From NCBI RefSeq assembly GCF_963678975.1, contig NC_089280.1, positions 19,769,863 to 19,833,862 of the forward strand: 64,000 bases of DNA, in the 5' to 3' direction. Below the pieces are notes generated by a model. It was not told the DNA's origin. It did not search any database and saw only the letters and a program-made list of their open reading frames with translations. Positions 1 through 64,000 of this stretch are shown in pieces. Each line of letters begins with the position of its first letter. Within the stretch, counting starts at the first letter, position 1. The stretch is from Dysidea avara. Its lineage: Eukaryota; Porifera; Demospongiae; Dictyoceratida; Dysideidae. The translations under genes were made by a program, and so were the position numbers.

Positions 1-70
1 CCTACAGCACACTGCAATTGGGTGTGTGGCAGAAACTACATAAATATCAATAGCTACCTGCATTACTGAA

Positions 71-154
71 GCCAGAAAATCTAGTACTGGAGCCTGAAAA
101 TCCAGTACTGGAGCCTGAAAATCCAGTACTGGAGCCTGAAAATCCAGTACTGGA
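71..154. repeat. 21-bp tandem repeat, four units
   Basis: Four head-to-tail 21-bp units start at 71, 92, 113 and 134. Each contains CCAGTACTGGA; the first unit differs at two positions. The array is short and reads open on the minus strand as a Ser/Thr/Gly/Phe-rich repeat, but nothing suggests that it is translated. Confidence 0.85.
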
Positions 155-2308
155 GCAATGCCAAGGAGTTATAACTCTACAACAACAGCCTATATCACTA
201 CTGGTATACATGAGGGCATACGTGTTCAAATAAATTTTACCATTTTATTCATAAAGAAAAGCAGTATTGACAGTGTTACAGTAGCTACATAATGATGTCT
301 CCATTAGAGACAGATAATGCTCGATAATTATCTTTTTCAAACGCCATGAGTCCAGCCCATGGAATAAAGTAGGCTCAACCAGATACTACTAGGCAGCATA
401 ACAAGTATATCAGTTCCAACTGCAACTTTACTTTTGTTTTAAGAACAGCCTATTGTTGACTAGCTGGTCTTGTGCCCAGACCAGCAGCTTTTTTTTACCT
501 ATACTTCATGACAAACTCTTCCGCTCCAGGAATTTTCATTCAGACAAGACAAAGGCGTTTCTGCTTAGAAGGGTAATTTACCATGTTGCGCTAAGACTTG
601 CACTCAATCAATGCCTATAGTGGGTAAAAAATCTATAAAACTTACCAGTTCTGTAGTCTTCCTTTGAAATCCATCCATGACATACGGGTACAACCATAAC
701 AATCTTGTTCTTCATCATATGCACTTAACAATATAATTTACTTCAGCACGCTTGGTGGCTACCCTAGTCACGCATGCTTTTTTATGCATGCGCATTGATG
801 TATGCTAAAATATCACTTATAATGGTTGATTTAACAATAAAAAAATATTGATAAAGCTTCAACACGATGATTAGAATCATATCATTTTCCTATCATGTCA
901 TTTAAAGCATGTTCATATTTATCTCTAATAGTACACACGACTACTCTATTAGAGTTGGACAGATTCGCAAAAATGTATGCAAGAGTTGGTAATGTTCTTA
1001 AAAGTATGCTTGAGTAAGTTCATCTTGATACAAGCACTAGAGGATAACTTCCAACTATAGCTATAGTGTGTACAGGTTGAGCTGGATCCTGAAAAACAGC
1101 TAAAAATTAAAAGTGGATTTTTCTAAACATTTCAGCCAACCAGATGATTAATGGTGATAGCAAAGGTGTCAACAACAGATATGTAAAGTTTGGCTCCATT
1201 ACAAGTTCGGGAAAGGAATGTAATAGATACTGTATTTGATGGCTTCCCACAGGAAATGTTTTGGCTGTAAATATTATGTCAGACATTTGAACAAAAAGAT
1301 TTTGAAATATGTTGAGCAGTACTACAAATGTGCCAAATCTCAAGATTATGCGTAATTGCATCAGTGAGTTATTAAATGTTTTTGAGGATCCAGCTCAACA
1401 CATACATATTATAATATGCAACCACAAATATCACCATATACTCTAATAATGCATACCCTCGTTTCGGACCATTGTACAAAGAGATACTTAAGAAGGTTTT
1501 CAAAAGGATCAACAAAGTCCAGACAAGATTGTGTAGACAAAAGAGTACGCATTTAGCACTTCAAAGATGTGATATTTCACGCCAATACACAATAATACTG
1601 TTACAGTATAGCACCTGTAAAGCCATACAAAAAGGTGAACATAGAGCGATAACTTTTAAGTCACAAAATTATGTTAAAATGCGTAACCACAACTTCTGCA
1701 GTGGGGCAAATTCAATGGTAGGGCTCCTTCAAGAGGTTACAACTCCGCTTCTGGTGATTCAGTCAGCTGAAACTTACTCAGGACATAGAACAGAAGTTGG
1801 GAAAGTGTCACTTGGGTATCGGGTTGGTTTTACCCAGGTTAAAGGATATAAAATGGCTGTTTTGGGCTCAACTCGAGAAAGCCATTGTCACTAAACAACA
1901 CATCAGTAAGAAAGAATCTGCATTAATCCATTGTATGTCAAATTGTTGATAAAAGCGATGTGGGACTTTTCTACCGTACTTTTCAAAGTGTCAACAAAGT
2001 GTCAAAATCCTTGTACTCACACATTTTTTGCCAATTATCAGCCGTAACTCACCCAGCACTGATCAAACTAACCTATACTACTTAAATATCTATTACACTA
2101 CTCTCTTCTTTGCTGACAACGTGGTTTCATTTAGAAAGACAGTCTCAACAAACCTGAGGCTTGCCCACCCCTTCACTTTTAGGCGAGTAAGGGTCTGGTG
2201 ACCGTAGTATATGGTACTTGTGCTACTACCACTATAGTGGTAGAGCCAATCAAATCGCAGTATCTAGATATTTGTGACATAAAACATGTAGTTTGCACCA
2301 TGAATAAT
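155..2308. other. No gene recognised; scattered short repeats
   Basis: No conserved protein or RNA is seen. A 140-codon plus-strand open frame at 1472-1894 has no recognisable domain and overlaps a dispersed repeat (about 1548-1650, motif TAGCACCTGTAAAGCC) also found near 5105-5230, 5755-5800 and 6095-6200. A CTCTATTAGAG motif that recurs through the window lies at 944-954. Bases 2165-2215 are an inverted match to about 4980-5035. Confidence 0.5.
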
Positions 2309-2316
2309 GCAATAAC

Positions 2317-2884
2317 CAGAGTTGGGGCCATTACACTAAAAATGTAACTGGTTACATATTACTCATTACTTTTATGCGATGTAGCACACTACAGTTACAT
2401 ATTACTTAATGAGAAAAGTAGAGTTACATATTACTTACTACTCTGAGGGCTGTAACTAGTAATATTACATATGTTCATTACAAACTATAAAGTAAGTCCA
2501 ACCTTCTAAATACAAGCTACCAGCCTACAACTACAAGTGACACGAGCAACGAGACACGAGACACGTGTTTCTCTGGTGTAGTTCAGCCACAAATACATAC
2601 TTTGTTGTTGTATCTTGGCTTCAAGGGCACTCCCATACACTATCATTCTTTGTCCATGCCTATAATCTCCAGTCTTGTCTGGACCCAAAATGCAATCTAT
2701 CACGTGCCTGGATACAATGCGCCTTAAAAGGAAGTAACGTGTTACATTCGTTACAATTTCCGGATGTAATATCCGTTACATATTACTCGCTACTTTGTCA
2801 TGTAATGCGTTATATTACTCAGTACTGTAAAAGTAATATTATTACGTAATGCGTTACATTTGTAACGCGTTACCCCAAACTCTG
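2317..2884. mobile_element. hAT-type non-autonomous transposon (MITE)
   Basis: The 568-bp element begins CAGAGTTGGGG and ends CCCCAAACTCTG, forming short terminal inverted repeats. It is flanked on both sides by the same 8 bases, GCAATAAC (2309-2316 and 2885-2892), the target duplication length of hAT transposases. The interior is rich in GTTACATATTACT-like sequence and has no coding potential. The element at 32611-33124 has similar ends and interior, so the two are related copies. Confidence 0.85.
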
Positions 2885-2924
2885 GCAATAACCATGGTGA
2901 CCGAATTCAGAGTATTTGGAAAGC

Positions 2925-3140
2925 AGCTGACTGTTTTTTTCCGATTATACGTAATTGGAAATGACTTTGCAGGGCTGCTGCCACCAGACAAAGAAGGTGA
3001 GAAAGCTGATATTTGGTGCCCAAAGTCCCACAGCCTTGAACTATCAAATGACATATGAGTTGTTCAAAAACTCCTGTTGTAGCTCTAGTAATTGCGTCCG
3101 ATTTTGGAGCCCGTCTGATAGTAGGTGAGTTCCTCTATAC
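2925..3140. repeat. Direct repeat copy 1 (partner at 4770-4985)
   Basis: About 215 bases starting near CTGTTTTTTTCCGATTATAC recur at 4770-4985 in the same orientation, at roughly 85-90 percent identity by eye. Both copies include CACCAGACAAAGAAG and GATATTTGGTGCCCAAAG. Short open frames exist on both strands but are not conserved as protein. The two copies flank a large inverted repeat, so this is probably part of a larger decayed transposon. Confidence 0.7.
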
Positions 3141-3294
3141 AGTACTTGAGCCACAGGAATTCAAATGTGGTTTCAAATTGTGCATGACGAAATAAATTAC
3201 CTGTTCAGGCTGTAGTGACTCGGCAGAGAGCACAAAACTTCATACTTGTCAATGTAAGTCTTTACAGCATGTATATCTTGGAGTTTCGCTCAGA

Positions 3295-3500
3295 GAGTAT
3301 CAATTCACGGACACTTACCGTTTACAAATCAGACTTGCATTCAATCAACAGTTTTCTATCTTAAGATTGTAGAGCAACTCATTTACTTTCTAAATATCTC
3401 TAGTTTATTTAATCAAATCCTTTTAATCACAAATTACAAATCAAATAAAATGAGACGTCACTGGAGTAATAATCGCACCATAAATTTAAGTATACAGAAA
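3295..3500. repeat. Left arm of a large inverted repeat
   Basis: This segment pairs in inverted orientation with 4129-4159 plus 4606-4770. The right arm is interrupted exactly by the transposon at 4160-4602; removing it restores a continuous arm. Matching landmarks are AATCAAATCCTTTTAAT on the left and ATTAAAAGGATTTGATT on the right. Confidence 0.75.
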
Positions 3501-4128
3501 CTTGATTAAGTATATGTTGTTTGAGATACGTTTACAGGAAATGTGCACCGTATACTCTTCAGCATTGAAACTGGGTCAGGTCATCAGGGTCAACTGGGTC
3601 ACATTTTCTCCGGGTCATCTGGGTCTGACCCAGATTGGATCACGTAAGAAACAAAATTGTTCGTTTCCACGTCGTCAAACTTATAAACACTATCGCGTAG
3701 CTCTTTCGTGAGCCACGCCCACTTATCGCATTACAAACATACACTCAGCCACGCCCATTTATTAGTAAATGCAGTATGTAGCACGAAATTGAGGGTATTA
3801 TGGTGAGGGGTAGCTATTGTCAGTAGGTGATGACTTTTTTTTTTTTGGTCTTCAACCTACAGCTAGGCTGAAGTTGTAATTCCAAAATGGAACCCCCTTT
3901 TTAAAAGTCTGGATCCGCCCCTGTTTACTCAACATGAATCGAACGCTCAAAACATAGTCTCGCTCACTCGAGACTAGCCGAAACATAGCTCTTATCGCAT
4001 GCCTTGGCTTTAATTAATCCGGGTCAAATCCAGGTATGACCCGGATAGCAATCCAGGTCAGTGGGTCATCTGGGTCAGCAGTAGTGGCCCGGTTTCAACG
4101 CTGATACTTTTATAAACACCATTTACTT
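3501..4128. repeat. Spacer with dispersed repeat copy (about 3795-3930)
   Basis: No gene is seen. About 3795-3930 (TAGCTATTGTCAGTAGGT, a poly-T tract, GGTCTTCA, ending CCGCCCCTG) resembles 59880-60004 with the same order of landmarks. That makes it a dispersed repeat of unknown class, possibly a short retroelement because of the T tract. Sequences such as GGGTCATCTGGGTC repeat around 3580-3625 and 4020-4075. Confidence 0.5.
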
Positions 4129-4159
4129 CCGTATACTTAAATTCATAGAATGATTATTA

Positions 4160-4602
4160 GGCCCCTATTTGGTGATTATTAGTTTCTCATCCACCGCCCG
4201 CATTCTTCTTAAGCTACCGCATGGTAAGCCATTATTTACTCTGCGCATGCTCAGAAGAACACGTGATACCAAACTGTTATAATTTTTGTTGATGAACGCT
4301 ACAATGTGCTATATATCACCAGGAGAACTGTTGTTTTCCTTAGCAAATTGCTGCAGTGCCAGTTGCAATCGTGCTCTATCGACTTCATCAAAGCAGGCTT
4401 TCAACTGACTGTCGAAAAACAGTTGGCGATCACGAAAAGTAGTGAAGGAAATGTTTGTAGTAAGAAAGAAAGACAATTTGGACAAGGTCTGTACATCAGT
4501 GTGTTAATATTATAAAATAATGGCAAATGGTAATACCCTCCCGCCCGCATCATAATAATTAGAAAGGCTGGATGAGAAACTAATAATCACCAAATAGGGG
4601 CC
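4160..4602. mobile_element. PIF/Harbinger-like MITE
   Basis: The 443-bp element has near-perfect terminal inverted repeats of about 33 bp, starting GGCCCCTATTTGGTG and ending CACCAAATAGGGGCC. TTA flanks both sides (4157-4159 and 4603-4605), the 3-bp target typical of PIF/Harbinger. The insertion splits the right arm of a larger inverted repeat, which supports its exact boundaries. It encodes no transposase. Confidence 0.85.
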
Positions 4603-4605
4603 TTA

Positions 4606-5040
4606 CTCCAGTGACATCTCATTTTATTTGATTTGTAATTCGTAATTAAAAGGATTTGATTAAATAAACTGGGAATATTTAGAAAGTAGGATGAGTTGAT
4701 CTACACAGCGAACATATAAAACTGTTGATTGGATGTAAGTCTGATTTGTAAACAGTAAGTGTCTGTGAATTGACTGTTTTTTCCGATTATACATATTAAT
4801 CAGAAATGACTTTGCAGGGTTGCTGCCACCAGACAAAGAAGCTGAGAAAGCTGATATTTGGTGCCCAAAGTCCCACAGCCTTTAACTATCTAAAGACATA
4901 TAAGTCGTTCAAAAATTCTTGTTGTAGCTTGAGTAATTGCATCCGATTTTGGAGCCTGTCCAATTTTAGGTGAGTTACTCTACTATGGTCACCAGACCCT
5001 TACTCTATGCGAAGGGGTGGGTGCTGCCAGACTAACCTGA
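4606..5040. repeat. Right inverted arm plus direct repeat copy 2
   Basis: Bases 4606-4770 complete the inverted repeat with 3295-3475, and 4770-4985 is the direct copy of 2925-3140. About 4985-5035 is an inverted match to 2165-2215 (GGTCACCAGACCCTTACT against AGTAAGGGTCTGGTGACC). The whole 2165-5035 block is thus a nested, rearranged repeat. Confidence 0.65.
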
Positions 5041-5274
5041 CGCGAAGTAAACTTGTACTCCAATAGCATGTGTACATTTTCTACCCCGCGGAGGCAATTA
5101 TGTAACGAGGTGTTACCGCTCTACAGGCGGCATCTAGCACATATGGAGGCATTTCACCTTGTTACGCAAAGACTGTCTATGTCTAGCACCTGTAAAGCCC
5201 GGCTTAGTAAAGTGACAAATACCTTCTATGCAAACCCTCCAGTGCCCAACTGATAGACTTGATAATAATAATAA

Positions 5275-5701
5275 TGGACCTATCAATGTAATGCCCGACT
5301 ACCACTAATACGGGCTGAGGGTGGAGGAAGGTCAGGGATGGTGGGGGAATTGATCGTTAAATTTCTCCAACATAGTGGGAATTTGTCTTCACTAAAGAAA
5401 TTCACTCAGACAACAAAGGTGTGTGCTTTCAGTTTGGAAGGAGTGTCTCGGGTGCTAGTTATTACTTTAATACTAGAATCCACTCATCACTAGACTAACG
5501 CCACAAAACCGCACAAATCGCCTCCTAGCCCTAGTGTTCCCAGGAGTTGTAGGTCGAGACTTGGTTGGGGTATGCATTGCTAGTGCTTCCCCAGTAGGTG
5601 GCGAATTGTAATTTTCAGTGATGCAAATCTCCACCTTCCCCCACCTCAGCCCGTATTAGTGGTAGTATTAGTGGTAGTTGGGGATTACATTGATAGGTGC
5701 A
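5275..5701. mobile_element. PIF/Harbinger-like MITE, TGCACCTATC family copy 1
   Basis: The 427-bp element starts TGGACCTATCAATGT and ends ACATTGATAGGTGCA, with TAA on both sides (5272-5274 and 5702-5704). Two more copies with the same ends and TAA targets lie at 41734-42122 and 45891-46211. The subterminal parts contain CCACTAATACGGGCTGAGG and its inverse. It has no coding capacity. Confidence 0.85.
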
Positions 5702-5908
5702 TAATAAATATGGTATTTGACACTACACAGAGACATAGTAGGGCGTTTCATTCCACCAAGGGACGATGTCTAGCACTTATAAAGCCGTAAAAAGGTGATA
5801 TATATTTTTTAACAATAAATTAATATAAGAATATGGGACATAACACACGTACATACTGAAAACTACACCATACTACTACTTATTACCTAACTATATACTT
5901 ATTACTAC

Positions 5909-6085
5909 CTACGTACTTAACTTAACCAATGTCAAAGTCAGGAAATTCGTCCTCAGCAGTAAACTACCTACGTACTTATATTTAACCAATGTCAAAGTCA
6001 GGAAATTCGTCCTCAGCAGTAAACTACCTACGTACTTATATTTAACCAATGTCAAAGTCAGGAAATTCGTCCTCAGCAGTAAGTC
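5909..6085. repeat. 60-bp tandem repeat, about three units
   Basis: A 60-bp unit containing CCAATGTCAAAGTCAGG and AATTCGTCCTCAGCAG repeats with starts near 5909, 5969 and 6029. The second and third units are almost identical. The open minus-strand frame across it is a by-product of the period being divisible by three. Confidence 0.85.
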
Positions 6086-6426
6086 GATATATGCAAAAAC
6101 GGCGGCATTTAGTACTTTACAGAGGGCTGATTCAACGCGATCACACAAAGGAAGGCGAGGGAAAACGCTGTAGTCTATTGTACCATCACAGAATATCACT
6201 ATTACCACAAACACCTACTGTTACAAAATCAATACATCACCTCACCTGTTATTGTAGATATTAGACCTATCCAGTTTCAAGTAATATTAAAACCCACAAG
6301 CAAATAATTTTGTAGTGGTTGACAGTAGATACCTACAAGTTTACAGAAATAACCTGAGAAAAACGTATACCAAACGTGATATGTGGTGAAAAATGTACTT
6401 CCACAATGAAAAACTGCAGGTAGCAC

Positions 6427-6433
6427 TATAAAA
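6427..6433 (+). promoter_or_regulatory. TATA-like box upstream of U2 5' half
   Basis: TATAAAA lies 27-33 bases before the first base of the U2 5' half. It is followed by a T tract that directly precedes the U2 start. The position suits a TATA box, but many animal U2 genes use a proximal sequence element without TATA, and no such element could be recognised here. Confidence 0.25.
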
Positions 6434-6459
6434 GAAGTGAAGAAAGGCAGTTTTTTTTT

Positions 6460-6497
6460 ATCGCTTCTCGGCCTATCGGCTAAGATCAAGTAGAAAT
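6460..6497 (+). ncRNA. U2 snRNA gene, 5' part (split by insertions)
   Basis: The sequence starts ATCGCTTCTCGGCC and continues TATCGGCTAAGATCAA, matching U2 nt 1-30, then GTAGAAAT in place of GTGTAGTATC. U2 is the spliceosomal RNA whose GUAGUA region pairs with the intron branch site. The match stops just where the branch-site recognition sequence should be complete. The rest of the U2 gene (from nt 40) appears at 17248 in the same orientation, so the gene is split by about 10.7 kb of insertions. The missing GT dinucleotide also occurs in the second U2 5' half at 19591, so both loci may come from one variant or pseudogene. Confidence 0.8.
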
Positions 6498-6511
6498 ATA
6501 CCACTTTGACA

Positions 6512-6643
6512 CCTCAGATCAAAGGAAATCACAGGGTTATATATCACATATTTCCCTGACCACAGGGCAATATCTAGATATTGCCCTGTGGTTAGGGCAA
6601 TATCATGATATAGCCCTGACCACAACTGCCTTTGATGCTGAGG
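6512..6643. repeat. Palindromic repeat, MITE-like
   Basis: Outer arms CCTCAGATCAAAGG (6512-6525) and CCTTTGATGCTGAGG (6629-6643) enclose a strong inner palindrome around 6551-6597 (GACCACAGGGCAATAT against ATATTGCCCTGTGGTT) and a smaller one near 6597-6616. No target duplication was found. It lies immediately after the U2 5' half. The following stretch to 7123 shows no gene. Confidence 0.6.
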
Positions 6644-7123
6644 CAGCTACAAAGCATCAGTTCCCTTTGATTATTTATATAGAGATGCTTAAAGTTTTGC
6701 ATTGTGGGTTTGAATTAAACATGTTGATTTAGTCAGGGGCATTGTTGTGAAGTAAAAAGAAATGAGTGAGTCAGCATTGCATAGTTCAGTTACTAAGCAT
6801 CACTAAACAATCATTTTTGCAATGTGGATTGTTTTTCAACAGAGTACATTTCAACTGTACGAAAAGATGCCTCAAACATTCACAACCTATATGTCTAAGT
6901 GTTTATTTTAGCACCTTAGGTAACTTTATTCATCCACAAAGTGATTATTTGGTTTAAAATGGTATCACTACAACCAGTGAAACCCACAATCATTTCTTTT
7001 TTGTGCCCACAATTTAAACCCACAATCGATTTTTGCAAACCTCTGTATAAAAATAATGTGGTGAATGCAGGTTTGTCTTCCTTCACCTATTAGGTGAGCA
7101 TGCCAGAGTGGTATATATTACTT

Positions 7124-7230
7124 ATACCATGGCCACTCGGCATTTGCCTGATATATATGCCCGCGCCCTTGGGCCTGCGGCCCTCGGGCTTGGGCATATA
7201 TATCAGGCAAATCCCTCTTGGCCATGGTAT
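7124..7230. repeat. Long hairpin next to the U2 target duplication
   Basis: Left arm ATACCATGGCC with TTTGCCTGATATATATGCCC pairs with right arm GGGCATATATATCAGGCAAA with GGCCATGGTAT. The loop is GC-rich (GGGCCTGCGGCCCTCGGG). It ends 13 bases before the U2 target copy at 7244. It may be a MITE or the remnant of an older element end. Confidence 0.7.
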
Positions 7231-7243
7231 AACTATTAAATAA

Positions 7244-7262
7244 CTGTTCTTGTCAGTGTAAT
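7244..7262 (+). repeat. U2-derived target-site duplication before element A
   Basis: CTGTTCTTGTCAGTGTAAT equals U2 nt 40-58 in the form found at the start of the U2 3' half (17248-17266). It directly precedes element A. The same 19 bases also separate elements C and D at 23742-23760. Three copies next to element ends show that this is both the target and its duplication. Confidence 0.9.
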
Positions 7263-7309
7263 TGGATCGAAATCGGTGCGCCCCAGGCGGGCGGAACTCT
7301 GCCGGATTG

Positions 7310-10300
7310 ATGAGTGACAGGAACAAGAAGAAACGGAAATTAATTAGCCGCAAGAAAGACTGTGACCGACCAAGTGGCACTGATGGCGAAGGAAACCAAT
7401 GTGGACGAATGGAGGAGATCTCCAGGAACAAATGGAGAGTCGTATTTGAACTGCCAAAACAAACTACGTTCTACTGTCCAATCTGCGATTGTTCCTACAA
7501 CGTGTATTCAAGCATCACGAGGCACATAACTCTAAAACACGAGACTGACATTGAGTATTTGTACAAGTGTTGTGACTGTGAGATAACATTCGAATCGAGA
7601 AAGGAACTTGGCAGACACGCCAGTGATAAACACCGAATGGTAGAAGAGCGACCACCGCCAAGCAGGAAAGGAGCCTTCCACTGTTCCTTCTGTGAAGAGT
7701 CGCTCGCTACCCAGAGAGGTCAGGCACAGCACGAACGAAACAGACACCCCATTCGACTGTCTAAGTATCTGGCAAACCTGGCCTCCCAACCGGATGACGA
7801 AGAGGAACAAGCCGAGGCTAGTGTAGTCAACGAAAGCAGCAAAACAAGTCAACCAGCTTCGCAACCAACCCATTGGCCGATACATCTTACTAACTCACTG
7901 ATAAGGGAAATGTTTAACATTGGCTGCTCATCAGATATCGCGTTGGCAAAAGCTGTGGGAACAGAGAAGACAGCACATCAAGTGGGAAAAGCTAAGCGAA
8001 GGATCCTATCTCAATATCCAAATTGGAAAGAGACCTTCTACTACCTAAATGAGACCGCCACTCAGCAAATGAGAGAAGTGAGCTACAATGGGACTGAATC
8101 TGAGGAATCCAGTGAGACAAGCTCCGAGGAATCTCGTGATGGGCCAGACTCACCGCCTGAACCACTAGAAGTTATTGTATTAGAGGGGGCTGCCACGCAG
8201 GAGGAACCAGCATCATCACCAGGTAAGGCAACCAATGTTGTAATTGCATACCCCATACAGGTTATATTGGAATGCCCCCACTGTCACATGAAGTGGGTGG
8301 GTGATGCTCTGGAGGGCTATGCAGACCACCTAGCCAGCCATGAGGAATTCGCACACTCATGGATGTTTTTGTGTGCCCTGTGCGCTGAGCATGCTAGCAG
8401 CGAACAGGACATCTTGAACCATTTAGTGAAAGATCACGTTCCCGACCTCGCGACACTACCCATCTCTACGATCAAGCAAGGTAAGAGCGTGCTGCTGCCG
8501 ATGCTCCAAGGTTCAGCTCCTGATGGAGAGGAACAAACAGATGGCTACAGACTAAACTCACTAGCTGCCAGCAGTGGGCCAGCCTCACCACAGCCATCAA
8601 GCAGTAGTGAATCAACCTCGCCTCCGCCTACGCCACCTGTAAGCGAAGATGAAGAAGTGCCACCACTGCCACCTCCTCTAGATCTACCAGGTATAGGTTG
8701 CTCACCAAGAGAAGAACCAGGGAGACTACCATTACCAGGCTCCCCCATCTCGGACACACCCTTCCCAAGCTCACCAACAAGTGATACCCATGGTGAAATG
8801 CCAGAGGTTCTGTACTCGCAGGTTCTGTACTCGCCAATATCAGATACTCCACTACCACCACTAGCCAAGGACTCCGGAGGGCCACCAACTGAAAGAGACG
8901 GAGCAGACACGACAAAAAGTCTCCAGAAGAAACGAGAAGAGGAGAAGAAAGCTTTAGAAGAACTGAAGACAAAATATTTAAATAAATTAGCAGAATACAC
9001 AGAGGACTCTTTAACTGAGGACCAATGGAGAGACTTCTGTACCAACCTCAAGTCACTCTCTGAGGAACTCTGGTCCTTACTGGATTCGTTAAAGTCACAG
9101 AACAATCCAGCGAGAGGAAACCAAACAAGGCAGTGGCAAAGAAGGAGGGGAAGGAGCAACAGGAGGCAACAGCACAATACAGAAAGAAGAGACCAAGGTG
9201 AGGTACGTACGATCGACCTTAGAGTAGGTAGTAACAATGACAATAGATCAGGTAGGAATGACAATAGATCGGGTAGGAATGACAATAGATCGGGTAGGAA
9301 TGACAATAGATCGGGTAGGAATGACAATAGATCGGGTAGGAATGACAATAGATCGGGTAGGAACAACAGCAAGGTAGGCAGAGACAACTATAGATCAGAT
9401 AGGAGGGAGGATGACAGAATAGGTAGAAGCGGTAGTAGTAGTACAGGTAGTAGAATTACGGGACGACAGAGGTGGATCCAACAGGCTAAACGCATACAGG
9501 CTCAGTATCGCCGAAATGCGAAGAACTGTGTCGAGAAGCTGCTTCACCCAAACGAAGAAAGAGAGGTCTGTGGGATACCGATGGACCAGATTCATCACCA
9601 GATGACTGAAACCTATGCCAACACCAGCCATGAAGGAGAACAACCTGAATGGGTCAACACTCCACGCAGAGAGGGGGTCGATGTACTAGACGCCCCGTTG
9701 ACCAAAGAAGAAATAGTCTTCCAACTTGGAAGGCTGCCAGCCAAATCAGCACCAGGTCCGGACAGGCTGACCTATCAGAACTGGAGAGCACTGGACCCCA
9801 GAGCAGAGTTGCTGGAACGGATATTGAACCTCTGCAGCAAAGCTGCACGAATACCGGAAAGTTGGAAGAACAGTACAACTGTACTCGCCTACAAGAACAG
9901 GGGTAATAAGGATGACCTCAATAGCTGGAGGCCAATTTGCCTTCAGAACACGGTGTATAAGGTATACGCCGCCTGCATTGCAAAGCGAATTGCAGCCTGG
10001 GCAATGGAGGTGGGTGCCATTAACAAGGCACAAAAGGGGTTCCTCCCATTCGAAGGCTGCTTTGAGCATACATTCTTGCTACAGTCATGCCTACAAGATG
10101 CCAGACGGAGGCGTAGGCGGATATACGTTGCTTGGTTGGATCTGAAGAACGCCTTTGGATCGGTGCCTACCAACCACCTCCTGAAGTCCATACAAGATCT
10201 CGGCCTTACTGGGACAACGCTCAATGTGGTAAGAGACATCTACACTGGATCTACAACGCAGGTAAGAATAGGCAAGCGAACCAGTGAAGAGATACGATGC

Positions 10301-11641
10301 GAGAAAGGGGTCAAGCAGGGTTGTCCACTCAGTCCCATTCTGTTTGACCTAGCGCTGGAACAGCTAGTTGACGGAGTCGACAAAGAGGGCTACGATTTCA
10401 CTGCTGGTAGAGTAGCGGTCCTGGCATACGCTGACGACCTCTGCTTTATCGCTGAGACACCTGAACAACTGCAGGAAATGCTGGACCAAGCGCAGGAGTA
10501 TGCAGACTGGACAGGCCTGCAGTTCAAGGCACCCAAGTGTGCAACCCTTGCCATTAATAACCGGGCTCCACGCCACTTTGTGGAAAGCACGAAGTTCTAC
10601 ATTAATGGGGAAGAACTGCCAGCTATGGCCTATGAGGACCATTACCGTTACCTAGGATGTGAGCTAGGATCCAACCCCAGAACGGAGGCAACAGCAGCAG
10701 GTGACCGGTATATAAGAGAAGCAAAGACCATTTTTGCCAGCCAGCTTACAGACTGGCAGAAATTGAATGCCATGCACCGGTTTGTGAAACCCAAGCTCGA
10801 CTATGTCATTAGGACCATGCTGCCCACGAAAGGGTGGGCCCAGAATCTGGACAACCAGATAAGGTCTATGGCAAAGAAAGCATTCCGGCTCCCCAGAAGA
10901 ACAACCACCTCGTACTTCTATACCCACTGGAGAGCAGGGGGCTTGGGACTGCCAAATATTGAGGATGAGCTACAGGTCGCCTGGGCATCCCAAGCCTTCA
11001 AACATCTCATTAGTAAGGATAGGTTGATTGTGGCTATGGCTGCAAAACGTATCACCGACACTATTGAAGCGAGAACCAGCACGAGAAGCCCAACTGTACA
11101 AGAGGTTATTGACTTCCTAAATACCCGACCAGACAAATCTGAAGGGCGTGTGAGTAGAGACATCAGATCGCTATATAGTGTGGTGAGAGGATGCTACCAC
11201 AGACTTGGTGCCAAATTAATCTTTACTGATGAGGAAGAAGTCAAGTTACAGATTGGCAACACCATCATCCCCGCAGATAAAGCACGGACAGCATCGTCAA
11301 TGCTCCGTAACCAAAGGCACACTTACCACTTGGAATGTCTGATTAAGTGCCCCGATCAGGGTAAGTGCTTCAGCTCAGTAGCGAAGCACCCAAGCAGCAA
11401 CAGCTGGATTCCTGATGGTAAGTATGTTTCTTTCTCGGCATACCGCTTTGCCAGTAAGGCAAGGTTGAACTTGCTTCCCACTCGCACTGTCCTCAAGCGA
11501 TCCAAACAGCTTCGCGGTACAATCAACTGTAGAAAGTGTGGAGCACACCCAGAGACCTTACCCCATGTACTAAACCACTGTCACTACCACATGGGATTGA
11601 TTAGAGTAAGACACGGAGAAATCCTGAAAAGGATAAAGTGA
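7310..11641 (+). CDS. ORF of U2-targeted non-LTR retrotransposon: zinc fingers, Myb-like region, reverse transcriptase
   Basis: The first ATG is 7310, giving 1443 residues; an in-frame TAA lies in the target copy just upstream. Such proteins bind the target DNA, nick it and copy the RNA onto it. In order: three C2H2 fingers (about residues 55-77, 87-108, 125-145); a Myb-like helix-rich segment (187-240, TAHQVGKAKRRIL); a second finger pair (about 322-376); a Pro/Ser-rich region with repeated SPISDTPLPP (420-520); a charged helix (535-595); an Arg/Asn-rich linker with six NDNRSGR units; RT (about 800-1150) with GVKQGCPLSP and YADD (10427-10438); and a CCHC knuckle (about 1407-1425). TGA at 11639 ends the frame before the endonuclease, whose start is still readable downstream. 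The length and integrity of the frame suggest recent activity of the family, but this copy should lack the nuclease. Confidence 0.9.
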   Translation: MSDRNKKKRKLISRKKDCDRPSGTDGEGNQCGRMEEISRNKWRVVFELPKQTTFYCPICDCSYNVYSSITRHITLKHETDIEYLYKCCDCEITFESRKELGRHASDKHRMVEERPPPSRKGAFHCSFCEESLATQRGQAQHERNRHPIRLSKYLANLASQPDDEEEQAEASVVNESSKTSQPASQPTHWPIHLTNSLIREMFNIGCSSDIALAKAVGTEKTAHQVGKAKRRILSQYPNWKETFYYLNETATQQMREVSYNGTESEESSETSSEESRDGPDSPPEPLEVIVLEGAATQEEPASSPGKATNVVIAYPIQVILECPHCHMKWVGDALEGYADHLASHEEFAHSWMFLCALCAEHASSEQDILNHLVKDHVPDLATLPISTIKQGKSVLLPMLQGSAPDGEEQTDGYRLNSLAASSGPASPQPSSSSESTSPPPTPPVSEDEEVPPLPPPLDLPGIGCSPREEPGRLPLPGSPISDTPFPSSPTSDTHGEMPEVLYSQVLYSPISDTPLPPLAKDSGGPPTERDGADTTKSLQKKREEEKKALEELKTKYLNKLAEYTEDSLTEDQWRDFCTNLKSLSEELWSLLDSLKSQNNPARGNQTRQWQRRRGRSNRRQQHNTERRDQGEVRTIDLRVGSNNDNRSGRNDNRSGRNDNRSGRNDNRSGRNDNRSGRNDNRSGRNNSKVGRDNYRSDRREDDRIGRSGSSSTGSRITGRQRWIQQAKRIQAQYRRNAKNCVEKLLHPNEEREVCGIPMDQIHHQMTETYANTSHEGEQPEWVNTPRREGVDVLDAPLTKEEIVFQLGRLPAKSAPGPDRLTYQNWRALDPRAELLERILNLCSKAARIPESWKNSTTVLAYKNRGNKDDLNSWRPICLQNTVYKVYAACIAKRIAAWAMEVGAINKAQKGFLPFEGCFEHTFLLQSCLQDARRRRRRIYVAWLDLKNAFGSVPTNHLLKSIQDLGLTGTTLNVVRDIYTGSTTQVRIGKRTSEEIRCEKGVKQGCPLSPILFDLALEQLVDGVDKEGYDFTAGRVAVLAYADDLCFIAETPEQLQEMLDQAQEYADWTGLQFKAPKCATLAINNRAPRHFVESTKFYINGEELPAMAYEDHYRYLGCELGSNPRTEATAAGDRYIREAKTIFASQLTDWQKLNAMHRFVKPKLDYVIRTMLPTKGWAQNLDNQIRSMAKKAFRLPRRTTTSYFYTHWRAGGLGLPNIEDELQVAWASQAFKHLISKDRLIVAMAAKRITDTIEARTSTRSPTVQEVIDFLNTRPDKSEGRVSRDIRSLYSVVRGCYHRLGAKLIFTDEEEVKLQIGNTIIPADKARTASSMLRNQRHTYHLECLIKCPDQGKCFSSVAKHPSSNSWIPDGKYVSFSAYRFASKARLNLLPTRTVLKRSKQLRGTINCRKCGAHPETLPHVLNHCHYHMGLIRVRHGEILKRIK
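9236..9361 (+). repeat. In-frame 21-bp minisatellite encoding NDNRSGR
   Basis: Six 21-bp units, nearly identical in DNA, encode six heptapeptides NDNRSGR in the linker before the RT domain. Elements B and C carry other Arg/Asn/Gln-rich sequence at the same place without this array, so it expanded within copy A or its lineage. The basic linker may bind RNA; that is inference. Confidence 0.9.
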
Positions 11642-11748
11642 GCAATCCCAAGAGACTTGGGGGATGTGTTTCTAGAACAACAGATTCCAGGAGACCCGGA
11701 GCACAACCGCCCAGATCTGGTAGTGGTAAACAGAGACAGAACCAAAAT
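11642..11748 (+). pseudogene. Start of RLE endonuclease of copy A, after stop codon
   Basis: The same frame continues past TGA with sequence matching the B protein: IPRDLGDVFLEQQIPGDPE, then the nuclease PD motif (RPDLVVVN). It breaks off at about 11748 where B-derived sequence begins, before the conserved VDV part of the active site. The TGA stands where B has His; a change from a CGA codon would be one step. Confidence 0.75.
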
Positions 11749-12009
11749 CTGCTTAATCCGAATGAAGAAGAGAAACCTGTCAGATACCACTCGACCAAAT
11801 CCACCAGGAGATGACAGAATGCTATGCTGACACCCACACAGAAGGTGAGAAACCAGATTGGATCAGGAGCCCTGATAGAGAAAGTACAGATGTACTAGAT
11901 GCCCCATTCACAAAGGATGAAGTCATCTTCCAGGTAAGACGGTTGCCAACCAGATCTGCACCAGGCCCAGATAGGTTAACTTACCAGAACTGGAAGGCTC
12001 TAGATGCTA
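11749..12009 (+). repeat. Duplicated 261-bp fragment of element B
   Basis: This stretch matches 13978-14239 almost base for base (about three differences) and encodes the segment just before and into the RT domain. Here the codon CAG stands where B has the stop TAG at 14035-14037, so the fragment keeps the older state, but it has lost one A in an A run. It joins at 12009-12010 to the zinc-finger part of B. The high identity, against much lower identity between A and B, points to a recent duplication or template-switch junction. Confidence 0.9.
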
Positions 12010-12010
12010 T

Positions 12011-15000
12011 AGGAGTGCGGAAGGATCGAGAAGGTGTCCAGCAACAAATGGAGAATTACGTTCGAGCTACCAAAACAAACCACCTTCTTGTGTCCAGTAT
12101 GTGACTGTGGATATAATGTCTATTCTAGTAGAACTAGACACCTCACCACCAAACATGAGAACATGGAAATTGAATACCTATACAAGTGTTGTGATCGTGA
12201 CAGACGGTTCGAATCGAGAAAGGAGCTAGGTAGACACACGAGCGATGTCCACACCACGGCCGAAGAAACCCAACCACCATCGAGAAAAGGAATTTATCAA
12301 TGTACTTTTTGTGAAGAATCACTTATATCGCAGAGAGGCCAAGCGCAACAGGCATCCCATCAGGCTTTCAAGGCTAATGGCAACCCTGGCCTCCCAGCCC
12401 GCAACAGAGGAGGACACCCAGCCACCTGAAACTGAGGAGACAGACAGCAGCAAGGCCAATCAACCAACACATTGGCCAATTGACCTTACCAACGCACTAA
12501 TCAGAGCTATGTTTGCAAGGGGGTGTTCATCGAACATCGCCCTTGTGAAACATATGAACACCAACAAAACACCACATCAAGTGGGAAAGGTCAAACAAAG
12601 AATTTTGGCTCAGTACCCAAACTGGAGAGAAACCTTTTCCTACCTCAACCAAGCTACAAACAATTTAATTGAGGACAATAGCTACAGTGAAGGAACATCA
12701 TCAGATGAATCTAGTGAGGCTCCCTCTTCTCCGCTAGAGCCAACAGCTATATCAGAAGACATAGAAATGATAATACTGGAAGAGGGAGTTGCCGGGCAAG
12801 CAGAGTTACAGGAAGATGCAGAAACAGTAACACTGGAGGTGGAGGAGAGGCAGATGGAGACAGTAGGATCACAAGGTGAGCAAGTAAGTATTGTAATTGC
12901 ATATCCCCTGCAGGTGGCACTAGAATGCCCACATTGCCGCATGAAATGGGTGGGTGATGCACTGGAGGGATATATTGAACATTTAGCCTCCAGCCACAGT
13001 GAAGTCACCCACTCATACACGTTTGTGTGTGCTTTGTGTGCTGGCCATACTAGTACTGAGGACGAGGTGTTACAGCACCTTGCCAGCGAACACGTCTCTG
13101 ACCTGGCTACAATTCCAGTTTCAGCCATCAAACAAGGTAAGAGTGTACTGCTACCCCTACTAAGAGATACGGACCACAGTGGAAGCGAGACACCCCCCTC
13201 GAGCTCATCCCACCACTGCCACCCCCCTGCCCTGTATGAGAGCTCACCAGCCCATCTAGAGATCAATCTCAAATACCACCACCACCACCAGATTCCCCGG
13301 TGTCTGATGCACCGCTGCCACCCTCCCCACTAACTACGCCAGTACGGAGAGAGAGCACATCCCAGTTCCCTTATTCGCCAATATCAGATGCCCCATTGCC
13401 ACCCTCACCTGTGGACGCCAGTCCACCAGCCAGAAGAGCTAGTGAGAGTGCAGCAAGGAGCCTTGAACAAAAGCGAGAGGAAGAGAGGAGAGCCCTACAA
13501 GAACTAAGAGATAAGTACATTAGCACATTCACGGGCCACACGGAGGACTCGATAATTGACCGATGGGGAACATTCTGCACACACATGGACCAGCTATGTG
13601 AGGAGCTACGATCATTGGCAGATAAGTACAAGCCACAACGACCAACCAGGGGCCATAGAACAAGACAGTGGCAAAGGAGACGGGGTGGTGATCACAGGTC
13701 ACAGAGGCAGGATAGGAATACAGATAACACAGCCAGAGGTACACAGAACCGTGAGAGAGGAGGCCAGAACAATAGGAGACCGAATGTAAACAATGGCAGT
13801 ATACATCGGAACAACAGCAACAGGACAGGTAGGCATAATAGTAGGTCAGACAGGCACAACGATGATACAGAAGACAGGAGACCAGGTCACAGAGCGGCGG
13901 GACGGCAGCGCTGGATTGAACAGGCCAAACGCGTACAGGCCCAGTACTGTCAGAACTCTAAGAACTGCATCCAAAAGCTGCTTAATCCGAATGAAGAAAG
14001 AGAAACCTGTCAGATACCACTCGACCAAATCCACTAGGAGATGACAGAATGCTATGCTGACACCCACACAGAAGGTGAGAAACCAGATTGGATCAGGAGC
14101 CCTGATAGAGAAAGTACAGATGTACTAGATGCCCCATTCACAAAGGATGAAGTCATCTTCCAGGTAAGACGGTTGCCAACCAGATCTGCACCAAGCCCAG
14201 ATAGGTTAACTTACCAGAACTGGAAGGCTCTAGATGCTAAGGCCGACCTGCTGGCATTGATACTTAACATTTGTAGAATGGCCAAAAACATACCGGAGAG
14301 TTGGAAAAAGAGCAAAACAGTATTGGCTTACAAAAACAAAGGCGACAAGCGGGACCTTAGCAATTGGAGACCAATCTGCCTTCAAAACACCGTATATAAA
14401 CTTTATGCAGCCTGTATTGCTAAGAGAATTGCTTCATGGGCCATAGCGTCAGATGTCATTAGCCACGCTCAAAAGGGATTCCTACCCTTTGAAGGTTGTT
14501 TCGAGCACACCTTCCTTCTTCAATCCTGCATGCAAGATGCTCGTAGAAGACGTAGGAAAATATACATTGCTTGGCTAGACCTGAAAAATGCTTTCGGCTC
14601 AGTTCCAACTAATCACCTCTTACGATCGATGGAAGAATTAGGCCTAACGGGAGTAACGTTAGAGGTAGTAAAAGACATCTATACCGACTCAACAACAAAG
14701 GTAAGAATTGGTAGGCACAGTACAGAAGACATTGTCTGTGGGAAAGGGGTAAAACAGGGATGCCCACTTAACCCTATCCTTTTCGACCTAGCACTAGAAC
14801 AGCTAATAGAGGGTGTCAACCAAGAGGGCTACAACTTCACTCATGGAGAAGTGTCAGTGCTAGCATATGCTGACGATCTCTGCTTTATAGCAGAATCTCA
14901 CACACGTCTGCAAGAAATGCTTCACCGAGCACAAGAGTTTGTAGGCTGGACGGGACTCCAGTTTAAAGCATCCAAGTGTGCCACACTAAGCCTGAACAAC

Positions 15001-16487
15001 CGAGCACCACGTCACTTTGTTGAGAACACCAAATTCCACATCAATGGAGAGGAATTGCCAGGGATGAACTACGAAGACCACTATCGCTACCTGGGTTGTC
15101 AACTCGGTGCCAACCCCAGAACTGAAGCAAACAAAGTAGGGGAACAATACCTAGGGGAGGCCAAAGCAATTTTTACCAGCCTGCTTACAGACTGGCAGAA
15201 GTTAAACGCCCTTCATAGGTTTGTTAAGCCGAAACTAGATTACACATTAAGGACCATGCTCCCCACAAAAGGATGGGCTAAGAATTTGGACAATCAGGTC
15301 CGTTCTATGGCCAAAAAGGCTTTCCGGCTCCCTAGAAGAACAAACACACCTTATTTCTACACACACTGGAGAGCCGGAGGTTTGGGTTACCAAACATTGA
15401 AGACGAGCTTGATGTTGCTTGGGCCTCACAGGCTTTCAAATACTTAATCAGTAAGGACCCTACAGTTGTTGCTATGGCAGCACACAGAATTACCAGCACC
15501 ATAGAAGCTCGAACCACCACCAGAAACCCAACTGTTCAAGAGGCCATAGGATTTCTAAACACCAGTCCAGACAGAGAGGAAAGCCGCCTAAGTTATGACG
15601 TCCGGTCACTATACAGTTTAGTCAGAGGCTGCTATCAGAGGCTAAGTGCCAAGGTTGTCTTTACAGAGGAAGAGGAAGTAAAGCTAAAAGTTGGTGACAC
15701 CTTAATCACAAAGGAAAAGGCTCGTAGTGCATCTGCGTTATTACGAGATCAACGGCTTGCCTACCATCTCGAATCACTGACAAAGTTCCCTGATCAAGGC
15801 AAGAGCTTTCACTCAGTGGCCAGACATACTAGTAGCAATAGTTGGATACCGGACGGCAAATACATTTCATTTGCAGAGTACCGTTTTGCCAGCAAAGCCA
15901 GACTCAATGTGCTCCCAACCCGCACTGTTTTGAAGTGGTCGAAGCAGCTCCGAGGTACCATCAACTGCCGTAGATGCGGTTCACATCCAGAGACACTGGC
16001 CCACGCCCTAAACCACTGCCACCACTCAATGGGGTTAATTAGAACTAGACAAGGAGAAATCCTAAAACGTCTTAGACATGCAATTCCAAGGGACATGGGG
16101 GAAGTTTTCCTGGAACAGCAAATCCCAGGTGACCCGGAACGTAACTGCCCAGACCTTGTGATTATCAATCGGGAGAAGAACAAAATCATTGTAGTAGATG
16201 TAACAATGCCATTTGAAGGAGAACCTCGTAGCCTTGCAGAAGCCAGGGAAACCAAACTTCAGAAATATAGTAATCTGAAAACCTGGCTACAAGGGAAGTA
16301 CAGTGAGGTAGAACTTGAAGCATTTATTGTTGGGGCACTGGGCTCATGGGATTTAGACAACAAGCCTGTACTACACATGCTGCACATAGGCAGAAATTAC
16401 TCTAAGCTTTTCAGGCGACTTTGCTGCATTTCAGCTATAGCCGGCAGTAACAATATCTGGAAGGCTTTCTGCCGTAGTGGTAGTTAA
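12011..16487 (+). pseudogene. Broken ORF of copy B: zinc fingers, RT, CCHC, RLE endonuclease
   Basis: Reading order is frame 1 (12034-12340: two fingers and the start of a third), frame 2 (to about 13250: Myb-like region and second finger pair), frame 1 (13260-15385: Pro-rich SPISDAPLPP repeats, Arg-rich linker, RT with YADD at 14866-14877), then frame 3 (15390-16487). Lesions seen: no start; about 11 bases missing near 12344; a frameshift near 13200-13260; TAG at 14035; one base lost near 15386. The C-terminal part holds the CCHC knuckle (CRRCG, HALNHC), the RLE core PDLVIIN with VVDVTMPFEG (16150-16220), and a conserved tail ending at TAA 16485-16487. It is not translatable as one protein but is the best record in the window of the endonuclease. 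Confidence 0.9.
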
Positions 16488-17247
16488 TAATTTAAAATAA
16501 AAAAAATTCTAAATACAAAAAATAAAAAAAGGCTTGGTCGTGTACGTTATTACTATGTCTATATTGTCTAACATTGTGTATCATTTTCTTTTTTCAGGAA
16601 CTTACTGGCACTTTGCCTGTAGACAACATACATACAGGTCTACAACTAACTGATGATCTAGGGTGGCTTACCTTTACAAAAAGATAGATCCACCCTGGGC
16701 AGTGTGCTCTCATGTGCCACACACTAATGTGACTAACTGTGAATGTGTTCAATCATTGCAGGACCACCTAAAAGCATACCAACAAACAATCACACACATT
16801 CATCAAAGGCTCCTACCTAGGGTGACCTTATCTTTTCACTAAAGTCTGGATCACCATAGTTGGCAAGACCCAATAACTGCAGCCACTACCTCACCACCTG
16901 AGTTGGGATCTGCAGGAATTAAGAAGTGTAGCCACTACCTCACCACCTGAGTGGTGGTCCACAGGAAAGGAGAAGCTGTAGGAATGCTGACTGATGTACA
17001 TGCTTACTACACACTCACAACTCCTGTTCAGGAAGGTTGGTCTTCACAGTAAGCCAAGCCATCCTGGAACTACAGGAACTACAAACTCATTTAAATTTCC
17101 ATTGATGATAGAACATATCTGTTTCTTCATCAAACTGACCCACCCTTCCAGTCCTTGTGGCTGAGGGGCCCACCAGCGATGGTGCATTAGGGCAACCTTC
17201 CCTAATGAAGGCCCTCCTTCAGTTTTTTGCTGAATGGGAACACTCAA
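16488..17247 (+). other. 3' UTR of element B
   Basis: The 3' UTR starts with an A-rich stretch (16490-16530). It contains a twice-repeated AGCCACTACCTCACCACCTG (16877 and 16928) and ends with a module at about 17160-17220 (GAGGGGCCCACCAGCGATGG, CCTTCCCTAATGAAGGCCCT) that recurs at the end of element C (23652-23710). In R2-type elements the 3' UTR RNA is recognised by the reverse transcriptase; a conserved, hairpin-capable module right before the target fits that role. Confidence 0.8.
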
Positions 17248-17395
17248 CTGTTCTTGTCAGTGTAATATCTGACACATAGGCTATTAGCCTATTCAATATT
17301 ACTCTAATTTGTGGAACTCGGAGAGGAGTTTGAAGCTTGCTTCACCCTCTCCACGAGTTACCCAGGTATTGCAGTACCTCCTGGGTGGCTCACTC
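17248..17395 (+). ncRNA. U2 snRNA gene, 3' part
   Basis: U2 nt 40 to the end. Stem-loop IIa is GTCAG/CTGAC around TGTAATAT; IIb is ATAGGC/GCCTAT; the Sm-type site is AATTTGTGG (about 17301-17309). Stem-loop III pairs GGAGAGG with CCTCTCC, and stem-loop IV pairs CCCAGG with CCTGGG around the conserved TATTGCAGTA. Several stem positions differ from vertebrate U2 but keep pairing, so this half evolved as a real U2 and was split recently or is still under constraint. The 5' part is at 6460. The retrotransposons A and B lie between them in the same orientation. Confidence 0.92.
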
Positions 17396-18003
17396 CCCCT
17401 CTGGGGGACATTAATGAACAAAGCAATCGTGTGTTGTGACGGAAACCTGTCGCCAAAACCCCCAAAGTATACGTAAACAACCTACCTTTATACGTAAAAT
17501 CCAGGAATCGACATAAGACATAATGAACTCGCATCAATAGTGAAAGAGAATGCATTAACTATTATTCCTACCATCAGCTTCTCGGAATCAGAAAGGTCAG
17601 GCCCGCCCAATGCTGCCAGCTGCTGAACGCGCAGAAAGGCCGTAGCGGCAGTTCTGAAGACTGTCACGTCAGCATAAGGCTTGCCCTTGTTAACGAAGTG
17701 TTGCTACTTTGATCGCATTGAGCCATGCTCACAAAACATTGTAAAGACATCCTGTACAAAACAGTTGCAGGGTTTCAAGTAAAAATATATATTTCGTGAG
17801 TAACAATATCAACACATTTCTCCACACTTCCAATTCAAAGAGGGCTGGTATGTTATTTATTCCACCTTCAAGATTCCAGTACATTGGCAATAAACAAAGA
17901 TTTATTGCTGTTTCTCTCCCAACCACCAGTGACCGACAGAATACACTGCATATTAATAGCTGCACTAATCACATGAATTAATGCACTACACCCTGCAGTA
18001 CAC
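17396..18003. other. Downstream flank of U2; no gene seen
   Basis: No protein or RNA gene is recognised. A candidate U2 3'-end processing box could lie just after 17395, but no consensus could be identified with confidence. Confidence 0.4.
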
Positions 18004-18008
18004 GGTAC

Positions 18009-18137
18009 ACAATGCTCAAATGAGCAGCAAATATCCACAGTAATAGTGGCTATCCCTACAGTACAAAATGCAGTACACAATGCTCAAATGAGCAGCAAAT
18101 ATCCACAGTAGTAGTGGCTATCCCTACAGTACAAAAA
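18009..18137. repeat. 68-bp tandem duplication
   Basis: Two copies of a unit with ACAATGCTCAAATGAGCAGC and GTGGCTATCCCTACAG start at 18009 and 18077; they differ at only a couple of positions. CTCAAATGAG inside is palindromic. The following 18138-18642 shows no gene. Confidence 0.85.
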
Positions 18138-18642
18138 TAAAATGGAGGGATTATTTCCAGCAGCTCTGGAGTCCAAAACAGTAAGAAAGCATGCTTGTTA
18201 CCCTAAAATGGGTTAGATCCATAATCCCAATCTTTACATATTTTAGCTCCTATGTACCAAGTCCCCAGTCCGACACCTAGTTTTGAAAAACAGGTGGTAG
18301 TCACTGACACACAAATCAAATCATCCTGCATGCAGCAGTGTTGTATAACACTATATTGTAGCCACCAGTGTCATCCAGCTGCTTTTCTCCTATAACAAAC
18401 AAACTACAGTTGACCAGTTAGTCAGTTAACTACAATATTGTATAACTCTTACTACTAATGGTTCTCACTCCAGCTGGTTGTTTCATGTTTCTTAGACTTC
18501 ACCTCTGGTTCTGAAATGTTTTCAACAAAATATATACTGTTTACAAGCTGGTGTTCTGTACCTGGAAAAGATATTGTTAATCTGCAAGTGCTATATGCGT
18601 GTGCATAACATGTATGCATAGCATGTGTGTTTGTGTGTGCGT

Positions 18643-19590
<948 letters not shown>

Positions 19591-19628
19591 CTAGATTCTC
19601 AGCCTATCGGCTAAGATCTAGTAGAATC
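19591..19628 (+). ncRNA. Second U2 5' part, diverged
   Basis: It aligns to U2 nt 1-40 as CTAGATTCTCAGCC, TATCGGCTAAGATCTA and GTAGAATC. It has mutations in the first stem and the same missing GT before GTAG as the copy at 6460. It is directly followed by retrotransposon C. No U2 3' half was found downstream of the C-D array, so this is a U2 pseudogene or truncated locus. Confidence 0.7.
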
Positions 19629-22600
19629 ACCCCACAAAGCAGAAAAGAAAACATCAGCAGCGCAGGAATGGTGGTAGAGAAAGTACCGACAGGAGACATA
19701 ACAATAGGGGCAGGAATAACAATCAACAAAACAACAAATGGAGTAACAGCAGGATGCACAGAGGAGAGAACAGATGGAACAACAATCAGCAGCAAGACAA
19801 CAGATGGACAACGCCAGGCAGGACAATGATGGTAGAAGACCAGAAGAGCAACATCGGGCCAGCAGACAAGCCAGATGGATTGCCAAAGCTCGCAAGCTGC
19901 AGCAGCAGTACCAAAGAAATGTGTAGAAAAGCTCATCCATGGGGAACAACAACGAGAAGAGTGCAGGAAGACATTCAGAACATCATGACGGAAAAGTATG
20001 CCAAATGACCCACAACCAGACTGGGCAGAAGAGGCGATCAACAATGACACTACCAATGTCCCGGATGCCCCCTTTACCACTGAAGGGGTAAGGTTTCAGA
20101 TGAGGAGGCTTCCAACCAACCCAGCACCTGGTACTGATGGAATAACATACTGCTTGTGGAAGACCTTGGACCCACAAGGTAAGCTCCTTACAACATCCGC
20201 AGAAGAAACGAACGAATACTGGACTGTTAGAAGGTAAGCACCACAGTGCTTGCTTACTTAAAAAAAATAAGAGAGATAAGTTGGACCTAGCCAACTGGAC
20301 ACCCATTCTTCTACACAATACAATCTATAAAATCTATGCAGCTATGATAATCTATAAGATCTATGCAGCTATGATAGCAAACAGAATTGCTACCTGGGCA
20401 ATCAGTACAGATATAATCAATGCTGCCCAGAAGGATTTCCTACCCCACAAAAGTTGTTTAGAGTACAACTTTACCTTACAGTCATGCCTACAAGACTCTA
20501 GAAAGCACAAGAAGGTTTATGTGGCATGGCTAGACCTAAAAACACTTTAGGATCAAGCATTTACTGAGGTCAATGGAAGAGCTGGGTCTAGGAAGAACAA
20601 CTATCTCAGTAGTACAGGACATTTACAGTGAATCAATGACCTGTAAGAGTAGGACAGGCATACGTTGGTGACATTCCCTGTGAATGGGGAGTGAAGCAAG
20701 GATGTTCTCTCAGCTCCATTCTGTTCAACTTGGCTTTGGAACAACTAGTCAGAGCAGTGGATGCAAAAGCTGGATACAACTTTGACCGAGGTGAAGTCAC
20801 CATCTTAATCTATGCAGATTACTTGCACTTGGTCACAGAGACATCACAACAGTTGCAGGCCCTATTGCATATGGCTCATGAATATATTATGCTGGGTGAG
20901 CTGGCCTAACCTTCAAGTTTGCCACTCTCAACCTGGACAAACAAGCCCAGCGACACTTTGTCAAATCACTCTAGGAGGTGAGCAGCTGCCAACACCTCAG
21001 TTGGAAAGACCACTACCTTGGATGTGAGCTGGGTGTGAATACCAGAGCTACTCTAAAAGAACTGGGAGAGCAGTACATTAATGAAACAAATACACTCTTA
21101 GAAAGCAACTTACAGCCTGACAGAAGCTGGATGCACTGAAGCGCTTTGTACGGCCCAAGCTGGACTTTTCACTTAGAACCTTTTTACCAACTAAAGGGTG
21201 GGCCAAGTAACTTGACAAAAGAGTAAGAGGGATTACAAAGAAGTCATTGAGGTTACCAAAAAGAACAGTCACAGCACTATGGGCACTAAAGATGAAAGCC
21301 ATTAACACAGCTCAGAATGGGTCCCTACCATATGAAGGCTGCTTTGAGCATGTCTTTTTGCTACAATCATGCCAGAAGATGGTGCAGAAACATCAAAATT
21401 GCCTGGCTGGACCTCCAAAATGCTATTGGCTTGGTACCAACAAAGCACTTATTGTCATCTTTGGAAGACCTAAGATTGACAGGCAGTAAAATTAATGTGG
21501 TTGCCAACATATATCAAAACTTAACAACCTATAGGTATGGAGTACTCAGAGGAGATTTTATGTGACAGAGGAGTTAAGCAAGGCTGCCCCCTTAGCCCAA
21601 TCCACTTTGACCTGGCTATGGAACAACTAGTTAGTGGCGAGTAGACAACCTTCACCTTTCCAATATGTGTGACAAATTTTAACATTTTCTAGCTTTACTC
21701 AGCATCTGAAATTGAAGCATCCAGAAGCAACCGTGACACTACTGCACCGAGTGTGGAGAACACTTCGAGAGCAAGAGGGAGTTACTGCAAATCACACCGG
21801 AATCCACCGGCCTCACAGCCGAGGCATCTGGGAGACTACCCATGCTCATTATGCGAAGAATTGTTCACGTCGGAGAGAAGTAGAAGTGGACAAGAGAGGA
21901 ACCAACACCCTATCCTCTTATTGAAGAAACTAGCAATGGAGGCCACAAAGGGATGCAAGAAAATCTGCTCTGGCGACCAAATGCAACTTTGTCCCAAGCA
22001 TCACAGCCAGCCCCTTGGCCAATAGAACTCACAAATTTACTGATCCGAACAATGTTTGTGGTGGGAACAGAATCCAACGTCATCCTAGTGAGAGAAATCA
22101 GTACCTCTAAAACTCCCCACCAAGTTGGAGGCACCAAGCTAAGAATCTTTAGCAAGTACCCAGACTGGAAATCTACTTTCTACCTCAACCCAGACAACAG
22201 CCCGTCACAAATGAACAGGCCACCCCACTCAGGACAGAGTCGCAACAAGAAGAGCAAACAGGTAAACCAAATACTATTATAATTACATACTATATCCCTT
22301 ACAGGTCACACTGGATTGTCCCTTCTGCAAGTTGTACTATCAAGTACTATCAAGGAAAAGATCTAGTTAAGTTTGCAAACACACATCAACACAACACACA
22401 AAGAAGCCTGCCAGTGGATGTTCATGTGTGCTCTCTGCGTAAGCCACACTCAGGAAGAGGCTACCCAGGAAGTGTTTCCAACAAGGACACAATACCATCT
22501 TAAATTTTGTGAGAGAGCTTACACGTGAACCACCAATATCTGTTGAACAACTGATTTACCCAACAGCATGGGAGAGAGCACAGGAATGGTCCACCCACCA

Positions 22601-23741
22601 GTCCAGTCCAAGAGGGAGGGGTCAGCCCCACCTCCCCCCTCTCACTGTCTACTGCTAATATTCTCTCTGACACAAGGCAGATAGACACGACGCAAGAGAA
22701 TGCCACCCAAGCACCTAGTCCCACACCAACTAACCTGGAGAAGTACCATGTCTACCACCCCCCCTACCTTGTATGAGGGACTACATATCACCAACACGAT
22801 CAGGCTCCCTAGTACCAGATGTCGGACTGCCAAGTACACCATTACAACTCTACTCCCCAATATCAGATGTTTGACCATGTACACCTTGACGTCTTTAATT
22901 TGTTGTTGGAGTCTTGGGATCATGGGACCCCAACTACTTGAGTGCCCTAAAAGCCCTCAAAATTGGAAAGAACTATTCAGTCCTATTCAGGAAGCTGTGT
23001 GCATCATCTGCCATCACTGGTAGCCACAAAATCTGGACAGTCTTTTGTGGCACTGGGGCAGGTTAAATTTCACCCCTTAACTAAGAGCTCCCCCTACTTA
23101 ATCAAACTTTAATTAATGTAATACTAAAATAATCCCAAAAAGAAAGAAAAAAAGTAAAAATAAAAAAAAAAGTTTTGTGTATGTATGTGTGTTAGTTTAC
23201 TGTTCTCTTTTCTGCAGGTCCTGACTACATCATGACACCTCCAGCTCCAGCTTTGTTTTTAATTTTCACACCTATATAGTGGTTGGAAGAACACATCCTG
23301 GCTAGTATGATTAATCTCCACAAACAGCTAAACCACACTGGGTCAAGCTGACTGTCCCCTGTACATAACCTCTCAATAAGAGACATGTCACATAGGGGAT
23401 ACCCTTTTGATTTAACCTCTGACTTTGAGCAAAAGCCATTTTGTGTCAGTAAGTAATAAAGTACAGAGCTGAGTGCAGTCTCTCAAAGAGCTGGGGAAAC
23501 ACAGTTCCAAGTAGCTATTCATCACCTCCCACAGCTACAGGAGCTATCCACCTTCCAGTGAACCACTCACTGATTTATTTTTATGCTGTTTTTTTCCCAC
23601 ACTGCTGCTCTAGAGCACCACTGTCTCTAGCAGATCCCCAGTCTGTAATACTGAGGGGCCCACCAGCAATGGTGCATAAGGGTTACCTTCCCTAATGAAC
23701 GCCCTCCTGGCAGTTGCAGCTGCACTGCTGGTGAAATTGAA
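19629..23741 (+). pseudogene. Mosaic retrotransposon copy C (three fused fragments)
   Basis: The order is scrambled. 19629-21290 is a 5'-truncated copy starting in the Arg/Asn/Gln-rich linker and running through RT with many stops; its catalytic box reads YADY instead of YADD (about 20811-20822). 21297-21640 goes back to the RT fingers (NTAQNGSLPYEGCFEH) and palm (GVKQGCPLSP). 21690-22480 is N-terminal: a finger (YPCSLCEELF), the Myb-like region (KTPHQVGGTKLRI) and remains of the second finger pair. 22560-22890 is Pro-rich. Then 22893-23065 jumps to the conserved C-terminal tail (LGSWD, KIGKNYSVLFRKLC). The 3' UTR 23066-23741 is related to that of B and ends at a U2 target copy. Confidence 0.85.
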
Positions 23742-23760
23742 CTGTTCTTGTCAGTGTAAT
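23742..23760 (+). repeat. U2-derived target copy between elements C and D
   Basis: CTGTTCTTGTCAGTGTAAT is identical to 7244-7262 and to the first 19 bases of the U2 3' half. It lies exactly between the 3' UTR of C and the 5' end of D, making a head-to-tail array with one target copy between members. Confidence 0.92.
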
Positions 23761-26029
23761 CGGTGCACCCCAAGCGGGTGAAACTCTGTCGAACTGAAGA
23801 GCGATACTACTAGGAAAGATGGAAGCTTACTAGTCAGAGAACAGATCGCAGCAGACCAAGTGGAAGTGATGGAAATCAGTCTGGAAAAAGTATCTGGTAA
23901 GAAATGGAGAATTACATTTGAACTGCAAAAACAAACAACCTTCTTGTGCTCAATCTGTGAATGCGGTTATAATTTCTACTCCAGTATCATGCGACATTTA
24001 ACTTTAAAATACGAAAGAGTGGAAGTAGAGTACATGTACAAGTATTGTGATTGCGACAGAAAATTTGAATCGAGGAAGGAGCTGGGGAGGCACGTAAGCA
24101 ACGTTCACCCAGCAGCAGAAGAACCGCCACCATCCAGAAAAGGATCATTCCATTGTACTTTTAGTGAGGAATCGTTTGTGCCACAGAGAAGCCAAGCACA
24201 ACATGAACACAACAAACACCCGATCAGACTATCCAAGTTCTTGGCAACACTGGCCTCTCAGCCTGAGACAGACGACGATGAGGAAAGCACCCAAACATCC
24301 CAATCAACCACCACGGAGACAGGTAACACAAAGGCAAGCCAACCAACCCATTGGCCAACAGACCTTACCAATTCGTTAATAAGAGCCAAGTTTGCAATGG
24401 GATGCTCATCGAACATCTCCTTGGTAGAGTATATGAATACAAATAAGACCGCCCATCAGGTGGGGAAAGTGAAGCAAAGAATTCTGTCACAATATCCAAA
24501 TTGGAAGGAGACCTCTTCTTAGCTTAACCAAGCTGTCAGTGAATCAACTGGTGATACAAGCTATGGAGAAGATACTGAGTCTAGCGAGTCACCCACTTCC
24601 CCACTCGAACCAAGCTCAGAAGAATCTAGCGAGTCACCCACCTCCCCATTTGAACCAACAATTGTACCAGAGAGAGAAGATATAGAAACAACAGTACTGG
24701 AAGAGGGAGCTACACAAGTGGAGCCAACAGGATCACAAGGCAAGGTAGTTACTATTGTTATTGCACACCCCCTACAGGTAGCTCTAGAATTCCCACATTG
24801 TTGCATGAAATGGGTGGGTGATATAATCAAGGGATACATCGAAAAACATTTATCCTCCAGTCACAGTGAATACACCCACTCATATATGTTTGATTGTGCC
24901 CTGTGTGCTGACCATACCGATACTGAACACGAGATGTTACAGCACCCAGTCAATGAACATATCCCTGACCTGGCAACACTCCCAATCTCCACCATCAAAC
25001 AGGGTAAGAGCATACTGTTACCTTTGCTAGAGGGTACGGCTGAGAATGGAAGTGATGGGTCAGCCTCTCCATATCCAACATCTCCCCCTCTAAGTGATGA
25101 GGAAGAGGCTCCGCCTGCCAAGAACTGTGTTGAAAAGCTACTCTGGGCTAACAGATAGAGAGAGGTTTGTAGGATACCCCTAAACCAGTCAGATGATAGA
25201 AAGCTATGCCAGCACAAAACAGGAAGGAGAACAGCCAGAATGGATCAGCATACCAGAGAGAGAGGAGGTGGATGTATTTGACGCCACATTCAGTAAGGAC
25301 GAAATATGTCTTCCAACTCAGAAGGTTACCAGCCAGGTCAGCACCTGACCCAGACAGCAGCAGCATTGGAGAACCCTGGACTCTAGAGCAGAGCTGATTT
25401 CACTGATGCTCAACCTCTGCAAGAAAGCGAAATGAAGCTGGAAGAAAAAGTACAACAGGCTTGCCTACAAGAACAGGGGTAACAGAGATGATCTTAGCAG
25501 CTGGAGGCCCATTTGCCCCCAGAACACTATATGCATGCGAATGGCTATAGAAGTAGAAGCTATCAACAATGCCTAAAAAGGGTTTCTCCCATTTGAAGGG
25601 TGTCTCGAACACATGTTCCTTCTACAGTCCTGCCACCAAGACGCTCGACAAAGACATAGGCAAATGAATCTACATTGCCTAGCTAGACCTTAAAAATGCA
25701 CTTAGGTCATGCCAACCAAGCACCTTTTACAATCCATGCAGGGGACCTGGGCCTTACGGGAACAATGACTAAAGTGGTGAGAGATATATACACAGACTCC
25801 ACCACACACGTAAGAATAGGGAAGCATACTAGTGATGAAATAGGGTGAAGCAGGGTTGTCCACTTAGCCCAAGCCTGTTTGACTCAGTGGTAGAAAGAAG
25901 TGGTACCAAAAAAACAAGGGCATAAAAAGAGAGTAATGGAGAGCCACCTCTTTCACAACCGTTCATGCTGCCTCGAGATTTTCCACCAGAGGATCTATCC
26001 AGTGGATAACTCGTTGGAGCAGCACATGC

Positions 26030-27085
26030 CAAGTTTTTGTCATCTGTGGTAGCAGCTATATATGGCTACAAGTTGTACCCAACAAAATTTGAATACGACC
26101 ATGTTTCCAGACAAATCGTAGCACAATATCCATTCATGTCTGATGAGAATAATAGTCATGTAAGCTTATGTGCTATCCATATACAGCCTTATGTATGTAT
26201 ACATGCTTTATATAGGAGTCAGAAGAAAAGAATTTTCACTCCAGCCAAGCCAAAGCAGCCTATGTAACAAATTCCAGATGATTGTATTGAAGCAAGCATT
26301 CACACTAAAGAGATATGGCAAAATTAAAGGCAGAGTTAGTAAGACAACCCCTCAAGAGTCAACGTTGTCTAAAAACATGACCAAAACATTTTGGAAAAGG
26401 TGACAGAATATTTCTGAATCTCCTAAACCTGTACCTGCCGTACTTGATGAGTATCCTACATTGAAGAGGTGCAACCAGGTAACAATTATGCGGGTATGCA
26501 TTAATGTATAATTGTTTTTTGTTTTCATGATTGTTAATACTGGAATTTGAAACGATCTGTAACAAAAAGAAAATTAAAGTTCAGATAACTCATGACTGGC
26601 TTCAATTATGTGATACCATTCCAAAAATGGCAACGATAGACAAAACTAACATCAGAGAATACCATATAAGGCAGGAGATACATCAGACCATAAGACATCA
26701 ATGTATATTAGTATAGCTATGTGACCCAATCTATAGATTTTTAAAATTTTTGCATACCACTGAATCTTTTTGACCTGCTAACTTTGTTCACCCTGTCTTT
26801 TTTTACAGAACGCAAGACACTTACAGCACTGGCTTGCCTGTGTTACATGTTACCAGACACAAGAAGCCAGCTGGATCATTATTTGCTCTTTCCTTTAATT
26901 CCGGTATTTATATATATTTCTAATTTGCACTTCTAATGGTAACAGGAAAATTCCAAAGCTAGGAAAAACTTGATATATCACAGCCTTGTGTTCTAGTAAG
27001 AGGGAGCGTGGTAACACCAAAGATGCCTACCTAATTGCTAAAATGTTTCAGATAGACATCGGTAAGATTGCTATGATACTTCTAT
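26030..27085 (+). pseudogene. SAMD3-like multi-exon gene fragment inside element D
   Basis: Several exon-like stretches have splice-like borders. 26037-26160 encodes LYPTKFEYDHVSRQIVAQYP and ends CAT|GTAAGC. A second begins after TTTATATAG near 26216 (QKKRIFTPAKPKQ). About 26310-26478 encodes MTKTFWKR and VLDEYPTLKRCNQ and ends CAG|GTAACA. Another follows TTTTTTTACAG near 26808 (TLTALACLCYMLPD). The PT-x3-Y, V-x2-I-V-x-x-YP pattern and the KTF-x-x-R plus YP-x-L order recall the SAMD3-like proteins common in animals with many transposons. Stops and frameshifts are present. Name by family resemblance only; the last two stretches are not assigned. Confidence 0.4.
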
Positions 27086-28845
27086 ATAGCAACATTTTAT
27101 GGATTCAATATGCATTATACTATGGGCCTCTCTAATGTGTACAGACCACCACTTATTAGGTACAGAAGGAAAAAACCAGGGTCGTGAGACCTATATAGAA
27201 GTCACGCTGTGTTTATATTGGCAGGAAGAAAAAATGCAATTTTCATTGTTACATAGCTTCATGGTCCCTTCATGTAGAGGCAGCAAACATAGTAAGAGAT
27301 ACATTGAAGACTACCCAAAGATGTTAGACAGTGTGCTAACTGACTGGCAGAATCTGGAGGCTATCCACAGGTTTATCAAGCCTAAACTTGAAGAATGATG
27401 CTCCCCATGAAGGTATGGTCAAAGGACCTGGGACAACAAGGTAAGAGCAACGGCTAAGAATGCCGTAAAACAACCACCCTATACTTCTAGGTACATACCT
27501 GGAGCGTCACAGGCATTCAAGTATCCATGCAATAAGGATCCTGAAAGTAGTGACTAGCTGCACAGAGGTTGAAGGATTCCACCAATAAAGCACGGAAAAC
27601 AACCCAGGATCCAGGCATAACTGAGGCACTGGAATTCCTCAACTCCAGGCTAGAACCTGAAGAATCCTGTAGTAGCTACAGTAGGCTGGGTGCCAAGGCT
27701 AGAAAAACAAATGAACAGGTAGTGATGATAATTTGAGACACACAGGCCAAGCAAAGGGAGTCAGTCTCACTGCTGTGAGAACAATGCCATTCACAACATG
27801 TTGGGGCAATTCTCAAAGTCCCTGACCAATTAGGTAAATGCTTCCACTTGACAGTGAAGTTGGGTTGCTAATGGCAGCCAGGGTATACCGGTTTTCACAC
27901 AAGTAGATCAAATAACCTTCTACCAGTAAAAACAGTCTTGAAGCAAACTGGTAACTTTAGGGGGACCATGGCATCAACTGTGCTTCCAGACCACAACAGC
28001 CTGGTGACAAGCAAAGTACAACTCTTGGCAGTGATGCATACAACCGAGGGATTCATTGGTCACCAATCATGTTGGAGAATGCCTCTGATGTTAGTTATTC
28101 CTATACTTTTGCACGGCTAAAACTCACTTGTTTCTTATCATTGTCTTCTATACTGGTCACAGTCCTTTACCATAGCATCATGGATCCTAAGCAGTGTTCT
28201 ATCATCAATGAATATCACACTGCACAATTATATAACATGCGATGTCATATACTTTGTAAGGCTTTACTTTACTGTCAAGCATTTCTATTGCATGTCACAA
28301 GACGCTTGTGAGACCACAACTGCCGTTGATGTGGAAGACAACCAGAGACTCTGGCACACACCATTAACCACTGTCATCATTTGATGGGTCTGATCAGGAT
28401 GAGACATGGGAAAATCTACATATATTACGAAGGAAGAGGAACCTGGGAGAAGCATTCATGAGGTAGGAAATACTACAGTGTATATGCAACTACCCCAACC
28501 TGAGGTGATCAATATATAGCCATACTGACCCCTGGAGCACCCTTTCTGAGCAGGACTATTAAGTTGGTAGTGTTCACAAGGTTGAGAGAGTAGATTGGTG
28601 AACAGAGAAGCGCGTAATGTTACAGTTGCTGATGTAATAGTCCCATTTGAGGGGAAATCATATAGTCTTGCTCAAGCCAGGAAAACAAAAGAAGACAAAT
28701 ACAGCAATCTCAAGGATGTAACAAGAGTTAACAAAATAAAGGAATCAAGTGGATACATACTGTGTTGAAAGTTAATATAAAAAACCAGGAGAGTGTCAGA
28801 GAAGTAAATTCAGTAAAACTTTGGATATCATGGCAACATACAAAG

Positions 28846-29393
28846 CAGACATGGGTCAAGCACTTAGGTCAAGGGCTTGAAGCACTTCACCTGTATAAAT
28901 GCTTAAGTACAAGTACAAGCACAAGCACAAACGCTGTAATTGAGTAAATGCTTCAAGTACAAAGTGAAGCACTATTTAAGTGCTTGATATAACTACTTAA
29001 TTACTTTAACAAACATACACAATGGTGTATGCAGTCATGCAGCTATTGTTTTAAGTACTATTGTTATAATGAACAAACATCAATCGGTAAAAGTTTCATC
29101 TTTCAATCTGCACCTCTCAGGCCTGAAGACTTTCCCTACTACACTGAATAATTGTTCTACAGGTACACCTGATAGAATAATTATTCACATTTGATAGCAC
29201 CTTATGGCGATTAAATAAGAAGCTCATTGGATCAAAGACTTTTGATAAGAGCTGGCAGCTTTTGTGCTTTAAAATGTGCTTATAAGCACTTTGAAATATA
29301 AGTAATTAAGTACCAGCACAAGCACAAATGCTGCACAGTAACAAATACTTTTCAGCACTTCAAAACAAGTGCTTAAGGCTTGACCCATGTCTG
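28846..29393. mobile_element. hAT-type MITE inserted in element D
   Basis: The 548-bp element has ends CAGACATGGGTCAAGC and GCTTGACCCATGTCTG and a perfect 8-bp duplication ATACAAAG (28838-28845 and 29394-29401). The interior has several AAGTACAAGCAC-type and inverse motifs and no gene. It splits the endonuclease tail of D, so it inserted later. Confidence 0.9.
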
Positions 29394-29880
29394 ATACAAA
29401 GTGATAAGGAACTTTTTTGTTTACTTTAACAACAAAAATTCAATTGCTGTATACACTTTCACATAACAGTATAGGGGTGTAAGTATTATCAAGAGTTAAT
29501 AATACTCCACTATTATTAACTCTTGGTATGATATCAAATGTCAGTTTCATCCAAACAGAGCTTTGCCCCACACTATTAATACACAATAATATACATGCAT
29601 ACAATCACAATCCTGCAATGGTAAAATATATACAAATGAAGCATTTGACAATTGTTTTAAAATGGCACACACACCTTGAAGAAACCTACCCAGAGATGGA
29701 ATTAAAGGCTTTTGTGGTGGGTTCAGTGGGTGAGTGCCTGACACCACAAAATAAATGTATGGAGTATTTTTTCTCAAAACTCACTTGTTCTTGCTGGTAT
29801 ATATCAAAGAACTTTTTTGAGAAATAGAAGGAGCTTCATAGCACTACTAAACGTTTGGGCAGTAACTGAGGACATCCAGG

Positions 29881-31546
29881 CACTCAAATTAGGATCTAAT
29901 TGTCATAAGTACACTAGAATATAACACACAAATGCGATGTCTACTAAAGCTAGAAGTTGTTGAGCAATGCACTCATATAATCAGTATATAGTATCTTAGC
30001 CTTGTTCTACCTGTTGTCATGTCACATGACTTGGCAAACTTGATCACATGACCTTTATTCCAAGCCATACCGAGAGGCAGTATGGATTTGACAAGTAGTG
30101 ACCCAACCCATACTCAGACAAAAGCGACCTGATAACCTGTACAATGAAAGGGTAGATAGTTCATGTGTTGTGGGTCTAAGTAACAGTGTAAATAGGCATA
30201 TTTAACACTTGTAGAAGACTAGAAATGTAAACTAGATAGGTCAATACTTTGTTGTTATACTGAACAATAGTGTACTGTTATAACAAGAGGTCATGATATT
30301 ATTTAAGGAGAGTAGTTTATCAAGTTCCCTTTGATCTCTACTCCTATATGTGATGATTGGTGCTTACATGGTACAAGGTCAAGCCTAAAGTCCTTTGTAA
30401 AATTGTTTTTGCTGAATGCACTAAAGTAACTGAACTGCGGTCTCTCCAGCTATGCATGGACTTTGATATGCAGTCTGTATTATGCAGACATAGAATTCAC
30501 TGGATGTTGGAATCTTGTTTATGAAGCCTGTATTTATGCAGACAGTGAATTCGCTGGGATCTTATTACTGTCAATCACCAAATTGCTATCGATGCACAAC
30601 TTGCACTTCATCCTCAAGTGCTACTTTTCAGAGACATGAGCAGGAGAAGCAATGTGCATGTGTATGAGGAAGGGGTTCAGCAGGCGGAGCATGGCTGCTG
30701 TACTCCACTTGTTTTTTCATCATCTGGTGGTATGGGGAAAACTGCTTCTGCTGTGTTCAAGTTTCTTGCCAATCTTTTGTCCATCTAAAGGACCACCTTT
30801 TACTCTTCTGTAATGAGCTGGCTACGCTGCTGTCTAAGCTTTTCACTGTTGAGGTCGTCAACAATGTGTATTCATGACTCTTAGGTCCAGTTCTGGACAC
30901 CCTGCCCCATCTTCTCCTGTGGACATCAGTCAGGTGTCCACTGTGATCCCCCCCACCCCCAGTAGGTCTTTGTAGGTATCCTTTTCTGTAGGCATACAGC
31001 TGTATATCCCTATACCTTTTTAGGCTAACAGTTTTAAAACAAATTTCTTCTAGCTTTTTCAGAGACATGTGGGGGGTGGGAATGGCATTTAATAGGGTTG
31101 GTTAATTTACAAAAAAGAAAGCTGGCAGCTAGTAGCAGTAGTGGATACGACAGAAATCGAGCTAAGAAGCCAGTGAGTTTCTCCACAAGTTTACTTTTTC
31201 GGATTTTTTACGTTTCAAGTCAAAAGTCAGTGTACCCAAAATACACCGGAACGGACCGTCCTCCAACCATAGCTTGTCATTTCATGCCGGAGCGCTTGAT
31301 GGTCTAATGGTTGAGGACTGACAGTATAAACTGATAAACAATTTCAAAACACATTTGTTCACTGATTATCAATAAACATACCTCACCAGATTTCGAGTAC
31401 TTCTTCCTTGTCAAGAGTCCCATAAAACTTCATGTTGTAACTCCTAGTGTACTGCAACTGCAGAGCTCGTTGCCACTGGTCACCACGTGCACGAGCAAGC
31501 ACACGTGTTCAACCGTGCGCGAATCAATAAGGAGCACCCAGCAACC
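29881..31546. other. No gene recognised
   Basis: No conserved domain is seen. A 103-codon minus-strand open frame at 30757-31068 is basic, with no recognisable motif, and spans a poly-C tract. The sequence after the end of D was searched by eye for U2 nt 40 onward; none was found. Confidence 0.45.
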
Positions 31547-31552
31547 TAGATG

Positions 31553-32051
31553 CAAGGGGGTGTCACTCAGGCTCTTGCTGTAGGTAGATCTGCGACCGCG
31601 GTCAAACTCTAAGTCAACGGTCAAGGCCACTAAATAGCTGTTACAGTGGGTCAAGGGTCAAGACGATACGGAAGATTCGAAACCCACAATCGAAAACTAT
31701 ACGTAGCTAATTATCAAGTTTAAGGGATTATACGTAACTCACAAGAAGTAAGGATCTCTAAGAAGATGTTTTAAAGCTCCAACAGGCATTTCGCCGTAAT
31801 TATAATGATTTTTTCTCTCCCAGCTGCTGGTAGCACGCACTAAGAAAATATTATACTAGGTTACAAGCGCAGGTGCATATAGGAAAATAGAGAAATAAGT
31901 GCAGGTCAAAAGTTCAACAAGGAACGCTCAAGTCATAGGTCAAAGACGATAAACGCTGCAAGTCAAGGGTCAAGGTGAAATTTTCCCCGGTCAAGCCTTT
32001 GACCGCGGTCGCAGATCTACCTACAGCGTGAGCCGACGTGACACCCCCTTG
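31553..32051. mobile_element. MITE with long inverted ends
   Basis: The 499-bp element starts CAAGGGGGTGTCAC and ends GTGACACCCCCTTG. The subterminal arms match over about 50 bases (TAGGTAGATCTGCGACCGCG against CGCGGTCGCAGATCTACCTA). TAGATG occurs on both sides (31547-31552 and 32052-32057). The duplication length does not settle the superfamily. Confidence 0.8.
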
Positions 32052-32610
32052 TAGATGTCTGCTATAGACCCAGAAGGTTATAGACAACGCCATCGAGTTA
32101 GCCATTGTAGTTTCCTTAATTAACTTATCTAGCAGTGACAGCTTTTTGAAAGCCCTGTGATCATTAACACATACTCACTGGACCGAATTAAGTCATGACC
32201 ACTATTAAAGCTCACCTGTAGTCATCTTGTGTATGAGAGGGCGTTAAAGCCTCCTAAAGTAATTAACAGGAAGGTGTGTAGTGTAACTACGTGATGGTGA
32301 TAGCTATGGAGTTGTGCTCAAGCTGAAGAGGAGACAATTAAGCGAAAGGAAAGTAAGCAGGTCTGTTATAGATGTGTATTGCACAAATAAATACTCTGTT
32401 TGCGCCATCTATTTGAATTTGGACTATATTCGGCATAGCCATTCTTCCATATAGGAGGAAATAAGAATATATCTGTTCGTTATATCTGTTCACTGTCAGG
32501 ATTAAAATATTCCATTATTCCGTTTACTTACAGTACATTGTATTTCGCTTTTTATGGTTGCCAATGGGAAATGGTCTGCTAAAGAAGGGGTGAAGACTGA
32601 GGGTGCTGGC

Positions 32611-33124
32611 CAGTGTTGGGCAAGTTACTTTGTAAAAGTAACTAGTTACATATTACATGTATTACTTGCAACTGAACTATTTAGTTACAGTTACATATTA
32701 CTCATAAAATAAAGTAACTATAATAATATTACATATTATATTACTTTGTGTCACAGCCTTAAGCTGTCTCGTGTGAAACTACCACTTTATCACGTGACAT
32801 GATTGCGTTGTTGGGCAATGTGCAAATCTAGGTTATAAGTAAGAAGCTGGTGAATAAGCTTCATTCAGTAGGCTTCGTTACTTCGTTGTGGCTAGGCGTT
32901 ACTCAGAGGATAACTAACGAGATTAGTAACTTCGTTACTTGTAGTAATAATATTACGTAATATTAGACTCGTTACAGTAACTATATTACTTAGGTAACGT
33001 GTTACATTTGTAAGTAAAGTAACTTGAGTTATATTACCCGTTTTTATAGCGTATTTCGTTATATTACTTAGTTACCACAAAAGTAATAAGTAATATTATT
33101 ACGAACGCGTTACTCCCAACACTG
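32611..33124. mobile_element. hAT-type MITE
   Basis: The ends are CAGTGTTGGGCAAG and CTCCCAACACTG, with a perfect 8-bp duplication GTGCTGGC (32603-32610 and 33125-33132). The interior is rich in GTTACATATTAC and GTAATATTATTACG motifs, like the copy at 2317-2884. 32058-32602 before it shows no gene. Confidence 0.9.
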
Positions 33125-33220
33125 GTGCTGGCATACCATATAATGGGTTACCTTTAAAGGAGAATGTTTGTGATTGGGGCTTTCTGCACATGGTCATTTT
33201 TTTTTCATGAATTGTTGCTA

Positions 33221-33460
33221 CAGTAGAACCTCATTTATCCAGATCCCACTTATCCGGATTCTTGGTTAACCGAACTACGGTAATGACTGCTCTATTAGAG
33301 TAGTGACTGCTCTATTAGGGTAGTTAAAAATGTTGATATTTAAATAAATTTTCTCTTATGTTATTTTAGGGTTATTTATACTTAGTTTCAGAGATACAGA
33401 TTTTTCAGACTTATGGACCACCCCTGGTCCCAAGGGGTTCGGATAACTGAGGTTCCACTG
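33221..33460. mobile_element. pogo/mariner-like MITE
   Basis: The ends are CAGTAGAACCTCATTTATCC and GGATAACTGAGGTTCCACTG, with TA on both sides. The CAGT-GAACCTC end is characteristic of pogo/Tigger-like elements. Two copies of ACTGCTCTATTAG occur inside (33287-33322). Confidence 0.85.
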
Positions 33461-33788
33461 TAGTTAGTTACTAAGTACACTATTGTAGGCTGTTGATAAG
33501 CTGTTATTTTGTGAATATTTTACCCCTTGAATTTTTGAGAGATAAGTCCTTCACAATAATTTACCCTAACACTCACATATTATAATATTGGTATCTGAAA
33601 TGTTGTGCCTTTAGGAACATAAACAGCATAGTGTAGTTAGTTGCAAATTTGGTGAGCTAAGAAATTTGCCAAAAGTGCACATGTGAAAATATGAGGTTTC
33701 TGTTACACTTGATACTCACTATATCTCTGAGGTGTGCAACATGTATCAATTCTAAACTGAACTCCCATATTATATGCACTGCATGTAG

Positions 33789-33857
33789 GTCTATCACTGA
33801 TCCAGCCTATGAAGATGTCGAAAATACATTTGATGGGCACTGTTATTGCTCCACAAG
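33789..33857 (+). CDS. Possible small exon
   Basis: A 69-base open stretch is preceded by GCATGTAG and followed by AAG|GTAAAG. Read in phase 1 it gives ITDPAYEDVENTFDGHCYC. The acidic, Tyr-containing sequence and both splice-like borders are suggestive, but no neighbouring exon was identified and the family is unknown. Confidence 0.25.
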
Positions 33858-34174
33858 GTAAAGGAAGTATTAAAACTAGTCCATCATAATATCTATTTTA
33901 TTTATGTATGCTAGGTAGTATGAATGATTCTGTGTATCTGTAAACCTTCATTTTGATGCCTTGTATTTGGATTGATTGTTGGTGGAGCAGGTCAAGATAT
34001 GTTTGATCATGCACTGAGGGTTCTCCCACTGATGTAGCATAGGAGAGCGTGGCCATTGTATCTTAAATTGTCTGCAACCATGACATCCCAAAGACTGCCA
34101 TCAGAGTGTACCACAATACATGACGGAGTTTACATATGTACTTGCCTGTATACATTTTTGTGTCCATCAAATTA

Positions 34175-34389
34175 CGGTGGAATGTCAATTATTCAAACAC
34201 CGATTAACCAAAGAGTTGATTATCTGAATGCCAAATTGACTGCTCAATTAAAGTATTTTGTCAACAAGTGTATGCTTTATTAGAGTAGTTGAGCAAAGGT
34301 CTGTAGATAAATGTATGGATGTGTTCCATTTTACGTGAATATATATATATTCCCACCTTTTCCTAGTTTGGATAATCAAAATTCCACTT
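34175..34389. mobile_element. Decayed pogo-like MITE
   Basis: The ends GTGGAATGTCAATTATTCAAAC and GTTTGGATAATCAAAATTCCAC are inverted relative to each other, with TA outside. The ends are degenerate. Related AATCTGGACACTTG-type sequence at about 34690-34830 suggests another fragment of this class. Confidence 0.5.
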
Positions 34390-34391
34390 TA

Positions 34392-35867
34392 TGTATTTAT
34401 CCCAGGCTTAAATACAAATAGCTTATGGATTCACTTTAAAACTGCTACTGGTCTGTGCACAGAGAGTATAACTTGGCCTCCTCTTATCTTAACAATGAGA
34501 CAATGCTGTGAAACATAATCGTTAAGAACATGCACAATTAAAGTTCTTGAGTCTCTGGTTGCTGCTTCGTAATATTTAGTACAAGTCCCACTGGGCTTAT
34601 CCAGCACATTCTTGGAACACTTTACTAACCAGAAAAATTTGATAAACCTAACCATAATATAATAAATTGTCAATCTAGTCTGGCAGTTCAGTCCACTAAA
34701 TTGGTGTTGTACGATTGTTAATCTGGACATTTAGAACACCTGTGTAATCTGGACACTTGTTAATGATCCCAAAATGTTCCTTACCAATCTGGAAAATTAG
34801 GACACCTTGATAATTAGGACACTTGGATGGTCCTAATGTACACTGTCATATTTGTCACTAATACATTTTACATTTTGTCGATTAGTGAAAATCTTGTTGT
34901 AGTAGGCAGGTGGAACATGACAATAGTGGAGCTGGGATATGAATTAGTTCAATTTTTGTACCCTGCCCTTCATAGTTTGTCATAAAAAGGACTTAGCATA
35001 CTAAGTAAGCTTGTTGGCAAATAAAACAACCATCATGATTGATAGAGGCCTTGTTTGCATCCCTTGATGCAGAGGGATACATTGTGTACTATAGTAACCA
35101 AATATCAAGGTTTACTCAAATTCAAGATTATTTTTAAAAGAATTATAAAAGGGCAACGTCCAGCACTACAATAAATAGTAATAGCCACACCAGTATCATC
35201 ATTATCACAAGAATGACTCTATTGGTATAACATGCAATGGTCCACACACTCCAAGGCTTCTGCTCCACCTTGCACTGTAGTAGTTTCAACTTTGTCACAA
35301 ACAAGTTCCCCAGTGGTGATAGGAGAGAGATTGAACAACCACTTGACATAAATTCTCTTCCTTTTCAGAACTTTTGGCAATCAATTCACAAAGTCTTGTG
35401 TATATTATTATTTGTATATTTTGAGATGAAATTTCCTTTGAAGAATTAGCATCCTAATATTACGTTAGATACACTTACTCTGTGCACAATTTCAGCTAGT
35501 TTCAAGGCTACTTTATATCCAGCCTTCCAATCTCCTTCGAGCAATCCTAATTGCTATTGTGTCTTCTGGTACCAGCTGTCAATAAGGAGAAGTAATTACA
35601 CAATTTTCACTAGCCAACGACTAGATACAGTCACAGCTACTGTATTTTTTCAATGTCTGTTCATTCTTACAAGTGTGGTGCACCAGCTTCTAGGGTACCA
35701 CAACCCGCTACCATGTGTCTTAAGCTGGAAAAGGGTGCAACCTCCAGTGTGGAAAAGACTTGTGAAGGTCAAAGGTGGCAGCTGAAGAAATGCACAAATT
35801 TACACACACACTTTGGGTCGAACACTTTACCTCATTGTAAACCAGGTGATCAGACACCGGTACCACA
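34392..35867. other. No gene recognised
   Basis: Two overlapping open frames near 35650-35990 lack known motifs. About 35677-35720 (GTGCACCAGCTTCTAGGG, CTACCATGTGTCTTAA) resembles 42140-42190, a short dispersed repeat. Confidence 0.4.
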
Positions 35868-35869
35868 TA

Positions 35870-36056
35870 CAACAGGAAATATTGACAAAAGGAATATTTG
35901 ACGAATTCACAATTAATCGACTTTGACAAAAAGTAAGAAATCACAGATCTCACAGATCTAAACACTGACTTTGAGGTGTTTATTGACATTTCACAAATTA
36001 AAATTTGACGAATGATAACTGATTTGTCAAATTCGTCAAGTCAAAATTTCCTGTTG
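35870..36056. mobile_element. TA-target MITE
   Basis: The 187-bp element has ends CAACAGGAAATATTGAC and GTCAAAATTTCCTGTTG and TA on both sides, as for Tc1/mariner-type elements. The interior contains TTTGACGAATT and inverse motifs. Confidence 0.8.
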
Positions 36057-36058
36057 TA

Positions 36059-38262
36059 TGCATATGGTACTATGAATTATTAGTCAGCTTGGTGCAACTT
36101 TTAAAATACACATTATTGGTTAACAAAATACCCATTGCCCATGGCAACGCCACAAAGATGTCTCAGTATCATTAGTAATTGTCAAGTTCAAATACACCAA
36201 TAGATTATGCAATACTGGTAGAATGGATTGGAAACAATCAGAAACAAACCCTACCTGTTCTTTTTGCTTTGCTTGCTTAAAGCACTCGAGCTAAGAGCAT
36301 ATACATTGTGATGTGGCAAAAGCCGCAAAACTACTTGGCATACCAAACCCCCCACACTTGTTTTTAAACAATGACTTCTTGTACATTCACACCTTCAATA
36401 CCTTCCTTCACAAACTAATAAAATTAATAGCCAAATCCTTTAGGTCTTTCTGCTAGTAAGTTTCTGTTTTAAGAACCTGCTAGCAGACCTTTCAAAGACC
36501 TCATCATCTCCCAAATATCAAAGTATCTTATGCATATATACTACATTTTCTAACTATAATATTATCACATTAAAGCCCTGCATGTAATAGCAGTAAAAAC
36601 TTGATTATCTACATCTGGTAAATTTCAATAGATAACATGACTGGGTTGAGTCCATAACTGTAAAACTATATGTAACTGAGCCAGTGAACACAGGGCACGT
36701 GGGCACATAAAATTTGCCTACTTTTTCATACTTTAATGATTCATAGCTTTTTATGTCATCACACTATAGCCACACAATTTTCAACATTTAATGTTTAGTT
36801 GACCTTATAATACATACAGGTTACAGAATCCAGATGTTTTATCCCAGTGTCGATTTATAATCTGTTATGTGACAGGGTGTAGTTTGTGCCCACATGCCCT
36901 ATTTTCATAGGCCCAGTCACATAATTGCCTTTCCAATCCCTGAGTCAAATATGCTCAAAATTTTGCCCAAAATGCTTTCCTGTCAGAAATTTCCCAAATT
37001 TTCACCCATTATGCTCTTTCATTGTTCCTATTATGCTTGCATTATGCTTTAAGTTAGCAACACTTGTGACAATTGTCATGGAACATTTTAATCAGTGAAT
37101 GCTCCATTAGAGTAGTTCACCATAAAATGACTGTTTTATTAGAGAGTATTGATCTAGGAGCTATGTACAATGCATTTGAGTGCTCTTTTGCAGTTTGCAG
37201 TTTCCACTGACTCCAGCCTATTATGCTTTTTATGTTCTATGTGCTAATCATGTTCTGATGTTGATCAGATACAAAAGTACAGTTTCTAAAAAAAACATTT
37301 TACTCAAGACAGAATTGTGTTGGTAAGCTCATTGCAGTATATTATTCTACACCAGTCCATATCCTTTCATGATGTACACTTTTCATAATAGTAAATGCAC
37401 GGCTGCGGTATTTCAATGTTAAGAAATTAGACGGTATCAAAAGCAGATACTGCAGTTTGACCAAATGGCAAATGCTGTGAAGCTTAAAGACTACTGAAAT
37501 GGCATTGTTTAGGATAAAGCAATGTGCATCACATGCACCTGGGTATGATACATGGACACAAGTTATCGTGTAGCATTAGAGCATGATGTTGATCATTTGT
37601 TTAACCAAAGCCTATACATTAATATTATTTTGTTCTTACACCAAACTTAGCAACGTGGCTTTACTAACTACCTGTAGAGATGGGCATGTTTTATTGCATC
37701 AAAAACTTAATGGAGCAGCTGAATGGATAATGAATCAACAACTTGTTTGTGAAAACATGTTGTCAATTGTGTGTCAAGAATTTGGTCATCATATAATGTA
37801 ATATGTACATAACGGGAGACAGTATTCACCAGCATAAACTGTTTAGCAGAGAAATCAGAATTGGTGTGCATAACCATAGAAAATTTATCAGGTCTATGTA
37901 GTAGCCTTGCAGAATTGAGCAAGGGGGCAATTCTTTACAAATGGAAGCAGTTTATGTATTTTGTCATCTTTTCTCTTAATCCTTGATGGGTGTTTGGTCG
38001 CAAATACTCGTCCCACCCGAATAAACCAAACTCACATTGTCACACAATACAACTTGCACATAACACTTTTCCCACAATCTCCATCAGTTAACAAATGCAA
38101 CCGGTTGCCATCTTACACTGATCACATGGCTGTTAAGTAAACAAATAATAGTTTTGTTGTATGAATAATTAAGTCTTTGCAAATATCTGAAAAGAGGAAA
38201 AAATTTCCATGATTGATTGGGAAAGAAAATGGTGGTGTCTAATCACTGGAACTGTATAGCAA
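36059..38262. other. No gene recognised
   Basis: AT-rich sequence. The recurring CTCCATTAGAGTAG and TTTTATTAGAGAG motifs appear at 37101-37147. No protein, RNA or transposon ends were identified. Confidence 0.45.
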
Positions 38263-38580
38263 ATCTAAACTAAAACAGCCAAGCTGTAAAAATAGAGTGC
38301 GGCCCCCAAGGTGAAAAAAGATGTGAAATCCAAGGTGGCGGCCAAGAAATAGCTGTGATGGTAGGTTAATGGCAAAAATTTTAATTACAACAATTCAGGT
38401 GAATTTTTGTTGCCTCCTCCACTAGGATTAGGCACCAAATTCACCTGAATTGTCATAATTAAAATTTTTGCTATTAACCTACCATCACAGCCATTTCTTG
38501 GCCGCCACCTTGGATTTCACATCTTTTTTCACCTTGGGGGCCGCACTCTATTTTTACAGCTTGGCTGTTTTGGTTTAGAT
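38263..38580. repeat. Near-perfect 320-bp hairpin
   Basis: The left arm from 38263 (ATCTAAACTAAAACAGCC) is matched almost base for base by the inverse right arm ending at about 38580 (GGCTGTTTTGGTTTAGAT). Arms are about 135 bp and enclose a loop of about 45 bases. Arms contain GAAATCCAAGGTGGCGGCC and its inverse. It is probably a foldback MITE; a transcript would form a long double strand. Confidence 0.9.
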
Positions 38581-38789
38581 ATCACTTCTTTTTGCATTGC
38601 AAACCACAAAGCTGGCCATATGGCTTTGATGCTTCTTTTTAACTTGTAAGGAATTGTGGAAGAAAAGGAAGTAATTGTGCGTATAGCTTTTGTCTGATGA
38701 AATATTTGTATATTTAACATTGAATGATGATTATCACATACTGTAGTTAATAAGGTGACTTCTTACATAACTGAACTGTAGCTGAAACT

Positions 38790-40540
38790 CTCATTGTTTG
38801 TAGTTGAACTCTTTTCAGGGTGATTAATTTCTAGCTGAACTCTCTACAGAATGATTTATTTCTAGCTGAACTCTCTACAGGGTGATTTGTTTGCAGCTGA
38901 ACTCTCTACATGGTGATTTCTTTATAGCTGAACTCTCTACAAGGTGACTTGTTCAAGCTGAACCCTCTACAGGGTGGCTGAATTCTCTACAGGGTGATTT
39001 GTTTGCAACTAAACTCTCTACAAGATGATTTGTTTCTAGCTGATCTCTCTATAGTGTAACTTGATTGTAGATGATCTCTCTACAGGGTGACTTGTTTCTA
39101 GCTGATCTCTCTACAGGGTGACTTGTTTCTAGCTGATTCCTGGATGACTTGTTTCTAGCCAATCTCTCTACACGGTGACTTGTGTCTAGTTGAACTCTCT
39201 ATAGGGTTATCTGTTTGTAATTGAACTCTCTACAGGATGGTTTCTTTGTAGCTGATCTCTCTACAGGGTGACTTGTTTCCAGCCGATCTCTCTACAGGGT
39301 GACTTGTTTCTAGCTAATCACTGGATGACTTGTTTCTAGCTGATCTCTCTACACGGTGACCTGTTTCTAGCTGAACTCTCTATAGGGACTTCTGTTTGCG
39401 ATTGAACTCTATACAGGATGGTTTCTTTGTAGCTGATTTCTGGATGACTTGTTTCTAGCTGATCTCTGTACACGGTGACTTGTTTCTAGCTGAACTCTCT
39501 ATAGGGCTTTCTATTTGCAATTGAACTCTCTACAGGATGGTTTCTTTGTAGCTGATCTCTCGACAGGGTGACTTGTTTCTAGCTGATCTCTCTACAGGGT
39601 GACTTGTTTCTAGCTGATCTCTCTACACGGTGACTTGTTTCTAGCTGAACTCTCTACAGGGTGAACTTGTTTCTGGCTGAACTCTCTACATGGTGGTTTC
39701 TTGGTAGCTGAACTCTCTACAAGGTGATTTCTTCTAGCTGATCTCTCTACAGGGTGATCTGTCCGTAGCTGACTTTCTACAGGGTGATTTGTTTGCAGCT
39801 GAACTCTTTATATGATGGTTTCTTTGTATGTACAAGGTAACTTCTTCTAGCTGATCTCTCTATAGGGTGACTTGTTTGTAGCTGAACTATCTGCAGGGTG
39901 ATTTGTTTGTAGTTGGACTCTCTACAAGGTGATCCTTCTAGCTGATCTCTCTACAGGGTGATATGTTTGCAGCTGAACTCTCTACATGGTGGTGTCTTTG
40001 TAACTAAACTCTCTATAAGGTGATGTCTTGTAGCTGATCTCTCTACTGGACGACTAATTGTTTCTAGCTGATCTCTCTATATAGAGTTATAACTTTCTCT
40101 ATAGAGTTATAATATGTTTGTATAGCTGAACTCTTTACAGAGTGGTTTTTTTGATTGGTTGCTGAACTCTCCAGCTACATGGTGACTTGTTTGTACTACA
40201 GAATGACTTGCTTGTAGCTGAACTCTTGTAGCTGAACATTGCATAAAGTAACTTGTTTGTAGCTGATCTAGATGAACTCTCTACTGGGTAGCTTTTTTTG
40301 TAGCTGAACCCTTTACGCTGTGACTTGTTTGTAGCTGAATTCTCTACAGAGTGACTTGTTGTAGCTGAACTCTCTACAAGGTGACTTGTTTATAGCTGAA
40401 TTCTCTTCAGTGTGACTTATAATGTTCTGAATCTCTACAGCAGCATATTTGTAGCTGAACTCTCTACAGGGTGACTTGCTTGTAGCTGAATTGTCTATAA
40501 GAAATTTTGTAGCTGATCTCCCTACAGAATAACTTGCAAT
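38790..40540. repeat. Degenerate minisatellite, about 30-bp unit, 1.7 kb
   Basis: About 55-60 units follow the pattern AGCTGAACTCTCTACAGGGTGA then (C/T)TTGTTTGTAG or TTTCT. Variants such as GCTGATCTCT and CACGGTGACTTG alternate in blocks, and a higher-order unit of about 180 bases repeats around 39120-39560. It flows at its right end into dispersed repeat sequence (40541-41733), so it may be the internal array of a larger transposable element. Confidence 0.95.
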
Positions 40541-41733
40541 GTCATATAATTCTATAATGGAGTAAGTTATAAACGTAGCTGAATGCTCTATTAGGGTGAC
40601 TGTTCTATTAGAGTATCTCGATCTCGCATAAGCTACACGCAGTTGGCTTTGGAATCATAACTCAGTGGTTTGTAATCCGATTCTTCTGTACTACTGCAAG
40701 GACTTTCTATGATAATTATTCCAGCTACACACCGATTTTCAGCTCATTGCTCTAAGCGGTTTGCCTGGTAGGCGTGAAAACTAATAGTTTTTTATTCATA
40801 AAAATCGATCGCGTAATTGTGACACAGGTTGGGTTTTGTGTCATATCTCGATGGCCTTTAACTGGATTCCTTTCAAATCACAAAAAGGCACTCCTACGAT
40901 AGTTACTCCATCTACATAGCAATTTTCAGCTCATTCCTTCAAGCGGTTTACCCTGTGGGCTTGACAGACCTTCGACCTTATTTTACGCAAATAATCGGTC
41001 ATAACTCGGTGAATAATTGGTATTAGTGTAGTTTTTAGCATGCGTAAATACTCAAAAAGTGGTCACGTGACCAGCAATTCAATAGGCGATATTCAAACAA
41101 TAATTATGGCTAAAGCGAATTCATAGGGTGAACTAGGACACAATTGTCATGTTTCTTACCTCAGTAACATTTTCTACATCTTGTAGTTCCGTAGCATGCA
41201 CAAAGTGTGTAACTCAAACTATTGTGGGATCTTTGGTCACGTGACCACTTTTTGAGCATTTACGCATTCTAAAACTATGCTGTTACCAAGTGCTAAAGAT
41301 ATTTTAACAACAAATTAACACTTGTTTGTTATATCTTAAAGGTTGGCCTATGTGAAAATCGCTACAAATAATGTAAATGAGGACTTTCGTATTTTGAGTG
41401 GAAACCCTATGAATATTCATCGGATTCCTACCAAACTTGGTACTGAGATTCACCTTAATGAGCCCTTTAAGTGTACCAAATTGCAGCCCGATTGGAGTAC
41501 GCATTCGTGTTTTATGGCGGATTGTGCAAAGTGTGCGAAAAGAAGAAAAAACGAAGAAAAAAAAACCAAACTTTGGCCGCTCGTATCTCGGAAATGGCTG
41601 GAGCGATTTTCTTCAAATTTGGAATGTGCACTCCCCTACCTAGCCGGCACTTCTGTAGCAACTTTGGTTTCAATCGGATTAGGAATCACAGAGCTACAAA
41701 TGTGTGAAAATCGCGTTTACTTTCTTCCTGTAA
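40541..41733. repeat. Diverged dispersed repeats next to the minisatellite
   Basis: Two diverged direct copies of about 170 bases (about 40660-40760 and 40860-40965) share GATTTTCAGCTCATT or AATTTTCAGCTCATTCC and AAGCGGTTT. Bases 41025-41072 and 41233-41280 are inverted arms (CAAAAAGTGGTCACGTGACC against GGTCACGTGACCACTTTTTG). 41340-41733 contains open but unrecognised frames on several phases. CTCTATTAGGG and TCTATTAGAGTA motifs are at 40586-40615. Confidence 0.6.
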
Positions 41734-42122
41734 TGCACCTATCAATGTCAAGCCCCCCCCCCCCAGTACGGGCTATGTGGGGCGTTAGGAGGGGATTTGA
41801 ACTTAAATTTTGCCCCCAGGGGTGGGGAATTTGAACAAGCGCTCTATAGCATAGATCCTTTACAGTAGTTTTATAAGATAGTGAAGCGCGAGAGAACACG
41901 TGATAAAACTGCAGCACCTCGTGTACTTTGTCACTGTGGCTTCTGTTTTTACAACACGTTGGTTGTCAAATCCCCTTCCTATCCCCACCTCATAGGGTGG
42001 GACTATGTGGGGATTTGACCTGATAATTCACCCCCAGGTAGGGGAATTTGACTTTCCACTTGATCAAATCCCCACCCTCCCCGTACTGGGGGGGGGGGGG
42101 GGGCTTAACATTGATAGGTGCA
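41734..42122. mobile_element. PIF/Harbinger-like MITE, TGCACCTATC family copy 2
   Basis: The ends are TGCACCTATCAATGTCAAG and CTTAACATTGATAGGTGCA, followed inward by long C and G runs. TAA flanks both sides (41731-41733 and 42123-42125). The interior carries CCCCAGGGGTGGGGAATTTG-like sequence shared with 45891-46211. Confidence 0.9.
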
Positions 42123-42125
42123 TAA

Positions 42126-43443
42126 ATATACTCACGGTGTGGCGCGCCGGCTTCTTGGGCCGCACGACACACTACCATGTGTCTTGATATACTGACATGT
42201 GTGTATGCCCAAAAACGTTTCTCTCACTGTTAGGCACACGTGATTATTGTGATAAGAACTGGCTCAACTCTCCCATCAAGCAACCCTTGCTTAGTCATTG
42301 AGAACATGTTTTCATTCTGTTATTGACTAAGTTTAATATCTGAATCATTAAAATTTAAGTCAATACAGTCATTAACACAAGAACACAGTCACAAGCCACA
42401 CTCTCTAAATGTTCAAACGCGTTCTGAATTATTCTTTGGTCACGTGTCCCTCCTTGCATCTCATGATCCTTTACATACAACTTTCTATAACATTTATGGT
42501 ATGTATGAACACACAAAGTAGACCCCATTGCATAACTGCATATATATCATTACTGGAATGAAGTGTTTGCATTCTGTTAATTGTGTTACAATCAGTGCCA
42601 AAACAAATAGCAATTTTTACTATTTGAATAGAATGAACAAAATGACTGAATATTCAATTATTATTCTTTAAGCTTGAATAGGGAGCAAGGTATATTCTAA
42701 AAGTTATTTCTATCTTTTCTGAATTTTTGCAGTATAGATACATTACTTCATTCGCAATCTTAAGTTTCAAGGCTGGCTTTTACATCTGAATACAGTTTAC
42801 AAAGTGCCAACGATTATTCAAATAGTGTGTTGATGAATCGAAGTGTCATGCCAACTGAATAGTCAAATTTCCAAATAATCATTTCAGCACTGATTACAAT
42901 GCCATTTAGCTGTTAGTGGCCAGGAGTAGAAAATTGCATGGTCATAGCACAATAACATGCAGTACATACAAGTTTTAAAAGTAATGTGCCCTCATTACAC
43001 ACAGTACAGTTACATATCATGGGCTCCAGTGATTAGTCACCAATTCCTGATATATGTTATAGAAAGTATACGTATGGTGAGAAACATTTTTGGGTATACC
43101 TACATGTCAGTGTCTGCTATACAGTAGAGTAGATACTGTCAAGCAGTGAATAGAATACACTTAATTGAACCCATTTGGCTTATCACAGCTACTTTTAGGA
43201 TTGAAGTATCACATTCACCACTTAGTGCTGAAATGTTATCACAAATCACCCAAATGTACAGTAACCCCACCATTAAAAATGTGTAAAACCAAAAAAATGT
43301 CAACCCAGTAGTCCATTCCAGTATAGTGATTACCAAAGCACATTTGGTCTTATGGAATAGGTATGAGGTGGGTGGTTCCTCTAGTTTCCCATGTGGACGC
43401 ATCGGTACATTACCACCGCCATTTTGTTCATGAGAACTAATAA
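42126..43443. other. No gene recognised
   Basis: 42140-42190 is a dispersed short repeat (see 35677-35720). The rest is AT-rich without domains. Confidence 0.4.
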
Positions 43444-43647
43444 TGCGAGCCTGGATCGTACAAGTTGGAACCTAATGATCTGGTGTGGGATGGCAAATGT
43501 TGTCCCAATGAAAGCAGTTGCTGTTCAGAACCCAACCTGCCATGGTTTTATTGTCAGATACCTCCTACCAGTGACAATAATCTTGAAGCTAGGATTTGTC
43601 ATCATCAGGGTTTCCCAGATGAAGGCGTTTTGGTGAAAGAAATCTAA
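43444..43647 (+). CDS. Possible C-terminal exon of a Cys-rich extracellular protein
   Basis: An open frame from after TAA at 43441 to TAA at 43645 has a clean, protein-like composition: WDGKCCPNESSCC, NLPWFYCQIP, LEARICHHQ and DEGVLVKEI. The spacing of paired Cys, PWF and IC resembles the end domain of secreted proteins I associate with sponges and cnidarians; the family name is not known to me. There is no start codon and no matching upstream exon in phase was found, so it is a terminal exon or a relic. Confidence 0.35.
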   Translation, partial: CEPGSYKLEPNDLVWDGKCCPNESSCCSEPNLPWFYCQIPPTSDNNLEARICHHQGFPDEGVLVKEI

Positions 43648-45179
43648 CTGTTTATTCAGTAGCTGCTGTTATCACTGCATCAACTGATTCAAAAACTAGT
43701 AAAGATCTTTGGTAGACCGTGTGTGTTTAGAAACACCTTTTACGGTTCATTATAAAAATGCTATTGTTTTTCTAAGATACATTTAAGAGGTGGAGACCAG
43801 GTGGTGACTTGATCCACAAACAACTTGCAGTCCTGAGGAGCCAAGATCCAGGATTTCCTCTGCATTAATATAGCCAGTACTTAACAATTATGACTTCTCA
43901 CTTTTCATTAGGGTTTATTATTGTTCACCTATCCCTCAAGGGACCTGCAGGGAGGTAACAATTAGCTTGTGGCACAGGGTGTCAGAAATATGAACCTGAA
44001 AACTATGCTGAATGCAGATAGTTGACAAATCTTTCAATTTGCAAGTGCGTAAACACTATTAGATTGCCTGGCTATTGTATTGGAGTATGTATATACGTCT
44101 CACTGTCAAGCATTTTTATTACATGTCTGGTGGTCTGGAGGCGACCCTAACAATGTATGCAGCTATGAAAATTTGCATCTACAGTAGTAACAATAGTTAA
44201 TAATAGGCTCCATACTATTAACTTTACACTATATCCCACTATACCAGTAATAATATTAATGCATTTACCACTAAATGTGTACAGTACATATATATATGTA
44301 GAAATAATAGTAAATGCGGCAGCATAATTATAATATATAACAGCACCAAAAAATTAACTATTTGCACAAATGTGGGTGTTTGCTTTGGCATATCTGTGTT
44401 GTATAACAACCACAGAGCCCTACAAAGTACTAATGTATTAATATGAACATACAGATACTGTTTTGTGCATGACCTTAACATTAATACTTAACAGCAAAGA
44501 CTGTACACGATTAATACATGGGACTATCATCTTCACCAACTATGTTGCTAGTGGGTGGATTCCATATCGGAGTCTCCTTACAAATCTAGACCTGCGGTAA
44601 AACATGTTTCTTTAATTTAAATTTACCAACACTTTCTAATGTGAATAAAGCATATAAGCTATAGCATCAAATTCATGCAAAGCATATACATATGGGCATG
44701 TATAACATGCACTGTATTTACTCAAATTGTGCCACAGCTTAATATAATAGTGTTGCATTAAATTTTCATTGTTTCTATATACATTATTTTAACTGTATTA
44801 ATTGTTTTTATAATGGCATGTTACTGTTACTGTTGCTACTCTTTACATGCCTTCATCTCCAACTCGTCTTAAAAGTAAGGCATTTTCCTAAACAGCCATC
44901 AACTGACAGATTCCACATAAAATTTAGTAAACCTATCATGTAACATGACTAATGATTATGTTGGTAAAAGTAAGACTATATAAACAAGTTAGCAACAGTC
45001 TATTATATAACAGTAAAAAAGTTACAGGCAGTGGCAGAGAAAGTAGTTAATGTGAGGGGGCTGACCACAGTGGAGAATCTCTGGCAGCAGCATAGGTCTG
45101 GGGGGTACAGCCCTCAGAAGCTGTAGCTACTTTAGCTTTCATGATATCTCAAAGTTCACACAGCATGAAAGTACTGTAT
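43648..45179. other. No gene recognised
   Basis: AT-rich sequence with TATATA-type tracts near 44280-44340. No domain, RNA or element ends were found. Confidence 0.45.
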
Positions 45180-45515
45180 AGTAAGGACCAAGGTGTGGGC
45201 ATGGCCCATGAAAAACATTACCCAAAAACCAGCCTCACTTTTCCCTGACAATGATGAAGCGGTGTTGGTTAGGTAAAACTAAGCCCAAACAAGCACCCAA
45301 AATGTTTTCAACAAGTTGCTATGAACTGTTATCATACAGTACGATAGTACTGTATAGTAGGGACCACAAAACAGTAAGCGTAGCCCACGAAATAATATCA
45401 CCCAAAAACCAGCCTCAATTTTCCCAGACGATGATGAAACAGGTAAAACTAAGCCCAAACAAGCTTTCAGATCGACCTGAAATGCTTTCAACAAGTTGCT
45501 ACGGAATTATAATTT
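45180..45515. repeat. Two direct copies of a 165-bp repeat
   Basis: About 45180-45340 and 45355-45515 share CCCAAAAACCAGCCTCA, GATGATGAA, AGGTAAAACTAAGCCCAAAC and TTTCAACAAGTTGCTA in the same order. A weak third match lies near 58980-59075 (GACCAGAAACCAGCTTCAC). The class is unknown. Confidence 0.75.
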
Positions 45516-45517
45516 TT

Positions 45518-46390
45518 TTTTAATTCAATGGAATTTTCTACTGACTGACTGACTAACTGACTGACTGATGCCTTCAGACAAGCGTAACTCGATAACGGCT
45601 AAGGCTACGAGCTTGATTTTTTCACTGTTCGATGTCACAGGTACCTTTTGGCATACCGCTGTACGTACAATGCATTCTTCATGAACTTACCAGTGTCCTC
45701 TTTTGTGTCCCATTCATCTTTGCTGACAGCGAAAAGTGTCAATTTGGCGATAGCACATGACGGCTTCCCTTCGTAACGGAAATCGTCCGTATTTTTCATA
45801 GTGGCTATTTTGAAAGCAGAGGTACTTTCAAACAGTTCTTGATTCATACTGCTGTGTAACGGGTTGAACATAGCCAACAGCGAAGTGTAATGCACCTATC
45901 AATGTTAAGCCCCACTACCCCCCTCCCAGGCTTACTAGGGGATTAGTGGGGGATTTTGATTTGATCTGAAACTCTGCCCCACTAGTGGGGCATTTGATCG
46001 CTCAAAATTTTAGGCGTTTGTTTTAACTTGCAAGATAAAGGAATTTTTTTGACCTGTTTCCTAAAGTACCTAACAGCCATACTACATAGAGATTTGACCA
46101 CTAGTCGTTCCCCCATGGGTGGAGAATTTGATTTTTCAAAAAGTCAAATCCCCACCATTTCCCCCACTACGCCCAGGAGGAGGTAGGTGGGGGATAACAT
46201 TGATAGGTGTATAATAGATACTTCACTTTTCAGACGATAATTAATATAATAGGAGCGCGCGGCACAATCTCTTTCTTTTGGTATGTGTGGAATGCAAAGG
46301 TGCTTTACGAACAGTTTTTGATTCGAAATGCTGTGCAATGGGTCAGGGCCGGAACCCATGGTCCGACCAATCACTATTCAGCTACTTGAT
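45518..46390 (-). repeat. Coding-like repeat family, copy 1 (split by MITE)
   Basis: On the minus strand a frame at 45635-45895 encodes VSKDEWDTKEDTGKFMKNAL and YVQRYAKRYL. A diverged copy at 60190-60396 keeps VSKDEWNTKEDAG and YVLQYAKRHL, so similarity extends over coding sequence. Plus-strand landmarks ACTGATGCCTTCAGACAA and CCATTCATCTTTGCTGACAG are shared. The copy is interrupted by the MITE at 45891-46211 and resumes with CTTCACTTTTCAGACGATAA. The protein is not recognised. Confidence 0.6.
45891..46211. mobile_element. PIF/Harbinger-like MITE, TGCACCTATC family copy 3
   Basis: The ends are TGCACCTATCAATGTTAAG and ATAACATTGATAGGTGTA, with TAA on both sides (45888-45890 and 46212-46214). 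It is inserted in a dispersed repeat whose two halves match uninterrupted sequence elsewhere. Confidence 0.9.
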
Positions 46391-46959
46391 TTTAGTGAAA
46401 AGATCGAGATACTCTAATAGAGCAGTCATCAAAATATACTCTAATAGAACAGTCATCATGACACTCTAATAAAGCATTCAGTACTTATAGTCTAAGCCAT
46501 TACATCTGTGTTAACGGTCTTAAAATTACCCAGTGAGTCATCTGCATGGCACACTGCATTGAGCTAATTGATCATGCATGTCATGCATTAGCATGCAGTT
46601 ACAATCTAAAACTAATCTTTCACATTGAGAAATTTTTGTATACATCATGAAAATAAAATTAGCTACTAGCTATAATAGTCAGATATGAAACTCATTTAAT
46701 TGGTAATGTAGCACAAAATTACCATTGATGTTAACAAAAAGAAGTGACTTTGCATAGCCTCCAGATGCCATTTCAGAGTATCTATTTTCAAATGTTTCCC
46801 TGGAGGATCGTGCCCCCTGACCCCTCTAGTTTAGCATGCTATGTGTACTTATAGCACATGCAGTTAAGTAACACACCAAAGCAGATAATCTCTGATTTAC
46901 ATATCATATTAGATCAATGAAAACTGAGTAGTGTACATGACTATGACCTTCACTGCAGT

Positions 46960-47130
46960 CCATGGATGGCCGGACCACTCAAAATCTCTAGGCTCCAGCC
47001 CTGCAATGGATTGAACATAGCTGACAATGAAGCACAATGGATACTTCACTTTTCAGATGATAATTGATAGCCAGAGTGCACAGTGCCATGTCTTTATTTT
47101 AATGTGGTATGGGTGGGTTCACCAATCATA
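46960..47130. repeat. Partial copy of the coding-like repeat family
   Basis: GGATTGAACATAGCTGACAA, GATACTTCACTTTTCAGATG and GGTGGGTTCACCAATCATA match the flanks of the copy at 45840-46390 and the tail at 60740-60870. This copy has no MITE between the two parts, which confirms the MITE boundaries at 45891-46211. Confidence 0.6.
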
Positions 47131-47161
47131 ATAATTTTATTTTACAAAAAAAGTTAACAAG

Positions 47162-47411
47162 TATACAAAAAATTGGAATTTTCAACTAGAGTAGGGAGCA
47201 TAACACATCAATAAAAAGCACCCAAACAAGCTGGAGTAGTGCACAATACTAAATCACAGTAAAACAATAAAAAGTGTTATGTCCCTACTGTGCATTAAGT
47301 ACAGTAGGGATATAACACTTTTTATTCTTTTACTGTGATTTAATATCGTGCACTACTCTAGCTTGTTTCGGTACCTTTTTATCGGTGAAAATTCCAAAAT
47401 CTTTTGTGTAC
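47162..47411. repeat. Foldback element, 250 bp
   Basis: Arms of about 115 bases pair closely: TACAAAAAATTGGAATTTTC with GAAAATTCCAAAATCTTTTG, and AAAAAGTGTTATGTCCCTAC with GTAGGGATATAACACTTTTT. The loop is short. No coding region. 47412-48420 after it shows a long C run at 47753-47770 and no gene. Confidence 0.9.
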
Positions 47412-48421
47412 TAGTTTAAGGTACAATTTGAAAAATTTTAACATTTTAGTCAAAAGTACTTAAAACAGTTAAGTGGCAAAGCTTTTAGCTGTTGACTACA
47501 GGGTTAATAAATATACAGCATTTATAAGCAGTACAAACAGCCTGTAGACAACTGGAAACACTTGGAACAGTGGTAAGATATCAACTCTCAAAGTAAGAGG
47601 TCATTTCCATTCCCAAATTCTTTTTTGTTTTAGCTGACTATTGAAGTGCTTTGACTGTTCTATTAAGGTATTTGAGCATTCTATAGAGTATATCAATCTT
47701 TTCCATGGTTTTCGGCAAGATATCAATTTGAGAGTAGGCTTCAGCTCCCTAGACCCCCCCCCCCCCCCCTCCTCTATTCCGCTGCCTATACAGGATAGGT
47801 TATAATAGTCATAACTGTAGCACACCCTCAAAACAAAACAATGGTTCTAGATCGATTGTTAAGCAGCATTTATACTATGAAGGCCAGGCACACTCCAATC
47901 ATCAAAAAAACTTAAACCCACAGTCATAATCAAAGTAGAGATTGTGTCAGGTTAAAGTCTTAAGTGTTGATGACAACCTCTCAACTCCGTGGAGTTGATT
48001 GACTATTCACTCGCATGTGTATACCTCTGTTTTTGAGTCTTTTTGTTGTTCTTGAGGCTGTCCTTCATCGCCAAGTACTTCGCTGTTGCTTCATTTCATC
48101 ATCATGGTACCCATTTTCACTGCAGTTTTCTGTATCCTAACTTCGTTTATTATTAAAGCCAAATCAAACTGCATGGTTGCAACTGTTTACAATGGATAAG
48201 TGGAGCAAACTAGATTGAACCAGACCCTCCTCATCCCTAGCAAGTCCAATTCCGAGCAGTTCGGTTCAATACAGTACAATGTTATACTAACTTGGAAATT
48301 GCTCTGATTTGTGATGTAGTGATGCAGTTCAAACTAGATGGCTAATATAAACAGGCTGAGACTAACTCACTACTGGACTAGCTGATGCTTTTAACTCAGT
48401 ATACCTTGACATTGGGTAATA

Positions 48422-48622
48422 CAGTGGAACCTCTCTTAACAAACTCCCCGAAATAAGGACACAATAGAAAAAACCTTCATAATAAGGACAAAAATTCTGG
48501 TCCCAACGGGTCTGGTTAATACATTTTTACCTCTGAGAGGAAAACTCCCTAGACCTCTATATTACAGCAAAAAGACCAAAAATTCTGGATCCCAAAATGT
48601 CCGTAATAGAGAGGTTCCATTG
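48422..48622. mobile_element. pogo/mariner-like MITE
   Basis: The ends are CAGTGGAACCTCTCTTAAC and AATAGAGAGGTTCCATTG, with TA on both sides. The interior includes AATAAGGACA and TGGTCCCAACGGGT. Same class as 33221-33460 but a different family. A lone matching end occurs near 61853 (CAGTAGAACCTCATTTTAGC). 48625-49397 shows no gene. Confidence 0.85.
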
Positions 48623-49405
48623 TACTTGTAGCTTAGTTCACACTGAAGCGATCTCATCCAGAGTGATCTGTAGTATAAACAGGCTGTTAGTTAATCACTG
48701 GCCAGAAAATTGGATATTGGGCATGGTCAAGCACAATGGTGCTCTTGAAACTATTTAAAAGTGCTTCATACAAATTTCTACATCAGCTTTAATTTTAACA
48801 CCCAATTTGTCATGGTGAGTATTTACTTTAGTAGGAAACTGCACATCTTACAATTAATACTATACAGTGTATATTACTATAGACAAAAAATCTTTTCATG
48901 ACAACATTAACTGAGATATGAATTCAAACACAGAATGCAGATGGAATTTTTAAAAATAAACATAATTTACTAGCCTTCTGTATTGATGCTTTGTATGGTG
49001 TTGTCGCTTAGCCTTGAGACATTTCAACTGCAGTCTTTTTCTCCTAAACTTGTCAGATGGATGTTGTAGTGAACATTTTCTTGTTAACCAACGTTCAGTC
49101 GTAACTACAAAAATTACAACAATTATGAGCCATAAAGTTTTGTTACTATGAGAGTTGCATGAAAATGAAACCTATGTTTTTATAATAAATATCACAGAAA
49201 AAGCTAGTCTTGTTATATATAAAAACTATTTAGCAGGTATAAGTTTTAGTAGTCACCATCCAAAAATTTCTACAAATCACTAGCTTTTTTCCTTATTTTC
49301 AAAAGGTTATGTATCATTGTACAAAGTGGAGAGACTTGCACATTTATAAAGCAATTGCAAAATTGGTCTGACAATGTTTGTCAACCAAAAAAATCTAATT
49401 CAGTG

Positions 49406-50100
49406 TAGAGGTGTACCGATAAGGATTTTTAGTTGTACCGATATCCGATTAATCTGTACCTAAAAGAGCCGATACCGATTATACTGATCCGATTATTGTA
49501 TATTCTGTAAAATGTAAATCAAATAGAACTACAGGTGTAGCTACTGCATGATGTATATTAATCTAATGATTTTTAGAGAAAACAGAAGTGATGTAACTAT
49601 AAGGCACAGCAATACCTGGTTACCTATGGTGGTGTTGCCTCTAATACACAACCCAGACAATTAGGCACCACAAGTATTTTAATACATGCTCCCTTGTCCA
49701 GATTGCTCTGTGTTTTGATTAGTTTTCAAGATGGCTACTATACACAGATTATCAGTTCAGGTTTCCTGTGGTGCAGTTCTTTATTCTTAAAGTGTAACAG
49801 CTACCGTTTCAAAAGATACCATTTTCAAAAGATCTGGGTAAGAATATTCTAACACAAATAGCAGTACTTACACATGTAGTTGTATGGCTTCTCCTAACTT
49901 AGTGTTGTATAGAGATTTTATACTTGTTTGTAGTGAGCAAAAAGGCTTTTCATTGCTTTGCTGGTACTCATACGTATTTGCCATGCAAACTATCGGTAGC
50001 GATATCAGTTCTCAGAGCATTTGTGCCGATTACCGACATGGTAGAAATTGCTATATCGGCAGCCGATCCAATCACCAATCCGATTATCAGTACATCTCTA
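49406..50100. mobile_element. hAT-type non-autonomous element
   Basis: The 695-bp element has ends TAGAGGTGTACCGATAA and TTATCAGTACATCTCTA. The flanks ATTCAGTG and ATTCAATG give an 8-bp duplication with one change. The end regions repeat CCGATATCCGATTA-type motifs. Open frames inside (49884-50174) show no transposase motifs. 50109-50606 after it has no gene. Confidence 0.85.
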
Positions 50101-50692
50101 ATTCAATGTACGTACATGGTAGCTATAGTAACCTGTGGCAATACTTTAAGATGGCATGGCAGTTAACCATGTGATCACGATCATCTCAGTGCCATGCTTT
50201 GATACTAAATGACATACTATTATTTAGTACAAGCAGTTCAGTAACTGCTGTGTGTTGAGACTTATGCTGATAAACATTTTAGTAGTTTTACTGCACCATT
50301 AACAGTGATAATTTGTGAGGATTACACTACTCTTTGGAGGATTATACTATATCTAACAATCCTCTAGGACAAGGCATGCAGTTAGACAATGTGTTTTGAT
50401 AACTGCATTGAAAAAATAGTTTGGGAGGATATTTTCACAATAGTTGTCAATCAATGAAAGCTGTGAAAAATTTCCTCCACGGAAAAAGCTATACAGTATG
50501 GTCATTCATACACATCAATGGTTCAACAGGTATGAAGTTTTGCAGCAAACACTGTGACAAGTGTACAGATTTGAGATTTCACAGGAAACTTGAGCTATAT
50601 ACTATACTAGCTGTAGTGCCTGCCCTATCGTGCAGGGTGGTATACACATAGAAATTAAATGAAATTACAGTTGGTCATTACTATATATTTGT

Positions 50693-51320
50693 TTATATCA
50701 GCATGACTGAACCTACCCTAGATAGTGCCACATAAATCATGCTGTGTGTGAAACTTTCATCCGTCAAATCTAATCCTACAGCCTTAAAAGTTTGGCCCTG
50801 GCTTCTGTTAATGGTCATAGCAAAGCAAAGCGCAATTGGAAATTGAAGCCGTCTAAATTCAAAAGGCAAAACCGAGTTACTTGGAATGAGAGGAATGCGT
50901 GGTATTATAATATCGTGTCCTGCATATCTACCATGAGAAATCTTAGCCTCTACTGTGTTAGCCGAGAGTTTAGTAACTACACTCCTAGTGCCATTAGTAA
51001 CCTTTGGAGGATCTAGAGAGCGTAGAATAATAATAGGAGCACCTACTTTAAGTAGGAGAAGATGCTGAGGTAGTCCAGATACCTCTAAAGAGTTCAAGAA
51101 TTCCATTGGAAAGTGAACAGCCTGAGATTCATCAGGAATGGTGTCCAAGGACCTGTAGTCACAGCAGTCACCAGGTAACTGCTCCACCAGAGTCATGTTG
51201 ATGGAATGAGTGGTCTTGTTAAGAGGAGCAAGAATGCAGCGTTCAGAAAGCCAAGTTCCTAAAGTTAGTGAGCAAATCTGGATACACCCTGGAAACCAAT
51301 TCCTTCATGCTATTCACAAA
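50693..51320 (-). pseudogene. PIF1-like helicase C-terminal half (Helitron type)
   Basis: The minus-strand frame 50693-51196 and its open upstream extension (TWLSERCILAPLN) encode the last third of a PIF1/Helitron-type helicase. Visible are AVHFPMEFLNSL, SGLPQHLLLLKVGAPIIILR, NGTRSVVTKL, IPRIPLIPS, the motif FAMTINRSQGQTF and the end YVALSRV. These proteins unwind DNA; in Helitrons they act with a Rep nuclease. A frameshift near 51265 moves the upstream PDTMGTFVNSMKELVSRVYP segment to another frame. Walker A and B motifs and the Rep domain are absent, so it cannot be active. Confidence 0.85.
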
Positions 51321-51394
51321 AGTTCCCATGGTGTCAGGTAGCTGGACAACATCAGGTGGAGTGTCAATAGGGAACTTCCCATCTCTAAAGCTTG

Positions 51395-51860
51395 GGTGTG
51401 TGCTTGCACGTACCTGTTGTCTGCATGTGGTATTAGCCTGCTGCTCATGAGCTCTGTAGCATGGATCAGCCTGAGTTTGTTGATGAGCAGCTGTATTTTG
51501 TTGTTGCTCCTCCCTCCTTGTAGCTGGGTCTTCACGTGCAAGTCGATGGGCAGCTGTATTGCGTTGTTGTTCTTCTTCTCTGGTGGCTGGGTCCTCACAG
51601 GCCAGTCGACGGGCAGATGCATCGCGAATCCGTTCCTGTGATCATCTTTCTTAGTCCTGGCGGGCCACACGATGGGCTTCTGCGTCACGTTGTTGTTGTC
51701 TACATTGTGAGTCGACCCTGGCACTGGTCGAGGTGGTAGCTCGAGTGGAAGCCTCCTGGCGGCACAGTCTTTTGTCGTTCTGCTTCTTCCTGTCTCTTCA
51801 CTGGATCCAATCTTTGGTTCTGCTTGTGTCTCTTCGCTTGAGACGCACAAAAGGTAGACG
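51395..51860 (-). pseudogene. N-terminal repeat region of Helitron/PIF1 protein
   Basis: In a minus-strand frame, degenerate repeats of about 23 residues read NTAAHRLAREDPATRREEQQ and ASARRLACEDPATREEEQQR. Repeats of this RLAREDPA-R-EEQQ-NTAA kind stand at the N terminus of many Helitron-like helicase proteins in animals. Two stops occur. The region runs almost directly into the helicase C-terminal part, so the middle of the gene, with Rep and helicase motifs I-III, has been deleted. Confidence 0.65.
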
Positions 51861-52044
51861 ATCGTTTTCACTTAGGTGGCATGCTTACACAGCATATCAA
51901 ATGAAATTTGAATTTGCAATATCACGTGTGTACAGTCTCGGCAAATGTAACATGTATGATCATGTGTTTACAGTCATATACAGTACAGGATTCGAACTCA
52001 CACTACACATTGAACTTTCAACAACTTACCTAGAGAAAAAATAA

Positions 52045-52245
52045 TTAAACTGAAAAGGTACCCAGAGTGACTAAAAGGTGCACTGAAAAGGTACCTGAAC
52101 GAAAAAAAAGGTGCGCTGAAAAGGTGCCCAAATTAAAAAAAAAGGTATCACAAACCAGACTTGAACCCACAACTTCCTGCACATAAGACAGCTGTTTAAT
52201 CCATTCACCTACCTGTCCTACACCCAAGATCATACTTATATTTTT
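52045..52245 (-). repeat. tRNA-like SINE candidate
   Basis: On the minus strand, 52235-52150 reads like a tRNA: GGTAGGTGAATGGATTA near the A-box position and GTGGGTTCAAGTCTGG matching the B-box/T-loop. A T-rich tail follows with short repeats of GGCACCTTTTCAGCGCACC type. Just beyond (about 51990) is a second B-box-like GAGTTCGAATCCTG on the same strand. Stem pairing is poor, so it is not a functional tRNA. The rest of 51881-53063 holds no recognised gene. Confidence 0.5.
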
Positions 52246-53063
52246 GTCTTATAAAGACCTGTACAAATGGACTGAGATAGGTGTTTACTTGCGGTTTATA
52301 GAAAGAATTTAAGCCATTTTTCTTCTACACCTTCGCGTTTAAAGAGCGGTAACGGACAAACGATAGCTTGCACGAACTTTTCGAAACCGTCATTGTAGAG
52401 CTGGATAATGAGCGCTTATTTAGACACAAAGACGCTTCGAAACGTGCAGTGGTTCAAGAGTACATGCCTGACATCAAATGGAATGCGGACGGACGGACGG
52501 CTTTTCAGTCTTATAATATAGAAATATAGATCATGTAAGACTACACAATTTGACCATGAATATCTAGAAAGGGTATGACTAATCAAAAATCCTATAATGC
52601 TTTTGCATGTTCATCATCAAAATTAATATAGGTCAGCCAGTGTGTGTATCTGTAATCTTACAATGGCTATGTAATTACCATTATCGTAGGCAGACCTGGG
52701 GGAGGGGGAGGGGGCAAGGGAGGCTTCCCTTGGTCCTTCCCCTGCCCTCCTTGGACTTACAGGAGCATATTGGCACCAGAAACAGGAATCATGCATTCAC
52801 ACTGTGTTCAGAAGAACAGAAAGCCAACAGGCAAATAGGAGACAACAGTTATAAATGCACTTTACAGTTATAAACTGCATGTACACTGTGAGAAAGTGAG
52901 AGACAAAATAAGTTTGAATTCTGCATGCAGTCTTAAAATGGTGGAATACTATAAAGGTGGCAGAAGATCTTAATGCTTTACTTTTTGTATCAATGACACA
53001 GCAGAACGTACTGTATATACAACATGTGACATTAACTTGATATTTTACTCAAAATATTATTAC

Positions 53064-53522
53064 CTGATGTTGTACAAGTGGTTGTGTCCATAGCTTCCTC
53101 AATTTCGGTTTCATGTAAGGAATGAGACTTCAGGACTGCTTCTTCATTAACTACAGGTAACGGGCAAGATTCTGAGCAACTTTTTTCCCTTTCAATAGCA
53201 TTTTGTATGAACTTGATTGCCCTTTTCACAGCAAAATCACCCTCTTCATTAGCATACTCTTCCATAGTCGCCAATAAGATATCAAAGGTTTTGGTTACAC
53301 CAATCTCAACACCACCCCTCATACTATCAAGTAGACACAACACTTTTTTATAGTTGGTGTTACAGGCTTTTATGTCAGAACATAAGAAGTAATCACGTAA
53401 TATTTGCTTGGAGACTAATTTAGGGTACATTTTATCAATTGGTAGGGATTTTACAAGAATTTCATAACTCTTATAAAATACCTTCTTACGAGCCTCTACT
53501 TCCAAGTCAGAAAACCTTAAAA
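53064..53522 (-). CDS. Possible exon with CARD-like helical domain
   Basis: The minus-strand open stretch is bordered by an acceptor-like TTCTGTTCTGCAG (before 53522) and a donor-like TCAG|GTAATA (after 53064). It encodes about 150 residues starting RFSDLEVEARKKVFYKSYEI. The pattern LVKSLPIDKMYPKLVSKQIL, CNTNYKKVLCLLDSMRGGVE, FDILLATMEEY fits the helix spacing of caspase-recruitment or other death-fold domains, which mediate adaptor binding in the cytoplasm. The rest is acidic and Ser/Thr-rich. Neighbouring exons were not found; another small donor-flanked stretch may lie near 53590-53605. Confidence 0.4.
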
Positions 53523-56500
53523 CTGCAGAACAGAACATCAAACAACACTGTAAATACATGTAGCAATTGTAAATAAATTAATTACTTACGTAGCTATCTA
53601 AAACTTCTATAAACAAAACAAGTAGTGCATGAGTATAAACATTAGAGTTATAGCTCACAGCACAATTTAATAGTGTTTTACTATTTGGGCAAAAGTTGTT
53701 CTCAATTTGCACTACCAAGTCTGTTATGAACCTTAAAATTTACCAGTTTAAATTTTACCGTAAATGATATAATTATATGATTTCGGTACCATAACTACAT
53801 TCATTCAATGGTCACATGAGTTACGAAAGATGCTCACATACGTACTCTAATAAAACATACACCTACTCCTAAATGACCAATCATCTTCAAGGTTAAAGCC
53901 ATGTATAGGATTACCACTACCTAAAAAACACCATTATCATTGCCTGAGACCACTGGAGTTAGGATATGATACTGAACAGCTAAGCAATAAAATTGTTCAC
54001 TTTCACCAAACTTGGTAAAAATATTTGCTTTTTTCATACTGTTTCATTCTATATAGACTGCATGCCATTAAGATTACTACAAACAAATAAAACCATACAA
54101 AATGTACAAGAAAGCCATAATAGTGCTCAATAGTAAACATGCTGTAACTTTGCATCTTTTAAGAAAGGATAGTCAGATCCAAAATGCAATCAAGGGAGGT
54201 GTCCATCCAGGTCATTAGTCATAATCTTAAGAATTGTGAATTTATGCCATAAATGTCATTCTATTGGATTGTGCCTGTACTTTTACATTATGGTACACAA
54301 GGTAAATGAATTCACTTGTATGGCTTCATGACTAGTTAGAATGGCTTAGTCTAAAAATTTCCTAAACTGCCCTCAGGCAATGATTGTGATATGGCAACAT
54401 ATCTCAGATCATTACTCAACTTCCACAGAAAATTATATCACAAAGTGAGCAATTCTTGTCAGTTAGCCACTCTATTACACTATTCACTGGACTGGGATTT
54501 TTTGCCTTTTATACATACTAAACAGCAGAATATGAACAGCAGAATAAGCAAAAACTATCTTATAAAGAATTTTCACTACTGTTTATTATTATCACTTCTG
54601 TACTCTTTACCGATGTAATAGTAATGCTTCAGGGAACTATTTCCTGCTGCATAACTACATGTGCAGGTAAGGAGTGTATATAAGTGCTGTCAGGAGTGCA
54701 TCAAATCCTATGGACAAGGGAGTGTGTAACTCCATACACTACCAATACAATGGGTGAAACTCAAACATGGCATCCATTGGATACATTGTCCTTATGTGAA
54801 ACAGGTATGTTCATTCACCGCGAATACAAAAGGTTACCCTGTGCTACTATTTTTCTGTCATGCTATTCCATAATGATAACGTCATAATTTGACAATTACA
54901 TGTACAAGGGGTTAGGAGTCTGGTTACCAAGTTACTACATAAAATGTAATAATAACTGGAGCCTTGACAAGATAAAAAAAAATCAAATTGTAGCTACTTA
55001 TAAAACTAAATCATCATGTCAACAGATCAACTACATATGATGATGCTGAAGCCCGTGAGCTAAATATCCTGTACAAACAGGAGACGGCAATACGAGCTAC
55101 CTGCTGAAATACACAACGTATTGTACTCTTCGGTAGATGGCATTCATACATGTACTTCGTTTCTATAGCTTCAATTCAGTGATGCCGAAATTTTATAAAG
55201 TTACTTTTTATAGCATGCGGTAGCCATGTTTGAATTTCACTGTTTACAGAGTTACATGCTCCTTTGTCCATACGATTCGATGCACTCCTGATGCTGGAGA
55301 ACATAATGAACAGTAGTGAAAATCTTTAGAAGACAGTTTTCACTCATTTCATTGCTCATATTTAGCATATAGTAATAGGTTGCAGGTTCCTTGAATGCTC
55401 TTAGCAATTGAGACAGATACAACCATAGCCATGTGTAAAATTTGTCAGTAAATTGTAATACCCAATCAAATAACCAAGGGTCTTCTCTGTGTTCAACGAT
55501 TCTCATGAATGGATCTGCAACTCCCTATATAGTAACTCTTGGAATCTTGCAGGTTGTACGTACTACATGTGACAGAAGCCCAGCCCATGAATATCAGCTA
55601 ACTATTGTATATTCAGGTTAGAGACTCTTTCGACAATTCATTGAAGGAAATATTTTGATCACACTTCGCACTTATTAAATACAGTACATCGCATTAAGTT
55701 TTCACTACATGTTATTTTTCTTATACAATTATTTATACAAAAATCCAAATACCTGTATTTATACTTGTATCATCAGAACCCTACAGAAAGAGATAATTTG
55801 AATATAAAAGTTCCGCAGGATTGACAGAAACATAATAACGAAAAAAGAAAAGAAAAAAAAGACCTACAAACTTACATGTGTTTCGTCACAACTATACATA
55901 CGGAAGGAGCCATGAGGTCGATCAGTGTACGTACCATAACTTGCATACTGTTTCATGATTTTCACATTATCATTGTACATAAAATATTATTTTTTCATGG
56001 TAGGGAGATTATCACATAAACAACAAATAACGATCTTAAACAGGTACTACTGGGTTTTTCGTCCATTAAATTTGTATGGACTGAATGTGTGCTAAATGGT
56101 GCATATAATCCCATGCACGATTTGTTAAAATTTTCATTAATGAAAAACCTAGTACATATGTAGGGATAAAACTACAAATTTTGAGGGGTTATACCAAATA
56201 TTTCTTGTAACATATCAATGTCTACCTAGCAAGCAGCTATTTAATTCATGACCTTTACCCAACAAGGCTACGCAGGGATACAAAAGAAGTGTGACTTGCA
56301 GTCCATTAATTATATTCCAATCCACTATATGCATTCAATAGCATCTAGATTTTATAAAACCGAACCAAATTTGAACCATTGGGCAAAAACCAATTAACAC
56401 CACTATTTAGTATAACTACATATATACACACTATCATATACTAACGGTTTTAAGTTTCCAGTAGTATTCTTCAAACTATACACACGAGGCTGGTTTAGAG

Positions 56501-57394
56501 ATATGCCTGTTTTGGCAATTGTGACAAACCTGAATGGATTGGTAAGGACCTGATTTGAAGGGAAGTAGTGGTACAAGGGTGGATGGTCTTGTACAGCTAG
56601 CCAGTCAATTTCTGTGTTGATTTTGCTATATTACAGCCAGTAAGGAGCCTGCACAGCTCTATAATTTCATCTCTAAACACTATTACATTCTTTACATTTG
56701 GTGAAAAAAAGGAAGCTGCTAGTTAGTAAAACTAATGTATCATACATCAAAATTTCATGCAAGTGCCCACAGTTCTTGGTGAGTTTTAACAGCTTGAAAT
56801 ATTTAAAACTTCTTACCTTGAGTGCAGTTTGGATTAGTTTTCTAAAATCCTGTCCAGTGCTAGCAGAAAACATCGTCTATTGTGAACAATTCGTAAGTTC
56901 ATTATATAAATTCCAACAACCATCATAACAAATCCTTAACTCAAAATTTACGCCCATATTATATGGCCCAATAAGTATACCATATAGGAGAATTTTATTT
57001 AAAATCTTTCACTCCTTCAGGCATTTATCAGTGCCATTTAGCCTTGAAGGAGAAAACATTTGGTGGATAGCTGGCAATCCATAAAAATCGTGAAATTTTT
57101 TGTCCTCAAAAAAAACCTACTATATAGGTATTATACCAATTAAGGCTAACTGGATCCATTGGCATTACTATTAAGCTAAACATATAAGGAGGAATTTCAA
57201 CGAAAATTATGAAATACACCTAGATCTGCCAAGCGGTGGTTGACAGTGACTGCATGGTTCTATTAGTACATGTATACAACCATTGGATGAGTATTTAAAG
57301 CCAGAAAAATTATTGACCCATATCCGCTGCAAACTAACATACTATATAATATATACACACATTGAAAGCAATACACAGAGTACTCAATAACAGT
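53523..57394. other. No confident gene; paired inverted segments
   Basis: Segments near 54690-54730 (plus) and 55255-55300 (minus) are related in opposite orientation and both can encode QECI-SYGQ followed by a stop. This is an inverted repeat or two exon relics. The minus-strand frame at 55252-55506 is hydrophobic and helix-like, with no known motif. A donor-like CAG|GTATGT follows a short open stretch ending at about 54804. Nothing else is recognised. Confidence 0.35.
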
Positions 57395-58117
57395 TCAATG
57401 TACCTGATCCCAAATGTTTTGCAGACCATTTTCTGAAACAAATCTTATCATCCACCACACAGAAGACTGATGAATTGCTTCAAAACCACATGGAGCTATC
57501 GTGACTATAATTTCAGTTAGCGTGAATGTACATGATATAACTCTGCGTGCTCGAATGAGTGTACTCAATGTACTAGGAAGTTCCATGTGGCTTTCCTTGT
57601 ATGACCACTGCTGTTTACAAACTCTTGCTATATGGCCTCGCTTTCCACATGTATAACACTTTTTTGTCTTTAGTCGGCATTCAGCTGGCAAGTGCTTGCC
57701 TCCACAATGATAGCAATTGTCCATCATAACAATGTTAGCCCTCTTGCTGACAAGCCGACTCTTACTGGATAGTCTAGCTCGGCCGATTTTAAGGCCGGCC
57801 ATCTGCACATTGCTTTTTGTATAAACCGACCCTGTTTCACCACCAAGACATTCACTGGCGTTAGTTAAAATGGCGGTCTTCACTTTACTAGCGAGATCGT
57901 TGAAAGACAAACCATTTAAACCCTGAGGAGTAACCAATTCGCTGATTGAACGAAATGCCACTGGGCCACAACAAGCTAAGAAAATATCTCGTCTTTTGGT
58001 ATCTGCAATGTCATTAGCGTTGAAAATGTAGCTACACCTCTCCACATACTGTGATAACTCCTCTTCTTGAGGATTGAAGGCAGAGAGTGTCCCAAAAAAC
58101 GTCACGTCTTGATACAT
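57395..58117 (-). CDS. Orphan gag-like protein of an LTR retrotransposon (Ty3/gypsy type)
   Basis: 240 residues from ATG at 58117. The N-terminal half has the capsid-like pattern of gypsy-type Gag (FNPQEEELSQYVERCSYIF, DTKRRDIFLACCG). Two CCHC zinc knuckles follow at about residues 133-160: CYHCGGKHLPAEC (CX2CX3HX4C) and CYTCGKRGHIARVC (CX2CX4HX4C), for binding genomic RNA. The last 70 residues show no protease motif (no DTGA), and no RT or integrase follows on the minus strand before 57000. No LTRs were found. It is either a truncated copy or a gag kept without pol; the frame is intact over its full length. Confidence 0.7.
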   Translation of the reverse strand: MYQDVTFFGTLSAFNPQEEELSQYVERCSYIFNANDIADTKRRDIFLACCGPVAFRSISELVTPQGLNGLSFNDLASKVKTAILTNASECLGGETGSVYTKSNVQMAGLKIGRARLSSKSRLVSKRANIVMMDNCYHCGGKHLPAECRLKTKKCYTCGKRGHIARVCKQQWSYKESHMELPSTLSTLIRARRVISCTFTLTEIIVTIAPCGFEAIHQSSVWWMIRFVSENGLQNIWDQVH

Positions 58118-59140
58118 GGAGCCAGAGATAAAACTTTAATGTGCGAATTTATAAAAAGCAGAACGGGAAGCAGAAGCAAGAATGTCTGTCCTAGACAACA
58201 CACCACCAAGGTAGTCTTTGCAAGTTCATAACTGTGTAACTATTATCTCGTTGATACCGCTAAAAGTTCTGAAATACTGGATTTGAAAGTTCTGCCTAGC
58301 TCGAGCATTCTTAGGCTGTTGAATTTGCCTCGGAATTTGCAAGGGGTGGTCAGGACCAATAGACCCATCTGCCACCGGGATCAAGGTTTTTGATTGACGA
58401 AAATATACCTTGATCAACGAAAATATATCTTGATCACTTAATTTAGCCTTAAAACAACCTTGATTGCTTGATAATTTAGCACATATTTTCGTAAATGCTC
58501 GTTTTGTTTGCAAGTTAGCTTAATCAACACTTTCGAAGACATCTTGATTGCTTGATTGACAGTATTCAGTGCTAATTTACCTCTTGATTGATTTTGATCC
58601 CAGTCGCAGATGGTTATACAGGACTATTGGTAGTGACTACCCCTTGATTTGTAAGTAGACAGGTCTCCCAATGTTTACAATACCCTTACCAGGTGAAGTC
58701 ACGGATGTACTACTTTAACCACAAAAGCTCATTAAAAATTAACATTGCATAAGTGGTTCAGGTCAGAATTTAAACATGTAGCTAATTGTATCTCTCTCTG
58801 AATGTGTTTCCATCACTCTCTCTAGCTACATAATATAACACACGAAGTGTGCTTTGTACATAAAATTTTTGTGGTAGTCAATCTCTTGTAGCTATTCGAA
58901 TATAATATGAGTTGTAACAATTATAATAATACTGTATACTAGGGATTATGGAGGTCTGCATTTTCTCACGTAAAAATGTTGACCAGAAACCAGCTTCACA
59001 ATACCTTCATGGTGCCTTGTAATTGGCGGTATAGGTTAGGCCAAAAGTGCCTTCAGTAAAACCTGAAACACTTTTACAATTGGTTGCCACATTTTTTCCT
59101 TTGGGTGTGCACCTGGTTTACTGAAATTGTTTTCATAAAA
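58118..59140. other. No gene recognised
   Basis: Contains repeated CTTGATC(A/G)-ACGAAAATATA and CTTGATTGCTTGATT motifs at about 58385-58565 and a diverged copy of the 45180-45515 repeat near 58980-59075. No coding or RNA gene is seen. Confidence 0.4.
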
Positions 59141-59200
59141 GTGTGTGCGTGCGTGCGTGCGTACATGCGTGCGTGCGTGCGTACATGCGTGCGTGCGTAT
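59141..59200. repeat. (GTGC)n microsatellite
   Basis: GTGCGTGCGTGC runs are broken twice by GTACAT. The Cys/Val/Arg or Thr/His/Ala open frames across it are artefacts. Confidence 0.9.
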
Positions 59201-59765
59201 ACCTATCCACCTATGTTTGCCCGTATGCACCCACGTGAGCAAAATCATAATAATGGTAAAGCAGCTTTTACATAAGAAGTAAAAGTGAAATGAAGTCTGT
59301 ATTAAACTTCTGCACATGTAAACTTTGCTCTGAGGTGATTTCTTTCCGGCGGTCTGAAATACGGATGTGGCGACTCTCCGCAGACTTTGTGAATTACCTT
59401 CCCTTCGGGGTTTTACAGACAATTAACAACTGAAAAACAATGGTGCAGACGTTGTAGACTACTAGGAATAGCCTATCGTACGCAAACGAAAATGAAGAGC
59501 AGCTTTGAGGCTTTGTTGAGAGAATTTGTGGGAAAAACATGATAGTCAAACTATAAAACAGTTTAAAAGGTACTTCTGTACATAATATGTTGGTAAAAGC
59601 GGTTTGTTTAACAAGCGCTTCCTTAGCAGTGCATAGCAACGCCATTAAAAGAATTACAAAAATTTCATGAATTACAAAATACAAAAATTGCATGCTAATA
59701 ACAATGTATTATTTCACAACCAAAACCATAGGCGGTGGAAAGGGGGGGGCTGAAAACCGCGATGA

Positions 59766-60004
59766 AGATCGAGATACTCTAATAGAGCAGTCACTCTAAT
59801 AAAGCACACAGTATTAGAGCAGTGTGTAGCGAACTATGTAAGGATTTTTATGTAGTTTATCAACTATGAATGCATAGCTGGTGAGGTGGGCAACTATTGT
59901 CAGCTGGTTGCGACCTTTTTTTTTTTTGGTCTCACCATACCAAACCAGAGACTAAGTCTGGGTCAGCCCAGCCCCCCTCATATCAACTACTTCCTCCGCC
60001 CCTG
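59766..60004. repeat. Dispersed repeats
   Basis: 59769-59792 carries GAGATACTCTAATAGAGC as at 46405-46422. About 59880-60004 matches 3795-3930 (CAACTATTGTCAGCTGGT, T tract, GGTCTCACC, ending CCGCCCCTG). Confidence 0.55.
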
Positions 60005-60106
60005 ACCAAAACTATAAAAATAGTAATACATAGTTGGTTAATTCCAGATGTGTTAGCTAGCTGCATGACGCCTGGTTTTTAGAAGTAGCACATCAACTTG
60101 TTTTAA

Positions 60107-60870
60107 TTCAGTAGAATTTTCTATTGACTGATTGCCTGACTGATGCCTTCAGACAATGATAATGGCTAAAGCTACAGGCTTGATATTTTTCACTGTTTGA
60201 CATTGCTCAAGCCCAACAGGTGCCTTTTGGCATACTGCAGTACATACAATGCATGCTTCATGGACTTCCAGGGGAGGGGTGTACCTGCATCCTCCTTTGT
60301 GTTCCATTCATCTTTGCTGACAGTACAAGGTGTCAACAATTTGCAGTAGCATGTAATGGAAATCGTCTGTATTTTCCATAGTGGTTGCAGAGGCACTTCT
60401 CAAACTGTTCTTCATTTGTATTGCTGTGAAACGGATATATCATAAACAGATATTGCCTGTAGTGTCTCTCTAGTAGCTATGAAGGTAAGTCCCTACACAA
60501 TTCAAACAGGAACTTACTCCGCAAACTTCTGCACACTGGGATTTAAAATATTTAAAACCCATATACTTGGATGACATCATTGCTATAGTATTACACTCAT
60601 AACGGGATATAGCTATAACTTGAAATTTAACAATAATAAACTATAAATTATACTCTACACTGAAGGTTACAAGTACACTACTTAGGAAGTGTACAATACA
60701 TTGTATCATATACATGGCTTAGCCTGACAGAAACTATACTGAAACCAAAGCATAATGGCCACTTCACTTTTCAGATAGTAATGATAGTTGGGGCATGCGT
60801 TCACATGATAGCATTAAGTCCGACACCATTCTTTCTTTTGATGCAGCACGTGTGGTTTCACCACTCATAA
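60107..60870 (-). repeat. Coding-like repeat family, copy 2
   Basis: 60107-60440 aligns with 45518-45870, including the minus-strand coding similarity VSKDEWNTKEDAG. About 60740-60870 aligns with the tail of the family (CCACTTCACTTTTCAGATAG, GGTTTCACCACTCATAATAG) seen at 46215-46270 and 47035-47130. About 300 bases of other sequence lie between the two parts. Confidence 0.6.
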
Positions 60871-62862
60871 TAGTGTTACAATAACTAGGAATAACAACAG
60901 TAAAAAGCATAAATTGTTATTGGATTATTTGTGTGTTACTGTATATGGGATATTTGTCACCGTTAAGAGGAAAATCCATGCCCAAGCAACACGAATGCAG
61001 TGATTAATTGAATCATACGGTTTCATACCTATGTTGTTATTGGATTATAGGCTCCAGAACATTCTTTTAAAATGGCTATGATTTTAATGCTGGCACAAAA
61101 GTTTGACTACAATAGAACGGACACTTCCTGTAACTGACACCTCCTGATTATAGACACTACACCATGGTGCCTGCTATACTCTCATTTTTCGCAGCATATA
61201 GTACAATGGACAACTCTTTAGAGACAACCTATGAGTATCCCTGTCATGCATTAAATACAATGCCCAAACCTTGTGGTCCCTACTATATAGTACTATTCTA
61301 CTGTATGACTAAACCTTGATTTAAAATACAATAAAATTTCACAGTGTAGAACTGTACTGTAACTTCATTTACAAAACAGCTGCACTGAGTACTCACATGT
61401 CTTGGTCAGTATAGCTCAAGTTGGAAGGACTTTTGTGGAGCTAGTGTACCATATACATACAAATTTTTGAGGGACGTAATTTTTGTGGATTTCGATTGCT
61501 TGGGCGTCCATGAAAAACCAAAGGGTCACTAGCTCTATGCTTTCTAATAGGTAGCCTCAATGTGATCCTTGAAATAAAACTGCAAAAATTCTAAAATTTG
61601 TCAACCTGCAAAGATTATATCCCTTGAAAATTCATATGTGGTAGTGTCTGTATTACAACTTTTGCGTGTGTATGTGCGTGTCTATGTTTGTATCTGTCTG
61701 TCAGTCTGTCTGTCCAATATACCACTACATATCTTAGGAGAAGGGTGATACTGTTACCGTATCGGATAAGAAAAGGCCATGATACCATCTAGAGTTAGAT
61801 GACAGCTGATTCATAGCATCATTCTGTTATTTCCTGCCTTCACTAATGTGACAGTAGAACCTCATTTTAGCATGTTTTGCCAACCTACTTTCCAAAAGAA
61901 ATTTCATTTACTATCACTTTATTCATTAAATTTTTAACGTACAATCCATACTGTTTGTACCGTGATATACCGCCTCATAATGTATGTACAAATTTTGGAG
62001 GTGTGGGATTTTCATAATAGCAGTGAGAGTTGTGTTTCTAAGATAGCTTCCCCTGTTGTGTGCATCCAAATCTTATAAGGATGATTTTTTTATCATCAAT
62101 GAAATTGACAGAGTTTATCTGTTGTGCATACACATGTGGTGCATCGTGCTTCAGTGACTGTTTTATTAGAGTGTTTTGTCTGTTGCATATGTGTTCTTTA
62201 CAAAGAGCATTAGGTCAAAATAGAAAAATAGCAACTTATTTCACTATTGTTTGTAGTTGTTCAATTAGTTACCACTAAGCCTTGGTCTGGTTGTTACAAT
62301 TTACGATTTAAACCTTAAATAAACTTCCAATATGGGATGAAATTCCTTGTCTGCATGTCTTCTGGTATCAAGACTCACGGTAGTGAGTCACGAGGCCTAG
62401 AAGCACAAAGCGCGTGCCCACAATAATATAAACACACGACCACTACTGTGAGTCATTTACATGAGGGATCGATTACACAATCTTTTAAAATCCGCATGGC
62501 GAAATCTCAGGCTTACTAAAAGATTCCACCTCGAAACCAGGGACATGTAACCTTTGTATAATGAGTAACTACCACACGAAAAGGCAGGCGAATTGTTGGA
62601 GTAGCTTGTTCCATCGCCCACCCATTTACCATGCCTTCATTAAATTATTTATTCAAATGTGCATCGTTCTTTTTTTCATTTTCTTCGTCATCGCATCCCA
62701 TTGAAGTGATTTTCTTTCAACCATGAAGTCATATTGTAAAAAGGCTGCGGCTATCAGGGGCTTTTTACACAATGTATCTGTGCATTTAATTTCGCTAAAA
62801 GTTGTTTGTTAGTTTATGAGATCGCTTTTGTGCTCTTTGAAGATTCAAACTTGCCGCCATGA
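60871..62862. other. No gene recognised
   Basis: A lone pogo-like end is at about 61853, a TCTGTCTG-rich tract at 61690-61715, and a TTTTATTAGAGTG motif at 62161-62173. No domain or RNA gene is seen. Confidence 0.4.
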
Positions 62863-63009
62863 TGTCGAGGTGTGAGGCGCCCGCCTCAATTCCCAAACAG
62901 CGTGGAAGTGATCATGAAGGAAATGGGCAAGGTCATTGGCCATAGCGAGCTGGCTGAGTTGATGGACACTGTGCTGTCAACTCTTGGTTTAATTGTGAGC
63001 AGTCACTGA
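62863..63009 (+). CDS. Possible short exon
   Basis: The open stretch between TGA at 62860 and TGA at 63007 encodes VEVIMKEMGKVIGHSELAEL followed by MDTVLSTLGLIV. The composition is that of a folded helical protein, and GTGAGC at 62995 could be a splice donor. An upstream ATG in another frame (62859) sits after GCCGCC but gives only a short peptide. The family is not recognised. Confidence 0.3.
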   Translation, partial: CRGVRRPPQFPNSVEVIMKEMGKVIGHSELAELMDTVLSTLGLIVSSH

Positions 63010-64000
63010 TTTGTTTTAATTCCGCCACGGTATGCCTCCACTGACTCGTCAGCGTGACTCCGGCCCATGCAGGGCCGTACATAGCAATAGCCAGCTGTTT
63101 CATACCTACTGTAGTGATACAGTTGAAGTAATTTACTGCTACATTACCTTCGCACGTCTCTAATCCCGCCCCAGCTCTTCAGTGCCTGTGAAACTTCAGT
63201 GTTGACTTAAAAAGCCAGCATCAGCACATCACCTTTCAGTCACAGCACTCGTAGACCCTCATGCAACCACCCACAATTATGGAAACTCTTTAATGATAGC
63301 ATGATATATTGTAATAGTAAACATTTACATTATGATGATCCCATAAAATTTATAAAAAAAAGAAGAAAAAAAGACTACAGTAGCACAAGAAGCCAGATAC
63401 ACTAGTGTTTGGCTATGAAGTACCACCAAGAGGTCATAATACAGTAGTGGGATCTTGGTACCACATATTGTTTTTTCTTCACCATTTGCGTGATTTGTCC
63501 ATTGACCATAAACTCACCCGCCAACAGTCACATCAGTATCCACCCTGCATATACAGAAAGGGATACAGTATGGTAAGGCACAGCTAACTAAAAACATGTA
63601 ATCATATAGTCAGACTAACGTCAAATATGTATATTGTGTGTGTAGCATATGTGTGTACATATTGTTATTCAAGCTGAGTATGTGTCTAGGCCAGTTCTTA
63701 AAATCCAGGACCCTGCCATTGTCCCACACCTAATATGCACTACACACATACACCAACATTCCAATTATACTCACCACATGTTGTAGTTGGACTTCAACCA
63801 GCGTACTTTACAAAAGTCTTTATGGTCAGGAGGTCCTACGTAGGTTCCTTGGGTTGATCAGATTGAGGCAGGTCTTGTATGGGAGGAGACAGCAGATAAA
63901 ACAGTGTGACTAACACCTATACAACATGAGCATCACATCATTTTATACACATTAAAGTGGGCATCCCACATAGCCATTCCCAAGATGTATTATTCAGCAT
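63010..64000. other. No gene recognised
   Basis: No domains, RNA genes or element ends could be identified up to the end of the window. Confidence 0.4.

Follow-up and report, generated by a model that had tools for sequence, protein, structure and literature searches.

The repeats described here are, in our reading, non-LTR retrotransposons of the Utopia type, which carry a restriction-like endonuclease, insert in the U2 snRNA genes of the sponge Dysidea avara, and stack by insertion against older copies. We put the probability of this reading at roughly 85%. They were recognized in a window of 64,000 nucleotides, the whole stretch of DNA analysed, through the 19-bp segment CTGTTCTTGTCAGTGTAAT, which we take to be U2 nt 40-58 in human numbering; host U2 carries one extra base before it, making it nt 41-59 in host numbering. 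This 19-mer has three exact plus-strand copies in the window, with starts at 7244, 17248, and 23742, whereas matches with as many as three mismatches averaged 0.03 over 100 shuffles and no shuffle held three. The first-pass annotation had placed these copies before element A, at the start of the U2 sequence continuing behind element B, and between the 3' UTR of C and the 5' end of D. All three placements proved correct, and Utopia ends lie on both sides of the third (Table 1).

A search of the assembly for the 19-mer beside element ends, which the same annotation had proposed, found 15 exact copies in the 550.8-Mb, 108-contig genome searched, and each of the 15 can be explained. Eight lie in insert-free U2 genes (two on contig C5, three on C8, and three on C9; the insert-free gene at C9:16171777 is missing 11 bases from its body), and seven adjoin an element. 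In one of the seven, U2 5' sequence leads into element A; in three, a Utopia 3' end meets the rest of U2 (C8:34039826, C8:34046396, and window 17248); and three lie between two elements (window 23742, C9:19883578, and C9:19884066). The last group provides the three clean element/19-mer/element junctions of the genome, which are C|D in the window, E|F, and F|G. Element F is a 469-bp stretch between the two C9 19-mers, and since it is flanked by both and has a Utopia-type 3' terminus, we read E|F|G as a three-member stack.

Every copy that could be delimited sits at U2, and the copies at unrelated targets that would have spoken against a U2-specific family did not appear. With the last 148 bp of B as the query, five genomic 3' ends were matched, all adjoining a 19-mer, and F supplied a sixth; all six join U2 at human nt 39/40, with a terminal AA that leaves an ambiguity of 1-2 bases. 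A 5'-end motif had four genomic matches (reversed control, 0), again all at U2. The 5' ends of A, D, and G directly follow a complete 19-mer, while that of E follows U2 sequence that stops 2-3 bases before the end of the 19-mer; the 3' ends of A, D, and G were not found. Copies are also present near C9:19858325, 19976556, and 19993232, their ends lying outside this inventory. A protein search with the reverse transcriptase (RT) of B, a lower bound in which 91 of 4133 candidates were scored, returned at least 93 rows, 16 at 42% identity or more and the other 77 at 34% or less. Among the rows listed, all 16 fall in two U2 regions, C9:19.78-19.99 Mb and C8:34.04 Mb.

Broken copies are in the majority. 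A shares 99.4% identity with the C8 element over 1862 bp and 92.9% over a further 723 columns, and because the two are so similar yet lie on different contigs, the sequences indicate that the family moved, or was converted, recently. The 3' ends of two copies on C8 are nearly the same, as are the U2 flanks downstream of them. At C8:34039580, a copy truncated at its 5' end has U2 nt 1-38 on one side and 39-191 on the other, with no U2 base missing or repeated. At E, some of the U2 5' sequence occurs twice (about nt 1-51, then nt 5-56). Co-transcription, in which the RNA starts within U2, could be the cause; slippage would explain it equally. A young-to-old gradient along the arrays, with the newest copy upstream, was considered and rejected, as the protein matches of the rightmost element, G, are free of stops and those of the leftmost, E, contain some.

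Within the window, the arrangement is less regular than the four copies that had been described. "Four" simplifies at least six pieces. C is a composite, and A and B are fused. The open frame of A (7262-11641) contains a Pfam RVT_1 match of 109.4 bits, and the element ends inside its endonuclease, where the match to B stops at 11749. A is thus severed, a duplicate of the B interior comes next, and B itself follows without its 5' end, and we therefore attribute the A/B join to rearrangement. No U2 sequence lies between the two in the window, and an original A-B junction is not visible in the sequence. B retains an open RT frame (14041-15447) and an open CCHC/endonuclease frame (15474-16487). 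The protein matches of C run in the order RT, RT again, N-terminus, and C-terminus with 3' UTR. D is heavily broken; its last protein match stops at 28714, before 29880, where the span of the first-pass annotation ends, and past 23760 the U2 search of the window gave only matches with E 0.076 or worse, so that an end at 29880 is not supported. Identity is about 66-72% both between A and B and between C and D. Rfam matches U2 in the window at 6460-6625 and 17213-17398, only part of each being U2, and the U2 3' part behind B may be said to start at 17246 if the two shared A's are counted.

Table 1. Features of the window, by position, with the basis of each assignment.
Feature	Position	Strand	Basis
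U2 promoter region, TATAAAAG box and T-run, common to other U2 genes	6330-6459	+	Alignment with 9 other U2 upstream regions
U2 nt 1-39	6460-6498	+	100% to host U2; Rfam U2 match 6460-6625
Non-Utopia DNA, about 740 bp, holding the U2 5' fragment apart from 7238	6499-7237	none	Two inverted repeats, 6540-6612 and 7112-7242
U2 nt 35-59 (host numbering), 19-mer at its end	7238-7262	+	100% match
Element A: complete 5' end, putative zinc fingers (C2H2-like spacings by eye), RT; severed within endonuclease	7263 to about 11747	+	Frame, RVT_1, 5' motif
Copy of B interior (13961-14242) linking A and B	11732-12013	+	Sequence match, 97%
Element B: without 5' end; RT frame, CCHC/endonuclease frame, 3' UTR	12014-17247	+	Frames, protein alignments, 3' end alignment
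Remaining U2 behind B	17248-17398	+	17246-17398 = host U2 39-191, 99.3%; Rfam
Degenerate U2 5' half, nt 6-36, in front of C	19596-19626	+	93.5%, E 3.5e-8
Composite C: RT, second RT, N-terminal and C-terminal pieces, 3' UTR	19632-23741	+	Protein matches; 3' end alignment
19-mer joining C 3' end to D 5' end, the one clean stacking junction in the window	23742-23760	+	Exact match
Element D: 5' end complete, coding region disrupted, with unrelated insertions; no 3' end located	23761-28714	+	Protein matches, 5' motif

The coding regions point to the restriction-like endonuclease group, and the assignment to a Utopia-type element targeting U2 stood. The RT scores 160 bits against R2 and 106 bits against LINE-1, so that by score it does not side with an APE-type clade. 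The C-terminal frame of B aligns to R2 across the CCHC/endonuclease region (66.6 bits), and a PD..D..K motif, which we take to be that of restriction-like endonucleases, can be seen by eye in this alignment; a Pfam zf-RVT match in the same frame (18.7 bits) is under its cut-off. The translation of A has C2H2-like spacings, also seen by eye, with no zinc-finger Pfam match at E 0.01. Myb likewise had no Pfam match on A at E 0.01, the absence of a match being weak evidence. A Pfam Actin_micro match on A (27.2 bits against a cut-off of 27) was taken as chance. A search with Rfam at a relaxed threshold for an R2-like 5' ribozyme gave no match on A and one on D at chance level (IS009, 11.6 bits, E 0.94), and this candidate was set aside. 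A branched fold with 19 pairs is common to the final ~90 nt of the six copies. Four of these pairs are kept via double changes, all of which come from F, and three cells are broken. This fold is likely a binding site for the element's protein.

The Utopia family and its U2 site have been described previously, with strict U2 specificity in Phytophthora and Nasonia (Kojima and Jurka 2015, PMC4640811). According to the available part of that account, tandem Utopia copies were found at 20 of 94, 1 of 9, and 7 of 14 3' junctions in three Nasonia species, and reptile Utopia makes a 20-bp target duplication. The elements described here resemble Utopia in their restriction-like endonuclease, the same U2 3' junction, strict U2 specificity, and tandem insertion as in Nasonia; with the A before CTG included, the duplication is 20 bp, the reptile value. 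They differ in that the U2 target letters depart from the canonical ones and in the C8 copy truncated without loss or duplication. R2-like sponge proteins without Myb, homologous to Utopia, have also been reported (PMC13188248) and agree with what is seen here, although arrays are absent from the available part of their description. With R2 itself, the elements have in common RT and CCHC/endonuclease homology, site-specific insertion, and probable use of a host promoter; in contrast to the 28S rDNA target of R2, all ends found here are at U2, and no Myb Pfam match was obtained. Searches of the open-licence literature showed, at the level of titles and abstracts, no further paper on such arrays. 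U2 targeting and the tandem form are thus already published for Utopia in Nasonia, and the elements here add a host case. A single genome-wide inventory, in which recent and old copies lie next to each other, places every located element end at U2; this is relevant to the question of how an element persists when its target numbers about ten genes.

We observe directly the junctions and their confinement to U2; the nicking, the transcription, and the order of insertion are what we infer. As the junctions and the family suggest, the endonuclease would nick the U2 bottom strand just before CTGTTC (human nt 39/40), and the folded 3' end of the element RNA would be reverse transcribed from the nick (target-primed reverse transcription). 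The top strand would be cut 19-20 bp downstream, the target copy present before A, D, and G suggesting 19 bp. Since AA closes each of the six 3' ends and also precedes CTG in host U2, the target duplication can be counted as 19 to 21 bp. A full-length insertion would then have U2 nt 1-58 in front and U2 from nt 39/40 behind, with the target rebuilt on the upstream side and half of it kept on the downstream side. Because U2 1-58 would be left before such an insertion, a later copy could insert against an older one, and repeated insertion would give rise to element/19-mer/element junctions, in arrays probably scrambled later by rearrangement and decay. The U2 promoter in front probably drives the first element.

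The proposal of the first-pass annotation, that new copies entered an already occupied U2 target to give head-to-tail arrays, agrees with three junctions in the genome, but just one of the stacks claimed in the window keeps its junction intact, and recombination would produce the same form. A crossover between U2 from nt 40 and U2 1-58, in the 19 bp common to the 3' flank of one element and the 5' flank of another, yields an identical head-to-tail junction, and rearrangement is evident elsewhere in the A/B fusion, the composite C, and the two C8 copies that are nearly alike in 3' end and downstream flank. We nevertheless consider this origin of the stacks unlikely, since 19 bp offers little length for a homologous crossover and exactly this form recurs at three junctions in two places. 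Far less probable are assembly errors merging separate U2 loci: repeats of up to 99.4% identity are present, but the joined elements differ strongly (C/D and A/B, as given above), which does not favor collapse, and exact junctions occur at two separate sites. Another candidate for the element itself is Keno, a Tx1-type element with an AP endonuclease, whose U2 flank at the 3' end is the same as that of Utopia (in the available part of PMC4640811). That the present elements are Keno is extremely improbable given the RT scores, the restriction-like endonuclease region after the RT, and a Pfam scan of four frames, the 1443 residues of A among them, that found no AP endonuclease. Insertion of Utopia-type elements against older copies remains our preferred reading.

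The U2 genes that serve as the target are themselves unusual. An Rfam U2 search of the genome, in which 46 of 29206 candidates were scored, found at least 16 places, 14 of them above the cut-off. Eleven of the 16 read GAAAUAACUG at the branch-site-recognition stretch, with GAAATAACTG as the insertion-site form, where canonical U2 reads GUAGUAUCUG and GTAGTATCTG, respectively; two are interrupted inside this stretch (L022 and L024), and three have an element instead (L018-L020). The bases before the stretch are mostly AAGTA, with AAGTAA in L016, AAGAT in L021, and CATAC in L014. TATAAAA occurs in all 10 aligned upstream regions (the window U2 and nine others), and most U2 copies therefore do not look dead. 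RNAalifold on seven U2 copies kept 2 of 56 pairs via double changes, and its covariation term of +0.99 gives no support for a U2 structure. A canonical U2 21-mer had no match in the genome at 0-1 mismatch and 18 at 2-3 mismatches, against 16 for the reversed control. Searches of the genome for U6 and for an 18S 60-mer also found nothing; since both must exist, the negative result for canonical U2 is not informative. The searched genome copy may omit human-identical stretches, and hence a canonical U2; the 362,551 bases examined contain no N. The host U2 22-mer had no match in viral contigs.

It is possible, though we hold this tentatively, that the working U2 has lost the near-universal GUAGUA and carries GAAAUAA, and that Utopia, whose site touches the 3' edge of this stretch, lives there and may have reshaped the genes. 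Were this altered form the sole U2 of the animal, it would mean a change in a base-pairing rule generally held to apply throughout animals. We see about an even chance that the target is instead a U2-derived side family, comparable to the U2_sat repeats that YURE targets in Ciona, with a canonical U2 hidden or missing. This concerns the target and is compatible with insertion by Utopia. The U2 places without GUAGUA speak for it, as do the failed U6 and 18S searches, by which a canonical U2 could be hidden; against it, the eight copies without an insert, spread over three contigs, differ very little and have promoter blocks in common, and every 3' junction seen falls in this U2 family. At the level of titles and abstracts, we recognized nothing on point in the literature on a divergent animal or sponge U2.

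A changed branch site matching GAAAUAA was sought in introns of eight myosin genes and showed no significant enrichment there. After four introns without a YAG end were dropped from 84, the remaining 80 were scanned over the last 48 to 6 intron bases and compared with 300 shuffles; their borders come from a script-based alignment, and as one gene (L057) retains a stop after splicing, some may be wrong. TTTAY, the motif predicted from GAAAUAA, was present in 23 of the 80 introns (19.2 expected; reached by 43 of 300 shuffles) and CTRAY in seven (9.9 expected), neither being significantly enriched; ACTGC was, with 11 introns against 2.8 expected and none of 300 shuffles reaching this count. In a smaller set of 74 introns, TTTAY had stood at 24 against 16.7 expected (9 of 300 shuffles), a signal that weakened with more data. 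De novo introns from other DNA (four candidates against eight decoys at threshold 8) were dropped. The myosin genes have many exons and short introns, with a median of about 57 nt (n = 74), which suits an animal. Introns are likewise short in Amphimedon, with reported medians of 68 bp in ribosomal protein genes and 81 bp genome-wide (in the available part of PMC3412847).

Every Utopia 5' end found (4/4) carries TCGGTGCGCCCCAGGCGGG or a close variant of it, and Rfam named no ribozyme at the 5' ends of elements A and D, two of the copies in the window. Before element E, a copy on C9, the 5' part of U2 is partially duplicated, running through about nt 1-51 and then nt 5-56. This duplication may derive from a co-transcript starting in U2, or perhaps from slippage. 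The two inverted repeats that lie upstream of element A might represent small mobile elements.

Coordinates of features in the window and at host loci
Feature	Location	Context
Utopia 5' end, TCGGTGCGCCCCAGGCGGG-type motif	window 7263-7310	
Utopia 5' end, TCGGTGCGCCCCAGGCGGG-type motif	window 23761-23800	
Utopia 5' end, TCGGTGCGCCCCAGGCGGG-type motif	L027	
Utopia 5' end, TCGGTGCGCCCCAGGCGGG-type motif	L028	
Duplicated U2 5' part before element E	L027, around C9:19873320-19873416	
Inverted repeat	window 6540-6612	within ~740 bp splitting U2 5' fragment
Inverted repeat	window 7112-7242	within ~740 bp splitting U2 5' fragment
Array of ~31-bp repeat	window 38797-40501	

In the host U2 genes L009-L017, L021 and L023 (contigs C5, C7, C8 and C9), GAAATAACTG replaces the canonical GTAGTATCTG. 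No canonical U2 was found in the host genome, a negative that control searches show to be uninformative. Near the 3' ends of 80 introns from eight myosin genes (L054-L061), ACTGC is enriched (11/80 vs 2.8 expected) and CTRAY shows no enrichment. U12 snRNA has one match in the host genome (107.7 bits, C13:2323719-2323877, - strand), which makes it likely that a minor spliceosome is present. The window also holds the large array of the ~31-bp repeat, AGCTGAACTCTCTACAGGGTGACTTG and its variants.
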